The position numbers and the translations under genes are program-made. From positions 2,108,001-2,172,000 of the forward strand of contig NZ_CP047130.1 of assembly GCF_009832865.1 (NCBI RefSeq): a stretch of DNA of 64,000 bases, given 5' to 3'. A model generated the notes under the pieces. It was not told the origin of the DNA. It worked only from the letters and a program-made list of their open reading frames with translations, and searched no databases. How positions within the stretch are numbered: position 1 is the first letter of the stretch; each line of letters begins with the position of its first letter. Shown here one piece after another: positions 1 to 64,000 of the stretch. This DNA is from Colwellia sp. 20A7. Lineage in GTDB: Bacteria; Pseudomonadota; Gammaproteobacteria; Enterobacterales; Alteromonadaceae.

Positions 1-108
1 AAAATTGTGCTATTATGCCGCGTTGATTTATATATTTTTTATGAAAATATAATAATAAAAATATTGTGATTTTATAGTTACATTTTAAGTTAAGGGATAC
101 GTCTATAT

Positions 109-2826
109 ATGTCAGATCTGGCCAAAGAAATAGTTCCAGTAAATATTGAGGATGAGCTAAAAACATCCTACCTAGATTATGCCATGAGCGTAATTGTTGG
201 GCGTGCATTGCCTGACGTTCGTGATGGATTAAAACCTGTACATCGTCGCGTATTATTCGCGATGGAAGTTTTAGGGAATGATTGGAATAAACCTTATAAA
301 AAATCTGCCCGTGTGGTTGGTGATGTTATAGGTAAGTATCACCCACATGGTGATACTGCTGTTTACGATACTATTGTTCGTATGGCGCAATCATTTTCTT
401 TACGTTATATGTTGGTTGATGGTCAAGGTAACTTCGGGTCTGTTGATGGTGATAGTGCAGCTGCAATGCGTTATACCGAAATTAGAATGTCGAAAATTGC
501 GCATTCTATTCTTGCCGACTTAGATAAAGAAACTGTTGATTTTGTACCTAACTATGATGGTACTGAATTTATTCCAGCAGTAATGCCTACTCGTATTCCT
601 AACCTACTTGTTAATGGTGGTTCAGGTATCGCCGTAGGTATGGCAACTAATATTCCACCGCATAATTTAACTGAAGTTATTAACGGTTGTTTAGCCTTAA
701 TAGAAAACAGTGAAATTACGTTTGAAGAACTATTAACGCATATTCCTGGTCCTGATTTCCCTACTGCGGCTATTATTAGTGGTAGAGCGGGTATAGAAGA
801 AGCTTACCGAACCGGTCGTGGTAAAATAAAAATTCGTGCTCGTGCAGAAATTGAAGTTCACGAAACATCAGGTAAAGAAACCATAATCGTTCATGAGTTA
901 CCATATCAAGTTAACAAAGCTCGCCTGATTGAAAAAATGGCTGAACTTGTTAAAGAAAAACGTCTTGAAGGTATTTCAGCTTTACGTGACGAGTCTGATA
1001 AAGACGGCATGCGTATGGTTATCGAGATTAAACGTGGTGAAGTAGGTGAAGTTGTTTTAAATAATTTATTTAAACTAACGCAAATGCAAGTGTCTTTTGG
1101 TTTTAATATGGTGGCATTAGGTAATGGCCAACCGAAAATATTTAATCTAAAAGAAATGCTTGAAGAGTTTGTTCTTCATCGCCGTGAAGTTGTTACACGC
1201 CGTACTATATTTGAACTTAGAAAAGCCCGTGACAGAGCACATATCTTAGAAGGTCTATCGATAGCCCTTGCTAATATTGAACCTATCATTGAGTTAGTGA
1301 AAACCTCTCCATCAAGAAAAGAAGCGGAAGAGCAGTTAGTTGCTAAAGGTTGGGACTTAGGTAATGTTAGCGCAATGTTAGAGCGCGCTGGTACTCATGC
1401 TGCTCGTCCTGAGTGGTTAGAGCCACAGTTCGGTATTCGTGATGACAAATATTATTTAACACCTGTTCAAGCAAAAGCTATTGTAGAGTTACAACTTTAT
1501 AAATTAAGTGGTCTTGAACACGAAAAAATTCTAAATGAGTATAAAGAGTTATTAGATCTTATTGCAGAGTTAATGCTTATTCTAGAAAATCCTGAGCGTT
1601 TAATGGAAGTTATCCGTGAAGAACTAGAAGCTATTAGAGATGAGTTTGGCGATGAACGCCGCACTGAAATTACTAATGCCTCTCATGACTTATCTTTAGA
1701 AGATTTAATTACTGAAGAAGATGTTGTCGTAACACTTTCTCATGAAGGTTATGTTAAGTATCAAGTATTAAGTGATTATGAAGCTCAGCGTCGTGGTGGC
1801 AAAGGTAAAGCTGCAACCAAGATGAAAGAAGAAGATTTCATTGAGCGCTTATTAGTAGCTAATACACACGATACTATATTATGCTTCTCAGATCGCGGTA
1901 AGTTGTACTGGTTGAAAGTTTACCAGTTACCACTAGCAAGCAGAACGGCACGTGGCCGTCCAATTGTTAATATTTTACCATTAGAAAGCGGTGAACGTAT
2001 TACGGCAATTCTACCTGTACGTGAATATGAAGAAGATAAATACATTATTATGGCGACAGCGTCTGGTACTGTTAAGAAAACAGCGTTAACTGCTTATAAA
2101 AATCAAAGAGCTAACGGTATTATTGCGTTAAACCTACGTGATGACGATACCTTAATTGGTGTTGATATTACTGATGGCAATAATGACATTATGTTGTTCT
2201 CAGATGCAGGTAAAGTTGTTCGCTTTAATGAAAAAGTTCGTGATAGTGAAACAGGTGAAATCAAGCTTGATCCTGAAACAGGCGAACAGCGTTGGGCATT
2301 AAAACCTATCGGTAGAACCGGTACTGGTGTTCGTGGTATTAAACTTGAAAACGACCAAAAAGTTGTTTCACTGATTGTACCTAAAAACGATGGTCCTATT
2401 TTAACCATTACTGAAAATGGTTTTGGTAAGCGTACTGACTTAAATGAATATCCTGCGAAGAGCAGAGCAACGAAAGGTGTTGTTTCTATTAAAGTCAGTG
2501 AGCGTAACGGTAAAGTCGTTGGTGCAGTTCAAGTTGAAGATCTTGATGAAATCATGGTTATTACCGATAACGGCACATTAGTACGAACACGTGTTAATGA
2601 AGTGAGTGTTATTGGCCGTAATACCCAAGGTGTTCGTTTAATTCGTACTGTTGAAGGTGAGCATGTTGTTGCACTTCAACGTATTGATGAAATTATTGAA
2701 CCAGAACTACCTGAAGGAGAAGAAGGTGATAATGTAGATGCTATTGAAGCAGATGAAACATTAGCTTCTAATACTTCTGAGAGTACTGAACAGTTAGATA
2801 ACGAAAGTACACCCGACGACCAATAA
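109..2826 (+). CDS. gyrA: DNA gyrase subunit A
   Basis: Breakage-reunion subunit of DNA gyrase, which with GyrB introduces negative supercoils using ATP. The 905-residue protein aligns almost without gaps with E. coli GyrA over the N-terminal half. The active-site tyrosine is Tyr122 in AAMRYTEIR, and the GyrA box QRRGGKG lies near residue 560, ahead of the C-terminal beta-pinwheel. In the quinolone-resistance region, position 83 (E. coli Ser) is Thr in [10 protein letters not shown], while Asp87 is kept. The pinwheel carries an extra loop around residues 700-735 ([17 protein letters not shown]) that E. coli lacks, and the tail is acidic. The ATG start gives the canonical MSDLAKEI N-terminus and has an AAGGGA ribosome site about 10 bases upstream. 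Identification is very secure. Confidence 0.98.
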
Positions 2827-2845
2827 CAGGCGTCACATATGATAT

Positions 2846-2872
2846 AAAGGCGGCTAATAACCGCCTTTTTTT
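2846..2872 (+). terminator. Rho-independent terminator of gyrA
   Basis: An 8-bp perfect stem (AAAGGCGG with CCGCCTTT) and 7-base loop are followed directly by a T run, 20 bases after the gyrA stop codon. Confidence 0.85.
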
Positions 2873-2943
2873 ATGTTCAGGATGAACGGTATTTCGCGGT
2901 GCCATGGATGGCAAAGAGCGTGTATGTTCAGGATGAACGGTAT
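2872..2943. repeat. Paired 21-bp direct repeat between gyrA and serC
   Basis: The same 21-base sequence, with core TGTTCAGGATGAACGG, occurs at 2872-2892 and 2923-2943. Between the copies lies a small palindromic segment, GCCATGGATGGC. Each copy contains an inverted core (GTTCAGGATGAAC). The arrangement looks like a dispersed intergenic repeat family rather than a gene. Whether it recurs elsewhere in the genome cannot be seen here. Confidence 0.6.
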
Positions 2944-2999
2944 ATCAAGCGTATATTTCAAGCTTGATAAGTTAAATTTACCTATTTTGAGAAAAGATA

Positions 3000-4088
3000 A
3001 TGTCAGAAGTATTTAATTTTTGTGCTGGACCCGCAATGTTGCCAAAACCAGTAATGGCAAAAGCCCAAGAAGAATTTATTCATTGGAACAACACCGGCAG
3101 TTCAGTAATGGAACTAAGCCATCGTAGTGATGTTTATATGGCTATGGCTGCAAAGGCTGAAGCCGATTTACGTGATCTTATGGCTATTCCAAACAATTAC
3201 AAAGTACTATTTTGTCATGGTGGTGGTCGAGGTCAATTTTCAGCAGTACCGCTAAACTTACTACCACCAGGTAAATCAGCTGACTATATCGTTAATGGTT
3301 CATGGTCAAAAGCGGCAGCTATTGAAGCGAAAAACTTCGGTGAAATTAATGTTATTAATATTCGAGAAGAGCACTCTGACGGTGAAATAAGCCTTGTTCC
3401 AAGTGAACAATGGCCACTCAATAGTGATGCTGCCTATGTTCATTACTGTCCTAACGAAACGGTTGATGGTATTGAAATTAATGATGTGCCTAATACCAAC
3501 GGTATTCCACTTGTTGCTGATATGTCATCCACTATCTTATCTCATGAAATAGATGTTAGTAAATTTGGTGTTATTTATGCTGGAGCTCAAAAAAATATTG
3601 GGCCTTCAGGTTTAACAATTGTCATTATCCGTGAAGATTTACTTGGGAATGCACAAAAAGCGACACCTTGTATCATGAACTACGAAACATCAGCAAACAA
3701 TGATTCTATGTATAACACTCCGCCAACTTATGCGTGGTATCTAGCAGGATTAGTTTTTCAATGGCTTAAAGCATTTGGCGGCGTAAAAGCCATCGCCAAA
3801 GTTAACCAACTAAAAGCTGAATTGCTATATCAAACAATTGATGCGAGTGATTTCTATACTAATACTGTCGAACATCAATACCGAAGTAAGATGAATATTC
3901 CATTTTGGCTTAAAGATGAAAGCTTAAATGAAAAGTTTTTAGCACAAGCTGAACAGCGAGGCTTAATGGCTTTACAAGGTCATAGAATTGTCGGTGGTAT
4001 GCGTGCAAGTATATACAATGCAATGCCAATTGAAGGTGTGCAAGCGTTGGTTGATTTTATGCAAGAATTTGAAAAGGGGAATAAGTAG
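3000..4088 (+). CDS. serC: Phosphoserine aminotransferase
   Basis: PLP-dependent class V aminotransferase that converts 3-phosphohydroxypyruvate and glutamate to phosphoserine in serine synthesis, and acts similarly in pyridoxal phosphate synthesis. The 362-residue length matches the family. Visible signatures are the N-terminal [11 protein letters not shown], the GGGRGQF substrate loop and the PLP-binding lysine in the [10 protein letters not shown] motif. The gene ends one base before the aroA start codon, so serC and aroA are probably transcribed and translationally coupled, as in enteric bacteria. Start chosen at ATG 3000, which gives the family N-terminus. Confidence 0.97.
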
Positions 4089-4089
4089 T

Positions 4090-5370
4090 ATGGAGCAGTT
4101 AACATTACAGCCAATTGGCAAGATTAACGGCGAGATTTTCTTACCAGGCTCAAAAAGCTTATCTAATCGTGCATTGCTAATTGCAGCATTAGCGAGTGGC
4201 GTGACTAAAATTACTAACTTACTTGTTAGTGAAGATATTGAGCATATGCTTAACGCATTAACAACACTTGGAATAAAATACACGTTAAGTGATTGTGGTA
4301 CAGAATGTACTGTTGTTGGCAATAATGGCTTTTTTAAAACAGATACACCATTAGAGTTATATTTAGGTAATGCTGGTACGGCTATGCGCCCATTGTGTGC
4401 AGCATTAGCTGCTAGTGAAGGCGAATTTGTTTTAACAGGTGAGCCAAGAATGAAAGAAAGACCTATTGGTCACTTGGTCGATGCACTTGCACAACTTGGT
4501 GCGGGTATAGAATACCTTGAAAATAAAGATTATCCACCAGTTAAAATATCTGGTAAAGCGTTAACAGGTAATATTGTCAGTATTGATGGTTCAATTTCAA
4601 GTCAGTTTTTAACGGCGATATTAATGATAGCGCCTTTATTAAAAACAGACACTAAAATTGAAATTGAAGGCGAATTAGTCTCTAAACCATATATAGATAT
4701 TACACTTAATATCATGAGTCGATTTGGCGTTGATGTAAAAAACAACAACTATCAATCTTTCACGGTAACTGGTAATCAATCTTACCAAGCTGTTGAAAAG
4801 TATATGGTCGAAGGCGATGCATCTTCAGCGTCATACTTTTTAGCTGCCGGTGCAATTAAAGGTGGAAAAGTCACTGTACATGGTGTTGGAACATTAAGTG
4901 TTCAAGGTGATAAGCATTTTGCTGATGTACTCGAGAAAATGGGTGCAGAGGTTACTTGGGCTGATGAATCTATCACTGTTGTGGGTAAACCACTGACGGC
5001 GGTTGATATGGATATGAATCATATCCCTGATGCGGCAATGACCATTGCAACAACCGCACTTTTTGCGAAAGGCACAACAAGCATTCGTAATATTTATAAT
5101 TGGCGAGTTAAAGAAACCGATAGATTAACAGCTATGGCAACAGAGCTCAGAAAAGTTGGAGCAGAGGTTGTTGAGGGTGAAGATTTTATCTCTATTACAC
5201 CGCCAGAAACATTAAAACACGCTGAAATTGATACTTATAACGATCATCGTGTTGCGATGTGTTTTTCGCTTGTGGCTTTAAGTGATACACCAGTCACTAT
5301 CAATGACCCTAAATGTACCGCGAAAACATTTCCTGATTATTTTGACAAGTTAGCGGAAGTTTCTTGTTAA
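4090..5370 (+). CDS. aroA: EPSP synthase (3-phosphoshikimate 1-carboxyvinyltransferase)
   Basis: Sixth step of the shikimate pathway: transfers enolpyruvate from PEP to shikimate-3-phosphate. The open frame extends upstream into serC, but ATG 4090 gives the family start MEQLTLQPI, a length of 426 residues (E. coli 427) and single-base spacing from serC. Motifs seen are [13 protein letters not shown] near residue 20, the PEP-binding [10 protein letters not shown] around residue 93, [11 protein letters not shown], and the C-terminal [12 protein letters not shown]. The GNAGTAMRP loop has the glyphosate-sensitive class I form, with Gly and Pro in the usual places. The gene forms an operon with serC. 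Confidence 0.97.
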
Positions 5371-5454
5371 ACAGGTTAACAGATATTTTTTTGGCGATTT
5401 TAATATATAAATCCAGTATAATTCTGCCGATTTTTGACATAAGGAGAAATATGT

Positions 5455-6135
5455 ATGCTGGAAAGCATTCCCGTAATTACTATTGATGGCCCAAGTGGGG
5501 CAGGCAAAGGAACTGTTGCCAGAATTGTGGCTGAACAGCTTGGCTGGCACTTACTCGATAGTGGTGCTATCTATCGTGTACTTGCTGTAGCAACCCAACA
5601 TCATCATGTTAACCTTGATGATGAGGAACATTTGATTCCTATGGCTGCACACCTGGATGTACAATTTGAAATAACGGTCGAAGGCGAAAGTAAAGTTATT
5701 TTAGAAGGTGAAGATGTCACTGACACTATTAGAACAGAAGAAATTGGTGCTTTAGCGTCAAAAGTGGCTGCCTTTCCACGTGTTCGTGAAGCTTTACTAC
5801 GCCGACAGCGTGCATTTAGTGTTGCTCCTGGGCTAGTTGCTGATGGTCGCGATATGGGAACGGTTGTTTTTTCTAAAGCACCAGTGAAAGTATTTTTGAC
5901 GGCTAGCGCAGAAGAAAGAGCCGAACGCCGATTTAATCAGTTGAAAGAGAAGGGCTTTGATGTTAAAATCGGGCGCCTTTTGGATGACATACGTCAACGA
6001 GATGAAAGAGATAGCAACCGAGAAGTAGCTCCTCTTATTCCCGCAGAAGGTGCGTTAATTATTGATTCTACTGGCCTTTCTATACAAGAAGTGGTCAATA
6101 AAGTCCTTTCATTTGCGAATGGAAAGTTAACATAA
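5455..6135 (+). CDS. cmk: Cytidylate kinase
   Basis: Phosphorylates CMP and dCMP to the diphosphates with ATP. The 226-residue protein has the P-loop GPSGAGKGT at residues 12-20, the CMP-binding segment [10 protein letters not shown] and the lid region [13 protein letters not shown]. Two ATGs lie close together (5451 and 5455); only 5455 is in frame, and AAGGAG sits 8 bases upstream. Position just before rpsA is the standard gammaproteobacterial arrangement. Confidence 0.97.
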
Positions 6136-6279
6136 ACCCTTATTTTTTTTATTGATGTTGAAAAACTTAATAAAAATAAATTTAACTAAAGCCTACGTCA
6201 TGGATGTACCGAGGCTAAATTAATAACCCCATGAAACAATGATGTTGACTGGATTAATAACTGAGTTAATAGACAAGTT

Positions 6280-7941
6280 ATGATGGAAAATTTTGCAGAA
6301 CTTTTTGAAGAAAGTTTAAAAGAAATCGAAACTCGCCCGGGTTCAATTATCCGTGGCACAATCGTTAAAGTAACCAAAGACAACGTAATTGTTGACGCTG
6401 GTCTTAAATCTGAGAGTGTAATCTCAATCGACCAATTCAAAAACGCTGCAGGCGAAGTTGAAGCGGTTGTTGGTGATGAAGTGGATGTATCGCTTAAAGC
6501 TACAGATGATGGTTTCGGTGAAACTATACTTTCACGTGACGATGCTAAACGTCACGAAGCATGGCAAGTACTTGAAAAAGCTTACGAAGAAAAAGAAACT
6601 ATTATCGGTGTTATCAACGGTAAAGTTAAAGGTGGTTTCACGGTTGAAGTTAGCAATATTCGCGCTTTTTTACCGGGTTCATTAGTTGACGTACGTCCAG
6701 TACGTGACACAGCTCACCTTGAAGGTAAAGATTTAGAATTCAAAGTTATTAAGCTTGATCAAAAGCGTAATAACGTAGTTGTTTCACGTCGTGCTGTTAT
6801 CGAAGCTGAAGGCAGTGCAGAACGTGATGAATTACTAGAGTCATTAGCGGAAGGCCAAGAAGTTAAAGGTATCGTTAAGAACCTTACTGACTACGGTGCA
6901 TTCGTAGACTTAGGCGGCATTGACGGCCTACTTCACATCACAGATATGGCTTGGAAACGCGTTAAGCACCCAAGTGAAATTGTAAATGTTGGTGATGAAA
7001 TTCAAGTTAAAGTATTGAAATTTGACCGTGAGCGCACTCGTGTATCTCTAGGTATGAAGCAGTTAGGCGAAGATCCATGGGTAGCAATTGCTAACCGTTA
7101 CCCAGAAGGTTCTAAACTTTCTGGTCGCGTAACTAACTTAACTGACTACGGTTGTTTCGTTGAAATCCAAGAAGGCGTTGAAGGTTTAGTTCACGTTTCT
7201 GAAATGGATTGGACTAACAAAAACATCCACCCATCTAAAGTTGTTAACTTAGGTGACACAGTTGAAGTTCTAGTACTAGAAATTGACGAAGAACGTCGTC
7301 GTATTTCTCTAGGTCTTAAACAGTGTATTGCTAACCCTTGGGAAGAGTTTGCTAAAAACTTCAACAAAGGCGATAAAGTATCAGGTAAGATCAAGTCAAT
7401 TACTGACTTCGGTATCTTCATTGGTCTTGACGGCGGCATAGATGGTTTAGTTCACTTATCTGATATTTCATGGGCTGGCGGTGAAGAAGCTGTTCGTGAT
7501 TATAAGAAAGGCGATGAAATCACTGCTATCGTACTTCAAGTTGACCCTGAGCGTGAGCGTATCTCTCTTGGCGTTAAACAAGCTGAAGATGACCCGTTCA
7601 ACATGTACCTAACTGATAAGAAGAAAGGTACTATTGTTACTGGTAAAGTAACTGAAGTTGACGCTAAAGGCGCTACAATTGAGTTAGCTGAAAGTGTTGA
7701 AGGTTACTTACGTGTTAGCGACATTTCTGTAGAACGTATCGAAGATGCATCTACAGTAATTAAAGTTGGTGATGACGTTGAAGCTAAGTTTATGGGTGTG
7801 GATCGTAAGAACCGTACTATCAGCTTATCTATCAAAGCAAAAGACCAAGCAGAAGAGCGTGATGCAATGGATAACCTAAACCAAGTTGAAGAAACTGGTT
7901 TAAGTGCTATGGCAGCAGCGTTCAAAAACGCTAAAAACTAA
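6280..7941 (+). CDS. rpsA: 30S ribosomal protein S1
   Basis: Largest 30S protein; binds mRNA leaders and helps the ribosome unfold and start on structured messages. The 553-residue protein begins [21 protein letters not shown], nearly the E. coli N-terminus, and contains six successive S1 OB-fold repeats, each recognisable by patterns such as [20 protein letters not shown], with the last repeat more divergent. No good Shine-Dalgarno sequence precedes the start, as known for E. coli rpsA, whose leader depends on RNA structure and is autoregulated by S1. Codon choice is strongly biased, as expected for a very highly expressed gene. The first ATG of the ATGATG pair is chosen by alignment with E. 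coli. Confidence 0.98.
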
Positions 7942-7976
7942 TATCTTGTAACAAGATACTAATTTTATTTTTTGCA

Positions 7977-8007
7977 CTTTTTATAGATTGTATTACACTA
8001 TAAAAAG
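7977..8007 (+). terminator. Inverted repeat after rpsA, possible weak terminator
   Basis: A 10-bp perfect inverted repeat (CTTTTTATAG with CTATAAAAAG, loop 11) stands 36 bases after rpsA. It is A/T-rich and may only be an attenuator or mRNA-stabilising hairpin. Confidence 0.4.
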
Positions 8008-8014
8008 ACTAGGT

Positions 8015-8040
8015 GAGGAGAGTATAATTACTCTCCTCTT
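8015..8040 (+). terminator. GC-richer hairpin before ihfB
   Basis: A 10-bp perfect stem (GAGGAGAGTA with TACTCTCCTC) with loop TAAT is followed by TT and A/T-rich sequence. It probably ends most rpsA transcripts 45 bases before the ihfB start. Confidence 0.6.
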
Positions 8041-8085
8041 ATATTAACCTCATTAGCACGATGCTAGATGAATACTGGAGGGTCT

Positions 8086-8373
8086 ATGACCAAATCAGAA
8101 CTCATTGAAAAACTAGGTGATAAATTAAGTCATTTGTCAGCTAGAGATGTAGAACAATCGATTAAAGAAATCTTAGAATTAATGGCGCAATCTTTATCTA
8201 AAGGTGAACGCATTGAAATTAGAGGGTTTGGTAGTTTTTCATTACATTATCGTGCTCCAAGAGTTGGTAGAAACCCAAAAACAGGTGAATCAGTTGAGTT
8301 AAGTGGTAAATACGTACCTCACTTTAAACCTGGTAAAGAGTTACGAGAAAGAGTTAATCTTTCAGTAGCTTAA
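8086..8373 (+). CDS. ihfB: Integration host factor subunit beta
   Basis: Nucleoid protein that pairs with IHF-alpha and bends DNA sharply at specific sites. An upstream in-frame ATG at 8068 exists, but ATG 8086 has GGAGGG at ideal distance and gives [10 protein letters not shown], the family N-terminus, with 95 residues (E. coli 94). The DNA-intercalating beta-arm motif GRNPKTGE, with its key proline, is at about residues 64-71. Placement between rpsA and lapA is conserved in gammaproteobacteria. Confidence 0.97.
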
Positions 8374-8425
8374 TTGTGGTGTTCTTGTAAGCTCATTGCA
8401 AAAGAAACAAAAAAATTAGATAATA

Positions 8426-8456
8426 AACGGTATACTTCAGTATACCGTTTTTTTTT
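8426..8456 (+). terminator. Rho-independent terminator of ihfB
   Basis: An 11-bp perfect stem (AAACGGTATAC with GTATACCGTTT) and 4-base loop are followed by an eight-T run. Confidence 0.85.
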
Positions 8457-8528
8457 GTTATTTATTTTGTTTTATATTCAAAAGACGGTTATGTAATTTC
8501 ACCAACAACTTCAAGCGAGATAGTCCAC

Positions 8529-8774
8529 GTGCGAATTTATTTTACTCTTTTATTAGTTCTAATTTTACTCGCTATTGCCTTTGTTTTTGGTAGTCAAAAT
8601 GAACAAATAATTTCATTAAATTATTTGATTGCTAGAGTCGAGCTTTCTATTGCTGCAGCTGTTAGTTTATTTACCGCGATTGGATTTTTTCTTGGTTTAT
8701 TAGCGACCATCATATGGCGATTGATCCGCAAAGGTAAAAAATCATTAGCTAAAAACCGCTCAACTGAAATATAG
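8529..8774 (+). CDS. lapA: Lipopolysaccharide assembly protein A (DUF1049 family)
   Basis: Small inner-membrane protein of 81 residues with two predicted membrane helices (about 3-22 and 41-64) and a basic C-terminal tail (RLIRKGKKSLAKNR), the pattern of LapA/YciS. It begins with GTG; no ATG fits. In E. coli, LapA and the adjacent LapB act together in controlling LPS synthesis through LpxC turnover. The gene is 14 bases from lapB and almost certainly cotranscribed with it. Confidence 0.88.
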   Translation: MRIYFTLLLVLILLAIAFVFGSQNEQIISLNYLIARVELSIAAAVSLFTAIGFFLGLLATIIWRLIRKGKKSLAKNRSTEI

Positions 8775-8788
8775 AAATAAGTAATCAA

Positions 8789-9958
8789 ATGATAGAGCTC
8801 CTTTTCTTACTACTCCCGGTAGCTATGGCCTATGGCTGGTTTATGGGACGAAATAGCATAAAACAAAAAGATCAAACCATTAAACAAGACTTGTCCATCA
8901 AGTATTCTACGGGTTTAAATTACCTATTATCTAATCAAAAAGACAAAGCAATAGATTCACTACTAGACGCATTAAAAGTTGAAGATGATAGTGTTGAAGC
9001 ACATTTTGCTATGGCTAATCTTTTTCGTAAACGAGGTGAGCTTGATAGAGCATTAAAAGTACATGAGCATTTAGTGCGTCATGGCAACCTACCTACAAAA
9101 GATAAACAACAAGCGGTATTTGAATTAGGTAAAGATTTTTTAAGTGCAGGTTTATATGATCGCGCTGAAAAAATGTTTAATAAATTATTAAAATCTCCAG
9201 ATTACGGCTTAAAGTCATTAACTTATTTATTGCAAATATTTCAATCAACGAAAGATTGGCAGCGTGGTATTGGTCATAAGAAATTAGCCATTAAATTTAA
9301 TGATAAACGTTTATTGCATACATTAGCTAACTTTTATTGTGAACAAGCAACAACTGCTTTTGAGCAAGATAAGTTTATTGAAGTAATCGAATTACTTGAA
9401 CAAGCACTTAAGCTTGATCCTAATTCTTGTCGTGCTAATTGGTTAATGGCTAAGATTTATGAAAATCATAAGCAGTGTGAATTAGCGGGCAAATGTTACC
9501 AAGATATCTATAAACAGGATAAAGATTTTTTTCCTGATGTTATCGATCAAATGCATCAGTGCTACCTTGATCTTGATGCCAGTGATGAATTTTTTAGTTT
9601 TATTAAAAAAGTTTATGATGAAACGGCTAGCTCAAGTGCACTTATTGCTTACTTAAGTCATGTTGAGAAAAAGCATGGTAATAAAAAGGCTAAAGAGTTT
9701 TTATTATCAGCACTTAAACGTAGACCGACCATTCGAGGCTTCAAACATCTGGTTAAAATGGAAATGAGCCAAAGTGATGAAGTAGAGAATAAGGCTAGTT
9801 TGGATTTGATAAAAGATCTAATCAGTGAATATTTAAAACTTAAACATAGATATAGCTGTCGTAGTTGTGGCTTTAATAGTTCTACCCATTATTGGTCTTG
9901 TCCATCATGTCATGAGTGGGAACAACTTAAGCCTGTGCGTGGTCTTGAAGGCGAGTAG
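8789..9958 (+). CDS. lapB: Lipopolysaccharide assembly protein B
   Basis: TPR adaptor that in E. coli (YciM) delivers LpxC to the FtsH protease and thereby sets LPS levels. At 389 residues it has the E. coli length. It has an N-terminal membrane anchor (about 1-17), tandem TPR helices through roughly residues 35-350, and a C-terminal rubredoxin-like metal knuckle with CRSCGF and CPSCHEW that docks on the TPRs. The lapA-lapB pair is conserved. The two CxxC pairs are intact, so it is probably functional. Confidence 0.95.
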   Translation: MIELLFLLLPVAMAYGWFMGRNSIKQKDQTIKQDLSIKYSTGLNYLLSNQKDKAIDSLLDALKVEDDSVEAHFAMANLFRKRGELDRALKVHEHLVRHGNLPTKDKQQAVFELGKDFLSAGLYDRAEKMFNKLLKSPDYGLKSLTYLLQIFQSTKDWQRGIGHKKLAIKFNDKRLLHTLANFYCEQATTAFEQDKFIEVIELLEQALKLDPNSCRANWLMAKIYENHKQCELAGKCYQDIYKQDKDFFPDVIDQMHQCYLDLDASDEFFSFIKKVYDETASSSALIAYLSHVEKKHGNKKAKEFLLSALKRRPTIRGFKHLVKMEMSQSDEVENKASLDLIKDLISEYLKLKHRYSCRSCGFNSSTHYWSCPSCHEWEQLKPVRGLEGE

Positions 9959-9959
9959 T

Positions 9960-10150
9960 CTTAATCTGCGTTATCATACTTTGCTATTTCGGCGTCATAA
10001 GTACTCATTGACTAACGTCAACTCCGTGCTTATTCCTTGAACTAGCTTTGTTTGATTTAGCAGATAAAGCCGACTAATTTAACATTGTTATTATAAGTTT
10101 CAAATAACACGTCCTTCCGGTTGTGTCTTAAGCCGGAATCTATAGCTATT
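9960..10150. repeat. Imperfect palindromic intergenic element between lapB and pyrF
   Basis: This 254-base spacer holds no gene. It contains an imperfect inverted repeat around 9995-10035 (AAGTACTCATTGAC facing GTCAACTCCGTGCTT), bracketed by ATCTGC near 9963 and GCAGAT near 10061. A second short palindrome, CCGGTTGTGTCTTAAGCCGG, lies near 10117-10136. The first resembles a mobile or dispersed intergenic repeat of marine gammaproteobacteria, but copy number cannot be judged from one window. Confidence 0.4.
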
Positions 10151-10211
10151 AACATAAATTATACCGTAAGAGCGACATTGTCGCGTGAAAGAATTAAGAA
10201 TAGGAACCCTC

Positions 10212-10907
10212 ATGTTTGATCCAAAAGTTGTTGTCGCTTTAGACTTTGATAAAAAAAACGATGCCTTGTCGTTTGTTGACAGAATATCTCCGACAGATTG
10301 CAAGCTTAAAGTTGGCAAAGAAATGTTTACCTATTTTGGTCCTGACTTTGTGAAAACGTTAACAGGGAAGGGCTTTGATGTCTTTCTTGATTTAAAATTT
10401 CACGATATTCCTAATACAGTTGCTAAAGCGGTGACTGCTGCCGCAGATCTTGGTGTATGGATGGTTAATGTACATGCTAGTGGCGGTAGTCAAATGATGA
10501 CAAAAGCAAAACAAGCATTAGATAACTATGGTAATGATTCTCCACTGCTAATTGCTGTCACGGTACTAACCAGTATGAGTGAAAACGATTTACGTGGTTT
10601 AGGCATTAATAAAACACCGGCAGAGCAAGTGAACTTTTTAGCTAATCTAACCAAAGAAAGTGGTTTAGACGGTGTTGTTTGTTCAGCAATGGAAGCTGAG
10701 CAGCTAAAATTATCGCTTGGCCAAGAGTTTAAGTTGATTACACCAGGTATTCGACCTGCAGGCTCATCTAAAGATGATCAACAACGTATTATGACACCTG
10801 AGCAAGCAATCGCAGTTGGTGTTGATTATTTAGTGATAGGACGTCCAATTACACAAGCGGTTGATCCACAATTAGTATTAGAGCAAATAAATGCTTCAAT
10901 AAGTTAA
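10212..10907 (+). CDS. pyrF: Orotidine 5'-phosphate decarboxylase
   Basis: Last step of UMP synthesis: decarboxylates OMP. The open frame could begin at GTG 10185, but ATG 10212 with AGGA six bases upstream gives [15 protein letters not shown], the normal N-terminus, and a 231-residue protein. The catalytic lysine/aspartate array is in [11 protein letters not shown], and the phosphate-binding end is [15 protein letters not shown]. It follows lapB, as in E. coli. Confidence 0.96.
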
Positions 10908-10975
10908 TACAATAAGCGCTATACAATACTTATTGTAATAGGTGGAAATGCATATCAGGACGGGACATAAACAAT

Positions 10976-11010
10976 AAAAAAGGCTAGATGGAATCATCTA
11001 GCCTTTTTTG
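10976..11010. terminator. Bidirectional terminator between pyrF and gapA
   Basis: A long stem (AAAGGCTAGATG with CATCTAGCCTTT, loop GAAT) is flanked by an A run on the left and a T run on the right, so it can stop both pyrF and the convergent gapA transcript. Confidence 0.85.
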
Positions 11011-11055
11011 ATCTTAAAATTACAAAAGTAATATTAAAAACGTGATTTTGATAAT

Positions 11056-12418
<1,363 letters not shown>

Positions 12419-13948
12419 ATGACACAGGATAAAATTTTGTGTGACATCGGTTTTATTGGCTTAGGTGTTATGGGCAAAAACCTTGTACTGAACCTTGCTG
12501 ATAATGGTTATAATATCGCAGCTTTTGATTTGTCAGCCGAAAAAGTTCAAGGCGTTATTGAGCAAGATAAAAAGGAAAACACAACGGGTTTACCCCGTGT
12601 TTATGGATGTTCATCCTATACTGAATTATTAGCTCAATTAAAAGCACCTCATCTTATTGTGTTGAGTGTCCCTGCTGGCTCACCTGTTGATCAAGTTTGT
12701 GAGAGTTTAATTGGTGCAGGGGTTCAGCCAGACGATATTGTTATTGATACAGGAAATAGCCTTTGGGTTGATACTGTTGCTCGAGAACAAAAATATAAAA
12801 ATAACTTTCTATTATTTTCTTCTGCTGTTTCAGGAGGAGAAGTTGGTGCACGTTTTGGACCTTCATTAATGCCAAGTGGTTCACCTTATGCTTGGACTCG
12901 GGTCAAGCCTATTTGGGAAGCCATCTCAGCTAAAGTTGATGCAAATACAGGAAAGCCTATTGAACGGACTAAACCTGGACAAGTTATCACTGAAGGTGAA
13001 CCTTGTGCCACTTATATTGGGCCTGCTGGAGCAGGACATTATGTGAAAATGGTGCACAATGGAATCGAATATGCTGACATGCAAATTATTTGTGAAGCCT
13101 ATCATATTCTCAAATCTGGTCTTGGTTTGTCTTCTGATGAAATAGCTGACATTTTTGAAAAGTGGAATAGTGGCTTGCTTGACAGTTACTTGATGGAAAT
13201 TAGTGTTGAAGTTCTCCGACATAAATCGGTTGATACAGGCACTACACTTATCGATCTTATCCTCGATAAAGCAGGACAAAAAGGCACAGGGCTTTGGACT
13301 GCCATGAGTAGTTTGGAAGTAGGGTGCCCGGCACCTACTATTGCCCAAGCAGTTTATGCTCGTTCAATTTCGTCTTTTAAAGAGTTAAGAGTTAAGGCTT
13401 CTACAATATTAAGTGGCCCTGGCGAGGTAAGCTTATCAAATCAAGAAAAACAAGATTATATTGTTCAACTTCATGATGCTATTTACTGCGCTAAAATGTG
13501 TGCATACGCACAAGGTTTTCAATTAATGAAGTTAGCGGCGAAGGAACATGGTTGGACACTGGATTTTGCTAGTATTGCTAAGATTTGGCGAGCAGGTTGT
13601 ATTATTAGAGCTACATTTTTACAATCAATTGTTCAAGCCTATGCAAGAGATGAAAATTTAGATAATTTATTATTAGATAGCTTTTTTGCTGAGCAATTGA
13701 ACGCACGTCAGTCTAATTGGCGTAAAGCAATTTGTGGTGCAACCATGTTTGGTATACCAAATGGTGCACTCTCATCTGCATTATCATATTATGATTCTAT
13801 ACGTAGCGAAATGCTGCCAGCAAACTTGTTGCAAGGGCAACGAGACTTTTTTGGTGCGCATACTTTTGAACGTCTTGATAAAGCGGACGGTAAAAAATAT
13901 CATGTTGAATGGTCTACTGCAGAGCGTAAAACTGTTGTTGTAGAATAG
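12419..13948 (+). CDS. gnd: 6-phosphogluconate dehydrogenase, decarboxylating
   Basis: Oxidises 6-phosphogluconate to ribulose-5-phosphate and CO2 in the oxidative pentose phosphate pathway, reducing NADP. The 509-residue protein has the N-terminal cofactor fold GLGVMGKNLVLNLADNGY, the substrate loop SGGEVGARFGPSLMPSG, and the catalytic lysine region GPAGAGHYVKMVHNGIEYADMQ, followed by the all-helical dimer domain containing KAGQKGTG. It is longer than E. coli Gnd (468) because of inserted surface loops. It seems monocistronic, with msrB 56 bases downstream. Confidence 0.95.
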   Translation: MTQDKILCDIGFIGLGVMGKNLVLNLADNGYNIAAFDLSAEKVQGVIEQDKKENTTGLPRVYGCSSYTELLAQLKAPHLIVLSVPAGSPVDQVCESLIGAGVQPDDIVIDTGNSLWVDTVAREQKYKNNFLLFSSAVSGGEVGARFGPSLMPSGSPYAWTRVKPIWEAISAKVDANTGKPIERTKPGQVITEGEPCATYIGPAGAGHYVKMVHNGIEYADMQIICEAYHILKSGLGLSSDEIADIFEKWNSGLLDSYLMEISVEVLRHKSVDTGTTLIDLILDKAGQKGTGLWTAMSSLEVGCPAPTIAQAVYARSISSFKELRVKASTILSGPGEVSLSNQEKQDYIVQLHDAIYCAKMCAYAQGFQLMKLAAKEHGWTLDFASIAKIWRAGCIIRATFLQSIVQAYARDENLDNLLLDSFFAEQLNARQSNWRKAICGATMFGIPNGALSSALSYYDSIRSEMLPANLLQGQRDFFGAHTFERLDKADGKKYHVEWSTAERKTVVVE

Positions 13949-14004
13949 CTATTAAGCACTGAAACTCATATTAATAAGGCTTGTAGCCCTTAGGAGAAAT
14001 ATTG

Positions 14005-14376
14005 ATGAACGATCATTATAAAGAAAAACTAAGTGAAGATGCTTATAAAGTTTGCCGGTTAGCTGCGACAGAACAGCCATTTTCGGGAATTTATAATGAT
14101 CATTGGCTACCAGGCACATACCTGTGTGCTTGTTGCGATAAACCTTTATTTAATAGTGACAGTAAATTCAATGCTGGTTGTGGTTGGCCTAGCTTTTCTT
14201 CTTCCATTGAAGGTAATGTTGCTTACTTTGAAGATGAAACTCATAATATGAGCCGTACAGAAATCCAATGTAAGGATTGTCAGTCACACCTTGGTCATGT
14301 ATTTGACGACGGACCTATGCCAACCGGCAAAAGATATTGTGTGAATTCGCTCAGTTTAACTTTTAAAAACAATTAA
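14005..14376 (+). CDS. msrB: Peptide methionine-R-sulfoxide reductase
   Basis: Reduces the R-epimer of methionine sulfoxide in proteins. Start ATG 14005 is chosen over the adjoining in-frame TTG because AGGAG lies 8 bases before it; the protein has 123 residues. Zinc-binding CxxC pairs are CACC and CKDC, the catalytic cysteine is in RYCVNSLSL, and the resolving-cysteine region is AGCGWPSF. It is cytoplasmic, with no signal peptide, and followed by a strong terminator. Confidence 0.95.
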   Translation: MNDHYKEKLSEDAYKVCRLAATEQPFSGIYNDHWLPGTYLCACCDKPLFNSDSKFNAGCGWPSFSSSIEGNVAYFEDETHNMSRTEIQCKDCQSHLGHVFDDGPMPTGKRYCVNSLSLTFKNN

Positions 14377-14436
14377 GCATTACTATCTCTCAGCATATAA
14401 TTATCTCTACCATTTTACTGTTAATGGCTGCGAACA

Positions 14437-14464
14437 AAATGACTCACATCTTGGTGAGTCATTT
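14437..14464 (+). terminator. Terminator of msrB
   Basis: An 11-bp perfect stem (AAATGACTCAC with GTGAGTCATTT) and 6-base loop end in T-rich sequence. Confidence 0.7.
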
Positions 14465-14611
14465 ATACAATCACTTTGTGTCACAACCTTAAATTACCAT
14501 TCCTTATAGCAAATAATTTAACGGTTCCCATCGCCTAAAGGAAATCGTTTACTACAATGCCTATCAAAGAAAACAACGTATAATATTATTTATCGAAATA
14601 TAACGAGAAAA

Positions 14612-14644
14612 CCCCGTGATCCGAGCGGAGCGAAAGTCGCGGGG
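14612..14644. repeat. Left subterminal hairpin of the IS605-type element
   Basis: Imperfect palindrome starting CCCCGTGATCC and ending AGTCGCGGGG, just beyond the tnpA stop codon. It matches the right-end copy at 31 of 33 positions. Confidence 0.8.
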
Positions 14645-14657
14645 ATGAATCGTTAAG

Positions 14658-14996
14658 TTATCCTTGCTCTTGAATGTATTTTCGAATTGTATCAGCAGAA
14701 GCGTTGCCGACTGAACAGACAAAATATCCGTCAGACCAAAACGTTTTTTCAACCCAAAAATGCTTTTTAAGATCAGGGTACCGACTCCAGACCATCTTAT
14801 TGGTTTGTTGTTTGATTCTTCTCACATGCTGCCCAATAGAATATTTTGGAGAAACACACAAAAGTACATGGACATGATCTTTGTCTACTTCAATTTCCTC
14901 AACCGTAAAATCAGAGCACTCCGAAATACTGAGGATAGGTTCTTTAACAAACCTCCCTTTTTCACCTGTAAGTAGCTGTTTACGATATTTAACCAC
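14658..14996 (-). CDS. tnpA: IS200/IS605-type Y1 transposase (TnpA), start problematic
   Basis: Single-strand DNA transposase of the HUH class. The HUH motif is in DHVHVLL, and the catalytic tyrosine is in DTIRKYIQEQG near the C-terminus. From the GTG at 14996 the protein has 112 residues and lacks the first beta-strand. The reading frame stays open further upstream to 15047 and encodes the missing typical start (SSSHCKYLIALHLILVVKYR). The only upstream ATG in that frame, at 15053, is followed at once by TAA. So either a non-standard start is used or the gene has been inactivated by a nonsense change. The active-site residues themselves look intact. Confidence 0.8.
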   Translation of the reverse strand: MVKYRKQLLTGEKGRFVKEPILSISECSDFTVEEIEVDKDHVHVLLCVSPKYSIGQHVRRIKQQTNKMVWSRYPDLKKHFWVEKTFWSDGYFVCSVGNASADTIRKYIQEQG

Positions 14997-15090
14997 GAGT
15001 ATTAGGTGTAGTGCAATTAGGTACTTGCAATGTGAACTTGATTGAAATTACATTTGACAAACTCGTTTTATACAGTAGTCTATACAGTAT

Positions 15091-16317
15091 ATGAAGAAAA
15101 CGCTCAGATACAATTATCGGCTCAAACCGACAGCAGCACAGGAAGCTAAGTTCGTTGAGTTTGGCTCATATGCGCGTGGGTTGTGGAATTTGTTGCTGTC
15201 TGAGAATATGCGTCGCTACCGCTACGATAAAACGTTTTTGTTTTACAACGAAATGGCGAGGTTAATTCGTGAACTGAAAAAGTTCGACGAATTCGCTTGG
15301 TTAAAAGCCTTTGACTCTGCGGCATCACAACAAGTAGCACGCGATCTTGATTTAGCTTTAAAGAACTCGTTCGCAAAAGGCAGAGTTCAACGATTCCCGA
15401 CTTTCAAGGTGAGTTTTAAGCAGAAGAAACGGCACGACGATAGTTTTCGGTGTGTGAATAACTCCAACTGTGTCCGTATTGAAAAAGGCGCTATTAGTCT
15501 TCCAAAAGTAGGTAAGGTTCCGTTGATTTTACATCGGGATTTAGCTAGTAAGATTAAAACGGCTACGATTCAATTTAAGCACGGTAAATGGTATATTTCA
15601 CTGACTCAGGAAGTCGAGTGTAAAAGTGCAAAGCAAGTGTTATCAACGCTTGTAGGTTATGATATCAACAGTCAGTATACGGTTGTTGGTTCAAATGGTT
15701 GGTATGTTAAAAACCCAAAAGCTTTTAAAAAGGCATCGGTAAAACTAAAGCAAATTCAAGTCCAACTGAGTCGCCGGAAGAAGGGCTCTATACGCTGGCA
15801 AAAAACCAAAGCACGCTTAAATAAACTTCACGGAAAAATCTCTCGGCAACGCTTAGCGTTCGCTCACGAAGTATCATGTTCGATAGCCAAGACCAGTGAT
15901 ATCATCGTGTTTGAGGATTTAAACGTAAAGGGAATGCAGCAGTTCAACGGTCAAATGGTGAATGATAATGTGATGGGTATGATCACAGGCTTGGCCAAGT
16001 ATAAGGCAGAATTAAATGGTGCTGTTTACCATGAAATAGGTCGATTTGTGAAATCATCGGGGATCTGTCATGAATGCAAACACGAGCATAAGTTCGATTT
16101 AAGCGTACGAGAATTTTCCTGTGAAAGCTGCGGATTAGTGCAGTGCAGAGATTTAGCAGCCGCTAAGTCTGTTGCCGATACGGGCGAAAAAGATTTAATG
16201 GCGACTGGGATAGTTGTCAGGGCATTGCCCAAATTTCAGCAGAAATCACCTTCTAAAACGAAAGTCTTTGAGCAGTCAAAGTTTGGTGTGGAAACTGAGA
16301 AAAAAGAAGCAGCCTAG
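15091..16317 (+). CDS. tnpB: RNA-guided nuclease TnpB of IS605-type element
   Basis: OrfB/TnpB family protein, the group ancestral to Cas12 nucleases, which cuts DNA guided by an RNA made from the element's right end. The 408-residue protein has an N-terminal helix-turn-helix-like region (MKKTLRYNYRLKPTAAQ) and a RuvC-like core with Asp191 (GYDIN), Glu275 (VFEDLNVKG) and Asp354 (CRDLAAA). A zinc ribbon is formed by Cys326, Cys329, Cys344 and Cys347. All three catalytic acids and the ribbon are present, so it may be active. The first acid sits in GYDIN rather than the usual GIDLG. It diverges from tnpA by 94 bases. Confidence 0.93.
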   Translation: MKKTLRYNYRLKPTAAQEAKFVEFGSYARGLWNLLLSENMRRYRYDKTFLFYNEMARLIRELKKFDEFAWLKAFDSAASQQVARDLDLALKNSFAKGRVQRFPTFKVSFKQKKRHDDSFRCVNNSNCVRIEKGAISLPKVGKVPLILHRDLASKIKTATIQFKHGKWYISLTQEVECKSAKQVLSTLVGYDINSQYTVVGSNGWYVKNPKAFKKASVKLKQIQVQLSRRKKGSIRWQKTKARLNKLHGKISRQRLAFAHEVSCSIAKTSDIIVFEDLNVKGMQQFNGQMVNDNVMGMITGLAKYKAELNGAVYHEIGRFVKSSGICHECKHEHKFDLSVREFSCESCGLVQCRDLAAAKSVADTGEKDLMATGIVVRALPKFQQKSPSKTKVFEQSKFGVETEKKEAA

Positions 16318-16376
16318 TCATCAAAAACTAGATTGCAGAAGCCCCATGATCCGAGCGAAGCGAAAGTCGCGGGGTA
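16240..16376 (+). ncRNA. Predicted omega/reRNA scaffold of TnpB
   Basis: In characterised IS605 elements the TnpB guide RNA comes from the 3' end of tnpB and the right-end hairpin, with the guide read from DNA just past the element. Here the hairpin at 16342-16374 lies 24 bases after the tnpB stop, in the expected place. Boundaries are inferred from family knowledge, not seen. Confidence 0.4.
16342..16374. repeat. Right subterminal hairpin of the IS605-type element
   Basis: Imperfect palindrome starting CCCCATGATCC and ending AGTCGCGGGG, repeating the left-end copy in direct orientation. Confidence 0.8.
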
Positions 16377-16703
16377 GTTCACAGAATAACGAAGATAAAC
16401 GAATAAAATAACGCGTTGATAAATATTGTCTATTCTAAGGGGTGACCTATAAATTTTAATTGTATATCAATAATATTGATCTATTACCTTAAAATCAGGC
16501 TAGGTAATAACGAATTAATAGCGTTGTAATAATTGTAGTTTTTCTCATTAAATTATTATGTAACCTATAGAGAAATATTACGTCTTGCATTACAATATGC
16601 CAAAATTAAATATCCACCTTAGTCTAGTTTTTTATTTTTTTAATTAGGCTAAGATTATTATATTAAACTTTCGCTCAATCACTTGAAATATAAGGCTTAA
16701 CTA
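16375..16703. other. Spacer between the IS element and the long GAPDH gene
   Basis: A/T-rich, presumably carrying the promoter of the downstream gene. No gene, hairpin or clear binding site was seen. Confidence 0.4.
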
Positions 16704-18155
16704 ATGACGTCTCATCTTGAGGAAGAATATCAGATCAGCTGGCAAGAACGCCAAACTTTCGCAGAAAATATGCAACCAATCATTGGTCAGCTATTTAGAA
16801 ATAAAGGAATTGAAATATCTGTTTATGGTAGACCGTTATTAAATGCTTCACCTATTGATATCATTAAAGCGCATAAATCAGTTGCTTTACATGAAGAAAG
16901 TAAATTACGCCTACGTGAAAGTTTTCCATTTGTTGAAGCGTTAAGCAAAATGTCATTAGCACCTGCACGTATTGATGTAGGTAAATTGGCATACCGTTAC
17001 TTATTCAAAGATAAGTCTAATGGCTTGTCTATTGAGAAATATTTAGAAAAAGAATTAGAAACAGTCAATACGACAAATAATGTAGACCAAGGGCAAGATG
17101 TTGTTTTATATGGTTTTGGACGTATTGGTAGACTTCTTGCTCGTTTGTTAATTGAACAAACTGGTCCTAATGCTAAATTAAATCTTCGCGCTATTGTTTT
17201 ACGTCCAAGTAAAGGCGGAGATGATTTAGAAAAACGTGCAAGTTTATTACGTAGAGACTCTGTGCATGGTGCATTCAATGGTAGCATTACTATTGATAAA
17301 GAAAATAATGTAATTAAAGCCAATGGTGCTTTTATTAAAGTTATTTATGCAAATTCACCTTCAGAAGTAAATTACATTGAGCATGGTATTAACAATGCCC
17401 TTGTTGTTGATAACACCGGTATCTGGACTGACGAAGATGGCTTAAGTCAACATCTACAGTCTAAAGGTGTTGCAAAGGTTTTATTAACAGCACCTGCGAA
17501 AGGCGATATTAAAAATATCGTTTATGGTGTTAACCAAAGCATGATTTTACCGGAAGATAAAATTGTTTCTGCTGCAAGTTGTACAACGAATGCGATTACT
17601 CCTGTTCTTAAAGCATTAAATGATGAATTTGGTATTCGTAACGGTCATGTTGAAACTATTCACTCTTATACTAATGATCAAAACTTAATTGATAATTATC
17701 ATAAAGCGCCTCGTCGTGGTCGCAGTGCACCACTCAACATGGTTATCAGCACTACAGGTGCAGCAAAAGCAGTTGCAAAAGCACTACCTGAACTTGCAGG
17801 TTTGTTAACGGGTAATGCTATTCGTGTTCCTACGCCAAATGTCTCTATGGCCATCATGAATTTAAATCTGAAAAAAGAGACTGATAAAGATAGTTTGAAC
17901 AACTATTTACGTGAGATGTCATTAGAATCAGACTTACAAAATCAAATTGATTACACTGCTTCAAATGAAATTGTTTCAACAGACTTGGTGGGCTCGCGCT
18001 ATGCTGGTGTTGTAGACTCACAAGCAACAATTGTTGATGGTGATCGCGCGGTTTTATACGTATGGTATGACAATGAGTTTGGTTATAGCTGTCAGGTAGT
18101 ACGTGTTATGTTAGAAATGGCAGGTATTACAATACCAACTTTACCAGTAAACTAA
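16704..18155 (+). CDS. Long-form glyceraldehyde-3-phosphate dehydrogenase homologue
   Basis: This 483-residue protein has a C-terminal GAPDH region (from about residue 130, VVLYGFGRIGRLLARLL) with catalytic cysteine in [25 protein letters not shown], and the family end WYDNEFGYSCQVV. About 125 residues of mainly helical sequence precede the Rossmann fold; this extension is absent from GapA at 11056-12063. Proteins of this form are known in Shewanella, Vibrio and relatives. Whether it prefers NADP or works in gluconeogenesis cannot be decided here. The segment after the cysteine (NAITP instead of NCLAP) also differs from GapA. It is monocistronic with its own terminator. Confidence 0.88.
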   Translation: MTSHLEEEYQISWQERQTFAENMQPIIGQLFRNKGIEISVYGRPLLNASPIDIIKAHKSVALHEESKLRLRESFPFVEALSKMSLAPARIDVGKLAYRYLFKDKSNGLSIEKYLEKELETVNTTNNVDQGQDVVLYGFGRIGRLLARLLIEQTGPNAKLNLRAIVLRPSKGGDDLEKRASLLRRDSVHGAFNGSITIDKENNVIKANGAFIKVIYANSPSEVNYIEHGINNALVVDNTGIWTDEDGLSQHLQSKGVAKVLLTAPAKGDIKNIVYGVNQSMILPEDKIVSAASCTTNAITPVLKALNDEFGIRNGHVETIHSYTNDQNLIDNYHKAPRRGRSAPLNMVISTTGAAKAVAKALPELAGLLTGNAIRVPTPNVSMAIMNLNLKKETDKDSLNNYLREMSLESDLQNQIDYTASNEIVSTDLVGSRYAGVVDSQATIVDGDRAVLYVWYDNEFGYSCQVVRVMLEMAGITIPTLPVN

Positions 18156-18186
18156 TAATATAATTAACTGAACAAGTTATACCTTG

Positions 18187-18216
18187 AAACGCCTTCATTA
18201 AATTGTAGGCGTTTTT
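18187..18216 (+). terminator. Terminator of the long GAPDH gene
   Basis: Stem AAACGCCT facing AGGCGTTT with a 12-base loop and a T run, about 30 bases after the stop codon. Confidence 0.7.
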
Positions 18217-18246
18217 TATGCTTAAAATTTATTGGATTGTTTTGTT

Positions 18247-18282
18247 ATACCTGTTTCATTAATTAAGTGAACAATTTTATAC
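18247..18282. repeat. 36-bp dispersed repeat, copy 1
   Basis: The sequence with core GTTTCATTAATTAAGTGAAC recurs in inverted orientation at 24557-24592 with a single mismatch over 36 bases. Both copies are intergenic. Confidence 0.7.
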
Positions 18283-18325
18283 ATAGAAAAAATTGCCAAA
18301 TACAAGGCACTTTATCTTCGCATCA

Positions 18326-18658
18326 CTATAAACAACGCTTAGGTTTAGGTAAACCTGCATATTTGGTCGCTTGTTTGGCTGGCCCGTCTGGAAATAAACG
18401 AAAAAGATAACGGCTATTGGCTTTATCTTCACCGAACTCAGCTTTCATTGCTTTTGTTAAGGCTCTCATTGCTGGAGAAGTGTTATAGGTTAAATAAAAC
18501 TGACGAACAAAATTGATTATTTCCCAATGCTCAGCTGTTAATACAAAACTATCTTGATCTGCCATTACTTGCGCTAAATCGGCTTGCCATTGGGTATAAT
18601 CTAACAGATAACCTTGTTTATCTGTGTCAATTTGTGCGCCTTTAAAGTCTATTGCCAT
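18326..18658 (-). CDS. tusE: Sulfur carrier TusE (DsrC family)
   Basis: Accepts persulfide sulfur from the TusBCD complex and passes it to MnmA for 2-thiolation of the wobble uridine in tRNAs. The 110-residue protein ends in GLPKPKRCL, with the conserved penultimate cysteine that carries the sulfur, and has the family core HWEIINFVRQFYLTYNTSPAMR. Its start overlaps the end of tusB by 10 bases, so the two are translationally coupled. yccA lies in the same neighbourhood, as in E. coli. Confidence 0.93.
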   Translation of the reverse strand: MAIDFKGAQIDTDKQGYLLDYTQWQADLAQVMADQDSFVLTAEHWEIINFVRQFYLTYNTSPAMRALTKAMKAEFGEDKANSRYLFRLFPDGPAKQATKYAGLPKPKRCL

Positions 18659-18990
18659 GTTATTACTCTGTCATTTTCAAAAGTCAGTGAAACTAAATCT
18701 GCCATCTCAATTTGTGTGAAAACCGCTTCATTGATCTTAATTGCACGAGCATTAGCATGCTGTGCTATCACGTTGAGCTTTATGTTAATTGGGTTTTCAA
18801 TGTTATCAGTTAAATTATTATTTGAATTATCGATTAAGTTATCGATTAAATTATCCGTTAAATGATGGTGTAAGTTATAGCAGCCATCATCAATAAAAAC
18901 GATCACATCGTTATCACCAAGCACTTGCAAACATTGTGAATAATCATTGGTAGTAAAGGCACTTTGACGAACAATATGTAGTGTAGTCAT
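18649..18990 (-). CDS. tusB: Sulfurtransferase complex subunit TusB (DsrH-like), with repeat insertion
   Basis: Smallest subunit of the TusBCD sulfur-transfer complex. At 113 residues it is longer than E. coli TusB (95). The N-terminal strand MTTLHIVRQSAF and the C-terminal ADLVSLTFENDRVITW fit the family. In the middle lies an asparagine/aspartate-rich stretch with LTDN and LIDN units, encoded by an imperfect 12-base tandem repeat at 18827-18862 with a degenerate copy at 18803-18814. The repeat stays in frame. It replaces or extends a surface loop after the GCYN segment. Order tusD-C-B-E is standard. Confidence 0.85.
   Translation of the reverse strand: MTTLHIVRQSAFTTNDYSQCLQVLGDNDVIVFIDDGCYNLHHHLTDNLIDNLIDNSNNNLTDNIENPINIKLNVIAQHANARAIKINEAVFTQIEMADLVSLTFENDRVITWQ
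18803..18862. repeat. 12-bp tandem repeat inside tusB
   Basis: Three consecutive 12-base units (TTATCGATTAAG, TTATCGATTAAA, TTATCCGTTAAA) at 18827-18862, with a related unit (TTATCAGTTAAA) at 18803-18814. As a multiple of three the repeat preserves the tusB frame. Confidence 0.85.
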
Positions 18991-19055
18991 AAACGTAATT
19001 CCTTGGCGCTTATCCGTAAATTAGTAAAAATATAAAGGAGTTCAAACTAAAAACA

Positions 19056-19427
19056 CTAAAACCTTAAAATGGTATTATGCGATGTTAATTTATGCGCAAA
19101 ATCGCGTTGATTTAATACCTGTACTGCCTCAATATGAAAAGTAGCAGGTAAATTACGCTCTTCTAACGAGCTTTGGCATACATAAATATCTTCAATATCG
19201 TAAAACTCAAAAGCTGAAAACGTTTTAAGGTAATCCTTAACTGAAATAGCAGAGCCATCTTGCCCTTGTACTAGTTGCCAAACGCCATCTCCTTGAAAGA
19301 ATAATGAAACGGGTTGTTCAAAAGAGCCAAAAACCAAGGCAATATCTACAGAATCCTTCCCTGCGGTATCACTATAAGGTGCTTTACTATTAAGTATCGC
19401 TAGTGTTTTTAATGGGTTGTTACTCAT
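19056..19427 (-). CDS. tusC: Sulfurtransferase complex subunit TusC (DsrF-like)
   Basis: Second subunit of TusBCD. The 123-residue protein has the DsrE/F fold start TLAILNSKAPYSDTAGKDSVDIALVFG, with the typical FFQGDGVWQL segment and FYDIEDIYVC. Its start codon overlaps the tusD stop by one base (TAATG), so it is translated with tusD. A 65-base gap separates it from tusB. Confidence 0.92.
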   Translation of the reverse strand: MSNNPLKTLAILNSKAPYSDTAGKDSVDIALVFGSFEQPVSLFFQGDGVWQLVQGQDGSAISVKDYLKTFSAFEFYDIEDIYVCQSSLEERNLPATFHIEAVQVLNQRDFAHKLTSHNTILRF

Positions 19428-19825
19428 TACAACTGCACCATCCTATCTGCTTTTGTTGAAAGTTCAACTAACTCTCCTAGGCCTGAAACAGTAAAAATTG
19501 AGTGTATAGATTCAGTATTTTCATCACTCATTCCACGTTTTTCTGCTGCTGTAATACACAAATGTAAGGGGAGGTTATAGGTTTGTTGTAATCGCTGCCA
19601 ATGTTGTATCGCTTGAAATTCATCACTGGCTATTTGAATGCCCTTATTCGCATGCATAACACCGTTTTGGTAAAAGAAAACACCTACAAGCTCAATACCA
19701 CTTTGAAGAGCAGTTTCAATATAATCAAGCGCTGTAACGCTTAAATTACTATAAGGGGAGGTGGTGACAAGAACGGCAAGTTTCTTCACGGTTACATCTC
19801 TATTTTGTGTATTAATAAGCGTCAT
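19427..19825 (-). CDS. tusD: Sulfurtransferase subunit TusD (DsrE-like)
   Basis: Active subunit of TusBCD; takes persulfide sulfur from TusA. The active-site cysteine is in LHLCITAAEKRGM, around residue 90. The fold begins KKLAVLVTTSPYSNLSVTALDY. ATG 19825 gives 132 residues, but a GTG twelve codons in, with GAG upstream, would give a start closer to the family N-terminus, so the start is uncertain. First gene of a tusDCBE operon on the minus strand. Confidence 0.92.
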   Translation of the reverse strand: MTLINTQNRDVTVKKLAVLVTTSPYSNLSVTALDYIETALQSGIELVGVFFYQNGVMHANKGIQIASDEFQAIQHWQRLQQTYNLPLHLCITAAEKRGMSDENTESIHSIFTVSGLGELVELSTKADRMVQL

Positions 19826-19861
19826 CTGTTATACCAATGAAAAACTTTACATGTTAGGCAT

Positions 19862-19888
19862 AAAAAAGCCCCGCGATTGCGAGGCTTG
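19862..19888 (-). terminator. Terminator of yccA
   Basis: Reading the minus strand, a GC-rich stem (AAGCCTCGC facing GCGGGGCTT, one mismatch) is followed by a run of six T. It separates yccA from tusD. Confidence 0.75.
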
Positions 19889-19949
19889 GTATTATAACGT
19901 TTTTTTTTGAGACTAAAAGCTAATTAGCTTAAGCTGATATACAGCTTTA

Positions 19950-20618
19950 TTAGTCATCGCCACCGAATACACCTAGAAGGTGAAGAAGGTGAACAAAAAT
20001 ATTATAAATATTTAAGTATAATGAAACAGTTGCTCTAATATAATTACGTTCGCCACCGTTAATAATACGGCTAGTATCAAACAAAATTAAACCAGACATA
20101 ATCATGATAACACCAGCACTAATAGCTAATGATAACGCTGGAATTTGGAAAAACATATTAGCAATCATTGCAACAAATACAACAATCAAGCCTGTCATCA
20201 AAAAACCACCCATAAATGAGAAGTCTTTTTTACTTGTTAATGCGTATCCAGATAAAGCGAAAAATATTAATGCTGTACCACCAAGCGCTTGCATGATCAT
20301 TGCTGGACCACCAGGCATAGCTGCATAGCCATTAAGCATTGGCCCTAATGATGCACCCATTAAACCAGTGAAAGCAAAAATCCAGTAAATACCACTGGCA
20401 GAATCGGCTTTTTTATTAACAACAAACATTAAACCAAAAGCAACTAACATCATCACAAGTGCTGCCATGTGTGACAGGTTAATTGCCATTGAAACGCCAG
20501 CAGTCACGGCACTAAATGCTAGTGTCATAGATAAAAGCATATAAGTATTTTTTAATACTTTGTTAATTTCAATCGCTGAGCTTTTACTCGCGGTTTGAAA
20601 ATTCATATTAGTTTGCAT
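19950..20618 (-). CDS. yccA: Bax inhibitor-1 family membrane protein YccA
   Basis: Integral membrane protein of 222 residues with seven hydrophobic segments and the acidic C-terminal end GVFGGDD. E. coli YccA (219 residues) binds FtsH and HflKC and is a modulator of membrane protease activity. The family signature near the last helices (FDTSRIINGGERNYIRATVSLYLNIYNIF, where Asp side chains form the pore gate) is present. Proximity to tusE matches the yccA-tusE neighbourhood in enteric bacteria. Confidence 0.93.
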   Translation of the reverse strand: MQTNMNFQTASKSSAIEINKVLKNTYMLLSMTLAFSAVTAGVSMAINLSHMAALVMMLVAFGLMFVVNKKADSASGIYWIFAFTGLMGASLGPMLNGYAAMPGGPAMIMQALGGTALIFFALSGYALTSKKDFSFMGGFLMTGLIVVFVAMIANMFFQIPALSLAISAGVIMIMSGLILFDTSRIINGGERNYIRATVSLYLNIYNIFVHLLHLLGVFGGDD

Positions 20619-20771
20619 AAAACTTCCTTTAAGGTTTAATTATAATAACTTTAAATCTTTTACATGTTATAACTAAGATAAGGGCGTTTATATAAAGTTC
20701 AAGTATTTTTTCTTAACATTAACTAACGACCTTCTGACATATTATGACATGGTGATTTTTAAATAGCTAGT

Positions 20772-21380
20772 TTAGCACTGCTGATATTTATCAATAATTT
20801 GTTTCCGTTTGTAACATGTTAAACTGTGGTCATTAACCATGCCACATGCTTGCATATGAGCATAACAAATAGTTGAACCAACAAACTTAAACCCACGCTT
20901 TTTCAAATCCTTACTCCAAGCATCCGACTCAGTACTTGTGGCGGGATAATCGTTCAACGTTTTATATTCTTTAACAATCGTTTTGTTATCGACAAAGCCC
21001 CACATATAATTACTAAAGCTACCAAACTCTTGCTGAATTTTAATAAATAGTTGTGCATTGTTGATCGCCGCGTTAATTTTGCCGCGATGACGAATAATTT
21101 CAGGGTTCAGTAATAATTGCTCAACTTTATCCTGATCATATTGTGCAACAATATTCACATCAAAGTTTGCAAACGCATCGCGGTAGCCATTTCTACGTTT
21201 TAATATTGTGTACCAACTTAAACCGGCTTGTGCAGATTCAAGGCACAGAAATTCAAACAATTTCTGATCATTATAAACAGGCACTCCCCACTCTTCGTCA
21301 TGATAAGCAACATAATCGGGCTTGGATGTATCTAGCCACGGACAACGGCATTGCAATAACGTTTTTTGTTTATCTTCCAC
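20772..21380 (-). CDS. tag: DNA-3-methyladenine glycosylase I
   Basis: Removes 3-methyladenine from alkylated DNA. The 202-residue protein carries RCPWLDTSKPDYVAYHDEEWGVP at the N-terminus, with the first zinc ligands (Cys and His), LCLESAQAGLSWYTILKRR, the catalytic-region GFKFVGSTICYAHMQA, and the second ligand pair in VNDHSLTCYKR. All family residues visible are present. Probably monocistronic. Confidence 0.95.
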   Translation of the reverse strand: MEDKQKTLLQCRCPWLDTSKPDYVAYHDEEWGVPVYNDQKLFEFLCLESAQAGLSWYTILKRRNGYRDAFANFDVNIVAQYDQDKVEQLLLNPEIIRHRGKINAAINNAQLFIKIQQEFGSFSNYMWGFVDNKTIVKEYKTLNDYPATSTESDAWSKDLKKRGFKFVGSTICYAHMQACGMVNDHSLTCYKRKQIIDKYQQC

Positions 21381-21900
21381 TGAAACCTCTTTTCTATATT
21401 TAAATTAACTTTCTTAAATTAGTTTTATTAAATTCATTAGTCACTCATATTCTTCTCATTGCACACTGTGAGTAATTGACTAAATTTACCTGTCAAAGCT
21501 GTTTCTACCACAATGGGTCACCTTAAATATATCACCTTGAAATTTGCATTATATTTAAGCGCAGGTCCCTATATTTATAGATATTGTCATAATAATTAAT
21601 TCATCATTTAATTTTATATTTTTCGCTATTCTTAGTATGCATAGTTAGTTATTAGAACTATTCATTTGTTTAATTTAATAGCTAGACCTAGCATGGTTAA
21701 TAGTACAAAAATTGTGCTTGAGGAGTCATTAACCTTATGTTGATGATGACAATAAATGGTAACAACAATAAGTACGGCTTAGCCAACAGCTGCTGAAATG
21801 TACTTTATACAATAATTCATGTTCAAACAAAGTATTTGAATGGGATCATATTTAGTGAATACGTATTTTTTAGTATTTATAGCAAAATCGGGGATTCAAG
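21381..21900. promoter_or_regulatory. Intergenic region upstream of the TonB receptor
   Basis: 520 bases without a supported gene. It contains copy A of the shared promoter-like motif (21649-21700) and a long putative 5' leader of about 200 bases before the receptor start. Nothing else recognisable was seen. Confidence 0.5.
21649..21700 (+). promoter_or_regulatory. Island promoter motif, copy A
   Basis: Contains TTATTAGAACT, then ATTCATTTGTTTAAT, then TAGCATGGTTA. Read as a sigma-70 promoter, TTGTTT (21666-21671) is the -35 and TAGCAT (21689-21694) the -10, 17 bases apart. The part just before and overlapping the -35 is the most conserved among the three copies and could be an operator. It stands 201 bases before the TonB receptor start. 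Confidence 0.65.
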
Positions 21901-24367
21901 ATGAGAGATATATCAACAACAAGAACAACAAAATATTTTAAACGTACATTACTTGTTTCAGCAATATTGAGTGCTATCAACCTGAGTGCCGTTAGTGCTC
22001 AGGAAACTAATCAAACTGTTGAGGATGATGATAAAGATGTAGAAAGAATAATGGTCACCGCATCTAAACGACTTAGAGGCTTACAAGAATCTCCTGTAGC
22101 CATAACCGTTGTAAGTGGCCTCGCTGTTGATCAAGCAAAAGTTTTAGATATGAACGATTTACAAACGCTTGTACCAACCTTACGTGTAACCCCTTTACAA
22201 CGTTCTATAAATACTAACTTTGCCATTCGAGGCTTTGGTAATGGTACTAATAATACCGGTATTGAACCATCAGTAGGTATTTTTATTGATGGTGTTTATC
22301 GATCTAGAGCTGCCGCTCAAATTGGTGATTTACCACGATTACAGCAAATAGAAGTACTAAGTGGTCCCCAGAGTACGTTATTTGGAAAGAATGCATCTGC
22401 CGGGGTTATTAATGTTAGAACTATGGAGCCAGCACATACACTTGAAGGCAACATAGAATTAGGTGCCGGTAATTTTAATCAAAAACTTGTTAAAGGTTAT
22501 ATTACTAATGGTATTACGGAAGAGTTAGCTTTCAGTTTATCTGGTGGTTTTCAATAAACGTGATGGTTACACCGATAGTGTCGTTGGGCTAAATAAAATT
22601 AATAATCGTGACCGCTGGAATATTCGTGGCCAAGCATTATATGAACCTACCTCAGATGTAACCTTACGTTTTATTGCTGATTATAGTGAAATAGATGAAG
22701 CTTGTTGTACTGCAGCAGATGTTATTAATGGACCTACAACAGCAGCTGTTCGAGCATTAGGTGGTGTCGTATTAGATGACAATGACCCATTTTCTTATAA
22801 ATCATCACTTAATATAGACCCTGATAATACAGTGCAAGATAGTGGTGTTTCAGTACAACTTGATATTGACTTTGATGGTTTTTCTTTTACCTCAATCAGT
22901 GCACTACGTAGTAATGATTCAGATTTTTTAAATGATGTAGATTATACCTCGCTAGATATATTACGTGAAGGCGGGCACACTAAAATTGATACTATTACCC
23001 AAGAGCTACGTTTGACTTCAACAGGAAAGCAAACTTTAGAATGGATGGTAGGTGCCTATATATTTCAAGAAGAAGTAATCACTGGGGATACGCTATATTA
23101 CGGAGATGATATTCGAACTTTTTTTGATGCTTTGATGACCGCTGGTGGTGCCGATGGTTTATTAGCAGGTGTTGAACAAGTTTACGGGCTTGAACAAGGC
23201 TCGTTTTTCTCAAATGAATCTTTTGTAAACTCTGAATTTACCCAAGATAATGACGCTTATTCATTATTCGCTAATTTTGATTATCATATAACGGAAGATT
23301 TTACGGCTATTTTCGGTGTTAGTTACACGAAAGATGAAAAAACCATAACAGTTGAACAGATCAATAAAGATGTATTGTCTGGCCTTGATATAGACACTGA
23401 ATTAACAGCGTTTGGTGTACCATTATCACTTATTCCAACACTTGCTCCAGCCATCCCTATTTTAAATAGCATTCAATTGTTACCACCCATGCCGAGTTTG
23501 CCTAACGACGTTGAACAGAGTAAATCTGAAGATAGTAAAACAACTTGGTCAATGCGCTTAGCCTATGAGGTAAACGATAACTTTAATGTTTTTGCATCAG
23601 CAGCTACTGGCTTTAAAGCATCATCATGGAATCTCGGACGAAATAGTAATCCGTTCCTTGCAGATCAAGCAGCAATGGAAAGTGCAGGTATTGCACTTGC
23701 TAATCAAACCTACGGTGGTCGTTTTGCTTCTCCTGAAGAAGCAAAAGTTTATGAATTAGGTCTGAAAGCGAGATTTAAAAAAGGGGCATTTAACGTAACC
23801 TTATTCGACCAAACAATTGAAGGATTTCAGTCATCTATATTTATTGGTACTGGCTACGTATTGGCAAATGCCGGTAAACAAAGTACGCAAGGGGTGGAGT
23901 TTGATTCAGTTTACAACCCAACTGAAAACTGGTCGTTCACGTTAGCCGGTACTTTTCTTGATCCCGTTTATGATTCATTTGTTGGAGCAACAGGGATAGA
24001 TGGTCCTATTGATTTATCAGGTGAAAAGCCAGCAGGTATTCATGAACGTAGCATAACAGCCGGCATTACTTACAGTTATGAATTAGAAAATGGTGCGTAT
24101 GGTTATGTTAGAACTGATTACATCTATGAAAGTGAAGTTTATCTTGCTGAAAATGTGCCAGACTCGTTAACGCGAGAAGTTGGTACGTTGAACGCGACAG
24201 CAGGGCTAAGCTTTAATAATGGGCTTAATCTTCAGCTTTGGGTACGTAACCTAAATAATGATGAGTACTTACATTCAGCATTCCCACCACCGATTCAGGC
24301 GGGTAGTTATAATGCTTACCCGAGTCAACCACGTATGTATGGTGCCTCTGTTTCTTATGAATTTTAA
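21901..24367 (+). pseudogene. TonB-dependent outer membrane receptor, split by a frameshift
   Basis: Two overlapping frames together make one receptor of about 820 residues. The first (21901-22557) has a signal peptide (cleaved after about residue 33), a TonB-box-like stretch near VERIMVTASK, and the plug domain with LSGPQSTLFGKNASAGVINV. The second (from about 22556 to 24367) is the beta-barrel ending ASVSYEF, with the usual terminal aromatic residue. Dropping one T at about 22555 joins GGFQ to KRDGYTDS, the typical receptor sequence. Either the gene is inactivated, or this is phase variation or a sequencing error. The order suggests uptake of the island's lipophilic substrate; siderophore-type motifs are not evident. 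Confidence 0.88.
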
Positions 24368-24462
24368 ACAAAAGGATTAATACATAACTCACGTTTAACT
24401 ACCCGATCAAACTCAAATCGATTTTATTTTCGAGCAGAGCTGATTATCAACGTAAATTAAAG

Positions 24463-24496
24463 CAGCCTTGTAATATTTTATTGCAAGGCTGTTTAT
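24463..24496 (+). terminator. Terminator after the TonB receptor
   Basis: Stem CAGCCTTG facing CAAGGCTG with a 13-base A/T loop, followed by TTTAT. It lies about 95 bases downstream of the receptor stop. Confidence 0.55.
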
Positions 24497-24556
24497 CATT
24501 TCATTGTTACATCTTCAGAGTTATACCAATCTCACTAGCTATGTGATCATTTCTAC

Positions 24557-24592
24557 GTATAAAATTGTTCACTTAATTAATGAAACCGGTAT
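24557..24592. repeat. 36-bp dispersed repeat, copy 2 (inverted)
   Basis: Reverse complement of the sequence at 18247-18282 with one mismatch. It lies in the 518-base spacer between the receptor and the histidine phosphatase gene. Confidence 0.7.
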
Positions 24593-24704
24593 CATTTAAA
24601 TAAACCTATATAATTCAATGCTTTATATTTGTACCTTCTAAAGTCTCATTACTTAACACTTCTACTTTTACCTAAGAAGCTAAATTCATATTGAGAATAG
24701 TAGG

Positions 24705-24756
24705 TTATAAGAACTATTCATTTGTTTAATCATTCGATTGGGCATAGCATGAGTTA
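24705..24756 (+). promoter_or_regulatory. Island promoter motif, copy B
   Basis: Contains TTATAAGAACT, ATTCATTTGTTTAAT and TAGCATGAGTTA at the same spacing as copy A (29 bases from ATTCA to TAGCAT). The putative -35 TTGTTT and -10 TAGCAT are 17 bases apart. The site lies 130 bases before the first gene of the long plus-strand block. Confidence 0.65.
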
Positions 24757-24885
24757 TTCGCGTTAATCCAATGCTTAATTAACTTGGTTAACAGTTTAAC
24801 TATATTGGTGGTAATAAATAAAATGATAAAAATAATAAGCGTTATCCCAGTGCAACACCCAACCTTGATAATAGCAGCGTAACTT

Positions 24886-25617
24886 ATGTCTGCTATCTAT
24901 CTTATTCGCCATGGGCAGGCTTCATTCGGCAAAGCTGATTATGATCAACTGTCTGATAAAGGTTGTCAGCAATCTGAATTACTTGGTCAATATTGGCAAA
25001 CGCTTAAGACACCGAATAAGCCAGGGAAAATGTTTTCAGGCGCATTATTACGTCATGAACAAACACTTGAAAATTTTTTAAAAGGTTATCAAGGCGAGGT
25101 TTCATCTACAGTACTGCACTCTGGCTTCGATGAATTTAATCATGTTGATATGTTGTCGCGGTACGATGCCCAATGGAAAAATTATGCAAAGATGGCCGCG
25201 TTAGTTAGTAAAAAATCAGAAGCAAATAAAGTGTTCCAAAAAGAATTTTCTTTAGCGCTTAACCGTTGGGTAAGTGGCAAATATGATGGTGATTATATGG
25301 AAAGTTGGTCGCAGTTTAAAAAGCGTTGTATCACTGCATTACAAGACGTGATTAACCAAGAACTCGATGCTAAGAAAGAGTTCAGTAACATAACGCCATC
25401 AAATAACATTTGTATTTTTACTTCTGGCGGCACCATCTCAGTGTTGGTTCAACATATTTTAGGCTTATCTGATCAGAATACGTTATCAATCAATCAACAA
25501 TTGCGAAATACCAGTGTTACAAAGCTACTCTTTACCAAAGGTAGCCTAAGCATTGATTACTTGAATAATTATGGTCATTTAACCCAAGTGGGTCATGACT
25601 GGGAAACCTTTAGATAA
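24886..25617 (+). CDS. Histidine phosphatase family protein
   Basis: Phosphoglycerate-mutase-like phosphatase of 243 residues. The phosphate-accepting histidine is in LIRHGQASFG (His9). The other motif arginine region is GALLRHEQTLENF. The second family histidine is replaced in CIFTSGGTISVLVQH by a Ser-Gly-Gly sequence, a variation seen in a subgroup of the family. Its substrate is unknown; dephosphorylating a CoA-pathway intermediate would fit the island but is only a guess. First gene of the plus-strand block. Confidence 0.85.
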   Translation: MSAIYLIRHGQASFGKADYDQLSDKGCQQSELLGQYWQTLKTPNKPGKMFSGALLRHEQTLENFLKGYQGEVSSTVLHSGFDEFNHVDMLSRYDAQWKNYAKMAALVSKKSEANKVFQKEFSLALNRWVSGKYDGDYMESWSQFKKRCITALQDVINQELDAKKEFSNITPSNNICIFTSGGTISVLVQHILGLSDQNTLSINQQLRNTSVTKLLFTKGSLSIDYLNNYGHLTQVGHDWETFR

Positions 25618-25657
25618 AGGTAGTTAACAAAATAAAATTTTAAAGAGGAATTTAGAT

Positions 25658-26425
25658 ATGAGTACTAATTTGTTCGACTTAACAGGAAAAGTTGCTTTAG
25701 TTACCGGTGCAAGTCGAGGTATTGGCGAGCATATAGCAAAGTTACTCGCAGAAAATGGCGCTCATGTCATTGTATCGAGCCGTAAAATAGACGGTTGCCA
25801 GGCGGTCGTTGACCAAATCATTGCTGCCGGTGGAAGTGCCCAAGCAATTGCTTGCCATATTGGTGAAATGGAACAAATAGAAAGTATATTTGAGCAAATA
25901 TCAGCCGAGCACGGAAAACTAGATATATTAGTAAATAATGCCGCTGCAAACCCTTATTTTGGCCATGTATTAGATACAGACCTGTTAGCTTTCCAAAAAA
26001 CGGTTGACGTTAATATCCGTGGCTACTTTTTTATGTCTACTATTGGCGCTAAATTGATGAAAGAAAATGGTGGCGGGGCGATTGTTAATGTTGCCTCAAT
26101 CAACGGAATAATTCCTGGCGACTATCAAGGTATCTACTCTATTACCAAGGCAGCGGTTATTTCTATGACAAAAACGTTCGCTAAGGAATGTGCACAATTC
26201 AATATTCGTGTTAATGCCTTATTACCTGGTGGTACGGATACTAAATTCGCTTCAACCTTAGTAAACAATCCAAAAATATTAGAACAACTGATGCATCACG
26301 TGCCAATGAAACGCGTTGCACAGCCAGAAGAAATGGCCGGTACGGTACTGTATTTAGTTTCTAATGCCTCTAGTTACACCACCGGTACGGCAATAAATGT
26401 TGATGGCGGTTATTTGATTGGATAA
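25658..26425 (+). CDS. Short-chain dehydrogenase/reductase
   Basis: Classical SDR of 255 residues. NAD(P)-binding TGASRGIGE is at about residues 17-25, NNAA at about 92-95, the catalytic tyrosine and lysine are in YSITKAA, and the C-terminal INVDGGY is typical. AGGAA precedes the ATG. It probably acts on a hydroxyacyl or keto intermediate in the island pathway. It is 40 bases from the phosphatase gene and 120 from the reductase that follows. Confidence 0.9.
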   Translation: MSTNLFDLTGKVALVTGASRGIGEHIAKLLAENGAHVIVSSRKIDGCQAVVDQIIAAGGSAQAIACHIGEMEQIESIFEQISAEHGKLDILVNNAAANPYFGHVLDTDLLAFQKTVDVNIRGYFFMSTIGAKLMKENGGGAIVNVASINGIIPGDYQGIYSITKAAVISMTKTFAKECAQFNIRVNALLPGGTDTKFASTLVNNPKILEQLMHHVPMKRVAQPEEMAGTVLYLVSNASSYTTGTAINVDGGYLIG

Positions 26426-26545
26426 ATAGAAGCACATAAATAAGCCGTACGTTTTGTCTATCTGTGTACGGTGTAAATTTAAACAATATCAAGTTAGCAA
26501 CCGTGTTAACAATAAATAATTAGCAAATGAATGTTAGGAAATAAA

Positions 26546-27661
26546 ATGAGCAACAACAACGCAGCAAAACTATTTAAGTCATTTTCATCAGGAACCTTAA
26601 ACTTAAAAAATCGCACCGTGATGGCGCCCATGACACGTACGTTTTCACCTAACTATATTCCAACGGATGACGTAGCAAAATATTATCGCCGCAGAGCAGA
26701 AGGCAATGTTGGTTTAATTATTACCGAGGGAACGTTTATTTCTCATAAAGCCGCAAACGGCTATGAACGTGTGCCAGCAATTTTTGGTGATGAGGCTTTA
26801 GCGGGTTGGAAACACGTGGTTGACGAAGTTCATGCTGCAGGCGGAAAAATAGCACCACAACTTTGGCATGTAGGTTCGGTACGTAAAGAAGGTATTGGTC
26901 CAGATAAAGAAGTTCCGGGCTATAGCCCATCAGGTTTATATAAACCGGGCGCACCAAACGGTGTTGCTATGAGTAAAGCAGATATCGATGATGTTGTTGC
27001 TTCATTTGCCCAAGCCGCTGCAGACGCGAAAGCTATTGGTTTCGATGCTATCGAAGTACATGGTGCACACGGTTACTTGGTTGATCAATTCTTTTGGGAA
27101 GGCACTAACCAACGTAACGATGAATACGGTGGTTCATTAGAGAACAGAACTCGTTTTGGCGTTGAAATAGTCAAGGCTATTCGTGAAAAAGTAGGTAAAG
27201 ACTTTCCAATTATCTTTAGATTTTCACAATGGAAGCAACAAGATTACAACGCCAAACTTTGTCAAACGCCTGAAGAGTTAGCAACATTTTTAACCTTATT
27301 AAGTGATGCTGGCGTTGATATTTTCCACGCAAGTACTCGACGTTTTTGGCTACCTGAATTTGAAGGCTCAGATCTTAACCTTGCCGGTTGGACAAAAAAA
27401 TTAATCAATAAACCTGTCATTACCGTGGGCAGTGTTGGTTTAGACAGTGACTTTACCGGTGAAGGCAGTGTTGATCTTGCTGGCACGTCAAACCCAACGG
27501 GAATCGAAGGGTTATTAACGCGTTTAAATAATGATGAGTTTGATTTAGTCGCTATTGGTCGTGCCTTGTTGGTTGATCCTGAGTGGGTAAATAAAATTGA
27601 ACATAATAAAGAAGACGAAATCGCACCGTTTAATAAAGAAGCATTAATGAAATTAAGTTAG
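26546..27661 (+). CDS. Old-yellow-enzyme family NADH:flavin oxidoreductase
   Basis: FMN-dependent ene-reductase of 371 residues. Start ATG 26546 is preferred to the in-frame ATG 26531 because TAGGAA is then 6-11 bases upstream. The TIM barrel begins FSSGTLNLKNRTVMAPMTR, the substrate-binding HGAHGYLVDQFFW is followed by NQRNDEYGGSLENR, and the phosphate-binding end LVAIGRALLVDPEW is intact. It is the single-domain form; the Fe-S/FAD extension of 2,4-dienoyl-CoA reductase is absent. It probably reduces an activated C=C bond in the substrate chain. Confidence 0.92.
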   Translation: MSNNNAAKLFKSFSSGTLNLKNRTVMAPMTRTFSPNYIPTDDVAKYYRRRAEGNVGLIITEGTFISHKAANGYERVPAIFGDEALAGWKHVVDEVHAAGGKIAPQLWHVGSVRKEGIGPDKEVPGYSPSGLYKPGAPNGVAMSKADIDDVVASFAQAAADAKAIGFDAIEVHGAHGYLVDQFFWEGTNQRNDEYGGSLENRTRFGVEIVKAIREKVGKDFPIIFRFSQWKQQDYNAKLCQTPEELATFLTLLSDAGVDIFHASTRRFWLPEFEGSDLNLAGWTKKLINKPVITVGSVGLDSDFTGEGSVDLAGTSNPTGIEGLLTRLNNDEFDLVAIGRALLVDPEWVNKIEHNKEDEIAPFNKEALMKLS

Positions 27662-27725
27662 TACCTTAATTTGATATTAGTTAATCACTTACATAACTTT
27701 ATAGTAAAAATAATAAGGATCTCCC

Positions 27726-28934
27726 ATGGATTTTGAATACAGCGACAAAGTTAAAGAATTAATGGCACGTGTTAGCGCATTTATGGACGAGTACGTTTAT
27801 CCCGCTGAAGCACAAATGCATGAGCAAGTGGCGCAGGATCAATGGACAACACCTGCTTTAATGGAAGAACTGAAAGCCAAAGCGAAAGCACAGGGGTTAT
27901 GGAATTTATTTTTACCGGTTAGCTATGGAAAATACAGTGCAGGACTTACCAATTTAGAATATGCACCACTTGCTGAAATTATGGGAAAAGTGTTTTGGGC
28001 TCCTGAAGTGTTTAATTGTGCAGCGCCTGATACAGGTAATATGGAAGTACTCGCTAAATATGGTAATGAAGTACAGAAGAAAAAATGGTTAGAGCCGCTA
28101 CTTGAAGGAAAAATTCGTTCGGCTTTTGCTATGACCGAGCCAGAAGTTGCATCAAGTGATGCGACGAATATAGAGCTAAGTATTGTACGCGACGGTGATG
28201 AATACGTTATCAATGGTCGAAAATTTTACATCAGTGGCGCTTGTCGAAAACAATGTGAAATTATGATTGTGATGGGTAAAACTGACCCAGACAATACTGA
28301 CCGTTACATCCAACAATCTCAAGTTCTTGTACCAATGAAAACAGCAGGAGTCACTATGGTGCGTCCAATGAAAGTTTTTGGTTATAACGATGCACCAGAA
28401 GGACATGCAGAAATCACCTTTGACAATGTTCGTGTACCTGTTGAAAACATCATTGTTGGAGAAGGTAAAGGCTTTGAAATTGCACAAGGTAGATTAGGCC
28501 CAGGTCGCATTCATCATTGCATGCGATCAATTGGTGTAGCACAACGAGCCCTAGATTTAATGTGCCAGCGCGTTAACGATCGTATTGTCTTTGGTCGTCC
28601 AATGATCAAACAACAATCTATTCGAGAAGATATTGCCATTTCTGCCTGCCAAATTGAACAAGCCAGACTGATGACGTTAAAAGCGGCTCAAAAGATGGAT
28701 CTTGAAGGCAATAAAGCGGCCAAAGATATTATCGCAATGATAAAAATTGTTGCTCCGAGTATGTCACTTGATGTACTTGACCGTGCTATTCAATGCCATG
28801 GCGCTGTGGGTGTTAGTCAAGATACCTTTTTAGCTCATGCTTTTGCCGGCCAAAGAACGTTGCGCTTAGCTGATGGTCCTGATCAAGTACACATGATGCA
28901 ACTTGGACGAGATATAGTTAAAAAATCAATATAG
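27726..28934 (+). CDS. Acyl-CoA dehydrogenase, ACAD10/11-like
   Basis: FAD flavoprotein of 402 residues with the N-terminal helical domain, the FAD-binding [17 protein letters not shown] and the C-terminal domain ending [16 protein letters not shown]. Family resemblance is to the dehydrogenase domain of ACAD10 and ACAD11 and to LvaC. The next gene encodes the matching APH-type kinase as a separate protein. In the human enzymes and in bacterial levulinate catabolism, such a pair converts 4-hydroxyacyl-CoA through a 4-phospho intermediate to an enoyl-CoA. A simple dehydrogenase role remains possible. Confidence 0.9.
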
Positions 28935-28988
28935 TACTTAACGCTATTAATAAGCAGCGGTAATTATTACCGTTACTTATAGATTTAA

Positions 28989-29017
28989 TATTAATGCGTT
29001 AACTATTAATGCGTTAA
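28989..29017. repeat. Tandem 14-base repeat before the kinase gene
   Basis: TATTAATGCGTTAA occurs at 28989-29002 and 29004-29017, one base apart, 22 bases before the start of the kinase gene. Possibly a small regulator site, or a slippage duplication. Confidence 0.6.
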
Positions 29018-29039
29018 ATAAATGAAAGAGATAAAAATA

Positions 29040-30071
29040 ATGTCAGTAACCGTTTCTTTTGATATAGAAAAATTGACTCGCTATTTGGAATCTAATGTTG
29101 AGGGGTTTGTTGGTCCTATCACATTAGAGAAGTTTCCGGGTGGTCAGTCAAATCCAACGTTTAAAGTAAATGCTAAGTCTGGTCTTTATGTTCTGCGTAG
29201 TCAGCCGCAAGGAAATTTATTGAAGTCTGCACATGCTGTAGATCGAGAGTTTCAGGTACTTGACGCATTAAAAGATACCGATGTACCGGTAGCTAAGGTT
29301 TATCACCTTTGTATCGATACTAGCATTATAGGCTCGATGTTCTATTTAATGGAATTTTGTGATGGCACTGTTTATTGGAGTGCTTCACTACCTGAAATAT
29401 CAACTAACGCTTATCGAAGTCAGCTATACGACACAATGAATAGGGCTTTGGTTGCATTACATAGTGTTGATCTTGATGCTGTTAATTTACGTGATTATGG
29501 CAAAGCAGGTAATTACTTCGAACGCCAGTTTTCTCGATGGACATCACAATATCGTGCTACTGAATTACAACAAATCGATGCGATGGACAACTTAATATTA
29601 TGGCTTGAAACACATCTACCGATAGATGATGGTCGAGTTTGTTTAGTTCATGGTGATTTTCGTTTAGACAACATTATGTTTAAAAAGGATAAAGCTGAAG
29701 TGATCGCGGTCCTTGATTGGGAGTTATCGACTCTTGGGCACCCATTTTCTGATTTAGCTTATCAATGCATGCAATTGCGTATGCCACAAGGTATGGGAAC
29801 TATTGATGGTTTACAAGGAATAGACAGAGAGAGTCTGGGTATTCCTACGGAAGAAGAATATGTTGCCACTTACTGTCAGCGTATGGGTATTGATCATATT
29901 GAAAATTGGACATTTTATCTTGCTTTTAGCTTCTTTAAATTAGCCGCTATTGCGCAAGGTGTTGCAAAACGAGCCTCACAAGGTAATGCAACTAATGAAC
30001 AAGCGAATAAAGTTGGTGCTTTTGTTGAACCGCTGGCACAAATGGCTTTAAGTATCATTAGTGATGAATAA
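29040..30071 (+). CDS. APH-family phosphotransferase (ACAD10/11 kinase-domain homologue)
   Basis: Aminoglycoside-phosphotransferase-fold kinase of 343 residues. ATG 29040 is chosen, with GAG 10 bases upstream; ATG 29022 is also possible. The catalytic loop is LVHGDFRLDNIMF and the metal-binding segment is VLDWELSTLGHPFSDLAYQ. The N-terminal FPGGQSNPTFKV is typical of the ACAD10/11 kinase domain rather than of antibiotic kinases. Sits directly behind the ACAD10/11-like dehydrogenase, so it most likely phosphorylates a hydroxyacyl-CoA and not an antibiotic. Confidence 0.9.
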   Translation: MSVTVSFDIEKLTRYLESNVEGFVGPITLEKFPGGQSNPTFKVNAKSGLYVLRSQPQGNLLKSAHAVDREFQVLDALKDTDVPVAKVYHLCIDTSIIGSMFYLMEFCDGTVYWSASLPEISTNAYRSQLYDTMNRALVALHSVDLDAVNLRDYGKAGNYFERQFSRWTSQYRATELQQIDAMDNLILWLETHLPIDDGRVCLVHGDFRLDNIMFKKDKAEVIAVLDWELSTLGHPFSDLAYQCMQLRMPQGMGTIDGLQGIDRESLGIPTEEEYVATYCQRMGIDHIENWTFYLAFSFFKLAAIAQGVAKRASQGNATNEQANKVGAFVEPLAQMALSIISDE

Positions 30072-30137
30072 AAACATAACAAACTGTTACCTAAACACTA
30101 AATTATTAAACAATATTTGTAACGTAAGGAATTTACC

Positions 30138-30899
30138 ATGGATCCACTATTAGATTTTACAGGAAAAGTCGCCGTTATTACAGGTGCAGCTCAAGGGTTT
30201 GGTCAGCTGCTTGCTGAAGAATTAGCTAAGCGTGGCGCAAAGCTAGTGATTAGTGATATTAACGAAGCAGGTGTAATGAAAGTTGCTGACGGCATTAAAG
30301 CAACAGGTGCAGACGTGATTGCCATGGCGTGTAACGTTGCAAAAAATGATGATTGTAAGGCAATGGTAGATGCCGCCATTGAGCACTTTGGCAAAGTTGA
30401 TATTGGGGTGAATAATGCCGGTATTGCCCACGAATTTATGCCACTACATGACATAGATGAAGCCATCATGGACTCTCAATTTGCGGTTAATGTAAAAGGT
30501 GTTCAATTTGGTATGCGTCATCAAATACAACAAATGCTTAAACAAGGCGAAGGCGCGATTTTAAATGTCAGCTCTATGGCAGGATTAGGTGGCGCAGCAA
30601 GAGGTGGTGCTTATGCAATGGCTAAGCATGCGGTTATTGGTTTAACAAAGACTGGCGCTGTTGAATACGGTCGTAACAATATTCGTATTAATGCTATTTG
30701 TCCGTTTTTTACCTTAACGCCAATGGTGACCAACTTTGCTGACGATGAACAGCAAAAACGAATGAGCAGAGGGGCACCTATGCATCGACTAGGCGAGCCT
30801 AAAGAGATTGTTGCCATGATGTTGATGATGCTATCACCAGCAAATACTTATATGACAGGGCAATGCATTGCAATAGATGGTGGTGTATCTGCACAGTAA
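30138..30899 (+). CDS. Short-chain dehydrogenase/reductase
   Basis: SDR of 253 residues with TGAAQGFGQ cofactor loop, NNAG, SSMAG, and the catalytic YAMAKHA pair. It ends IAIDGGVSAQ. It is unlike the SDR at 25658-26425 in the cofactor loop. Placed after the dehydrogenase/kinase pair, it is comparable in position and kind to LvaD, the SDR of levulinate catabolism, but the substrate cannot be read from sequence. Confidence 0.9.
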   Translation: MDPLLDFTGKVAVITGAAQGFGQLLAEELAKRGAKLVISDINEAGVMKVADGIKATGADVIAMACNVAKNDDCKAMVDAAIEHFGKVDIGVNNAGIAHEFMPLHDIDEAIMDSQFAVNVKGVQFGMRHQIQQMLKQGEGAILNVSSMAGLGGAARGGAYAMAKHAVIGLTKTGAVEYGRNNIRINAICPFFTLTPMVTNFADDEQQKRMSRGAPMHRLGEPKEIVAMMLMMLSPANTYMTGQCIAIDGGVSAQ

Positions 30900-31001
30900 A
30901 CGGTAACGCAATACGCTTTTGTAGGGCAGTGTATTAGTCGTAAATCTTTGTTTTTATGGCTAGTAATATCGATAAGTAAAAAAAGATAATAAGAGAAAAG
31001 T

Positions 31002-32807
31002 ATGACAGCCACTTTAATGAACGAACGAGATCTTGAATTTATGCTCTATGAGCTTTTTGACAGTGAAGCGCTGATCAAACGCAATAGATATCAAGACCAT
31101 GACCGTCAGACTTTTAATGAAGTCATCAATACAGCGAAGGCGATAGCTGAAAAACACTTCTTACCTATTCGTCAAAAACTTGATACTCATCAACCAACAT
31201 TTGATGGCAAAAAAGTCACACTTATTCCTGAGCTTAAACCAGCTATTGAAGCGATTATTGACTCAGGTATCTCCTCTGCAACGGCTGATTACGAATTAAA
31301 TGGTATGCAGTTACCACCGATAGTTGCCAGTGTGGCGAGCACCTATTTAACGGCTGCAGGTGGTGTTGGTTTAGGCTATAACATGTTGACCAATGCCAAT
31401 GCCAACTTACTTGAAGCTCACGGCAGTGAAGCGTTAATTGAAAAGTGGGTTAAACCGATGCGTTCTGGACGGTTTATGGGCACGATGGCGATGACTGAAC
31501 CCGGCAGTGGCTCAGGGCTAGGCGACCTAATCACGAAAGCCGTGAAATCAGACGATGGCACTTACCGACTTAGTGGTAATAAAATTTATATTTCTGGTGG
31601 CGATCATAATTTAAGTGAAAATATTGTTCATTTAGTTTTGGCGCGTATTCCAGGTGCACCAAAAGGCGTTAAAGGTATTTCTTTGTTTGTGGTACCTAAA
31701 TTTTTAGTAAATGACGATGGTACGTTAGGTGCTGATAATGAAGTTGCCCTTGCAGGCTTATTTCACAAAATGGGGGGCAGAGCACAAACATCCACCGCGT
31801 TAAGTTTTGGTGAAAAAAATGGCTCTATTGGTTATTTAGTTGGGGAAGAAAACCAAGGGCTCAAGTACATGTTTCATATGATGAATGAAGCTCGTATTAT
31901 GGTTGGAACTAGTGGTGCAACACTTGCCGTTGCTGGTTATCAATATTCTGTCGACTACGCAAAAAACCGTCCTCAAGGACGCTTACCTTCTTGTAAAGAT
32001 CCGCTTTCACCAATGGTTAATATTATCGAACACGCTGATGTTCGTCGTATGTTACTTGCACAAAAAGTTTATGCCGAAGGTGCGTTGTCATTAGTACTTT
32101 ACGGCTCTCAACTGAGTGATGATGAAAAAACAGCACCGACAGAAGAAGCACGAGCACATGCGCATGTGTTATTAAACTTTCTAACTCCTATTATCAAAAC
32201 TTGGCCGTCTGAATATGGCACTAAAGCGAATGATCTAGCGATTCAAGTACTGGGTGGGCACGGTTATATTAACGAACATCCGGTTGAGCTGTTTTATCGT
32301 GATAATCGTTTAAATCCTATTCATGAAGGTACTACCGGTATTCAATCGCTAGATTTATTAACCCGTAAAGTACCCATGAATAAAATGGCGGGCTACTCAG
32401 CAACTCTGAGTGAAATTTATAAAACTATTGAACAAGCCAAGAAATATAGCAATTTAACTGTGTTTTCAGCACAGCTTAGTGATGCAATTGAAATACTTCA
32501 ACAAACGACTGATGCGGTATTAACTGCAATGAAAACCACGAATATTGACCTTGCATTGGCGAATTCAGTGAAATATTTAGAAGTATTTGGTCACGTTATC
32601 ATTGCTTGGTTATGGTTAAAGCAAGGTATCGTTGCTAGTGAAGCATTGAGCAAGCAGCAGCACCAAGCAGATGAAGATTTTTATAATGGCAAACTACAAG
32701 CATTACAGTATTTCTATCGTTTCGAATTACCAGAAATAACGTTGTGGTCAAATATTTTATGTACTGGCGACAGTACAACATACGATATGAAAGTCGCTTG
32801 GTTTTAA
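31002..32807 (+). CDS. Large acyl-CoA dehydrogenase (about 600-residue type)
   Basis: 601-residue flavoprotein of the extended acyl-CoA dehydrogenase class that includes DmdC. FAD-contact motif MAMTEPGSGSGLGDL and KIYISGGDHNLSENIVHLVLARI are typical. The catalytic glutamate is in IHEGTTGIQSLDLL, and there is an additional C-terminal helical domain from about residue 470. A second protein of the same type is at 45580-47376. Substrates probably are branched or modified acyl-CoAs. Confidence 0.92.
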   Translation: MTATLMNERDLEFMLYELFDSEALIKRNRYQDHDRQTFNEVINTAKAIAEKHFLPIRQKLDTHQPTFDGKKVTLIPELKPAIEAIIDSGISSATADYELNGMQLPPIVASVASTYLTAAGGVGLGYNMLTNANANLLEAHGSEALIEKWVKPMRSGRFMGTMAMTEPGSGSGLGDLITKAVKSDDGTYRLSGNKIYISGGDHNLSENIVHLVLARIPGAPKGVKGISLFVVPKFLVNDDGTLGADNEVALAGLFHKMGGRAQTSTALSFGEKNGSIGYLVGEENQGLKYMFHMMNEARIMVGTSGATLAVAGYQYSVDYAKNRPQGRLPSCKDPLSPMVNIIEHADVRRMLLAQKVYAEGALSLVLYGSQLSDDEKTAPTEEARAHAHVLLNFLTPIIKTWPSEYGTKANDLAIQVLGGHGYINEHPVELFYRDNRLNPIHEGTTGIQSLDLLTRKVPMNKMAGYSATLSEIYKTIEQAKKYSNLTVFSAQLSDAIEILQQTTDAVLTAMKTTNIDLALANSVKYLEVFGHVIIAWLWLKQGIVASEALSKQQHQADEDFYNGKLQALQYFYRFELPEITLWSNILCTGDSTTYDMKVAWF

Positions 32808-32904
32808 GCGTATACCTATAGTTTTAACAATGTTTAAAGCTATAGCTAAAAATAAATTTTAATAATAAATAACATCAAAATGTTTAGATAAATAAGGACT
32901 TACA

Positions 32905-33366
32905 ATGCCAACAATGATAAAAAAAGATCAAATAGCGGATTACATTGGCTTTCAATCAGCGCCAACACCTTGGCACGTAATAAGCCAAGAACAAATTAAT
33001 CAATTTGCCGATTGTACGCTCGATCATCAATTTATCCATGTTGATGAAGAAAAAGCGAAAGCAACACCTTTTGGCTCTACCATTGCCCATGGTTTTTTAT
33101 CGTTATCTCTATTGTCGCATTTCGCTGAAGACTTTAGTGTCATTATCGACGGCTTCTATATGGGCTTAAATGCAGGTTTCGATAAAGTTAGGTTTTTACA
33201 GCCCGTTAAAGTTAATAGTCGCGTCCGCGCACATGCTAAAACCTTGGTAATTGAAGAGAAAAAACCAGGGCAATATCGTTTATGTACAGAAGTTACCGTT
33301 GAAATAGAAGGTTGTGACACCCCCGCACTTGTTGCTGAATGGGTTTCTGTACAAATGGTTAAATAA
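32905..33366 (+). CDS. MaoC-family (R)-specific enoyl-CoA hydratase
   Basis: Hot-dog-fold protein of 153 residues. The catalytic segment is DCTLDHQFIHVDEEKAKATPFGSTIAHGFLSLSLL, with the Asp/His pair in DHQFIHVD and the IAHG loop. Hydrates trans-2-enoyl-CoA to the R-3-hydroxy form. The next gene, an HSD17B4-like SDR that would oxidise an R-3-hydroxyacyl-CoA, makes a consistent pair. The gap to it is 35 bases. Confidence 0.92.
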   Translation: MPTMIKKDQIADYIGFQSAPTPWHVISQEQINQFADCTLDHQFIHVDEEKAKATPFGSTIAHGFLSLSLLSHFAEDFSVIIDGFYMGLNAGFDKVRFLQPVKVNSRVRAHAKTLVIEEKKPGQYRLCTEVTVEIEGCDTPALVAEWVSVQMVK

Positions 33367-33401
33367 CGGTCGTTATTATAAAAAAATTTTAAGGAAATAT
33401 T

Positions 33402-34322
33402 ATGTCAATCAGTTTTGAAGGTAAGGTCGCCATTGTAACGGGTGCAGGTAATGGTTTAGGTCGCTCACACGCATTAGCACTTGCAGCACGTGGTGCAAAA
33501 GTTGTTGTTAATGATTTAGGTGGTGCTCGCGACGGTAGCGGTGCCTCGTCAGAAGCCTCTCAAGAAGTGGTACGCTTAATTGAAGCACATGGCGGTGAAG
33601 CGATTAGTCATGGTGCTAATGTTGCCAACTTCGATGAAGTACAAGATATGGTTAATCAGACCATGGATAAATGGGGTCGTGTTGATATTCTTATCAACAA
33701 TGCAGGCATTTTACGAGATAAGTCTTTTTCAAAAATGACGTTAGATGACTTTAAACTTGTGATGGATGTTCACGTGATGGGTTCAGTTAACTGTACTAAA
33801 GCCGTTTGGGAAATTATGCGTGCACAAAATTATGGCCGAATTGTTATGACTACCTCATCAAGTGGTATGTACGGTAATTTTGGTCAATCAAATTACGGCG
33901 CTGCAAAAATGGCGGTGCTAGGGTTTATGAATACGTTAGTGCTAGAAGGTGCTAAAAACAATATTCGTGTTAATGCTTTAGCGCCAACTGCTGGCACAAG
34001 AATGACTGAAGACTTAATGCCGCCAGAAATTGTACAAGCATTTGCTCCTGAAGCAGTAACAGCGGGTATGTTAACGTTGTGTGATGAAGAAGCACCAAAT
34101 CGGTTTATTTTATGTGCGGGTGCAGGTGGTTATTCAAGTGCTGGTATGTTTGAAACCGAAGGATGTTTTATTCCAGAGCACAAACAGAGCCCTGAAACTG
34201 TACTTGAGCAATGGTCTGAATTAACCGATCAAACAGGACAAGCAGCGTTGATATCAGGCGATAAACAAGGTGAGAAGTTTGTGTTAAAAGCAATGGCGTT
34301 TATGAAATCACAACAAAAATAG
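33402..34322 (+). CDS. HSD17B4-like (R)-3-hydroxyacyl-CoA dehydrogenase (SDR)
   Basis: SDR of 306 residues, longer than the classical 250. Cofactor loop TGAGNGLGRSHALALAARGAKVVVNDLGGARDGSG, with the insertion typical of the peroxisomal multifunctional enzyme type 2 (HSD17B4) dehydrogenase domain. NNAGILRDKSF, SSSGMYGNFGQSNYGAAKMA and RVNALAPTAGTRMT follow this family closely. It acts with the MaoC hydratase next to it in beta-oxidation of R-configured intermediates. Confidence 0.92.
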   Translation: MSISFEGKVAIVTGAGNGLGRSHALALAARGAKVVVNDLGGARDGSGASSEASQEVVRLIEAHGGEAISHGANVANFDEVQDMVNQTMDKWGRVDILINNAGILRDKSFSKMTLDDFKLVMDVHVMGSVNCTKAVWEIMRAQNYGRIVMTTSSSGMYGNFGQSNYGAAKMAVLGFMNTLVLEGAKNNIRVNALAPTAGTRMTEDLMPPEIVQAFAPEAVTAGMLTLCDEEAPNRFILCAGAGGYSSAGMFETEGCFIPEHKQSPETVLEQWSELTDQTGQAALISGDKQGEKFVLKAMAFMKSQQK

Positions 34323-34363
34323 TGATACAGCACTTTTTCATTGAACGTTTAAATATAGTAAGC

Positions 34364-34409
34364 AGTAATTCATAAAAGTAATTCATTAAAGTAATTCATT
34401 AAAGTAATG
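34364..34409. repeat. 13-bp tandem repeat before the thiolase gene
   Basis: About three and a half copies of AAGTAATTCATTA in tandem, ending 11 bases before the thiolase start and immediately before its GGGGAG ribosome site. Likely a slippage product in the leader. Confidence 0.75.
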
Positions 34410-34419
34410 GGGAGTCATC

Positions 34420-35601
34420 ATGAGAGAAGCAGTAATAGTATCTGTAGCACGTACACCAATAGGTAAAGCATATCGCGGCGCATTTAATGATTTATCAGCA
34501 CCAACATTGGCGGCAGTGGCGGTAAAAGCTGCGGTAGAGCGTGCAGGTATCGATGCGAATGAAATTGAAGACTGTATTTTTGGTGCAGCGTTAACCCAAG
34601 GTAATCAAGGTATGAACTTTGGTCGTCAAGTTGCTATGGCTGCCGAGTTACCGGTATCAGTTGCTGGTATGACGATTGATCGTCAATGTTCATCAGGTTT
34701 AATGTCGATAGCAACCGCAGCAAATCATATTGTTTGTGATGGAGCTCAGGTTGTTGTTGCTGGAGGGTGTGACTCTATTAGTTTAGTGCAAAATGATAAA
34801 ATGAATATGCATCGTGCGGTTGACCCCAGTGTAAAAGCTTATCGCCCAGCGATATATATGCCGATGTTAGATACCGCAGAAGTGGTAGCTGATCGTTACA
34901 ATATTTCAAGGGCAGCACAAGACGCTTATGCCCTTAAATCTCAACAACGTACAGCAGCAGCTCAAGCTGAAAACAAATTTGATGATGAAATTGTCCCTGT
35001 CACCGCAACAAAATTAGTGATGGATAAGGCAACAGGTGATATCAACAAAGAAGAAGTGACGCTAACTAAAGATGAAGGTAACCGACCATCGACTAACATC
35101 GAAGGCTTATCAACATTAAAAACAGTAAAAGATAACGGCACTATTACTGGTGGTAATGCGTCTCAGCTTTCTGACGGCGCAGCTGCAGTTGTGGTGATGG
35201 AACGCGGATTAGCCGAGCAACGTGGTCTAAAACCTTTAGGTGCCTATCGAGGTATGGTTGTTGCCGGTTGTGAACCCGATGAAATGGGTATTGGTCCTAT
35301 TTATGCTATTCCAAAGTTATTAGAACGTAATAATTTAACAATGGATGACATTGGTTTATGGGAAATCAATGAAGCCTTTGCTGTTCAAGTTATTTATTGT
35401 GCAGAAAAATTAGGCATTCCAGAAGATCGCTTAAATGTTGACGGCGGGGCAATTTCAATTGGGCATCCTTATGGCATGAGTGGAACCCGTATGGTGATGC
35501 ATGCCTTAATTGAAGGTAAGCGACGCGGTGTAAAATATGTAGTAATCAGTATGTGTATAGGTGGTGGACAAGGCGCAGCAGGTTTGTTCGAAGTGCTTTA
35601 G
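34420..35601 (+). CDS. Acetyl-CoA C-acyltransferase (thiolase)
   Basis: Thiolytic cleavage of 3-ketoacyl-CoA. The 393-residue protein has the nucleophilic Cys90 in DRQCSSGLMSIA, the histidine in ISIGHPYGMSGTRMV and the second cysteine in SMCIGGGQGAAGLFE. GGGGAG lies just before the ATG. Completes a beta-oxidation set with the acyl-CoA dehydrogenase, MaoC hydratase and HSD17B4-like SDR directly upstream. Confidence 0.95.
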   Translation: MREAVIVSVARTPIGKAYRGAFNDLSAPTLAAVAVKAAVERAGIDANEIEDCIFGAALTQGNQGMNFGRQVAMAAELPVSVAGMTIDRQCSSGLMSIATAANHIVCDGAQVVVAGGCDSISLVQNDKMNMHRAVDPSVKAYRPAIYMPMLDTAEVVADRYNISRAAQDAYALKSQQRTAAAQAENKFDDEIVPVTATKLVMDKATGDINKEEVTLTKDEGNRPSTNIEGLSTLKTVKDNGTITGGNASQLSDGAAAVVVMERGLAEQRGLKPLGAYRGMVVAGCEPDEMGIGPIYAIPKLLERNNLTMDDIGLWEINEAFAVQVIYCAEKLGIPEDRLNVDGGAISIGHPYGMSGTRMVMHALIEGKRRGVKYVVISMCIGGGQGAAGLFEVL

Positions 35602-35713
35602 TTATTATGAATAAGCGCTAGTATCTAAAAAAGTATAAGTAATCAAATATGCGAAAGAAAGTGTCATTAATAATAACAGTGGCACTAAAATTAGTGATTG
35701 GGGAGAGAATATA

Positions 35714-37372
35714 ATGGAAAAAATTTGGCTTGAGAAGAGTTATCCAGCAAGTGTTGAATTTGAGATAAACCCAGATAAATATAGCTCTTTAGCAGAGTTG
35801 TTTTTTAAATACACTAAACTATATAAAGATAATGTAGCATTTATTAATATGGGTTCTAGCATCACTTACCAAGAGCTTGAGCAGCAAGCTACTGACTTCT
35901 CGGCCTATTTACAGCGCGATTTAGGGTTAGTGAAAGGTGATAAGTTCGCCATTATGATCCCTAATATTTTGCAATATCCGGTTGCATTATTTGGTGCACT
36001 AATCGCAGGCTTAACTGTGGTTAATGTTAATCCACTTTACACGCCTCGTGAATTACAACATCAATTAAAAGATTCTGGCGCAAAATCTATTCTAATCCTT
36101 GAAAATTTTGCTCACGTATTAGAAGCCGTTATTGATAAAACAGATATCGATAAAGTTATTATTACGGGTGTTGGCGACAGATTAAGTACAATTAAAGGTG
36201 CTATTGTTAATTGCGTATTGAAGTACGTAAAAAAACAAGTACCAGCCTACAATTTACCAAATGCGGTAAGATTTAATCAAGCTATGGCAAAAGGTGCAAA
36301 GCTTAACTTTACCTCAGTGCCTGTTAATGGTGACGATTTAGCCTTTCTACAATATACCGGTGGTACAACTGGGCCTTCAAAGGGCGCAATGTTAACTCAC
36401 CGTAATTTAATTGCAAATATTGAACAGTCTAATGCATCGACTAAAAATGTTTACGAAATAGGCAAAGAGATAATGGTGACGGCTTTACCTTTGTATCATA
36501 TCTTTGCATTAACCTCTAATTGCTTGTCTTTTATGCCTTTTGGTGGCGCAAATCTATTAATTACCAACCCAAGAGATTTAGATGGCTTTGTTAAAGAATT
36601 AGCTAAATATCCTTTTACTGCCATTACAGGGGTTAACACTTTGTTTAATGGTTTATTGCATACGCCAGGCTTTGATCAACTTGACTTTAGTCACTTAAAA
36701 CTAGGTTTTGCTGGTGGTATGGCGGTACAGCGTTCAGTGGCTGAATTCTGGGAAAAAGTAACAGGAACACGTTTATTAGAAGGGTACGGTTTAACTGAAT
36801 GTGCACCATTAGTGACGATGAGCCCTTACAACCAAGAAAGTTACAATGGCACTATTGGTGTACCAGCACCGTCAACCGATATACGTCTGATTGGTGATGA
36901 TGGTGAAGACGTTGCGTTAGGTGAACCTGGTGAAATGTGGGTGAAAGGACCACAAGTAATGAAAGGTTATTATAACCGTCAAGATGCAACCGATGAAGTA
37001 TTACAAGATGGTTGGTTAGCTACAGGTGATATTGCCACTATGGATGAAAACGGTTTCTTCAATATTGTTGATCGTAAAAAAGATATGATCATTGTTTCTG
37101 GGTTTAATGTTTTCCCAAATGAAATTGAAGAAGTACTCGTAATGCATGAAGGGATACTAGAAGCCGCGGCAATTGGAGTTAAAAATGAGGTTACCGGCGA
37201 AGCCGTAAAAGTATTTATTGTTAAGAAGGATCCTAACTTAACAGAAAAACATATTTTTGATTTGTGTAATGAAATGCTGACTAACTATAAACGTCCTAAA
37301 TTTATTGAATTTATGGATGACTTACCCAAAACAAATGTCGGAAAAGTCTTAAGAAAAGAATTACGAGAATAA
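35714..37372 (+). CDS. Long-chain-fatty-acid-CoA ligase (FadD-like)
   Basis: AMP-forming acyl-CoA synthetase of 552 residues, strongly similar to E. coli FadD along its length, for example [34 protein letters not shown], the P-loop [23 protein letters not shown] and [22 protein letters not shown]. It ends RKELRE. It would activate the acid substrate for the island's beta-oxidation. It may duplicate a housekeeping FadD elsewhere. The gap before it is 112 bases. Confidence 0.93.
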
Positions 37373-37546
37373 GTCACAAGTAATAGCACTTTCATTAAGT
37401 TTATTAACATGACTATTTGCCAATATAGGCTTAATAGAAAGTAACAACAGCGTTATCTGGTGAGTGCTAATTCATTAGATAACGCTGTATCACAATGCTG
37501 TACCTCAACGCCGCACATCAGGGCAGCACCAAAAAAGAGAAACATC

Positions 37547-38545
37547 ATGACTACTTATACCGCAATTAATTTAATCGCTCGTCCAACTGGAGGGCCAATA
37601 GGTCCAGAATTATTTGACGTTGTGCAACTTGATATACCAACGGTTGGTAACGGGCAATTTTTAGTAAAACAAAATCACATGTCGTTAGACCCTGCAATGT
37701 TTGGTTGGATGAGCCCAGATACCGAAAGCTATATTCCACCCGTGGCATTAGGTGATGTTATGCGCAGCTCTGGTATTGGTGAAATAGTAGAAAGTAATCA
37801 TCCTGATTTTAACGTAGGTGATCGTGTTATGGGCATGATGGGTTGGAAAGAGTACCATTTAAGTGACGGCACAGGGTTAAATAAAGTGTCTGCGCCATTA
37901 CCAGACGAAGCTATTTTATCTGTTTTTGCTTTACCTGGTTTAACGGCTACACAAGGTTTATATAGTATTGGTAAGCCACAAAAAGGTGAAACCTTAGTGG
38001 TGTCTGGTGCCGCAGGCTCAGTTGGCTCTATTGTTGGTCAGCTAGCTAAAGCGGATGGATTAACGGTTATTGGTGTTGTTGGTAGTGATGAGAAAGCCGA
38101 TTGGATTATTAACGAATTAGGTTTTGATGGCGCGGTTAACTACAAATCAACAGATTTAGCTGAAGCGCTAGCCAAACTAACGCCACATGGTATCGATGTA
38201 TACTTTGAGAATACTGGTGGGCCAATACAACATCACGTATTTGACCGCATGAACGCTCATGGCCGTATTGCTGTTTGTGGTTTGATTGCTGATTATCCAA
38301 AGCAAACACCAGATTTAGGTCCAAACTGGATACCGATCATTAAAAAGCGTTTAACCGTTCAAGGTTTTACCATGCCAGATCATTTCGGTGAGATCCCAGC
38401 ATTATTAGAGAAACTTACACCGTATGTAATGGCCGGAAAAATCAAACATCGTGCGCATGTTCTTGATGGTTTACCGTCAGCAATGACAGGGTTGAACTTA
38501 TTTTTCACTGGAAAAAATAAAGGTAAGTTGATTGTTAAAATTTAA
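37547..38545 (+). CDS. MDR-family NADP-dependent oxidoreductase (CurA-like)
   Basis: Zinc-free medium-chain reductase of 332 residues. The open frame extends up to 37460, but ATG 37547 gives the family start and AAAGAG lies just before it. Typical segments: QNHMSLDPAMFGWM, LPGLTATQGLY, the cofactor loop SGAAGSVGSIVGQLAK, and YFENTGGPIQHHVFDRM. The family (CurA, prostaglandin and leukotriene B4 reductases) reduces enones, so this is a second enoyl reductase besides the old-yellow-enzyme-type protein. Confidence 0.9.
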   Translation: MTTYTAINLIARPTGGPIGPELFDVVQLDIPTVGNGQFLVKQNHMSLDPAMFGWMSPDTESYIPPVALGDVMRSSGIGEIVESNHPDFNVGDRVMGMMGWKEYHLSDGTGLNKVSAPLPDEAILSVFALPGLTATQGLYSIGKPQKGETLVVSGAAGSVGSIVGQLAKADGLTVIGVVGSDEKADWIINELGFDGAVNYKSTDLAEALAKLTPHGIDVYFENTGGPIQHHVFDRMNAHGRIAVCGLIADYPKQTPDLGPNWIPIIKKRLTVQGFTMPDHFGEIPALLEKLTPYVMAGKIKHRAHVLDGLPSAMTGLNLFFTGKNKGKLIVKI

Positions 38546-38572
38546 GTTAACTCATTTTTATTTAACTTATTT

Positions 38573-38638
38573 TAACTGAACTGAACTGAACTGAATTGAA
38601 CTTAATTTGATTTGAACTTAATTTGATTTAACTTAGCT
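38573..38638. repeat. Short tandem repeats between the MDR and dehalogenase genes
   Basis: Units of CTGAA repeat about five times at 38575-38600, then ACTTAATTTGATTTGA-like units repeat twice. No coding potential seen; likely slippage. Confidence 0.6.
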
Positions 38639-38678
38639 TCATCAAATAATACTAATTATTATAATAATAAGGACGCAT

Positions 38679-39587
38679 ATGGACTTTTTAAGAACTGACG
38701 ATAGTTGCTTTGCAACATTAGAAGGTTATAAATTTTCACCCAATTATTTACTCGTTGATGATACTGAAGGTGGGCAACTTAGAGTCCACTATGTTGATGA
38801 AGGCCCTAAAGATGGCCAGCCAATATTGCTATTACACGGTGAGCCGTCATGGAGCTATTTATACCGTAAAATGATACCACCACTGGTTGCAGCCGGTTAT
38901 CGTGTTATTGCACCAGACTTAGTTGGTTTCGGTCGCTCTGATAAACCAACAAAACGCACCGATTATACTTACCAACGTCATGTTGATTGGATGCACAGCG
39001 TGCTTGATCAATTAGAATTAACAAGTATTACGTTATTTTGCCAAGATTGGGGTGGGTTAATCGGTTTACGTTTAGTGGCAGAGCAAAGTGATCGCTTTGC
39101 CCGTGTTGTTGCAGCAAATACCATGCTACCCACAGGAGAACATTCTCCGGGCGAAGCTTTTATGAAATGGCAGAAGAACTCGCAAGAGATGCCTGTGTTT
39201 CCAGCGGGTAAAATTATCAATGGTGGTACAAATTCAGACTTAACGCCTGAAATCCTTGCTGGCTACAATGCTCCTTACCCTGAAGAAAGTTATAAAGAAG
39301 GGGCTCGCCAGTTTCCATTATTGGTGCCAACTAGCCTTGATGACCCAGCATCAACAAGTAACATTGCTGCTTGGCAGGTATTGACTCAGTGGAATAAGCC
39401 ATTTTTAACGGCATTTAGTGATAACGATCCTATTACTTGTGGCGCAGATAAAATATTACAAAAACTTATCCCAGGTACAAAAGGGCAGGCGCATACAACC
39501 ATTGAAAATGGCGGGCATTTCTTACAAGAAGATCAAGGTGATAAAATAGCGCAAGTGATTATTGATTTCATCAAAGCCAATGACTAA
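38679..39587 (+). CDS. Haloalkane dehalogenase, HLD-I type
   Basis: Alpha/beta hydrolase of 302 residues that hydrolyses carbon-halogen bonds to alcohols. Family hallmarks: the oxyanion motif HGEPSWSYLYRKM at 53-65; the nucleophile Asp123 with halide-binding Trp124 in FCQDWGG; the late Asp in FSDNDPITCG; and the final histidine in NGGHFLQED. The sequence strongly recalls the cold-active DpcA/DhlA-type dehalogenases of marine bacteria. It is the last gene of the plus-strand block. The natural substrate is unknown; some HLDs have mild esterase side activity. Confidence 0.93.
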   Translation: MDFLRTDDSCFATLEGYKFSPNYLLVDDTEGGQLRVHYVDEGPKDGQPILLLHGEPSWSYLYRKMIPPLVAAGYRVIAPDLVGFGRSDKPTKRTDYTYQRHVDWMHSVLDQLELTSITLFCQDWGGLIGLRLVAEQSDRFARVVAANTMLPTGEHSPGEAFMKWQKNSQEMPVFPAGKIINGGTNSDLTPEILAGYNAPYPEESYKEGARQFPLLVPTSLDDPASTSNIAAWQVLTQWNKPFLTAFSDNDPITCGADKILQKLIPGTKGQAHTTIENGGHFLQEDQGDKIAQVIIDFIKAND

Positions 39588-39668
39588 GCTGCTAATATAG
39601 CTTTTAGTTAATGTAGGTTAAGGCAAGTAAATAAAACTAATTACTTTAAAATACAGAGTATTAAAATA

Positions 39669-39700
39669 AAAAAGAGGACCTTAATCGTCCTCTTTTTTTT
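39669..39700. terminator. Bidirectional terminator between convergent blocks
   Basis: Stem AAAGAGGAC facing GTCCTCTTT, loop CTTAATC, with A-rich sequence on the left and an eight-T run on the right. It separates the plus-strand dehalogenase from the minus-strand enoyl-CoA hydratase. Confidence 0.8.
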
Positions 39701-39742
39701 TGTACTATGGTTGTACTATGGCTTATGCTAGAGCTTTAACAC

Positions 39743-40435
39743 CTATAGCTTTAACACTATGGTTGAATCAAGTTCAATGGCTGCATCTAATGCCGCTAAC
39801 ATATCTTTTCTTTCTTTTAATTTAGTACCATGATGCGCTGTCATATTTAACGTCAGCATTTGATTAGCGATAATCTTTGCCGTGGCCATTAACTGCTCTG
39901 GCTCTACTACTGTATCTAAAAAACCGGCAGGAATAGCCGCTTCTGGTGAGAATAATTCTGCATTAATCACTGAACGTGTTAAATAGTTAATTGGAATACG
40001 ATTACGCGCGACTTCGATACCCGCTTGATGCATCGTCATACCAATGGCAACTTCATTTAAGCCTATTTTAAATGCACCTAAACTGCCAACACGGTGATCG
40101 CAACTCAATAACAAAAAGGCACCTTTCGCGATTGCATGACCAGTACATGCGCCGATAATAGGGAATGGAAATGACAACATCCGACGTGATAATGTTGAAC
40201 CCGCAGTAACTAATGCTACCGCTGACTCTGAACTTTCTTTCATGGTTTTTAAGTCAAAACCACCTGAGAATATTCCCGGTTGGCCAGTTAAAATAACGAC
40301 AGCACCTGCCGATTCTGCTTGATCTAAAGCGTCATTTATTTCCACAATCACTTGAGGAGAAATAGCGTTAACCTTGCCATTTTTTAAGGTAATTGTTGCA
40401 ATTTGTTCAGTAATATCTAAATCGATTAATTCCAC
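39743..40435 (-). CDS. Enoyl-CoA hydratase/isomerase family protein
   Basis: Crotonase fold, 230 residues. Oxyanion-hole segment GQPGIFSGGFDLKTM and IGACTGHAIAKGAFLLLSCDHRVGS are clear, followed by FKIGLNEVAIGMT, whose Glu corresponds to a catalytic acid position. It is shorter than the typical 260 residues. Last gene of the minus-strand block; may serve S-type hydration, or isomerise an unsaturated intermediate. Confidence 0.9.
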   Translation of the reverse strand: MELIDLDITEQIATITLKNGKVNAISPQVIVEINDALDQAESAGAVVILTGQPGIFSGGFDLKTMKESSESAVALVTAGSTLSRRMLSFPFPIIGACTGHAIAKGAFLLLSCDHRVGSLGAFKIGLNEVAIGMTMHQAGIEVARNRIPINYLTRSVINAELFSPEAAIPAGFLDTVVEPEQLMATAKIIANQMLTLNMTAHHGTKLKERKDMLAALDAAIELDSTIVLKL

Positions 40436-40464
40436 GGTATTTCCTCGTGCTAAATAATTATAAT

Positions 40465-41073
40465 TTAACCAAAACTCGCTGCTTTTTGATAGGCAGGTCT
40501 TTGCTTCATATTTACAAGATAAGCTTTGATATGTGTTCTGTTTTCTAACAAGCTAAGGTTATCAGCAATATCTAATATAATTGTCATCATAATATCTGCT
40601 GCGCTAAAAGCACCGTCAGCAAAATAGGTACGTTGGCTTAACGTATCGTCAATATATGAAAAGTCTAGCTGTAGTTCTTTCGCAATATAACCATCAAGCG
40701 GTTTGTTACCGTCACGGGTTTCCATCGACATTAATAAGCTACAGATTATTGGTAAACTTAATGACCCTTCAGCAAAATGAAGCCATTCTAGATATTGATA
40801 GTATTGAGCGCTATCAATCTTAGGTCTTAAAGTATCATTGCTTGCTTGGTTAAGAATATATTCCATTATTGCGCCGGATTCACATAAGGTAACATCGTTA
40901 TCAACAATAATAGGAGCCTTAGCTAATGGGTGAATTTTCTTTAAACTTTCAGGCGCTAAACCTGTTTGCGAGTCTCGTTCGTGATTAACTATGTTATAGG
41001 GCATATTCAGCTCTTCTAGTAACCAAATAACGCGAGTTGAACGTGACTTATTTAAATGGTGAATCGTTATCAT
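40465..41073 (-). CDS. Glutathione S-transferase family protein
   Basis: 202 residues: thioredoxin-fold N-terminal part (MITIHHLNKSRSTRVIWLLEELNMPYN, followed by the cis-proline region KAPIIVDNDVTLCESGAIMEYIL) and an all-helical C-terminal part. The serine near residue 10 in the NKSRS motif is a likely glutathione-contacting residue. In this island it may detoxify electrophilic intermediates or act as an isomerase or dehalogenating transferase, but no specific function can be stated. Confidence 0.88.
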   Translation of the reverse strand: MITIHHLNKSRSTRVIWLLEELNMPYNIVNHERDSQTGLAPESLKKIHPLAKAPIIVDNDVTLCESGAIMEYILNQASNDTLRPKIDSAQYYQYLEWLHFAEGSLSLPIICSLLMSMETRDGNKPLDGYIAKELQLDFSYIDDTLSQRTYFADGAFSAADIMMTIILDIADNLSLLENRTHIKAYLVNMKQRPAYQKAASFG

Positions 41074-41210
41074 AATAAGGTAAGGCCTTAAATTTTGTAC
41101 AGCTTCAACATTAGAGTTGAAGCTGTAAATGGAGTAATAGAATAACAGTATAACTTAAAAAAAACTGCTTATAACTTACCGTAACAACAAGAAACTTATT
41201 GGAATTGGTA

Positions 41211-42155
41211 TTACGCAAGCTCATCAATAACATCAGCTTGATTTTTAGCTTTTTGTTGTTGTTTTAGTGCTAGCTCTACATTAACTTTCGAGCGAAAGAA
41301 TCGAACAAGTACACCTGCGGTAAACAGCATAATTAAAGTGTATATTGCTGGCGTAAATGACATTTGATAATTCGCTAATAAAGTGAGTGCCATAAACATT
41401 GATAAAGTACTATTTTGTAACCCTACCTCAATTGTAATAGACGTAGTTTGTGCGGTATTTAAGCCAAACCAACGACTCGAATAATAACCTAATGCCATGG
41501 TAGAAATATTAAGAATAAGTGACACAGGGCCGGTTGCTATAATGGCAGAAACAATAATGTCTTGCTGAATATACGTTAAAAACATGACCAATAAGGTTAA
41601 AAATAACACACCAAATCGTGATACGTGTATTTGTGAGCTATCGGCAAATTTAGGGGCAAACGCTTTAATTAACATACCAATAATAATAGGCACTATCGTT
41701 AACTTCATTAAACTTATCATGGTTGCCATCATAGGTAATTGAAATTCATTGCCTTCACCCATAAAATGCTGCAAAGATAGGTTTAACACAACAGGAATAG
41801 TAAAAACGGTGATCAAACTTGCTACCGCTGTCATGGTAACTGACAGGGCAACATCGCCTTTCGCCAAATGGGTAAACATGTTTGAGGTGGTTCCGCCTGG
41901 ACATAGCACGAGTAGCATTACACCAACGGCATATTCAGGCTCTAGTGGCATAATATTAGCTAATCCAAAACCAATCAAAGGTAAAAGTATTAGCTGATTG
42001 AGTAAACCTACGGACACTGCTTTTGGGTATTTTAATACGCGCTTAAAGTCGTTAGGAACAAGCGATAATCCCATCCCCATCATAATGAGAAATATGCAAA
42101 TAGGAACGACTTTCGTATTGACCATTGTTATTAACTCTGTGCCTTCCATATTCAT
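41211..42155 (-). CDS. Bile acid:sodium symporter (BASS) family transporter
   Basis: Inner-membrane protein of 314 residues with eight to ten hydrophobic helices. Signature segments are LVLCPGGTTSNMFTHLAKGDVALSVTMTAVASL (first sodium site region) and ITIEVGLQNSTLSMF (second crossing motif). BASS proteins move organic anions such as bile acids, pantoate or keto acids with sodium. With the TonB receptor on the other side of the island, it may bring a carboxylate across the inner membrane. The C-terminal tail is basic and lysine/glutamine-rich. Confidence 0.92.
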   Translation of the reverse strand: MNMEGTELITMVNTKVVPICIFLIMMGMGLSLVPNDFKRVLKYPKAVSVGLLNQLILLPLIGFGLANIMPLEPEYAVGVMLLVLCPGGTTSNMFTHLAKGDVALSVTMTAVASLITVFTIPVVLNLSLQHFMGEGNEFQLPMMATMISLMKLTIVPIIIGMLIKAFAPKFADSSQIHVSRFGVLFLTLLVMFLTYIQQDIIVSAIIATGPVSLILNISTMALGYYSSRWFGLNTAQTTSITIEVGLQNSTLSMFMALTLLANYQMSFTPAIYTLIMLFTAGVLVRFFRSKVNVELALKQQQKAKNQADVIDELA

Positions 42156-42199
42156 ATCTCCAATTATTAAATAGTTTATGTCTGGTGGGGTTAGTTAAC

Positions 42200-43327
42200 T
42201 CATAAAGAGATTATTTGCCCCGTATTAGCATCTGACGTTCCTGATAACACGCGTTGATAAATAGGGTTGATTTTTTCACTGTCTGTTGTGTGCTCTATCG
42301 TGATGGTGCTTTGGCAAAATTGAATATAATTGAGTAATGACAAGCCTATTTTTTGCATTACTGTATTAGTGCCCCAGTCATCTATCCGCTTTTTAAGCTG
42401 TGTCGGGGCAAAAAAGAAGGTTGGCGTAACGCCAGGTAAAGTTGATATTTTACTTAGTTCATCTGGTAATAAATCATCATGATGGGTTACGCCTATACGG
42501 CATGAATAACGTAATTGATCGCCAAAATGATAATAAATTTTTGACAAAACACTTTGGCTACCAGCCATATCAACCACAACTGATAATTGTCTCGCGTCTA
42601 AGGTGGCAATTTCGTCATAGCTAATGACTTCATCATAGCAACCTAAAGAGGCGACAAAATCACGATGAGTTGCAGAAGTAATACCAATACTCGGGACTGT
42701 TCCTCGTTGTTTAATCGCAAAGGCAAGGGCTATGCTGGTTTTACTTGAGGCACTGGTAATTAAGTATTGCGAAGCACCAAAATACTGATTGTCATCGATA
42801 AAATCATCAACCAGCCAAGAGGTAGTAAATAAACCACGAACAAGTATGTCGAAATCTTCATTTTCTACTGAATAAAAAGGGTTAGCACTTACAAGTTCAA
42901 ATACTGAATATAAAGGAGCAAGTCCTTTTCTATAGGGGCTTACATCTGAAAAACCATTTTTATTAACGTTACCTGCTAGAATTTTTACGTGGCTTGCCAT
43001 CGGCATGAAGCCCCAAACGCGTTGGCCAACGCTAATGTGCTCATTATTTGATGCAACAACGTTAGCAAATCCCATCACTGGTAATCGACCCCATTGTTTT
43101 TCACTTGTTTGTTCTGTAGGAAAAAACCGCCAATAACCTAGGCTATCACCCGCTACTCCATAACTGATGTTATTGGCGGTAAGGGCAAATTTATCGACTT
43201 TAAGCACGACTTCATTTTCACTCAGTGGCATTGCAATTGTTGATGTTGTTAAGCGTGTTGTTTGTAAATTAGCTTTTTCAACTTCAAATGTTTGAACGTT
43301 AATATCCTGCATTTTAGTACCTTGCAT
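42200..43327 (-). CDS. DUF2855 family protein, MDR-like fold
   Basis: 375 residues. N-terminal KFALTANNISYGVAGDSLGYWRFFPT is typical of DUF2855. A Rossmann-like region is visible as YLITSASSKTSIALAFAIKQRGT followed by GITSATHRDFVASLGCYDEVISYDEI, which resembles the cofactor domain of medium-chain reductases. AAGGA lies upstream of the first ATG. Function is not established; a reductase acting on the pathway substrate fits the context. Confidence 0.85.
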   Translation of the reverse strand: MQGTKMQDINVQTFEVEKANLQTTRLTTSTIAMPLSENEVVLKVDKFALTANNISYGVAGDSLGYWRFFPTEQTSEKQWGRLPVMGFANVVASNNEHISVGQRVWGFMPMASHVKILAGNVNKNGFSDVSPYRKGLAPLYSVFELVSANPFYSVENEDFDILVRGLFTTSWLVDDFIDDNQYFGASQYLITSASSKTSIALAFAIKQRGTVPSIGITSATHRDFVASLGCYDEVISYDEIATLDARQLSVVVDMAGSQSVLSKIYYHFGDQLRYSCRIGVTHHDDLLPDELSKISTLPGVTPTFFFAPTQLKKRIDDWGTNTVMQKIGLSLLNYIQFCQSTITIEHTTDSEKINPIYQRVLSGTSDANTGQIISL

Positions 43328-43433
43328 TTTAATTTCCTTAACTTTGGCTTGTCCTATTTACCTATTTACCTATTTACTATGCTTGTAGCGTTGGTAAGTT
43401 TTAGCTAGCGACAAGGGGATGTCTACGGCAATA

Positions 43434-44369
43434 TTATTCGTTAATGAAGTGGGCTATTGCGTTGTTAATTTCGGGTGATTTTTCATGCGTAAGCCAGTGC
43501 GTAGCATCACAAAAACGTTCAATACGGCAATCGGGTACATATTCTTCAATACCACTAAGGTTCTCATTGACAAAAGCTTGATCATTTTCACCCCAGAGAA
43601 TAAGTGTTGGTACATTGATTCTTATTTTTGGAATTCTCATTTTGCTTAGATCAGAGACTTGTGCGGGATTATCCTTACTTTCTTTTTCATGGTGCGAATT
43701 AGCATTAGCAGCAAGTTGTGGCATCGCACGATAATATTGCAACATACCGTTAATGGCATCAGGTTGTTGCCATGCTTGCTGGTAATGGCTAATTTCTTCG
43801 TCGGTAAAAATAGCTGAAGTTGACGCCACCAATATCTTTTCACGTAAGAATTGATAATTATTATCAGCTAATAAATGTTCAGCTCCCGCGCTGATCAATT
43901 GATGAATGTAGGCACTTTTTTCTCGTTGAATTGGATTATTGATCATTTCACGGGTAAAAGTACTTGGGTGCGCAGCATTTAAAATAATCAGTTTTTCAAT
44001 ATATTGAGGGTAGAAAGCGGCTAATGGCCAAGCTATTGCGCCGCCCCAATCATGAGCGACTAAGTAGACTTTTTTACTTGGACTGACAGCACGGATAAAC
44101 TTGGCAAAAAATTCAATTAAATTAGGTATTTCGTAAAACGAAACATCTTCAGGTTTACCACTCAAGTTATAGCCCGGTAAATCAGGCGCAATAACATGAT
44201 GATCAGTACAAAAGTAGTCGAGTTGGGCTTGCCACGTTTGCCAATATTCAGGAAAGCCATGTAAAAATAGTAAAGTAGAGCCTTCTAAAGCTTTATTTTT
44301 AGTAGGACCCGCTGACATGTAATGAATGTTAACGTCATCAATAAGTGCGAAGTTACTTTGAAGTTTCAT
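43434..44369 (-). CDS. Alpha/beta hydrolase, epoxide-hydrolase-like
   Basis: 311 residues. Oxyanion motif LHGFPEYW at 36-43, nucleophile Asp107 in AHDWGGAIAW, acid region LILWGENDQAFV, and final histidine in CDATHWLTHEK. The nucleophile is aspartate, as in epoxide hydrolases and dehalogenases. The HGFPE sequence favours epoxide hydrolase. It shares the fold but not close sequence with the dehalogenase at 38679-39587. Five bases separate it from the nitroreductase gene, so they are cotranscribed. Confidence 0.9.
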   Translation of the reverse strand: MKLQSNFALIDDVNIHYMSAGPTKNKALEGSTLLFLHGFPEYWQTWQAQLDYFCTDHHVIAPDLPGYNLSGKPEDVSFYEIPNLIEFFAKFIRAVSPSKKVYLVAHDWGGAIAWPLAAFYPQYIEKLIILNAAHPSTFTREMINNPIQREKSAYIHQLISAGAEHLLADNNYQFLREKILVASTSAIFTDEEISHYQQAWQQPDAINGMLQYYRAMPQLAANANSHHEKESKDNPAQVSDLSKMRIPKIRINVPTLILWGENDQAFVNENLSGIEEYVPDCRIERFCDATHWLTHEKSPEINNAIAHFINE

Positions 44370-44374
44370 GGTAA

Positions 44375-45037
44375 TTAATTAAAAAAAGAAACAGCATTAT
44401 TAAGTGATTCACGCTCGGTACGTGTGTTATTTACCGCAGCACTTTCGTCAGCGTAACCAAATGACATACCAAACAAAATACCGCGTTGTTCAGGTAACTT
44501 TAGTGCTTTTTTAACCGGATCTGGAAATTGCCCTAAGGCACCTTGCATACAACAAGATATCCCGTTTTCTTCGAGTAGTAATGCCAAAGTTTGTGCATAA
44601 ATGCCAAGATCAACCGCGCCCATAATGTCTAAATATTTGTCCATGGTAAAAAAGGCGGCATGAGGTGCATCAAAAAATTGCCAGTTGCGTAACATCGACA
44701 TTTGGCGTCCTTTCTTATCTTCACGACTAACACCTATTGAATTGTATAACGCATTAGCAGAGCCAAACTGACGTTCTCGATGAACGCCTTCATATTTTGC
44801 TACCCAATTAAAATCTGGGTTAGGCGCTGCACCTTTCATCACTGCAGAAACTAAATCAACTTTTAATTGGTCTTTCGTATTGCCAGAAACAACACAGGTT
44901 TGCCAAGGTTGAACATTACAATTTGAAGATGATTGTTGGGCTTGGCTAAAAATTGATTCTAATAAATCCTGTGGTACAGGTTTGTCTAAATAAGCGCGAA
45001 CAGAATAGCGTTTTTCTAATAAAGCATTTAATGACAT
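44375..45037 (-). CDS. Nitroreductase family protein
   Basis: FMN-dependent oxidoreductase of 220 residues, starting LLEKRYSVRAYLDKPVP, the usual RRS-type FMN-binding start, with SSNCNVQPWQTCVVSG and the C-terminal part GILFGMSFGYADESAAVNNTRTER. It is the first gene of the minus-strand block. Typical partners are NAD(P)H and quinones, nitro or enone compounds; physiological substrate unknown. Confidence 0.9.
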   Translation of the reverse strand: MSLNALLEKRYSVRAYLDKPVPQDLLESIFSQAQQSSSNCNVQPWQTCVVSGNTKDQLKVDLVSAVMKGAAPNPDFNWVAKYEGVHRERQFGSANALYNSIGVSREDKKGRQMSMLRNWQFFDAPHAAFFTMDKYLDIMGAVDLGIYAQTLALLLEENGISCCMQGALGQFPDPVKKALKLPEQRGILFGMSFGYADESAAVNNTRTERESLNNAVSFFN

Positions 45038-45579
45038 AAGAAAACCTTAATAATGTGTAAATTAATCACCGTTACTTTTATATGTTAAAAATAGTATTAA
45101 CAGTAACTTAAAGATAAATGTATGTAATTTAGTATCACTCATGCTAAAGCCGATATTTTTATAATGCCAATGAATAATTATCATTGTGATGTATTCATAA
45201 AACATATAGTTATCAAAATAAGCCGGATGAAAAAATAAATATCCCTTGTAGTAACGGAATAACAAGGAGGTTACCGAGAATTAGTCAAAATAATAGCGAT
45301 GCTTAATTTGCTTGAGTATACGAATAATTAATAGTTTCTTATAAGTAATATTCATTTGTTTTATATATGCAGGGTAAATTAGCATGGTTAGTAGAGTAAA
45401 GGTAACCGTGAACGTTCAGTAATCACCTTGCTACCTAAGTGCATTAACTAAGTTTGTCTGCATTGCTAGCACAAGTGGGTAAGCTAAATAGCGAGTTAAC
45501 TAATGACTGAGCATTTGAATTGGTATTGAAAATAACACTTATAAAATTTTTTGATTAAAAAATAATACGGAGAGAAAAA
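45038..45579. promoter_or_regulatory. Divergent intergenic region between nitroreductase and acyl-CoA dehydrogenase
   Basis: 542 bases with no supported gene; a 67-residue minus-strand ORF in it has no recognisable features. It contains copy C of the shared motif at 45339-45391 facing the dehydrogenase gene, then a leader of about 190 bases. Confidence 0.5.
45339..45391 (+). promoter_or_regulatory. Island promoter motif, copy C
   Basis: TTATAAGTAAT, ATTCATTTGTTTTAT and TAGCATGGTTA occur in the same order as in copies A and B; the last element is one base further away. Putative -35 TTGTTT and -10 TAGCAT are 18 bases apart. It is 190 bases before the acyl-CoA dehydrogenase start. Confidence 0.65.
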
Positions 45580-47376
45580 ATGCCTGAGTACAAAGCCCCA
45601 ATTAGAGATATTAAATTTGTAATGAACGAATTGTTAGACTGCGACACTCACTATCAACAACTAGGTTACACTGATGCCACAGAAGATATGGTGGATGCTA
45701 TTCTTACTGAAGCGGCCAAATTTACTGAACAGGTTATTGCTCCGATAAACCAAATTGGTGATCAACAAGGCTGTACGTGGAAAGAAGGGGTAGTAACAAC
45801 ACCTGATGGCTTTAAAGATGCTTATAAACAATATGTTGACGGCGGTTGGCCGACATTATCACAAAGTGTAGAGTTTGGTGGGCAAGGGTTGCCACATTCA
45901 CTTAATAGTGCCATTAGCGAAATGATGTCTTCTGCTAATCATAGTTTTGCGATGTATCCCGGTTTAAGTCATGGTGCACTTGCAACCATTGAAGCGCACG
46001 GTACTGAGATACAAAAACAACAGTTTATGCCTAAGCTTGTTGAAGGCAGCTGGACCGGCACAATGTGTTTAACCGAGCCACATTGTGGCACTGACTTAGG
46101 TATGCTTCGCACAAAAGCCGAATTAAATGACGACGGCAGTTATTCATTAACGGGCACAAAAATATTTATTTCAGCAGGTGAACATGACTTGTCTGACAAT
46201 ATTGTACATATTGTTATTGCACGTATTCCTGGCTCGCCTGAAGGCAGTAAAGGTATCTCTCTTTTTATCGTACCAAAATTCAATGTGAACGACGACGGTA
46301 CCATTGCTGATAGAAACGGCGTTAATTGTGGTTCGATCGAACACAAAATGGGTATCAACGCCAATGCTACATGTGTTATTAATTTTGATGGTGCCAAAGG
46401 TTATCTTATTGGTGAAGTAAATCGTGGTTTAAACTGCATGTTTACCTTTATGAATGCTGCACGTTTAGGTGTTTCACTTGAAGGCACGGCAGCTACTGAA
46501 GCGTCTTTTCAAGGTGCATTAGCTTATGCAAAAGACCGCTTACAAATGCGATCTATTAGTGGCGTTAAAAACCCTAATGGTCCTGCAGACCCAATAATTG
46601 TCCACCCTGATGTTCGTCGTATGCTGTTAACCCAGAAGTCTATTGCTGAAGGTGGTAGAGCGCTTGTCGGTTATTTATCACAATTAGTTGATATAACGCA
46701 TGCAGGAAAGGATAAAGCTAAAATAGCTGAAGCAGATACAACGCTTGCTTTATTAACACCTATAGCAAAAGCGCTATTAAGTGAATTAGGGTTTGAATGT
46801 ACAAGTCACGGCGTACAAATTTTTGGTGGCCATGGCTTTATAAAAGAGTGGGGTATGGAACAACTAATGCGCGATACTAAAATTAGTTGTTTATATGAAG
46901 GTACTACCGGTATTCAAGCCTTAGACTTACTTGCACGTAAAGTATTAGGCAGTAAAGGTGCGATTCTAGAACCATTTATGGTTGATATTGGCGCATTTTG
47001 TCAGGCAAATGCTGGTAATCCTGCAATGGCGCAACATATACAAGCATTAGGTGCTTACTGTAAACAATGGCAAGAAATTACGACAGACGTGGGTAAAAAA
47101 GCAATGAGCAACGCTGATGAAATTGGTGGCGCATCGGTAGATTACTTAATGTTTGCTGGTTATGTAACCTTAGCTTATTTCTGGGCGAAAATGGCAGCAG
47201 TAGCTCACAGTAAATTAGAAAGTGCTGGTGAAGATAACGCTTTTTATGAAACAAAACTTCAAACCGCAGATTTTTACTTTAAACGTATATTGCCGCGCGC
47301 TCAAGGACACGCAGCTTGTATTGCAGGTGGTGTTGACTCAATGATGGCAATACCAAGTGAAAACTTCGCCTTTTAA
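45580..47376 (+). CDS. Large acyl-CoA dehydrogenase (about 600-residue type)
   Basis: 598-residue relative of the enzyme at 31002-32807, with MCLTEPHCGTDLGMLRTKAE, KIFISAGEHDLSDNIVHIVIARIPGSPEGSKGISLFIVPK, and the catalytic glutamate in LYEGTTGIQALDLLARKVLG, then a C-terminal helical domain. The first residues (MPEYKAPIRDIKFVMNELLDC) match a common AcdA/DmdC-type N-terminus. ACGGAGAG precedes the ATG. It stands alone, controlled by copy C of the island promoter motif. Confidence 0.93.
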   Translation: MPEYKAPIRDIKFVMNELLDCDTHYQQLGYTDATEDMVDAILTEAAKFTEQVIAPINQIGDQQGCTWKEGVVTTPDGFKDAYKQYVDGGWPTLSQSVEFGGQGLPHSLNSAISEMMSSANHSFAMYPGLSHGALATIEAHGTEIQKQQFMPKLVEGSWTGTMCLTEPHCGTDLGMLRTKAELNDDGSYSLTGTKIFISAGEHDLSDNIVHIVIARIPGSPEGSKGISLFIVPKFNVNDDGTIADRNGVNCGSIEHKMGINANATCVINFDGAKGYLIGEVNRGLNCMFTFMNAARLGVSLEGTAATEASFQGALAYAKDRLQMRSISGVKNPNGPADPIIVHPDVRRMLLTQKSIAEGGRALVGYLSQLVDITHAGKDKAKIAEADTTLALLTPIAKALLSELGFECTSHGVQIFGGHGFIKEWGMEQLMRDTKISCLYEGTTGIQALDLLARKVLGSKGAILEPFMVDIGAFCQANAGNPAMAQHIQALGAYCKQWQEITTDVGKKAMSNADEIGGASVDYLMFAGYVTLAYFWAKMAAVAHSKLESAGEDNAFYETKLQTADFYFKRILPRAQGHAACIAGGVDSMMAIPSENFAF

Positions 47377-47831
47377 ATATTATTAACGCAACGTTAGCGT
47401 CAGTAATATTTTAATGGTTAAATTTCATAAGCACAGCAATATAAAATAGTAATACAAAGTAGTAACTAATGTTGGGTCATAGCGTTGGTTACTATTTTTA
47501 TTTTTTATAAACAATGTAATTTAGTTTAATTAGCCTGAACTCAGGTTAATTATTCCCAATAAAGAGATAATACCGAAAAAGCATAATTTAATAATGAAGC
47601 CTAAATATTACCGAAAGTAATAAAAGGGTGCATAAACGAAAATATAAACATAAATAAAAATGCCTGAAATATGAACAAAGTACGAGAGAGTGATTGATTT
47701 TTGATGATTAATTCAGCACTTAGTCAAAATAAAGTGAAAAAATGCAAAATAAGCGAAATTAGCACTTTACAAGAGCGTAACGAAACTTTAATATTCGCCT
47801 CGTTCTGAAGCAGCAATGCTTTTTAACTTCA
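47377..47831. other. Spacer before tRNA-Ser
   Basis: 455 A/T-rich bases without a gene, terminator or repeat that I could support. The tRNA promoter must lie near 47780-47815. Confidence 0.4.
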
Positions 47832-47922
47832 GGTGAGATGGCTGAGTGGTCGAAAGCACCGGTCTTGAAAACCGGCAAGGGTTTGTAGCCCTTCTAGAGT
47901 TCAAATCTCTATCTCACCGCCA
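47832..47922 (+). tRNA. tRNA-Ser(TGA)
   Basis: 91 bases, including encoded CCA. Acceptor strands GGTGAGA and TCTCACC pair; the anticodon arm CCGGTCTTGAAAACCGG carries anticodon TGA (UGA), reading UCA. The long variable arm (AAGGGTTTGTAGCCCTT) is of the serine type, and the T arm contains AGAGTTCAAATCTCT. The terminator-like palindrome following it (about 47933-47962) ends in a run of eight T. Confidence 0.97.
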
Positions 47923-48169
47923 CATTCTAAAAAACCGTTATATTAATTTATAGCGGTTTTTTTTCGTCTGGAGTTTGTTAAATACAACTCCGTGGTTTGT
48001 AGCGCTGCATCTTCGAGTAGAGTTCAAATCGCTATTTTCACCGCCACATTTTAAGAAACCGCTATATTAATTTATAGCGGTTTTTTTCGTCTGGAGATTG
48101 TTAAATATAAACCCGAGGTTTGTAGCGCTGTATCTTCGAGTAGAGTACAAATCGCTATTTTCACCGCCA
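47923..48169 (+). repeat. Two tandem decayed copies of the tRNA-Ser 3' part with terminators
   Basis: Two units of 124 and 123 bases (47923-48046, 48047-48169) follow the tRNA. Each begins with an A/T-rich hairpin (AACCGCTATA facing TATAGCGGTT, plus T run) and ends with a degenerate version of the tRNA-Ser variable arm, T arm and acceptor 3' end, finishing in CACCGCCA. The units are about 90 percent alike. They look like remnants of tRNA gene duplication, or of repeated integration at the tRNA 3' end. No intact second tRNA is present because the 5' halves are missing. Confidence 0.85.
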
Positions 48170-48178
48170 CATTTAGAA

Positions 48179-48210
48179 AACCCGTTAATCGAAAGATTAA
48201 CGGGTTTTTT
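48179..48210 (+). terminator. Strong hairpin before the transposon end
   Basis: 12-bp perfect stem (AACCCGTTAATC with GATTAACGGGTT), loop GAAA, then T6. It is the last element before the Tn3-family left end. Confidence 0.8.
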
Positions 48211-48217
48211 GCTTTTA

Positions 48218-48249
48218 GGGGTTTTGTGCCCATCCCCTCGAAATTGCTA
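48218..48249 (+). repeat. Left terminal inverted repeat of the Tn3-family transposon
   Basis: Starts GGGGTTTTGTGCCCATCCCC and continues TCGAAATTGCTA; exact reverse complement of 60409-60440. Confidence 0.95.
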
Positions 48250-48452
48250 ATAGGGTGTATTTCAAGCAATTGTGATTATTTCACTGGAAAAAATCAAACA
48301 CAAATAAATCAGTACCGGTACAAACTTTTCTATGCCATTGGGGCAAAGCTCCATAGGTTTGATGGCAACTTCGTGCTCTAAGCCGGTGAATGTTAGAGTT
48401 TAATTCAGAACACATCTTTTCTAATAACCTAAAATAAATCACCTTACCTTAT
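48250..48452. other. Noncoding left part of the transposon
   Basis: About 200 bases just inside the left repeat. No gene, site or further repeat was seen. Confidence 0.4.
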
Positions 48453-48895
48453 TTAAAGCTTTTCGCATGAACAATACGATATAAAATAGGCAATACAAAT
48501 AGCGTTAATAAGGTCTTGGGCACTTAATACGATGATATATCGTCGAGTTACTTCACCTAATAAAGTTAATGTTTCAATTTTTCGTTCAGCTTTTAATAAA
48601 ACACTTCGCTCAGAAATGACACCAATCCTAGCCTCTCGTTTATCTGCCATTTCAATTACTGAGGATAAAGAAACAGTAAATTCCGCACCATCAATGCCAT
48701 TTAACTGTCCTATTTTCAACGTCAAAACCTAACTCGTAAGCAGGTGCTAGAGCTTGCGTTTGTTGTTGCCCATCAAGAGACTGCTGCCGATATTTAAATG
48801 CCTTAAGTCTGGGATTATTTGCCAAGGTTGTTGTATTGCTTGTGTGAGGGTTAGCGAATTAACCGTTGATTTGTCTTGTGCTACTTTCAAAGTTT
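48453..48895 (-). pseudogene. Decayed czcC (TolC-family heavy-metal efflux) fragment
   Basis: Read on the minus strand, pieces in more than one frame spell parts of a CzcC-type outer-membrane channel: SLTLTQAI near 48865, then SLDGQQQTQALAPAYELGFDVEN near 48730-48790, then GAEFTVSLSSVIEMADKREARIGV and LLGEVTRRYIIVLSAQ at 48453-48725. Frameshifts break it and the rest of the gene is missing. It is not the same sequence as the intact czcC at 49428-50645, so an older efflux operon stood here in opposite orientation. Confidence 0.75.
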
Positions 48896-49012
48896 GCGCT
48901 AATGCCTCTGAACCATTGAAATTATATTATTGAAAAATCACACTTGAAAATCACGTTAAGTTTTGACTTTAGGTTGATAGCTTGACAAACTATATTAGGA
49001 AATAACATTTCA

Positions 49013-49375
49013 TTGGAATACTTTTTGAAAAATAGGTTGTTAGTAAGCATATTCTTATTAGTGTCGATTGTTTTACAATCGTTCGCTTCTATTGCTTCAC
49101 CTGCTGAAAACCATCAAGTAGATGTTGAACACCTTCAATCTGTTCATGTACATGCCAACGATAATGCTCTTCAGGAAACAGACGAAGCTGGACATGATAT
49201 TAAAGATTGTCATCACTGCGGTCATTGTAGCGCCTCTCACTCAGTCTGGATGACGGTTAAAAACTCAATTAAAATTTTTAGTGTTAATTCCTTTGAATCT
49301 TCCCTTTATCTTGTAAAGTCCCCTTCAAAATATATAGAAACAACGTTTCGTCCTCCCATTTCTTATTTGACTTAA
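49013..49375 (+). CDS. Small periplasmic metal-binding protein, CzcI-like
   Basis: 120 residues with an N-terminal signal sequence (hydrophobic about 8-28, ending SIASPAEN), then a histidine-rich segment (HQVDVEHLQSVHVHAND) and a Cys/His cluster DCHHCGHCSASHS. Starts TTG, with AGGA about 11-12 bases upstream; a later start cannot be excluded. First gene of the efflux operon, the position of czcI in czcICBA operons. The role as a periplasmic metal sensor or chaperone is inferred from place and composition. Confidence 0.7.
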   Translation: MEYFLKNRLLVSIFLLVSIVLQSFASIASPAENHQVDVEHLQSVHVHANDNALQETDEAGHDIKDCHHCGHCSASHSVWMTVKNSIKIFSVNSFESSLYLVKSPSKYIETTFRPPISYLT

Positions 49376-49427
49376 CTTTTTTGGGCCGTTTTCGGCTAAA
49401 TTTTTAATTAAAATTAAGAAATATTAT

Positions 49428-50645
49428 ATGTATATATTTAAAAATCATACAGGTTTTTTCCTGTTTGTGAGCTTTGCTGCTCTATCATTTCAATCGGTTG
49501 CACAAAACCGACAGAATGATACTTGGGTGGATTCCCAAGTTAATAAAAATCCGGCAGTAATAGAAGCGAGAGAATTATTAAATTCTTCAGCATTTAAAGC
49601 GAAAAGTTTAAATCAGCCAATTTATAATCCTAATCTTGAAACAAGTTATGAAAGGGAAGGTGATGGCAATAACTATTCAATCGGTTTCAGTCAAACCATC
49701 GATTTAAATGATAAAAAATCCATCAATAAAAATATTGGAAAGCTATCCTATATAGCTGATCAGAACCGCTTAAAAGCAATTTTTGAACAAACGAAAGCTG
49801 ATGCATTAACTGCATTGATAAAGTGGCAGTTCGCTCAAAAGAATGCAGCGTTGGCTTTTGAACAAGAACGCCAATTGCAGCGACTTTTGACCATCGTTGA
49901 TGAAAAAAAATCGGCAGGCATATTAGAGCCTCTCGATGTTGAGTTAATCTACCTGAACCTTTCTAAAACACTCATCTCAATTTCAGAAAACCAAATAAAA
50001 TTGAAAGAAACAGAAGTGAAAATTAAGGAATTATTGCCTGATTGGACTCCTGAGAAAGTGGTTATACCTGTAAATGGCTTAGGTCTTTCTAATTACAGAA
50101 TCGACCCGAATTGGATTGTTCAACACCCTGTAGTAGAGCTGGCCAAAACAGAGTGGAAAGTTAAACAAATATCCACTCGACTCATTGAAAAAACGTCTAA
50201 GGCTGATCCAACCATAGGGTTAAGTGCAGGGAAAAATGACCGAGAAAATATTGTCGGTATTACCTTCTCTATGCCTATCAATATTAGAAATAACTACTCT
50301 GATGAGATCAAAGCTTCCTATAGTGAAGCGTTAGCTGCTGAAGCAAAATTTCAATCTGTCTACCGCCAACAAACCTTTGTTGCAAAGGCGAATTACGAGT
50401 CACTCTTGACGAGTAAAAAGTACTTTGAACAATGGCGTACTTTAACGGCAGGACGAGCAGATAACAGTGCAAAGCTTTTAAATGTTAGCTGGGAATCGGG
50501 TGACATTAGTACGTCAGATTACCTTACTGGCTTATCTCAACGAGCTGATGGCCTTTATTCAGGTATTGAATTGGAGATGCAGTTTAAGTTAAGAGAAATT
50601 TATTTTCTTTTAAGCATCGGCCAAATATCACATTTAAAAATATAA
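49428..50645 (+). CDS. czcC: Outer-membrane efflux channel, CzcC type
   Basis: TolC-family protein of 405 residues with signal peptide (about 1-25, ending FQSVAQ). The helical hairpins typical of the family are visible in the heptad-rich stretches around residues 90-200 and 270-400 (for example LEQERQLQRLLTIVDEKKSAGILEPLDVELIYLNLSK). Forms the outer-membrane part of the CzcCBA tripartite pump for zinc, cadmium and cobalt. 33 bases before the next frame. Confidence 0.9.
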   Translation: MYIFKNHTGFFLFVSFAALSFQSVAQNRQNDTWVDSQVNKNPAVIEARELLNSSAFKAKSLNQPIYNPNLETSYEREGDGNNYSIGFSQTIDLNDKKSINKNIGKLSYIADQNRLKAIFEQTKADALTALIKWQFAQKNAALAFEQERQLQRLLTIVDEKKSAGILEPLDVELIYLNLSKTLISISENQIKLKETEVKIKELLPDWTPEKVVIPVNGLGLSNYRIDPNWIVQHPVVELAKTEWKVKQISTRLIEKTSKADPTIGLSAGKNDRENIVGITFSMPINIRNNYSDEIKASYSEALAAEAKFQSVYRQQTFVAKANYESLLTSKKYFEQWRTLTAGRADNSAKLLNVSWESGDISTSDYLTGLSQRADGLYSGIELEMQFKLREIYFLLSIGQISHLKI

Positions 50646-50690
50646 AACCTCGTTATCTAAAATTAGTAGATAACGCTATTGGTGAGAATT

Positions 50691-51998
50691 ATGAAAAAAT
50701 TTAACAGAAAAAAAATATCAATTATTACACTTATTTCCGTATTTATAGGAGTTACTAGCAATGCTTACTCGGCAGAAACTATTGATGCTTCATTGCCGAA
50801 ATCTCAAGTCAAATCGGTACAGAAAGAGGAACAACATAAAGGAGATGAACATAAGAGTGAAGAAGGACATGACGAACATAGTGATCATAGTGAAACTAAA
50901 GAACATGATGAACATGATGAACATCGTGAGCATAATGAAACTAAAGGGCATGATGGTGAAACGGAAGATAAAGGACATACGGAGTCTGAAGAAGGCATAA
51001 CTCTGTCGCCAGAGAAAATGTCGATAGCTAACATCATTGTTGAGTCGATTTTACCTAAGATACATTTCAACACGGTCTATGCCCCAGGTGAAATAAAAGT
51101 TAATGGCTATAAAAGCTATGTTGTATCGCCTCGAACTGAGTCTGTCATCATAAAAAGACATGCAATATTGGGTGAACATGTTAATAAAGGTCAAAATTTG
51201 GTCACGCTTTTTAGTGAAGCCATGGCTCAAGCTCAAGCTGACTACCTCATTGCTTCAACTGAGTGGCAGCGTGTTAAATCACTAGGAAAACAAACAATAA
51301 GTGAGAGTCGATTACTGAATGCGGAAACAACGTTTAATGCATCCTATGGCCGACTTTTTGCGTTTGGTTTAACAGATGATGCCATTAAAACCATTTCAAA
51401 GAGCAATACCACTTCATTTGGGCAATACTCTTTAACCGCTCAACGTGCGGGTATTGTGTTAAGTGATGATTTCTCTCAAGGACAGCGTGTTGCAGCGGGT
51501 GATGAAATTATGCTTTTAGCAGATGAAAATGACTTGTGGGTAGAGGCTAAAGTTGCGGCTAGCAAGAAATTGAATTTATCGATAAATTCACCTGCTATTG
51601 TGAATTTAGATGGGCAGGATTATAAGGCTAAAGTCATTCAAGAAGCACACACCATCGATCCAATTACTCGAACACGGATTGTAAGATTATCGGTAACAAA
51701 CAAGGATGACAATTTACATTCAGGCATGTTCGTTAAAGTAAATTTTCAGTTTGAAACTGATACTCAAGTGATGGCTGTACCTGAAGATGCTTTAATACGT
51801 GGGGCTGATGGTGATTGGACCGTTTTTGTAGAAGACCACCCTGGTGAGTTTAACGCTATAGAGGTTGAGTTAGGACAAACATTTGGAGATTACCGAGAAA
51901 TCATTGGCTTAAACAGCGGTAGTCGCGTGGTAACTAAAGGAGCATTTTTTGTGGCTTCTGAAATAGCTAAAGGCGGATTTGATCCGCACAACCACTAG
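50691..51998 (+). CDS. czcB: Periplasmic adaptor (membrane fusion protein), CzcB type
   Basis: 435 residues. ATG 50691 is chosen over the in-frame TTG 50679 because GGTGAG stands just before it. Signal peptide about 1-28, then a long Asp/Glu/His-rich stretch (about residues 48-100, with repeats such as EHDEHDEHREHNE) that probably gathers metal ions. Next come the lipoyl/barrel-sandwich and beta-barrel parts of the adaptor family (YVVSPRTESVIIKRHAILGEHVNKGQ, and VPEDALIRGADGDWTVFVE). Links CzcA to CzcC. Confidence 0.92.
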   Translation: MKKFNRKKISIITLISVFIGVTSNAYSAETIDASLPKSQVKSVQKEEQHKGDEHKSEEGHDEHSDHSETKEHDEHDEHREHNETKGHDGETEDKGHTESEEGITLSPEKMSIANIIVESILPKIHFNTVYAPGEIKVNGYKSYVVSPRTESVIIKRHAILGEHVNKGQNLVTLFSEAMAQAQADYLIASTEWQRVKSLGKQTISESRLLNAETTFNASYGRLFAFGLTDDAIKTISKSNTTSFGQYSLTAQRAGIVLSDDFSQGQRVAAGDEIMLLADENDLWVEAKVAASKKLNLSINSPAIVNLDGQDYKAKVIQEAHTIDPITRTRIVRLSVTNKDDNLHSGMFVKVNFQFETDTQVMAVPEDALIRGADGDWTVFVEDHPGEFNAIEVELGQTFGDYREIIGLNSGSRVVTKGAFFVASEIAKGGFDPHNH

Positions 51999-52009
51999 GA
52001 GTAACCACT

Positions 52010-55000
52010 ATGTTTAATAAAATGATTGATTGGTCTATCAATAATAGACTACTGGTATTAATTGCTTTAATTGTCACCTTAATTGGTGCGGTTATGGTTA
52101 TTCCTAAGCTTAATTTAGATGCTTTTCCTGATGTGACAAACGTGCAAGTAGCCGTAAATACAGAGGCTCCAGGGTTAGCTGCGGAGGAAGTTGAGCAACT
52201 AATTACATATCCTATTGAAGCGGTTATGTATGCTTTACCCGATGTTGAGCAAGTGCGTTCAATATCTAAAACAGGATTATCAGGTGTAACTGTTGTCTTT
52301 AAGGAAGGCACCGATATCTATTTTGCTAGGCAGCTAGTGTTTGAGCGACTACAAGCAGCAAAAGAACTCATTCCAAAGGGCGTTGGTACACCGGAGATGG
52401 GGCCAAACACTTCGGGGTTAGGCCAAGTTTATCAATACTTACTTATCGCAGACAAAGGCTCTGAATATGATTCAATGTCTTTAAGAAGCTTAAATGATTG
52501 GATCGTTAAATTACTGATAATGCCAGTAGATGGTGTCACGGATGTACTGTCATTTGGTGGTAATGTTAGACAATATCAAGTCAATGTCGATCCCTCTAAA
52601 TTACTTTCTTATCAAATATCTCAAGACGATGTCGTTCAAGCGTTAGATCGGAACAATGCTAATGTGGGCGGTTGGTATATGAACCGAGGCCAAGAACAGT
52701 TAGTCGTTAGGGGTACTGGTTGGTTTAAGAGTGGTGAAGCAGGCATAGAAAACATTAAACAAGTACCTGTGAAAAGTGTCGAAGGCACCGTTGTTACTGT
52801 AGCTGATGTTGCGAAAGTTGAGTTAGGTAGTGAAATTCGACAAGGTGCAGCCACAATGACTCGACGAGCTGAAAACGGTAATGTTGAGCAACTAGGTGAA
52901 GTAGTCTCAGGTATTGTCTTAAAGCGCATGGGTTCCAATACCAAGGCGACTATTGATGGCATAAACTCACGGATTGATTTGATTAATCAGGCGTTGCCTG
53001 ATGGGGTGAGATTTGAAGCATTTTATGACCAGGGCGACTTAATAGAAAAAGCAGTTAATACGGTTGTTGAAGCATTAGCACTCGCTTTTATCTTCATTGT
53101 CATTGTAATTGCTTTGTTCTTAATGAATTTAAGAGCTACGTTTTTAGTGCTTATCTCTATCCCAATATCAATTAGTATTGCCTTGATGGTGATGGCTTGG
53201 TGGGGCATATCTGCCAATTTAATGTCTTTAGGTGGTATTGCTGTTGCCATTGGTATGTTAGTTGATGGCTCTGTGGTGATGGTAGAGAATATGTTTAACC
53301 ATCTTAATAGGCCAGATGCGACCCATCTAAAAAATGTAGAGTCACGTGTCCCTCATGACGATGAAGATCCTCACCGAGTAGAGGGAGATGACCATGGTAT
53401 AGACTTACGATTAAAACAGGCAGGTAAAGAAGTTGCTCGGCCCGTCTTTTTTGCAGCGTCCATTATTATTGTTGTTTTTATGCCGTTATTTAGCTTTGAA
53501 GGTGTTGAAGCTAAGCTATTTCAGCCGATGGCTATCAGCATAATTTTAGCGGTAGTCTCTGCCATTATGGTTGCACTATTAGTCGTTCCGGCTTTGGCAA
53601 CGTTTATGTTTAAAAAAGGCATAAAACAACGGGAAAGCTTTGTGCTTAAACCGTTAGATAAATGGTATAAGAAAGGGCTTAAAATAGCACTAACAAGAAC
53701 TAAGTTGGTCATTATTACCTCCGCACTGCTTGTTATATCAGCCTTAGCAATTATTCCTCAAATTGGCACTGAATTTGTACCGGAATTGGAGGAAGGCACC
53801 ATCAACTTGAGAGCTACGTTAGCACCATCATCTAGTTTGGAGACTGCCTTGTCGGTAGCGCCTATACTTGAAGAAAAATTAATGGCGTTTCCCGAAGTGA
53901 CCTATGCATTAAGTCGAATTGGTCGAGCGGAAATTGGTGGAGATCCAGAGCCTGTTAATAACATTGAAATTTATATCGGCTTAAAACCTGTTTCACAATG
54001 GACAAGCGCTTCTAATCGATATGAATTACAAGATTTAATGGAACGTGCATTAGAAGTTCATCCCGGACTTTTATTAAACTTTTCTCAGCCCATAGCCACA
54101 CGTGTCGATGAGCTTTTATCAGGCGTGAAAGCGCAACTGGCAATTAAGCTCTTTGGACCAGAACTCGATGTATTGGCGAGTAAAGGCCAAGAGATTGAAG
54201 CTGCAATCAAAACTATTAATGGTACACGTGATGTTGCACTAGAGCAGATAGTGGGTGAGGCACAACTCGTCATTGATCCAAACAGACTACAATTATCGCG
54301 ATTTGGACTGTCGGTAGGTGACATTATGGACGTAGTTCAAAATGGTATTGGTGGAATAGAAGCAGGACAAATTATCAATGGTAATGAACGTTATAGTATT
54401 TATGTTCGCATAGCAGAGGAGTATCGTAAAAATATAGAGGCTATTGCTGATATTAGACTTCAATCTCCTAGTGGTGCATGGGTACGTTTAGGTGATGTGG
54501 CAACTGTTACTTATCAATCGGGTCCTCCGCAAATTAGACGTGATGATGTTCAACGCAGAGTGGTTATTCAGGCCAATGTTCAAGGTCGTGATATGGGCAG
54601 TGTTGTTGCTGACATTAGGACTGCAATTGCAGAGAAGGTTGAGCTACCAACGGGGTATTCCATTGTGATAGGTGGCCAATTTGAAAATCAGCAACGTGCG
54701 CAAAAGCGACTTGCTATTGTTGTGCCTATTTCTTTAGCGCTAATCGCACTACTGCTTTACTTTGCCTTTGGCTCAGTGGGTCAGGCTATGCTGATATTAG
54801 TTAACGTGCCACTTGCTGTTATTGGTGGTGTTTTCTCGCTTTATCTCTCTGGGCAGTATTTGTCTGTGCCAAGCTCTGTTGGTTTTATTACGCTGTTCGG
54901 TGTTGCCGTTTTAAATGGTGTCGTGATGGTTGAAAGTATTAACCAGCGCATTAAAGATGGCTTGGACAGTTCTAAAGCAATATTTGAAGGTGCAACGTCA

Positions 55001-55210
55001 AGATTGAGACCTGTTCTTATGACTGCAATCACCTCGGCTTTAGGATTGATCCCGATGTTAATGTCTAACGGTGTTGGCGCAGAAATACAAAGACCGCTGG
55101 CAAGTGTGATCGTAGGAGGGTTGGTTACAGCAACCTTACTGACACTCTTTGTTTTACCTGTGTTGTATCCTTGGTTTTCAAAGAAAAAAATAGAATTGTT
55201 AAGTCGTTAA
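52010..55210 (+). CDS. czcA: Heavy-metal RND efflux pump, CzcA type
   Basis: 1,066 residues. Inner-membrane proton-driven pump of the HME-RND family. First membrane helix near residues 12-31, then the pore domain (LNLDAFPDVTNVQVAVNTEAPG), the fourth-helix motif GGIAVAIGMLVDGSVVMVENMF carrying the proton-relay Asp and Glu, and a cytoplasmic loop rich in Asp/His (around residues 440-465). The second half repeats the plan with TMs near residues 900-1050. Substrate is likely zinc, cadmium or cobalt by neighbours; copper/silver cannot be ruled out by sequence alone. Confidence 0.93.
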   Translation: MFNKMIDWSINNRLLVLIALIVTLIGAVMVIPKLNLDAFPDVTNVQVAVNTEAPGLAAEEVEQLITYPIEAVMYALPDVEQVRSISKTGLSGVTVVFKEGTDIYFARQLVFERLQAAKELIPKGVGTPEMGPNTSGLGQVYQYLLIADKGSEYDSMSLRSLNDWIVKLLIMPVDGVTDVLSFGGNVRQYQVNVDPSKLLSYQISQDDVVQALDRNNANVGGWYMNRGQEQLVVRGTGWFKSGEAGIENIKQVPVKSVEGTVVTVADVAKVELGSEIRQGAATMTRRAENGNVEQLGEVVSGIVLKRMGSNTKATIDGINSRIDLINQALPDGVRFEAFYDQGDLIEKAVNTVVEALALAFIFIVIVIALFLMNLRATFLVLISIPISISIALMVMAWWGISANLMSLGGIAVAIGMLVDGSVVMVENMFNHLNRPDATHLKNVESRVPHDDEDPHRVEGDDHGIDLRLKQAGKEVARPVFFAASIIIVVFMPLFSFEGVEAKLFQPMAISIILAVVSAIMVALLVVPALATFMFKKGIKQRESFVLKPLDKWYKKGLKIALTRTKLVIITSALLVISALAIIPQIGTEFVPELEEGTINLRATLAPSSSLETALSVAPILEEKLMAFPEVTYALSRIGRAEIGGDPEPVNNIEIYIGLKPVSQWTSASNRYELQDLMERALEVHPGLLLNFSQPIATRVDELLSGVKAQLAIKLFGPELDVLASKGQEIEAAIKTINGTRDVALEQIVGEAQLVIDPNRLQLSRFGLSVGDIMDVVQNGIGGIEAGQIINGNERYSIYVRIAEEYRKNIEAIADIRLQSPSGAWVRLGDVATVTYQSGPPQIRRDDVQRRVVIQANVQGRDMGSVVADIRTAIAEKVELPTGYSIVIGGQFENQQRAQKRLAIVVPISLALIALLLYFAFGSVGQAMLILVNVPLAVIGGVFSLYLSGQYLSVPSSVGFITLFGVAVLNGVVMVESINQRIKDGLDSSKAIFEGATSRLRPVLMTAITSALGLIPMLMSNGVGAEIQRPLASVIVGGLVTATLLTLFVLPVLYPWFSKKKIELLSR

Positions 55211-55228
55211 TGAGGTAGATAAATAACA

Positions 55229-55256
55229 ATCCCATTTCATCATAGTTATGGGATTG
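55229..55256 (+). terminator. Weak hairpin after czcA
   Basis: AATCCCAT facing ATGGGATT with a 12-base loop and short T run; may reduce readthrough into the CDF gene. Confidence 0.35.
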
Positions 55257-55335
55257 TTTCCTCGTTTAGGTCGCTAAATACAATTACAACAAATTAAGAC
55301 AACTTAAGTAAAGTTAACAAATAAGGACTGTTTTT

Positions 55336-56232
55336 ATGGGTCACCACCATGGTCACGATCATTCCCATACACATGACGGTAAGCTAAGTTTTGCTGTTTT
55401 TATTAATATTTTGCTAACGGTAGTACAAATAATTGGTGGGCTTGTATCAGGTAGCTTATCTCTTATAGCAGACGCACTGCATAATTTAAGCGATGCAGGT
55501 GCTATTCTCATCGCTATTGTCGCAAGAAAAATAGCTCGAAAGCCTGCTAGTAGCAATATGACTTATGGGTTTAAGCGTGCTGAAATTATAGGTGCGTTAA
55601 TCAATAGTACAACGCTGATTATTGTTGGTTTTTATCTTATTTATGAAGCTATATTTAAATATTTTAACCCAGAGCCGATAGATGGATGGATCGTTGTTTG
55701 GATTGCGACAATTGCCTTGGTAATAGATGCGGTAACAGCATGGCTAACCTATAGATCGGGGGTGAAAAACAACTTAAATTTAAAAGCCGTATTTATTCAT
55801 AACATGTCAGATGCTTTTGCGTCTATTATCGTTATCGTAGCAGGCACGCTTATTATTCTATACCAATGGTATTTTGTTGATATCATCGCGACAATTGCAA
55901 TATCCATCTATGTGATATATCACGGTTTATCACTGGCTAAACAGACAATTAAAATTTTAATGCAGGCAGTACCAGATGACATTGATATTGAAGAGTTATG
56001 TACTGTGATTGAATCTCTCTCTAGCGTAAAAAAAGTTAATCATATACATGTGTGGCAACTCGATGACAATAAGAAATTCTTGGAAGCACATGTCACTTTA
56101 GAGATAGACCAAATCGATAATGGTGTGATTCAAATTAAAAAAATTCTCGTTAACCAATATGGCATTGACCACTCGACTATAGAAAGGTGTATCGCAAATC
56201 AAGAAACCTTAGACCATTGTTATCACCCGTAG
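55336..56232 (+). CDS. czcD: Cation diffusion facilitator metal exporter, CzcD/ZitB-like
   Basis: 298 residues. Histidine-rich N-terminus MGHHHGHDHSHTHD, six membrane helices with the metal-site motifs ADALHNLSDAG (helix 2) and FIHNMSDAFAS (helix 5), then a cytoplasmic domain with HIHVWQLDDNKKFLEAHV, typical of CDF exporters of Zn, Cd and Co. Works beside CzcCBA, moving ions from cytoplasm to periplasm where the RND pump takes them. 126 bases after czcA, with own possible leader. Confidence 0.92.
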   Translation: MGHHHGHDHSHTHDGKLSFAVFINILLTVVQIIGGLVSGSLSLIADALHNLSDAGAILIAIVARKIARKPASSNMTYGFKRAEIIGALINSTTLIIVGFYLIYEAIFKYFNPEPIDGWIVVWIATIALVIDAVTAWLTYRSGVKNNLNLKAVFIHNMSDAFASIIVIVAGTLIILYQWYFVDIIATIAISIYVIYHGLSLAKQTIKILMQAVPDDIDIEELCTVIESLSSVKKVNHIHVWQLDDNKKFLEAHVTLEIDQIDNGVIQIKKILVNQYGIDHSTIERCIANQETLDHCYHP

Positions 56233-56332
56233 TGAGTCAGTTTTATTGAATCTAATTGACGTACCTTAGAATTAACACTCTATTTTATGACAACTTTGAA
56301 ATATTCTAATGTTCGCTGAAGTGGATGTACAC

Positions 56333-56376
56333 CTAACATTGTGGTCAAGTAAAACTGACTACAATGTTAGTTTTTT
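56333..56376 (+). terminator. Terminator of the efflux operon
   Basis: 15-bp stem with one mismatch (CTAACATTGTGGTCA facing TGACTACAATGTTAG), 8-base loop and T6; about 100 bases after czcD. Confidence 0.8.
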
Positions 56377-56540
56377 AACTCGTAAAGGGTGATGTCGCCA
56401 TAGAGTATCAACGCTTTTGACTACTAATTCTCTATTTAACATATTGTGGTTATGTGCATAAACGTGATATTTTTCGCGTAAATTGCTGTCCCACTTGTTT
56501 GGCAAGGATTATAGAGGATGCATTGTTTATATTTTGTAAA

Positions 56541-57167
56541 TTATCCTGACTTTAACCTTTTTGAAACTTTGGAAATTGTTGTACGAGAACAACTTAAAAT
56601 ATGCTGAATATAATCATAGGATTTTTTATCTAATAACATCCCTTCAATTTTTTTCTGCAATTCTACATCGAGTGGTCTTCCACGGTATCGCCCCTCAGAC
56701 TTCGCTTTAGCAATCCCTTCATGTTGACGGCGTCTTCTGTCTTCGTAGTCCTTTCGGGCAATTGCTGCCAGCATGTCGAGCATCAAATCATTAATAGCTG
56801 ATAACATTCTTTCTGTAAATTCATCTTTAACGACTGCTGCAAACTGGTGACTAGTTGGTAAATCTAATGAAACGATCCTTAAACCTTTTGTTTTTATGAT
56901 GGCCTTGAGTGAAGACCAATCATCATCTTTTAATCTGGATATACGATCTATTTGCTCAACTAGTACAACATCGCCTTTTTGGGCTATTTCAAGCAACCTG
57001 AATAATTCTGGCCTTTCCAATTTTGCTCCGGATTCATTTTCTGCAAAGAATGCAGATATTACCAAATCATGTTCATTGGAAAACCGTAACAATGCATCTT
57101 TTGCGCGAGTAGCATCTTGCTCTTTTGTTGAAGCTCGCAAATAAGCATAAGTTCGAAAATTGCTCAT
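56541..57167 (-). CDS. tnpR: Serine resolvase of the Tn3-family transposon
   Basis: 208-residue serine recombinase. Catalytic serine is Ser13 in YAYLRASTKEQD; family segments VEQIDRISRLKDDDW and RRQHEGIAKAKSEGRYRGRP follow, then a C-terminal helix-turn-helix (about residues 175-200, YDYIQHILSCSRTTISKVSKRL). Resolves the cointegrate formed in transposition at the res site. It faces away from the passenger operon and is divided from the transposase by the res-like region. Confidence 0.93.
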   Translation of the reverse strand: MSNFRTYAYLRASTKEQDATRAKDALLRFSNEHDLVISAFFAENESGAKLERPELFRLLEIAQKGDVVLVEQIDRISRLKDDDWSSLKAIIKTKGLRIVSLDLPTSHQFAAVVKDEFTERMLSAINDLMLDMLAAIARKDYEDRRRRQHEGIAKAKSEGRYRGRPLDVELQKKIEGMLLDKKSYDYIQHILSCSRTTISKVSKRLKSG

Positions 57168-57333
57168 CGTGGAAATAGTCCATTTTATATAGTCTCTTTA
57201 TGTCAGTCCATTATACATAGTGTTCAGGATTTAGTGGACTATAATAACACGGGGTTTCAAGAAGTTCTGTTAAGGTATACCTTAATGAGACTTTGTAAAA
57301 GAGCGTATATTTATTATCACATAGTTTGTTTGT
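57168..57333. promoter_or_regulatory. Probable res site
   Basis: The 166 bases between tnpR and tnpA contain repeated TAGTCCA-type half-sites in both directions (near 57177, 57207 and 57234: AGTCCATT, AGTCCATTA, AGTGGACTATAA) and a palindrome GGTATACC near 57273. Location between resolvase and transposase fits a resolution site. Exact subsites are inferred. Confidence 0.55.
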
Positions 57334-60300
57334 TCAATCGACACTATCAAGTGTTTCAATACCATTGAGCAAACCGATTAAATCAATTTCCTTACGATCT
57401 TTATTAAAGGCATATTCACCATTCAAGTTTATATGCTGCCAAGCGACAGGCGATAACCTTGAAATAATATCAACTACGTCTTGTCTGCCGTTCTTTTCTT
57501 GAATTTGTAAAAATGCCGATAATAATGCTGAATTATAATAAATAATACAGTTTGAAATAAGTCGAGCGCAGTCGTTCCATTGTGATACTTGATAATCATT
57601 ACCACCTCGAAATTTATTACCGTTTACGGAAGTTATAGCCCGTTTCAACTGGTGATAAGCTTCACCTCTGTTTAATGCTTGCTGGACATAATGGCGCAGT
57701 GTTGAATTATCAACATACTCCAACACATAAATAGATTTAATTAATCGATCGTATTCATGCAAAGCAGACAACGTGCGGCTCTTGCCATTACTAATCTTTC
57801 TAATAATTGTGCTTTGAGTCGTTGTTTTACGGCTCAGTGAACAAATGATATGCTGAATATTATCCCACTCTTCAGCAATTAATTTATGGTTAATATCTTT
57901 CTTTAACTGAATACGGCCACCGTCTTCTTCAGTCACCTCAAATAAATTAAAAAATACCTTTTTCATTTTTGCGTATCGAGGGGCGAACGTATAACCAAAA
58001 AAATCTAGAATGGCGAAGTTAACATTGTTGGTACCATGCGTGTCGGTCGATAACGTATTTGGCTGTATATCTGATGAATTGTTATAAAGTAAATCGAAAG
58101 CAAAATGCCCCTCATACTCATTCGCGCCAATCACTTGCGTACTTACGGGGACATGGTTTGAAATCAATGTGAGTGCAGAAACACCTTTACCTTTAGAAAA
58201 GTATTTAGATGAATAACGCGCCTTAAAGGTATTAATTCGACACTCAAATTTTTGACCATCGATACTTGAAAATAATTGGTTATCATCAACATGGTAATAT
58301 GAAAATATTGGTAACATTGCTATGCCATTAGAAACCTTATCATTCGACTGAGTTAACGTTTCATATCGAATATAACTATCATCTACACTACGTAATTTAC
58401 CTATTGAACGGTCGGAGATATTCGCCATTTTATATAAACCGTAATTTGTACCATTCGCTAAGATGCAAGCGATCAGATCTTCCTTATTTGCCGATGCTTT
58501 TTCTTTGTTGACAGAGATGTGAGTGAATGATTTTAAATAGTCAGTCTTTTGATCAACAAACAACATGAGTTCAACAATACCCATATGTTGTATTTGATTA
58601 TAAAGAGGATTTTCGATACTCTCATGCCATCGGATGTTTGGAATTGACCACTTAAGTTCGGCCTTACCAGGAATAAACTCAACGTACTTATTATCGCCAC
58701 TAAAAATGTGTTCACTTACTTCCTTCAGCTTATCTTCTAGCTGTTGGCTCTTATCTGCTAATGTCTGGTTAATGGAAGTGCTCAACTTATCAAGCCCTGT
58801 ATTTTCAATGATTTCAGCCTTGTTTTTCCATTCTTTAGGTTGGATCAAGTCAGAAGTTAAGCTTCTATTATTAACACTCTCTTTAACGGTTAGGTTGTTA
58901 CTATGAAATAGTTGCTCTGCTTTTCGGTAAAGGAAGTATTCAAATCGATTGGCAATTAATTTGGTATTATCATCTTCGAAATATTCACGGTCACTTTTAG
59001 GTATCACATCGATGTTAATTGTTTTTATCATTTTGAACGCCCCTAATTCTTCGTGAGCAGTAGTGTACTGTTCACGCAATTCATCTTTTAGGTGAATGAA
59101 CTCAATATCAATAGACAAGAAGAGTGAACGGATAAGTTTTTTAATTTTACTCGATTGTTTATCGATAAATTGCCATTCATATTGACGGCCATCAAAGTCA
59201 TTGTTATCTAGATGATCACTTAGTAACTTAATACTCTCTGCGGGGATAAGCTCAAAGGCTTTCTTACGCACATCACCAAAGCTAAGGTTATCGTCCATGT
59301 CGGCATCGATAAAATACTTTAATAAACTACCCGCAGATTTTAATTTAGTGCGAACGATAGTGACATCTTCTACAATACGCTGTTTTGCGTAGCCCTTGGC
59401 TGATTCCGTTAACTTATTGATCATATAGATAAAAGCAGAAACTAAATTGTCATTGGTTTCTCGGTACCTAAAAAATAAATAACAAACAAGATATAAAATA
59501 GTTTGGCTGTCATCGTGTCTTCTGAGTTTATACACTGTCTTGTGTTTAACTAATGACGCGTAGTATTCAAGGTTTTTAGGTGATAGCTCCAATTCAGTAA
59601 TAAGCACTTTAATTTCTGGATAAAGTGAACGTATAATTTTATGTGTCTTCAACTCTTGTGCAATTTGACTGGCCGAGAAGTCTTTAGCCATCTTTTTTAA
59701 TTTGGCTAAATCTGTAAAGGTATTATTTGATTCCAGTAATTTAAGTAACGTTGCTTTTGTGGGTGGTGTTAAGTTTTCATTGAGAACAACTTCAATACGA
59801 TTTCGTTCATTTGATAATACCGTTGATATAGTATCTTGCAGTGTTGTGTAACCCGCTAGCGCTATTCTATTTTGACCAAAATATGCAATGCACTCATCGA
59901 AAACATATCTAGGCTCTAAATTGATTTTTACAACATCATTAAGTCTGTTAATTAATAATGATTTATCTATTTTACTTTTGTAGATTGAAAAACTGGCATA
60001 TTTAAGTAATTTATTAACTAATATAGTTTTCGTTGCTGGTGATAAATTTACTCTAAATGTTTCCTTATCTTGAAAATACTTGCGCTTTATATAATCATAA
60101 TCAGCTTCTACATCGGCAAATGAAAAGTTAAAAATTATAGGGCGTGATCTGAAGTAGCCTAAAAGTAGAATAAAATAAATTCGCGCTTCAATTAATCGTG
60201 ATTTATTGATGATTTTTTTTGTTTCGCTGTCTAAAGAAAAGTATTCCTCTCTATCAGAGTGATTAAAGTTTGGGAGGGTGTAAAGTTCGGTGATTTCAGA

Positions 60301-60348
60301 TTGGCTAAGTATGTGAATACGTTTAGTGTTTTGAGTGACGATGATTAT
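57334..60348 (-). CDS. tnpA: Tn3-family transposase (TnpA), without an obvious start codon
   Basis: DDE transposase of the Tn3 family. The open frame from just after an in-frame TAA (60349-60351) is 1,004 codons, the normal length, and its first part (RIHILSQSEITELYTLP, DREEYFSL) is the family N-terminal domain. However, no ATG, GTG or TTG occurs until 59691; translation from there yields only 785 residues, lacking the DNA-binding N-terminus. Codons ATA/ATC at 60340-60348, preceded by AGGG, might be a lost or unusual start. Active-site acids are present: Asp in SSIDGQKFE, Asp in STDTHGTNN and Glu in NRGEAYHQL. Confidence 0.9.
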   Translation of the reverse strand: MIIVTQNTKRIHILSQSEITELYTLPNFNHSDREEYFSLDSETKKIINKSRLIEARIYFILLLGYFRSRPIIFNFSFADVEADYDYIKRKYFQDKETFRVNLSPATKTILVNKLLKYASFSIYKSKIDKSLLINRLNDVVKINLEPRYVFDECIAYFGQNRIALAGYTTLQDTISTVLSNERNRIEVVLNENLTPPTKATLLKLLESNNTFTDLAKLKKMAKDFSASQIAQELKTHKIIRSLYPEIKVLITELELSPKNLEYYASLVKHKTVYKLRRHDDSQTILYLVCYLFFRYRETNDNLVSAFIYMINKLTESAKGYAKQRIVEDVTIVRTKLKSAGSLLKYFIDADMDDNLSFGDVRKKAFELIPAESIKLLSDHLDNNDFDGRQYEWQFIDKQSSKIKKLIRSLFLSIDIEFIHLKDELREQYTTAHEELGAFKMIKTINIDVIPKSDREYFEDDNTKLIANRFEYFLYRKAEQLFHSNNLTVKESVNNRSLTSDLIQPKEWKNKAEIIENTGLDKLSTSINQTLADKSQQLEDKLKEVSEHIFSGDNKYVEFIPGKAELKWSIPNIRWHESIENPLYNQIQHMGIVELMLFVDQKTDYLKSFTHISVNKEKASANKEDLIACILANGTNYGLYKMANISDRSIGKLRSVDDSYIRYETLTQSNDKVSNGIAMLPIFSYYHVDDNQLFSSIDGQKFECRINTFKARYSSKYFSKGKGVSALTLISNHVPVSTQVIGANEYEGHFAFDLLYNNSSDIQPNTLSTDTHGTNNVNFAILDFFGYTFAPRYAKMKKVFFNLFEVTEEDGGRIQLKKDINHKLIAEEWDNIQHIICSLSRKTTTQSTIIRKISNGKSRTLSALHEYDRLIKSIYVLEYVDNSTLRHYVQQALNRGEAYHQLKRAITSVNGNKFRGGNDYQVSQWNDCARLISNCIIYYNSALLSAFLQIQEKNGRQDVVDIISRLSPVAWQHINLNGEYAFNKDRKEIDLIGLLNGIETLDSVD

Positions 60349-60408
60349 TTACCCTAGGAATGTTTTTCATTATCATACATCAATCAATTGTGTGAAAAAT
60401 AGGCTTAA

Positions 60409-60440
60409 TAGCAATTTCGAGGGGATGGGCACAAAACCCC
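60409..60440 (-). repeat. Right terminal inverted repeat of the Tn3-family transposon
   Basis: Exact reverse complement of 48218-48249. It lies 61-92 bases beyond the first open codon of tnpA. Confidence 0.95.
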
Positions 60441-60443
60441 TAC

Positions 60444-60635
60444 TTGCAAAATGCGGGTTCGAGACCCAGTAGACTATTCGAGTGTGGTGCTTGGAGTCCT
60501 TTGTCGCGTTCGTTCTTGTTATCGGTCTCTCAACAGAGGAGCCTTCATTCAATCGAACTACGACAAGGAAAGCTTAAGTTGCTGCTTAAGCCTGGGTCTC
60601 ACATTACCCGAAAAGGGTTTAAAATAGTAATTTAG
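60444..60635 (+). pseudogene. 3' remnant of a gene cut by the transposon
   Basis: Open frame of 63 codons beginning right at the transposon edge and ending in TAG shortly before an attC-like site, the place of a stop codon in an integron cassette. The encoded stretch (SPLSRSFLLSVSQQRSLHS, KLKLLLKPGSHITRKGFK) is plausible protein but I do not recognise it. The 5' part is missing, and no suitable ATG start is present. Confidence 0.45.
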
Positions 60636-60649
60636 ATGGGTGTATTATC

Positions 60650-60745
60650 CATACAAGGCATTTAAACGGAATTAAAACAGTGGGTTAAGTTTCGTATCTC
60701 AACATTGTAACCCACTATTTTAATCCGCTTAATGCGGCGTTATAA
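60650..60745 (+). other. attC-like recombination site 1
   Basis: 96-base imperfect palindrome: GGAATTAAAACAGTGGGTTA pairs with TAACCCACTATTTTAATCC, with outer arms GCATTTAAA and CCGCTTAATGC. It ends with GTTATAA (60739-60745), fitting the GTTRRRY core of integron cassettes. Located between the truncated frame and the nuclease gene. Confidence 0.7.
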
Positions 60746-60759
60746 GGCAAGGAGAGCTA

Positions 60760-61704
60760 GTGGCTAATCGTAAATTTGTTTCAGAATTCGGACTTAATAT
60801 GTTGAATGGATTAAGGTTGCTTCTTCAACAAGAGCACCTTAGTTTGATAGATCAAACAGGAATCAAACCCCATATATATATTATCTCTCGTAGACCCAGA
60901 ATATCCATAGTCCCTGAATCCATTAAATGCGAAGGCGATTTAATTTCAGGTATATTTAGAAAACAAATTAAAGATACATTTGAAGAAATTCCTTTTAAAA
61001 CTAATAACTACTTAGGAACCACTGATTTAACTTTTAAATCAGAATATCCTTACACTGAATATGAGGTTATTGATAATAAAACTCAAAAGCTTCTAGCAAA
61101 CGGTAAATCAGCATTGCTTTTAGCTAAATTAAATCCAGACTATCAAGCTCACCTTGATCTTGAAATTCTTTATGTTGGTCAATCGTATGGTGTAGAGGGG
61201 GCTAGAACTGCCGGAGAAAGACTAAAAAAACATGAGACACTGCAAGGTATCTACTCAGAGGCAATTAGAAAATCACCTGACCAAGAAATTTGGTTGTTTG
61301 TTTCGGAGTTTGAAGAAATATTGTTAGCCTCATTTGACGGTAGGCACGATGAGTATGAAACAACAGAAGATCAAGATAATACACATATAAAGAATGTTTT
61401 GAATAACGAGATGACGGAACAGCAAAAGATCAACTTTACAGAAGCTGCTCTTATTCGTCATTTTCAACCACCTTACAATAAAATATATAAAGATACATTC
61501 CCAAATCCTGCCCACAAAACGTATTCTGAGTGTTACGATATTGACTTAAATATGGTTTGCGTTGAACTTCAAACAGATGAATTAGCATTTCGCTTTTGGA
61601 GTGAAAATGTGCCGCCCAACTGGCTTCACTTTTGTTCATTCCCTCTGCACTCCAAAGAAGAGAGGATGTATATGTTTGAGATTGATGGAGAAGTTGCCTT
61701 ATAA
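60760..61704 (+). CDS. GIY-YIG-like nuclease domain protein in an integron-type cassette
   Basis: 314 residues from GTG 60760, with AAGGAG six bases upstream. The middle has ILYVGQSYGVEGARTAGERLKKHETLQGIYSEA, and near residue 235 FTEAALIRHFQPPYNK, the pattern of a GIY-YIG-type nuclease fold (Tyr-Val-Gly, basic helix, catalytic Glu, conserved Asn). N- and C-terminal parts are not recognised. The stop codon lies inside attC-like site 2 and the start is 15 bases after attC-like site 1, the compact arrangement of a cassette. DNA-modifying or phage-defence use is possible but not shown. Confidence 0.65.
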   Translation: MANRKFVSEFGLNMLNGLRLLLQQEHLSLIDQTGIKPHIYIISRRPRISIVPESIKCEGDLISGIFRKQIKDTFEEIPFKTNNYLGTTDLTFKSEYPYTEYEVIDNKTQKLLANGKSALLLAKLNPDYQAHLDLEILYVGQSYGVEGARTAGERLKKHETLQGIYSEAIRKSPDQEIWLFVSEFEEILLASFDGRHDEYETTEDQDNTHIKNVLNNEMTEQQKINFTEAALIRHFQPPYNKIYKDTFPNPAHKTYSECYDIDLNMVCVELQTDELAFRFWSENVPPNWLHFCSFPLHSKEERMYMFEIDGEVAL

Positions 61705-61796
61705 CAAGCTGTTAAAGCGGGACAAATTACAGTTGGCTGTTTCGCTCCGTTCACATTATAGCCAACTACAATTCGCCCCTTAACAGGGCGTTGGTA
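61699..61796 (+). other. attC-like recombination site 2
   Basis: Begins TTATAAC (61699-61705) and ends GTTGGTA (61790-61796), the complementary core boxes. Arms GCTGTTAAAGCGGG and CGCCCCTTAACAGGGC flank an inner stem GTTGGCT/AGCCAAC and a loop. Immediately next to it starts the inverted repeat of the IS110-type element. Confidence 0.8.
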
Positions 61797-61807
61797 TGAC
61801 TCCCCAC

Positions 61808-62154
61808 GTCAAGTTAAACCGTAAAACATCCTGCTTTTTTTCGAGCCATGATTTTTCTCTTTTCAAGTTGAGTGAGTTAACGCATAGAATGAAGCAAGTA
61901 ATTTCGTCGGTTATCATGCTGATATTCGTGGATTATTAACCTATTGGCTAACAGCGCCTACCTTACTTTTTCCGTCGTGACACCTAATTTCAGTCTATGC
62001 TCGTGGTTCAATGGCCGTTAGGCTATTGCCATCCTAACGCCCTCGGTGGTTGTGCCACATCCGATGCTTGACTCCATGCGCTAACTCAAAACTTTTTCTC
62101 ATTTAATCTTTTCTCTTTTTCATGTTGTTTCTTTATTTACGACTCACTTTTTGA
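61808..62154 (-). ncRNA. Candidate bridge RNA region of the IS110-type element
   Basis: 347 bases between the left inverted repeat and the transposase stop. IS110-family elements encode a structured bridge RNA that chooses target and donor; in the IS1111 group it lies downstream of the transposase, as here. Hairpin-prone segments, for instance GGCCGTTAGGCTATTGCC and neighbouring CCTAACGCC near 62010-62042, are visible. No gene is present. Boundaries and loops are not resolved. Confidence 0.45.
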
Positions 62155-63309
62155 TTATGCTGGTACCCTTGAAATACGCGTACTTGGGTCAACAGGCACT
62201 AATATTACTTCTCGTGATATCGCCCAAATATATGCGAGCATTTCACGGGCAATGGCAGCGACAACAATATTACGATGCTTACCGCGTTGCATCAGGCGTT
62301 TGTATCGTCGGCAAAGCCTTAGTTGGGCTTTCCAAGCAATATCAATAACGACCTTAGGCAGTGTTTCTTGCCGCTTTTGTAGCTCGGTTGACACGTTTGC
62401 GTTGTGCTTATAGGTTTGAGCCCCTTCAATTAATAATCGACGTGCTCGGCCATTACCACATTTAGTGATGCCGCCTAGCTTTCGATTATCCCCACTTGAG
62501 TTTTCTTTGGGAACTAATCCTAAGTAAGCCATTAGCTTTCTCGGGTGGTCAAAGCGTCTTAAATCACCTAACTCAGCAATGGTACCTACAGCGACTAAAA
62601 AACGAATACCTCGCATCGCTTGCAATGCTTGAACGACGGGATAATAGCGCCATAGTTTTGCTTGATGTGCTAATTCATTAACTAATCGTTCAACGCGCTT
62701 AATACGTTCGGTAATGGTTTGTATCATTTCTTGCAGCACAATTTGTTGGCTTGGATGCGGCAAAACTAACTCAGTTAGCCAACGTAAATGTTGATTTGAC
62801 CAATTGTCATTCACTTTGCAGGTGATGTTGTTGCGCAGAAATAAACCTTTAAGTTGGAATTTAGCATCTTTTAAGTCTTTCATAGCGGTTTCTCTTGCCC
62901 TGGATAAATCACGTATTGCTTCGTCTTCAGGCTCGGGGACATAAATCGGGGTTAGCTCCTCGTCTTTAAGGAGTTTGGCCAACTTCATTGCATCACGTTT
63001 ATCGGTTTTGACTTTATCTCCTGGTTTTTTAGGGATAAGCGATGGCGCAACGACATAACAGCAATGACCTAAACTTGTCAGTAGACGGTAAATCCAATAG
63101 CCACATGGACCTGCTTCATAAACAAAATGCAATGTCGCATTAGGGTATTTAGATTGATATTGCCGAGCAAGTTTAGTGATTGCTGCTTTGGTTGTTTTAA
63201 TTTTTCCTTGATGAACAGTTTTTGCGCCACGTTGGTCTTCAATGTGTGCAACTTCAGTAGATACTTTATGGGTATCTAAGCCAATGAAAAGTATGTTATG
63301 TTTATTCAT
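62155..63309 (-). CDS. IS110-family transposase
   Basis: 384-residue DEDD recombinase. N-terminal RuvC-like part: Asp12 in FIGLDTHKVSTEVA, Glu in FVYEAGPCGYW and the Asp pair in KTDKRDAMKLAKLL. C-terminal Transposase_20 domain: LQAMRGIRFLVAVGTIAELGDLRRFDHPRKLMAYLGLVPKENSSGDN, with the serine proposed to be a nucleophile in this family, then GITKCGNGRARRLLIEGA. All key residues are present, so it may be active. Confidence 0.95.
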   Translation of the reverse strand: MNKHNILFIGLDTHKVSTEVAHIEDQRGAKTVHQGKIKTTKAAITKLARQYQSKYPNATLHFVYEAGPCGYWIYRLLTSLGHCCYVVAPSLIPKKPGDKVKTDKRDAMKLAKLLKDEELTPIYVPEPEDEAIRDLSRARETAMKDLKDAKFQLKGLFLRNNITCKVNDNWSNQHLRWLTELVLPHPSQQIVLQEMIQTITERIKRVERLVNELAHQAKLWRYYPVVQALQAMRGIRFLVAVGTIAELGDLRRFDHPRKLMAYLGLVPKENSSGDNRKLGGITKCGNGRARRLLIEGAQTYKHNANVSTELQKRQETLPKVVIDIAWKAQLRLCRRYKRLMQRGKHRNIVVAAIAREMLAYIWAISREVILVPVDPSTRISRVPA

Positions 63310-63467
63310 GCTAGCCTCTATTTTATATTGTTGATAAATATATTATGGCTCTGGTTTGTAAAACTAACCCACGAATTTAGAGGCTAGCACTTTGTGGGGA
63401 GTCATTATGTCTAAACCTCTAAATCAACGTTTAGAGTATAATTCAAACTTTAAAAGGAACTTAAAAA

Positions 63468-64000
63468 ATGAGTGAAATAATTTTATGTAATCGAAATTTT
63501 AGCGCAAGTGCGTTTAAAAATGACTGTGGTATTGAAATTGAGCAGGCTTCTTCTCTTACATGTCCTAATCCAGAGTTGATTATTGCTAATAAACCTTATT
63601 TATTACAAAACGGTCATTCTACTATTGGTGCAACTTCACTAGCAAAATTGTCCAATCCTTCAATTGCAAAAAATCTTACAAACTTAGCTTTATCTTTTGG
63701 TGGAGATAATCTAATAGCGCTTTCTACTATTACTTCTAAATTACAAGAGTACAATGTAGGGTTGATGGGTGCATCAGCCAGCGTTTACGCTAATAGAATG
63801 GGTGGTTTTGTTGGAGCAGTAAAAGACTACCAATCGGCTTTAATGGAATATCGTCAAGTATCAATAATTAAATCTCCTGCTAATGTAGCAGCTAAGCAAA
63901 AAGCAAAAATATCTTTTGATAAAATGCAGAATGGCTTTAAGCACGAGATAAAAGTAGTAACAAGCCACGTAAAATCAGGTCGTGGTACGCCTATGACTAA
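63468..64000 (+). CDS. Unrecognised protein, runs off the window
   Basis: Open frame of 177 codons from ATG 63468 to the window end with no stop. AAAGGA lies 10-15 bases upstream. The protein begins MSEIILCNRNFSASAFKND and contains SLAKLSNPSIAKNLTNLALSFGG and a lysine-rich stretch (AKQKAKISFDKMQNGFKHEIKV). I do not recognise a family. Its place directly after the IS that sits in attC-like site 2 suggests it is the next cassette gene. No signal peptide or obvious membrane helices in the visible part. Confidence 0.7.
   Translation, partial: MSEIILCNRNFSASAFKNDCGIEIEQASSLTCPNPELIIANKPYLLQNGHSTIGATSLAKLSNPSIAKNLTNLALSFGGDNLIALSTITSKLQEYNVGLMGASASVYANRMGGFVGAVKDYQSALMEYRQVSIIKSPANVAAKQKAKISFDKMQNGFKHEIKVVTSHVKSGRGTPMT

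Follow-up and report, generated by a model that had tools for sequence, protein, structure and literature searches.

In Colwellia sp. 20A7 a catabolic island comprises four gene blocks, each preceded by a copy of one composite element. We propose, with a probability of about 0.8, that this composite is the predicted operator-promoter of a single LysR-type transcriptional regulator (LTTR), an orphan encoded apart from the island, which would switch on the catabolism of a fat-like compound. This reading draws on the sites, their geometry and their uniqueness in the genome, on co-occurrence and divergent adjacency with the LTTR in relatives, and on the matching operator and purifying selection of the orphan gene.

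A composite element in front of four gene blocks

The preliminary description of this DNA had listed three identical composites on the plus strand, and TTATNAGNANTATTCATTTGTTT indeed occurs at 21649, 24705 and 45339 (all +) with zero mismatches in the window, the 64-kb stretch analyzed here. The chance expectation for matches with up to three mismatches is 0.04 in the window, and 0 of 100 shuffled windows reached three. The genome-wide scan that had been called for did not return many random matches: in the whole 4.58-Mb genome the three island copies are the only exact ones, none has one mismatch, two have two and three have three. Of these five extra matches, four fall within coding ORFs or span an ORF start and were rejected; the remaining one (L038, three mismatches) is intergenic and adjoins a TonB-receptor ORF, oriented away from it. 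None of the five was among the matches of the profile search described below. The bare 13-mer was rejected as a sole probe, being uninformative by itself: with one mismatch it has 48 matches, and the reversed control has 43. A fourth exact match of the 13-mer, at 201542, falls within a gene on the opposite strand and was set aside.

When two mismatches were allowed, the motif pattern had matches in 26 of 61 relatives, compared with 10 of 61 for the reversed pattern. Lone single matches of this kind are probably due to chance, and a profile was therefore used in place of the pattern. Searching the genome with a 24-site profile (150 scored out of 7047 first-look candidates) revealed a fourth copy, on the minus strand, which faces the reverse block, so that all four gene blocks carry one copy (Table 1). 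The next best match in the whole genome had an E value of 0.02. Relatives with back-to-back site pairs were counted as support for this diverged copy. The claim of one promoter/operator common to the gene blocks of the island thereby extends to a fourth site.

Table 1. Coordinates, in the window, of the putative operator-promoters and the gene blocks of the island.
Feature	Position	Strand	Basis	Details
Site 1, putative operator-promoter 5' of TonB receptor	21622..21708	+	profile E 1.7e-18	dyads 21628-21642, 21660-21674; -35 TTGTTT 21666-21671; -10 TAGCAT 21689-21694
Site 2, putative operator-promoter 5' of 13-gene block	24682..24765	+	profile E 1.2e-17	dyads 24684-24698, 24716-24730; -10 TAGCAT 24745-24750; exact two-dyad match
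Site 3, putative operator-promoter 5' of 598-aa acyl-CoA dehydrogenase	45312..45399	+	profile E 3.2e-12	dyads 45318-45332, 45350-45364; -10 TAGCAT 45380-45385; spacer 18
Site 4, diverged weak copy facing reverse block	45131..45212	-	profile E 5.2e-6	dyads 45207-45193, 45175-45161; -10 TAGCAT 45146-45141
TonB-dependent receptor	21901..24367	+		overlapping frames: 21901-22557 plug, 22544-24367 barrel
13 codirectional genes	24886..39587	+	ORFs + Pfam	histidine phosphatase, SDR, old-yellow-enzyme-type, acyl-CoA dehydrogenase (402 aa), APH-type kinase, SDR, acyl-CoA dehydrogenase (601 aa), MaoC, SDR, thiolase, AMP ligase, ADH_N_2 oxidoreductase, alpha/beta hydrolase
Six reverse genes	39743..45037	-	ORFs + Pfam	in transcription order: nitroreductase, alpha/beta hydrolase, DUF2855, SBF transporter, GST, enoyl-CoA hydratase
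Acyl-CoA dehydrogenase, 598 aa	45580..47376	+	ORF + Pfam	

The element extends further 5' than first described and holds a second dyad there, ATTC-N7-GAAT. The two dyads of each element, ATTC-N7-GAAT and ATTC-N7-TAAT, are 32 bp apart, with centers near -66 and -34 if TAGCAT is the -10 box (start sites are predicted); at sites 1 and 2 the first center falls at -66 when TAGCAT occupies -12 to -7, again with predicted starts. These are the usual places of LTTR recognition and activation sites. The T-N11-A centered at -34, 32 bp 3' of the first, is, judged by sequence only, a predicted second LTTR site near -35. It overlaps the -35 box, in line with the conserved regulator-type block originally placed across and upstream of it, and the TTGTTT-TAGCAT spacers of 17, 17 and 18 in the three plus-strand copies are those of a weak sigma-70-like promoter, as had been claimed.

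All 66 LTTR-anchored promoters examined have T-N11-A in each of the two registers. They are the core-containing promoters, with identical sequences collapsed, of the 80 best loci among 500 or more that were confirmed; some shifted registers are also high (second dyad 0.80 at +4 and 0.94 at +5, first dyad 0.68 at -4). Across 93 sites the -35-side dyad is more conserved than the -65 dyad, conservation being biased upward since the selecting matrix was trained on 16 of those 93, and the 17-bp spacer fit is missing in 13. Genome-wide, the strict two-dyad pattern has exact matches only at site 2 and in the promoter of the orphan LTTR, with 0.016 expected, and its sole one-mismatch match is site 1. 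At two mismatches it gave 15 matches and the reversed control 17; sites 3 and 4, each off at three positions, were missed. The palindrome GAATAGT-N11-ACTATTC of copy 2 was rejected as a unit because copies 1 and 3 keep it poorly and T-N11-A holds in both registers.

The orphan LTTR and its predicted mode of action

No transcription factor had been noticed in the island, and none of its 22 ORFs (at least 110 aa, 21901-47376) matched a transcription-factor family in Pfam, in a scan that left out four ORFs at 19056-21380. The prediction that the regulator is encoded elsewhere now has a candidate in an orphan LTTR gene about 259 kb from site 1 (G000:C1:1869667-1870560, minus strand), with no island beside it. 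Its product, orthologous to the LTTR encoded beside the motif in relatives, carries the Pfam domains HTH_1 and LysR_substrate and is 69% identical to the LTTR protein of one of them (G041), and an exact two-dyad match lies 62 bp upstream of the gene. Codon differences from the G014 orthologue comprise 53 synonymous and 3 nonsynonymous changes; the orphan LTTR is under purifying selection.

We infer that a tetramer of this LTTR would bind DNA at the two dyads, 32 bp apart, with ATTC-N7-GAAT at about -66 and ATTC-N7-TAAT at about -34. The second dyad overlaps the -35 box, and the bound LTTR would aid RNA polymerase at a promoter predicted to be weak (TTGTTT-17-TAGCAT). Acting in trans, the orphan would control the four island gene blocks and probably also its own gene, and the inducer may be a compound of the pathway, such as a 4-hydroxy acid or the CoA ester of one. 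The same protein could instead bind these sites mainly to repress the island, with the inducer relieving repression: a protein bound at the second dyad would sit on the -35 box and might keep polymerase out; according to PMC4834489, repression of their own gene is also common to most LTTRs; and BsrA acts at downregulated genes, according to PMC8407307. We consider this unlikely, as dyads near -66 and -34 combined with a weak -10 TAGCAT match the usual activator layout described in PMC5603801.

Pairing of regulator and motif in relatives

The motif is kept in the orthologous islands of relatives, where conservation had been proposed as a check, and their LTTR is encoded divergently, adjoining it. 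In 38 of the 40 genomes that carry the LTTR, its gene and the divergent site are 10-162 bp apart; only in the present genome and G014 is the LTTR detached from the island. The LTTRs of G009, G041, G021 and G012 have HTH_1 and LysR_substrate domains, and those of G006 and G008 were assigned by homology. Among 227 related genomes, the motif is present in 40/40 with the LTTR and 2/187 without it (family sample, 33/33 and 1/163; genus sample, 8/8 and 1/31), a co-occurrence for which Fisher values ignore kinship. The line for LTTR orthologues, 404 bits, was chosen after seeing a gap from 404.6 to 271.3, and profile searches spanning more than 40 genomes used stricter filters. Two genomes count against the pairing: G022, with six sites and no LTTR orthologue (best LTTR relative, 215 bits), and G132, with one weak site and the LTTR missing.

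The pairing reaches Burkholderiales. The wider set was made up of the 80 top loci out of 500 or more confirmed, and in 11 of these 80 the core ATTCATT[TGA]G was missing from the 260 bp upstream. One of these is the detached LTTR (L196), L197 and L201 have a site about 700 and 400 bp away, respectively, and L198, L205, L262, L268 and L273 have near-matches upstream; neither core nor near-match was seen upstream of L246, L271 and L275. Neighborhoods are incomplete in GC-rich loci because the ORF picker loses genes there.

The sites kept in G022 would fit control of the island by another regulator, the orphan not being cognate. An example is a paralogous LTTR of the same genome (G000:C1:1646183-1647037, 39% identical), divergent from an acyl-CoA dehydrogenase 77% identical to the island's; the stretch separating these two genes weakly resembles the composite (matrix score 11). 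Such control appears very improbable, given that the motif occurs in 0 of 49 family genomes having only lower-scoring LTTRs (at most 271 bits) and that the orphan, under purifying selection, keeps a two-dyad operator. A core promoter common to the blocks, perhaps one read by an alternative sigma factor, and lacking any regulator of its own is almost certainly not the whole of the motif. Its most conserved stretch does take in the -35, and both TAGCAT and the 17-bp spacing are well preserved, but the two T-N11-A dyads, 32 bp from each other, are situated beyond the promoter boxes or extend across them, motif presence tracks one LTTR, and L239-L275 retain the core on the -35 side with a different -10 hexamer.

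Relation to known systems and catabolic role

The solved structures closest to the LTTR by sequence are PDB 1uth and 5ae5 (full length, E 3.8e-54), which we take to be DntR. In contrast to DntR/NtdR-type LTTRs, its neighbors are acyl-CoA enzymes and not nitroarene or naphthalene dioxygenases. BsrA (PA2121) was the top-scoring NCBIfam LTTR model at 220.9 bits, far below the curated cut-off of 480 for membership of the BsrA equivalog (NF050187); PMC8407307 gives 765 regions bound by BsrA, in which little is conserved apart from T-N11-A. Our partial coverage of the literature yielded no publication on this regulator or motif, and a motif-string search returned unrelated matches only.

As described in PMC5603801, PMC4834489 and PMC4730206, the RBS/ABS LTTRs PnpR/PnpM, ThnR, BenM and DntR have the same T-N11-A dyad at about -65 and a second contact at about -35, LTTRs of catabolic operons have a divergent regulator gene, as do most relatives examined here, and ThnR serves several promoters, as we propose for the orphan. 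The detached regulator gene of this genome and G014 departs from that arrangement. According to PMC5603801 no conserved motif was known for the ABS of LTTRs; in the present element, conservation is higher at the -35 site than at the -65 site. This strongly conserved putative activation site is the unusual trait of a proposed regulon that is otherwise of a familiar LTTR type.

In the island, one half of ACAD11 is matched by the kinase (E at most 1.5e-81) and the other by a separate acyl-CoA dehydrogenase (E at most 1.7e-128). The regulated core resembles a split ACAD11, a likeness that suggests 4-hydroxy-acid catabolism as the pathway. As in the lva operon/ACAD10-ACAD11 pathway, a kinase, an acyl-CoA dehydrogenase, an AMP ligase and SDRs share one block; this comparison is with the pathway as described in PMC12440821. 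Compared with the lva operon, the island is larger and includes beta-oxidation enzymes of its own as well as a TonB receptor.

A more far-reaching proposal, to which we give slightly less than even odds, is that the LTTR is a hitherto undescribed one and its operator bipartite, with an activation site, TATTCATTTGnT-nAATT, that is fixed in sequence from marine Gammaproteobacteria to Burkholderiales, that it is dedicated to ACAD11-type (4-hydroxy-acid) catabolism, and that in this Colwellia lineage the regulator left the operon but retains its own operator and still serves its regulon in trans. If so, the fixed TATTCATTTGnT-nAATT would break the rule by which activation sites have no conserved motif. 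Lying over the -35, a conserved activation site would make a clean system for testing how LTTR tetramers engage polymerase, since alignments across many genomes are possible for each half of the operator. On the main reading, three look-alike promoters become a complete, testable regulon in which a single regulator gene is joined by four promoters and a site of probable autoregulation, and the marine catabolic island gains a regulatory handle, as the LTTR and its operator could act as a reporter to find the substrate.

The TonB receptor behind site 1, split across two frames here, is a single 821-aa open frame in G014. The fourth copy, the upstream dyad, the family and identity of the regulator and its adjacency to the island in most relatives were all absent from the preliminary description.

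The motif copies and the architecture of the element

Three identical copies of a promoter/operator motif had been placed ahead of a TonB receptor, a 13-gene block and an acyl-CoA dehydrogenase in the preliminary description, with TTGTTT to TAGCAT spacers of 17, 17 and 18 bases. This reading is correct in its main points: the measured spacers and the gene content agree with it, and islands of relatives with orthologous genes carry copies of the motif. Scanning the window gave exact matches to TTATNAGNANTATTCATTTGTTT at sites 1, 2 and 3 and nowhere else, and every other place in the 4.58-Mb genome has at least two mismatches; the copies are therefore real, exact and unique. The receptor behind site 1 is split across two overlapping frames, its counterpart in the relative G014 being a single open frame of 821 aa; either a frameshift or a sequence error accounts for the split. 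A 19-base unit (AGTAATTCATTAAAGTAAT) occurs three times at 13-base spacing in the stretch that separates the third SDR from the thiolase.

Coordinates of the features discussed (C1, contig of the Colwellia sp. 20A7 genome, G000; L numbers, fetched loci)
Feature	Position	Strand	R1 E value	Adjoining genes or identity
Site 1	window 21649	+	1.7e-18	TonB receptor downstream
Site 2	window 24705	+	1.2e-17	13 codirectional genes downstream
Site 3	window 45339	+	3.2e-12	598-aa acyl-CoA dehydrogenase downstream
Site 4	window 45131-45212	-	5.2e-6	faces six reverse genes, nitroreductase first
TonB-dependent receptor	window 21901-24367			behind site 1
19-base repeat	window 34364-34408			between third SDR and thiolase
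Orphan LTTR	C1:1869667-1870560	-		orthologue, 69% identical to G041 protein
Paralogous LTTR locus	L124:8616-11065; G000:C1:1636000-1655999			divergent acyl-CoA dehydrogenase
G006 island	L075:1746-9087
G132 site	L292:1965		2.8e-5	contig C1173, 4 kb

Alignment of 24 sites showed that the conserved element starts about 22 bases before TTAT, with a consensus of roughly CTATTC-N7-GAATAGT-N3-TTATNAGAACTATTCATTTGTTTAATT-N14-TAGCAT. Its sequence allows the element to be seen as a pair of dyads, ATTC-N7-GAAT and ATTC-N7-TAAT, the second beginning 32 bp after the first; inside each lies T-N11-A, the box of LysR-type regulators (LTTRs). Taking TAGCAT as -12 to -7, the predicted dyad centers fall at -66 and -34 in sites 1 and 2 and one base further upstream in site 3. 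Among 93 distinct sites with a matrix score of at least 35, 90 have ATTC at the start of the second dyad and 58 at the start of the first, and the spacer to the -10 box is 17 in 80, figures that are biased upward because the matrix itself chose the sites.

A sequence-only profile built from the 24 sites, R1, recovered sites 1 to 3 in the genome together with a diverged copy, site 4; the next-best match had an E value of 0.02. We also fetched six relatives with close back-to-back pairs of R1 sites (L285-L290). In four of the five loci L286-L290 the pair is flanked by the 598-aa acyl-CoA dehydrogenase and the nitroreductase, and in the remaining one by that dehydrogenase and a receptor followed by the nitroreductase; in L285 (G006) its flanking genes are a receptor and the nitroreductase. 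Since site 4 faces the reverse block and relatives carry such pairs, each of the four island gene blocks bears one copy of the element.

An orphan LysR-type regulator as the candidate

In relatives, a divergently oriented gene of about 300 aa adjoins the site. Pfam HTH_1 and LysR_substrate domains were found in four of six scanned candidates (G009, G041, G021, and G012); the first picks in G022 and G008 proved to be other proteins, and the LTTR orthologues of G006 and G008 were located by homology. The orthologue in the Colwellia sp. 20A7 genome is a lone gene; none of its neighbors has a relative in the island, and site 1 is about 259 kb away. G014 has its LTTR in the same setting, and the two genes differ by 53 synonymous and 3 nonsynonymous codons.

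The strict pattern ATTC-N7-GAAT-N17-ATTC-N7-TAAT has two exact matches in the genome, where about 0.016 are expected: site 2 and a place 62 bp upstream of the orphan LTTR. One mismatch adds only site 1; allowing two gives 15 matches versus 17 for a reversed control and misses sites 3 and 4 (three differences each). Read by eye, the orphan LTTR promoter keeps both dyads but only decayed forms of TTTGTTT and TAGCAT; it also has a TTGACT-N17-TACATT pair directed at the LTTR. AGTCAA, which matches TTGACT, is present at 24/36 LTTR-adjacent sites of named relatives versus 0/26 other sites, sites 1 to 3 included. The orphan LTTR is the probable regulator, and the site in its own promoter is probably autoregulatory. 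The simplest history would be that the LTTR and an operator copy separated from the island in the lineage that this genome shares with G014.

Co-occurrence and depth of the pairing

Among 196 genomes of the family, the motif (R1, E values up to 1e-4) occurs in 34, and an LTTR scoring at least 404 bits (next match, 271 bits) in 33, all within those 34; the motif was found in 0/49 family-sample genomes whose LTTRs are all lower-scoring. Of nine genomes used to train R1, only that of Colwellia sp. 20A7 falls in this sample. In the genus sample (39 genomes), eight of nine motif genomes have the LTTR. With eight genomes common to both listings, 227 are distinct: the motif is present in 40/40 with the LTTR versus 2/187 without it (Fisher p = 1.6e-42, uncorrected for kinship). 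A divergent site lies 10 to 162 bp from the LTTR in 38/40, the exceptions being Colwellia sp. 20A7 and G014.

The two extra motif genomes are G132 and G022. The lone, weak site of G132, where the LTTR is absent, keeps GCATAGTCAAG as LTTR-adjacent sites do and is either a relic or the product of a broken assembly. G022 (99% complete) has six sites on C42 and C12 (L077, L078, and L291) and no LTTR orthologue; its best LTTR relative, at 215 bits, sits near the island.

Across 80 named loci with LTTR relatives (45-99% identity), ATTCATT[TGA]G occurs within 260 bp upstream in 69, compared with 0/80 on the wrong strand and 0/80 within the gene. All 66 distinct promoters with this core have T-N11-A in both registers, 35/35 from L196-L238 and 31/31 from L239-L275 (mostly Undibacterium, Noviherbaspirillum, Massilia, and kin). 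Core selection fixed the T of the second dyad, leaving its A and both first-dyad letters free. One-base register shifts gave 0, and some larger shifts were high because the core is fixed.

Gene neighborhood and comparison with known systems

The strand opposite the LTTR carries one or more of four genes (histidine phosphatase, first SDR, 402-aa acyl-CoA dehydrogenase, kinase) in 41 of the 43 loci L196-L238; the other two are L196, which is detached, and L207, which stops at the LTTR. By sequence matches, the island kinase and dehydrogenase correspond to the two halves of ACAD11, described in PMC12440821 and PMC11342911 as phosphorylating 4-hydroxyacyl-CoA before phosphate elimination. This makes a 4-hydroxy or related acid a plausible substrate class. 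The G006 island has a molybdopterin oxidoreductase, a DUF1295 protein, a beta-propeller, a patatin-like protein and a P460-like cytochrome (slightly under the Pfam cut-off), five gene types not seen in the window island.

The anatomy of element and island is that of LTTR-activated catabolic regulons as described in PMC5603801, PMC4834489 and PMC4730206. However, the regulator gene is detached here, and the -35 site is strongly conserved, whereas the introduction of PMC5603801 states that no conserved motif for the -35 site of LTTRs had been identified so far. The overall regulon type is already known; new are the named candidate regulator, the fourth site and the probable autoregulatory site. 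Among named LTTRs, the 1uth group (DntR) and BsrA come nearest; the family cut-off of BsrA lies above the score of our LTTR. A literature search of partial coverage returned no paper on this LTTR or motif. A paralogous LTTR (39% identical) has as its divergent neighbor an acyl-CoA dehydrogenase that shares 77% identity with its island counterpart. The DNA between the two genes includes a stretch weakly resembling the composite (matrix score 11), and the locus is perhaps a sister regulon.
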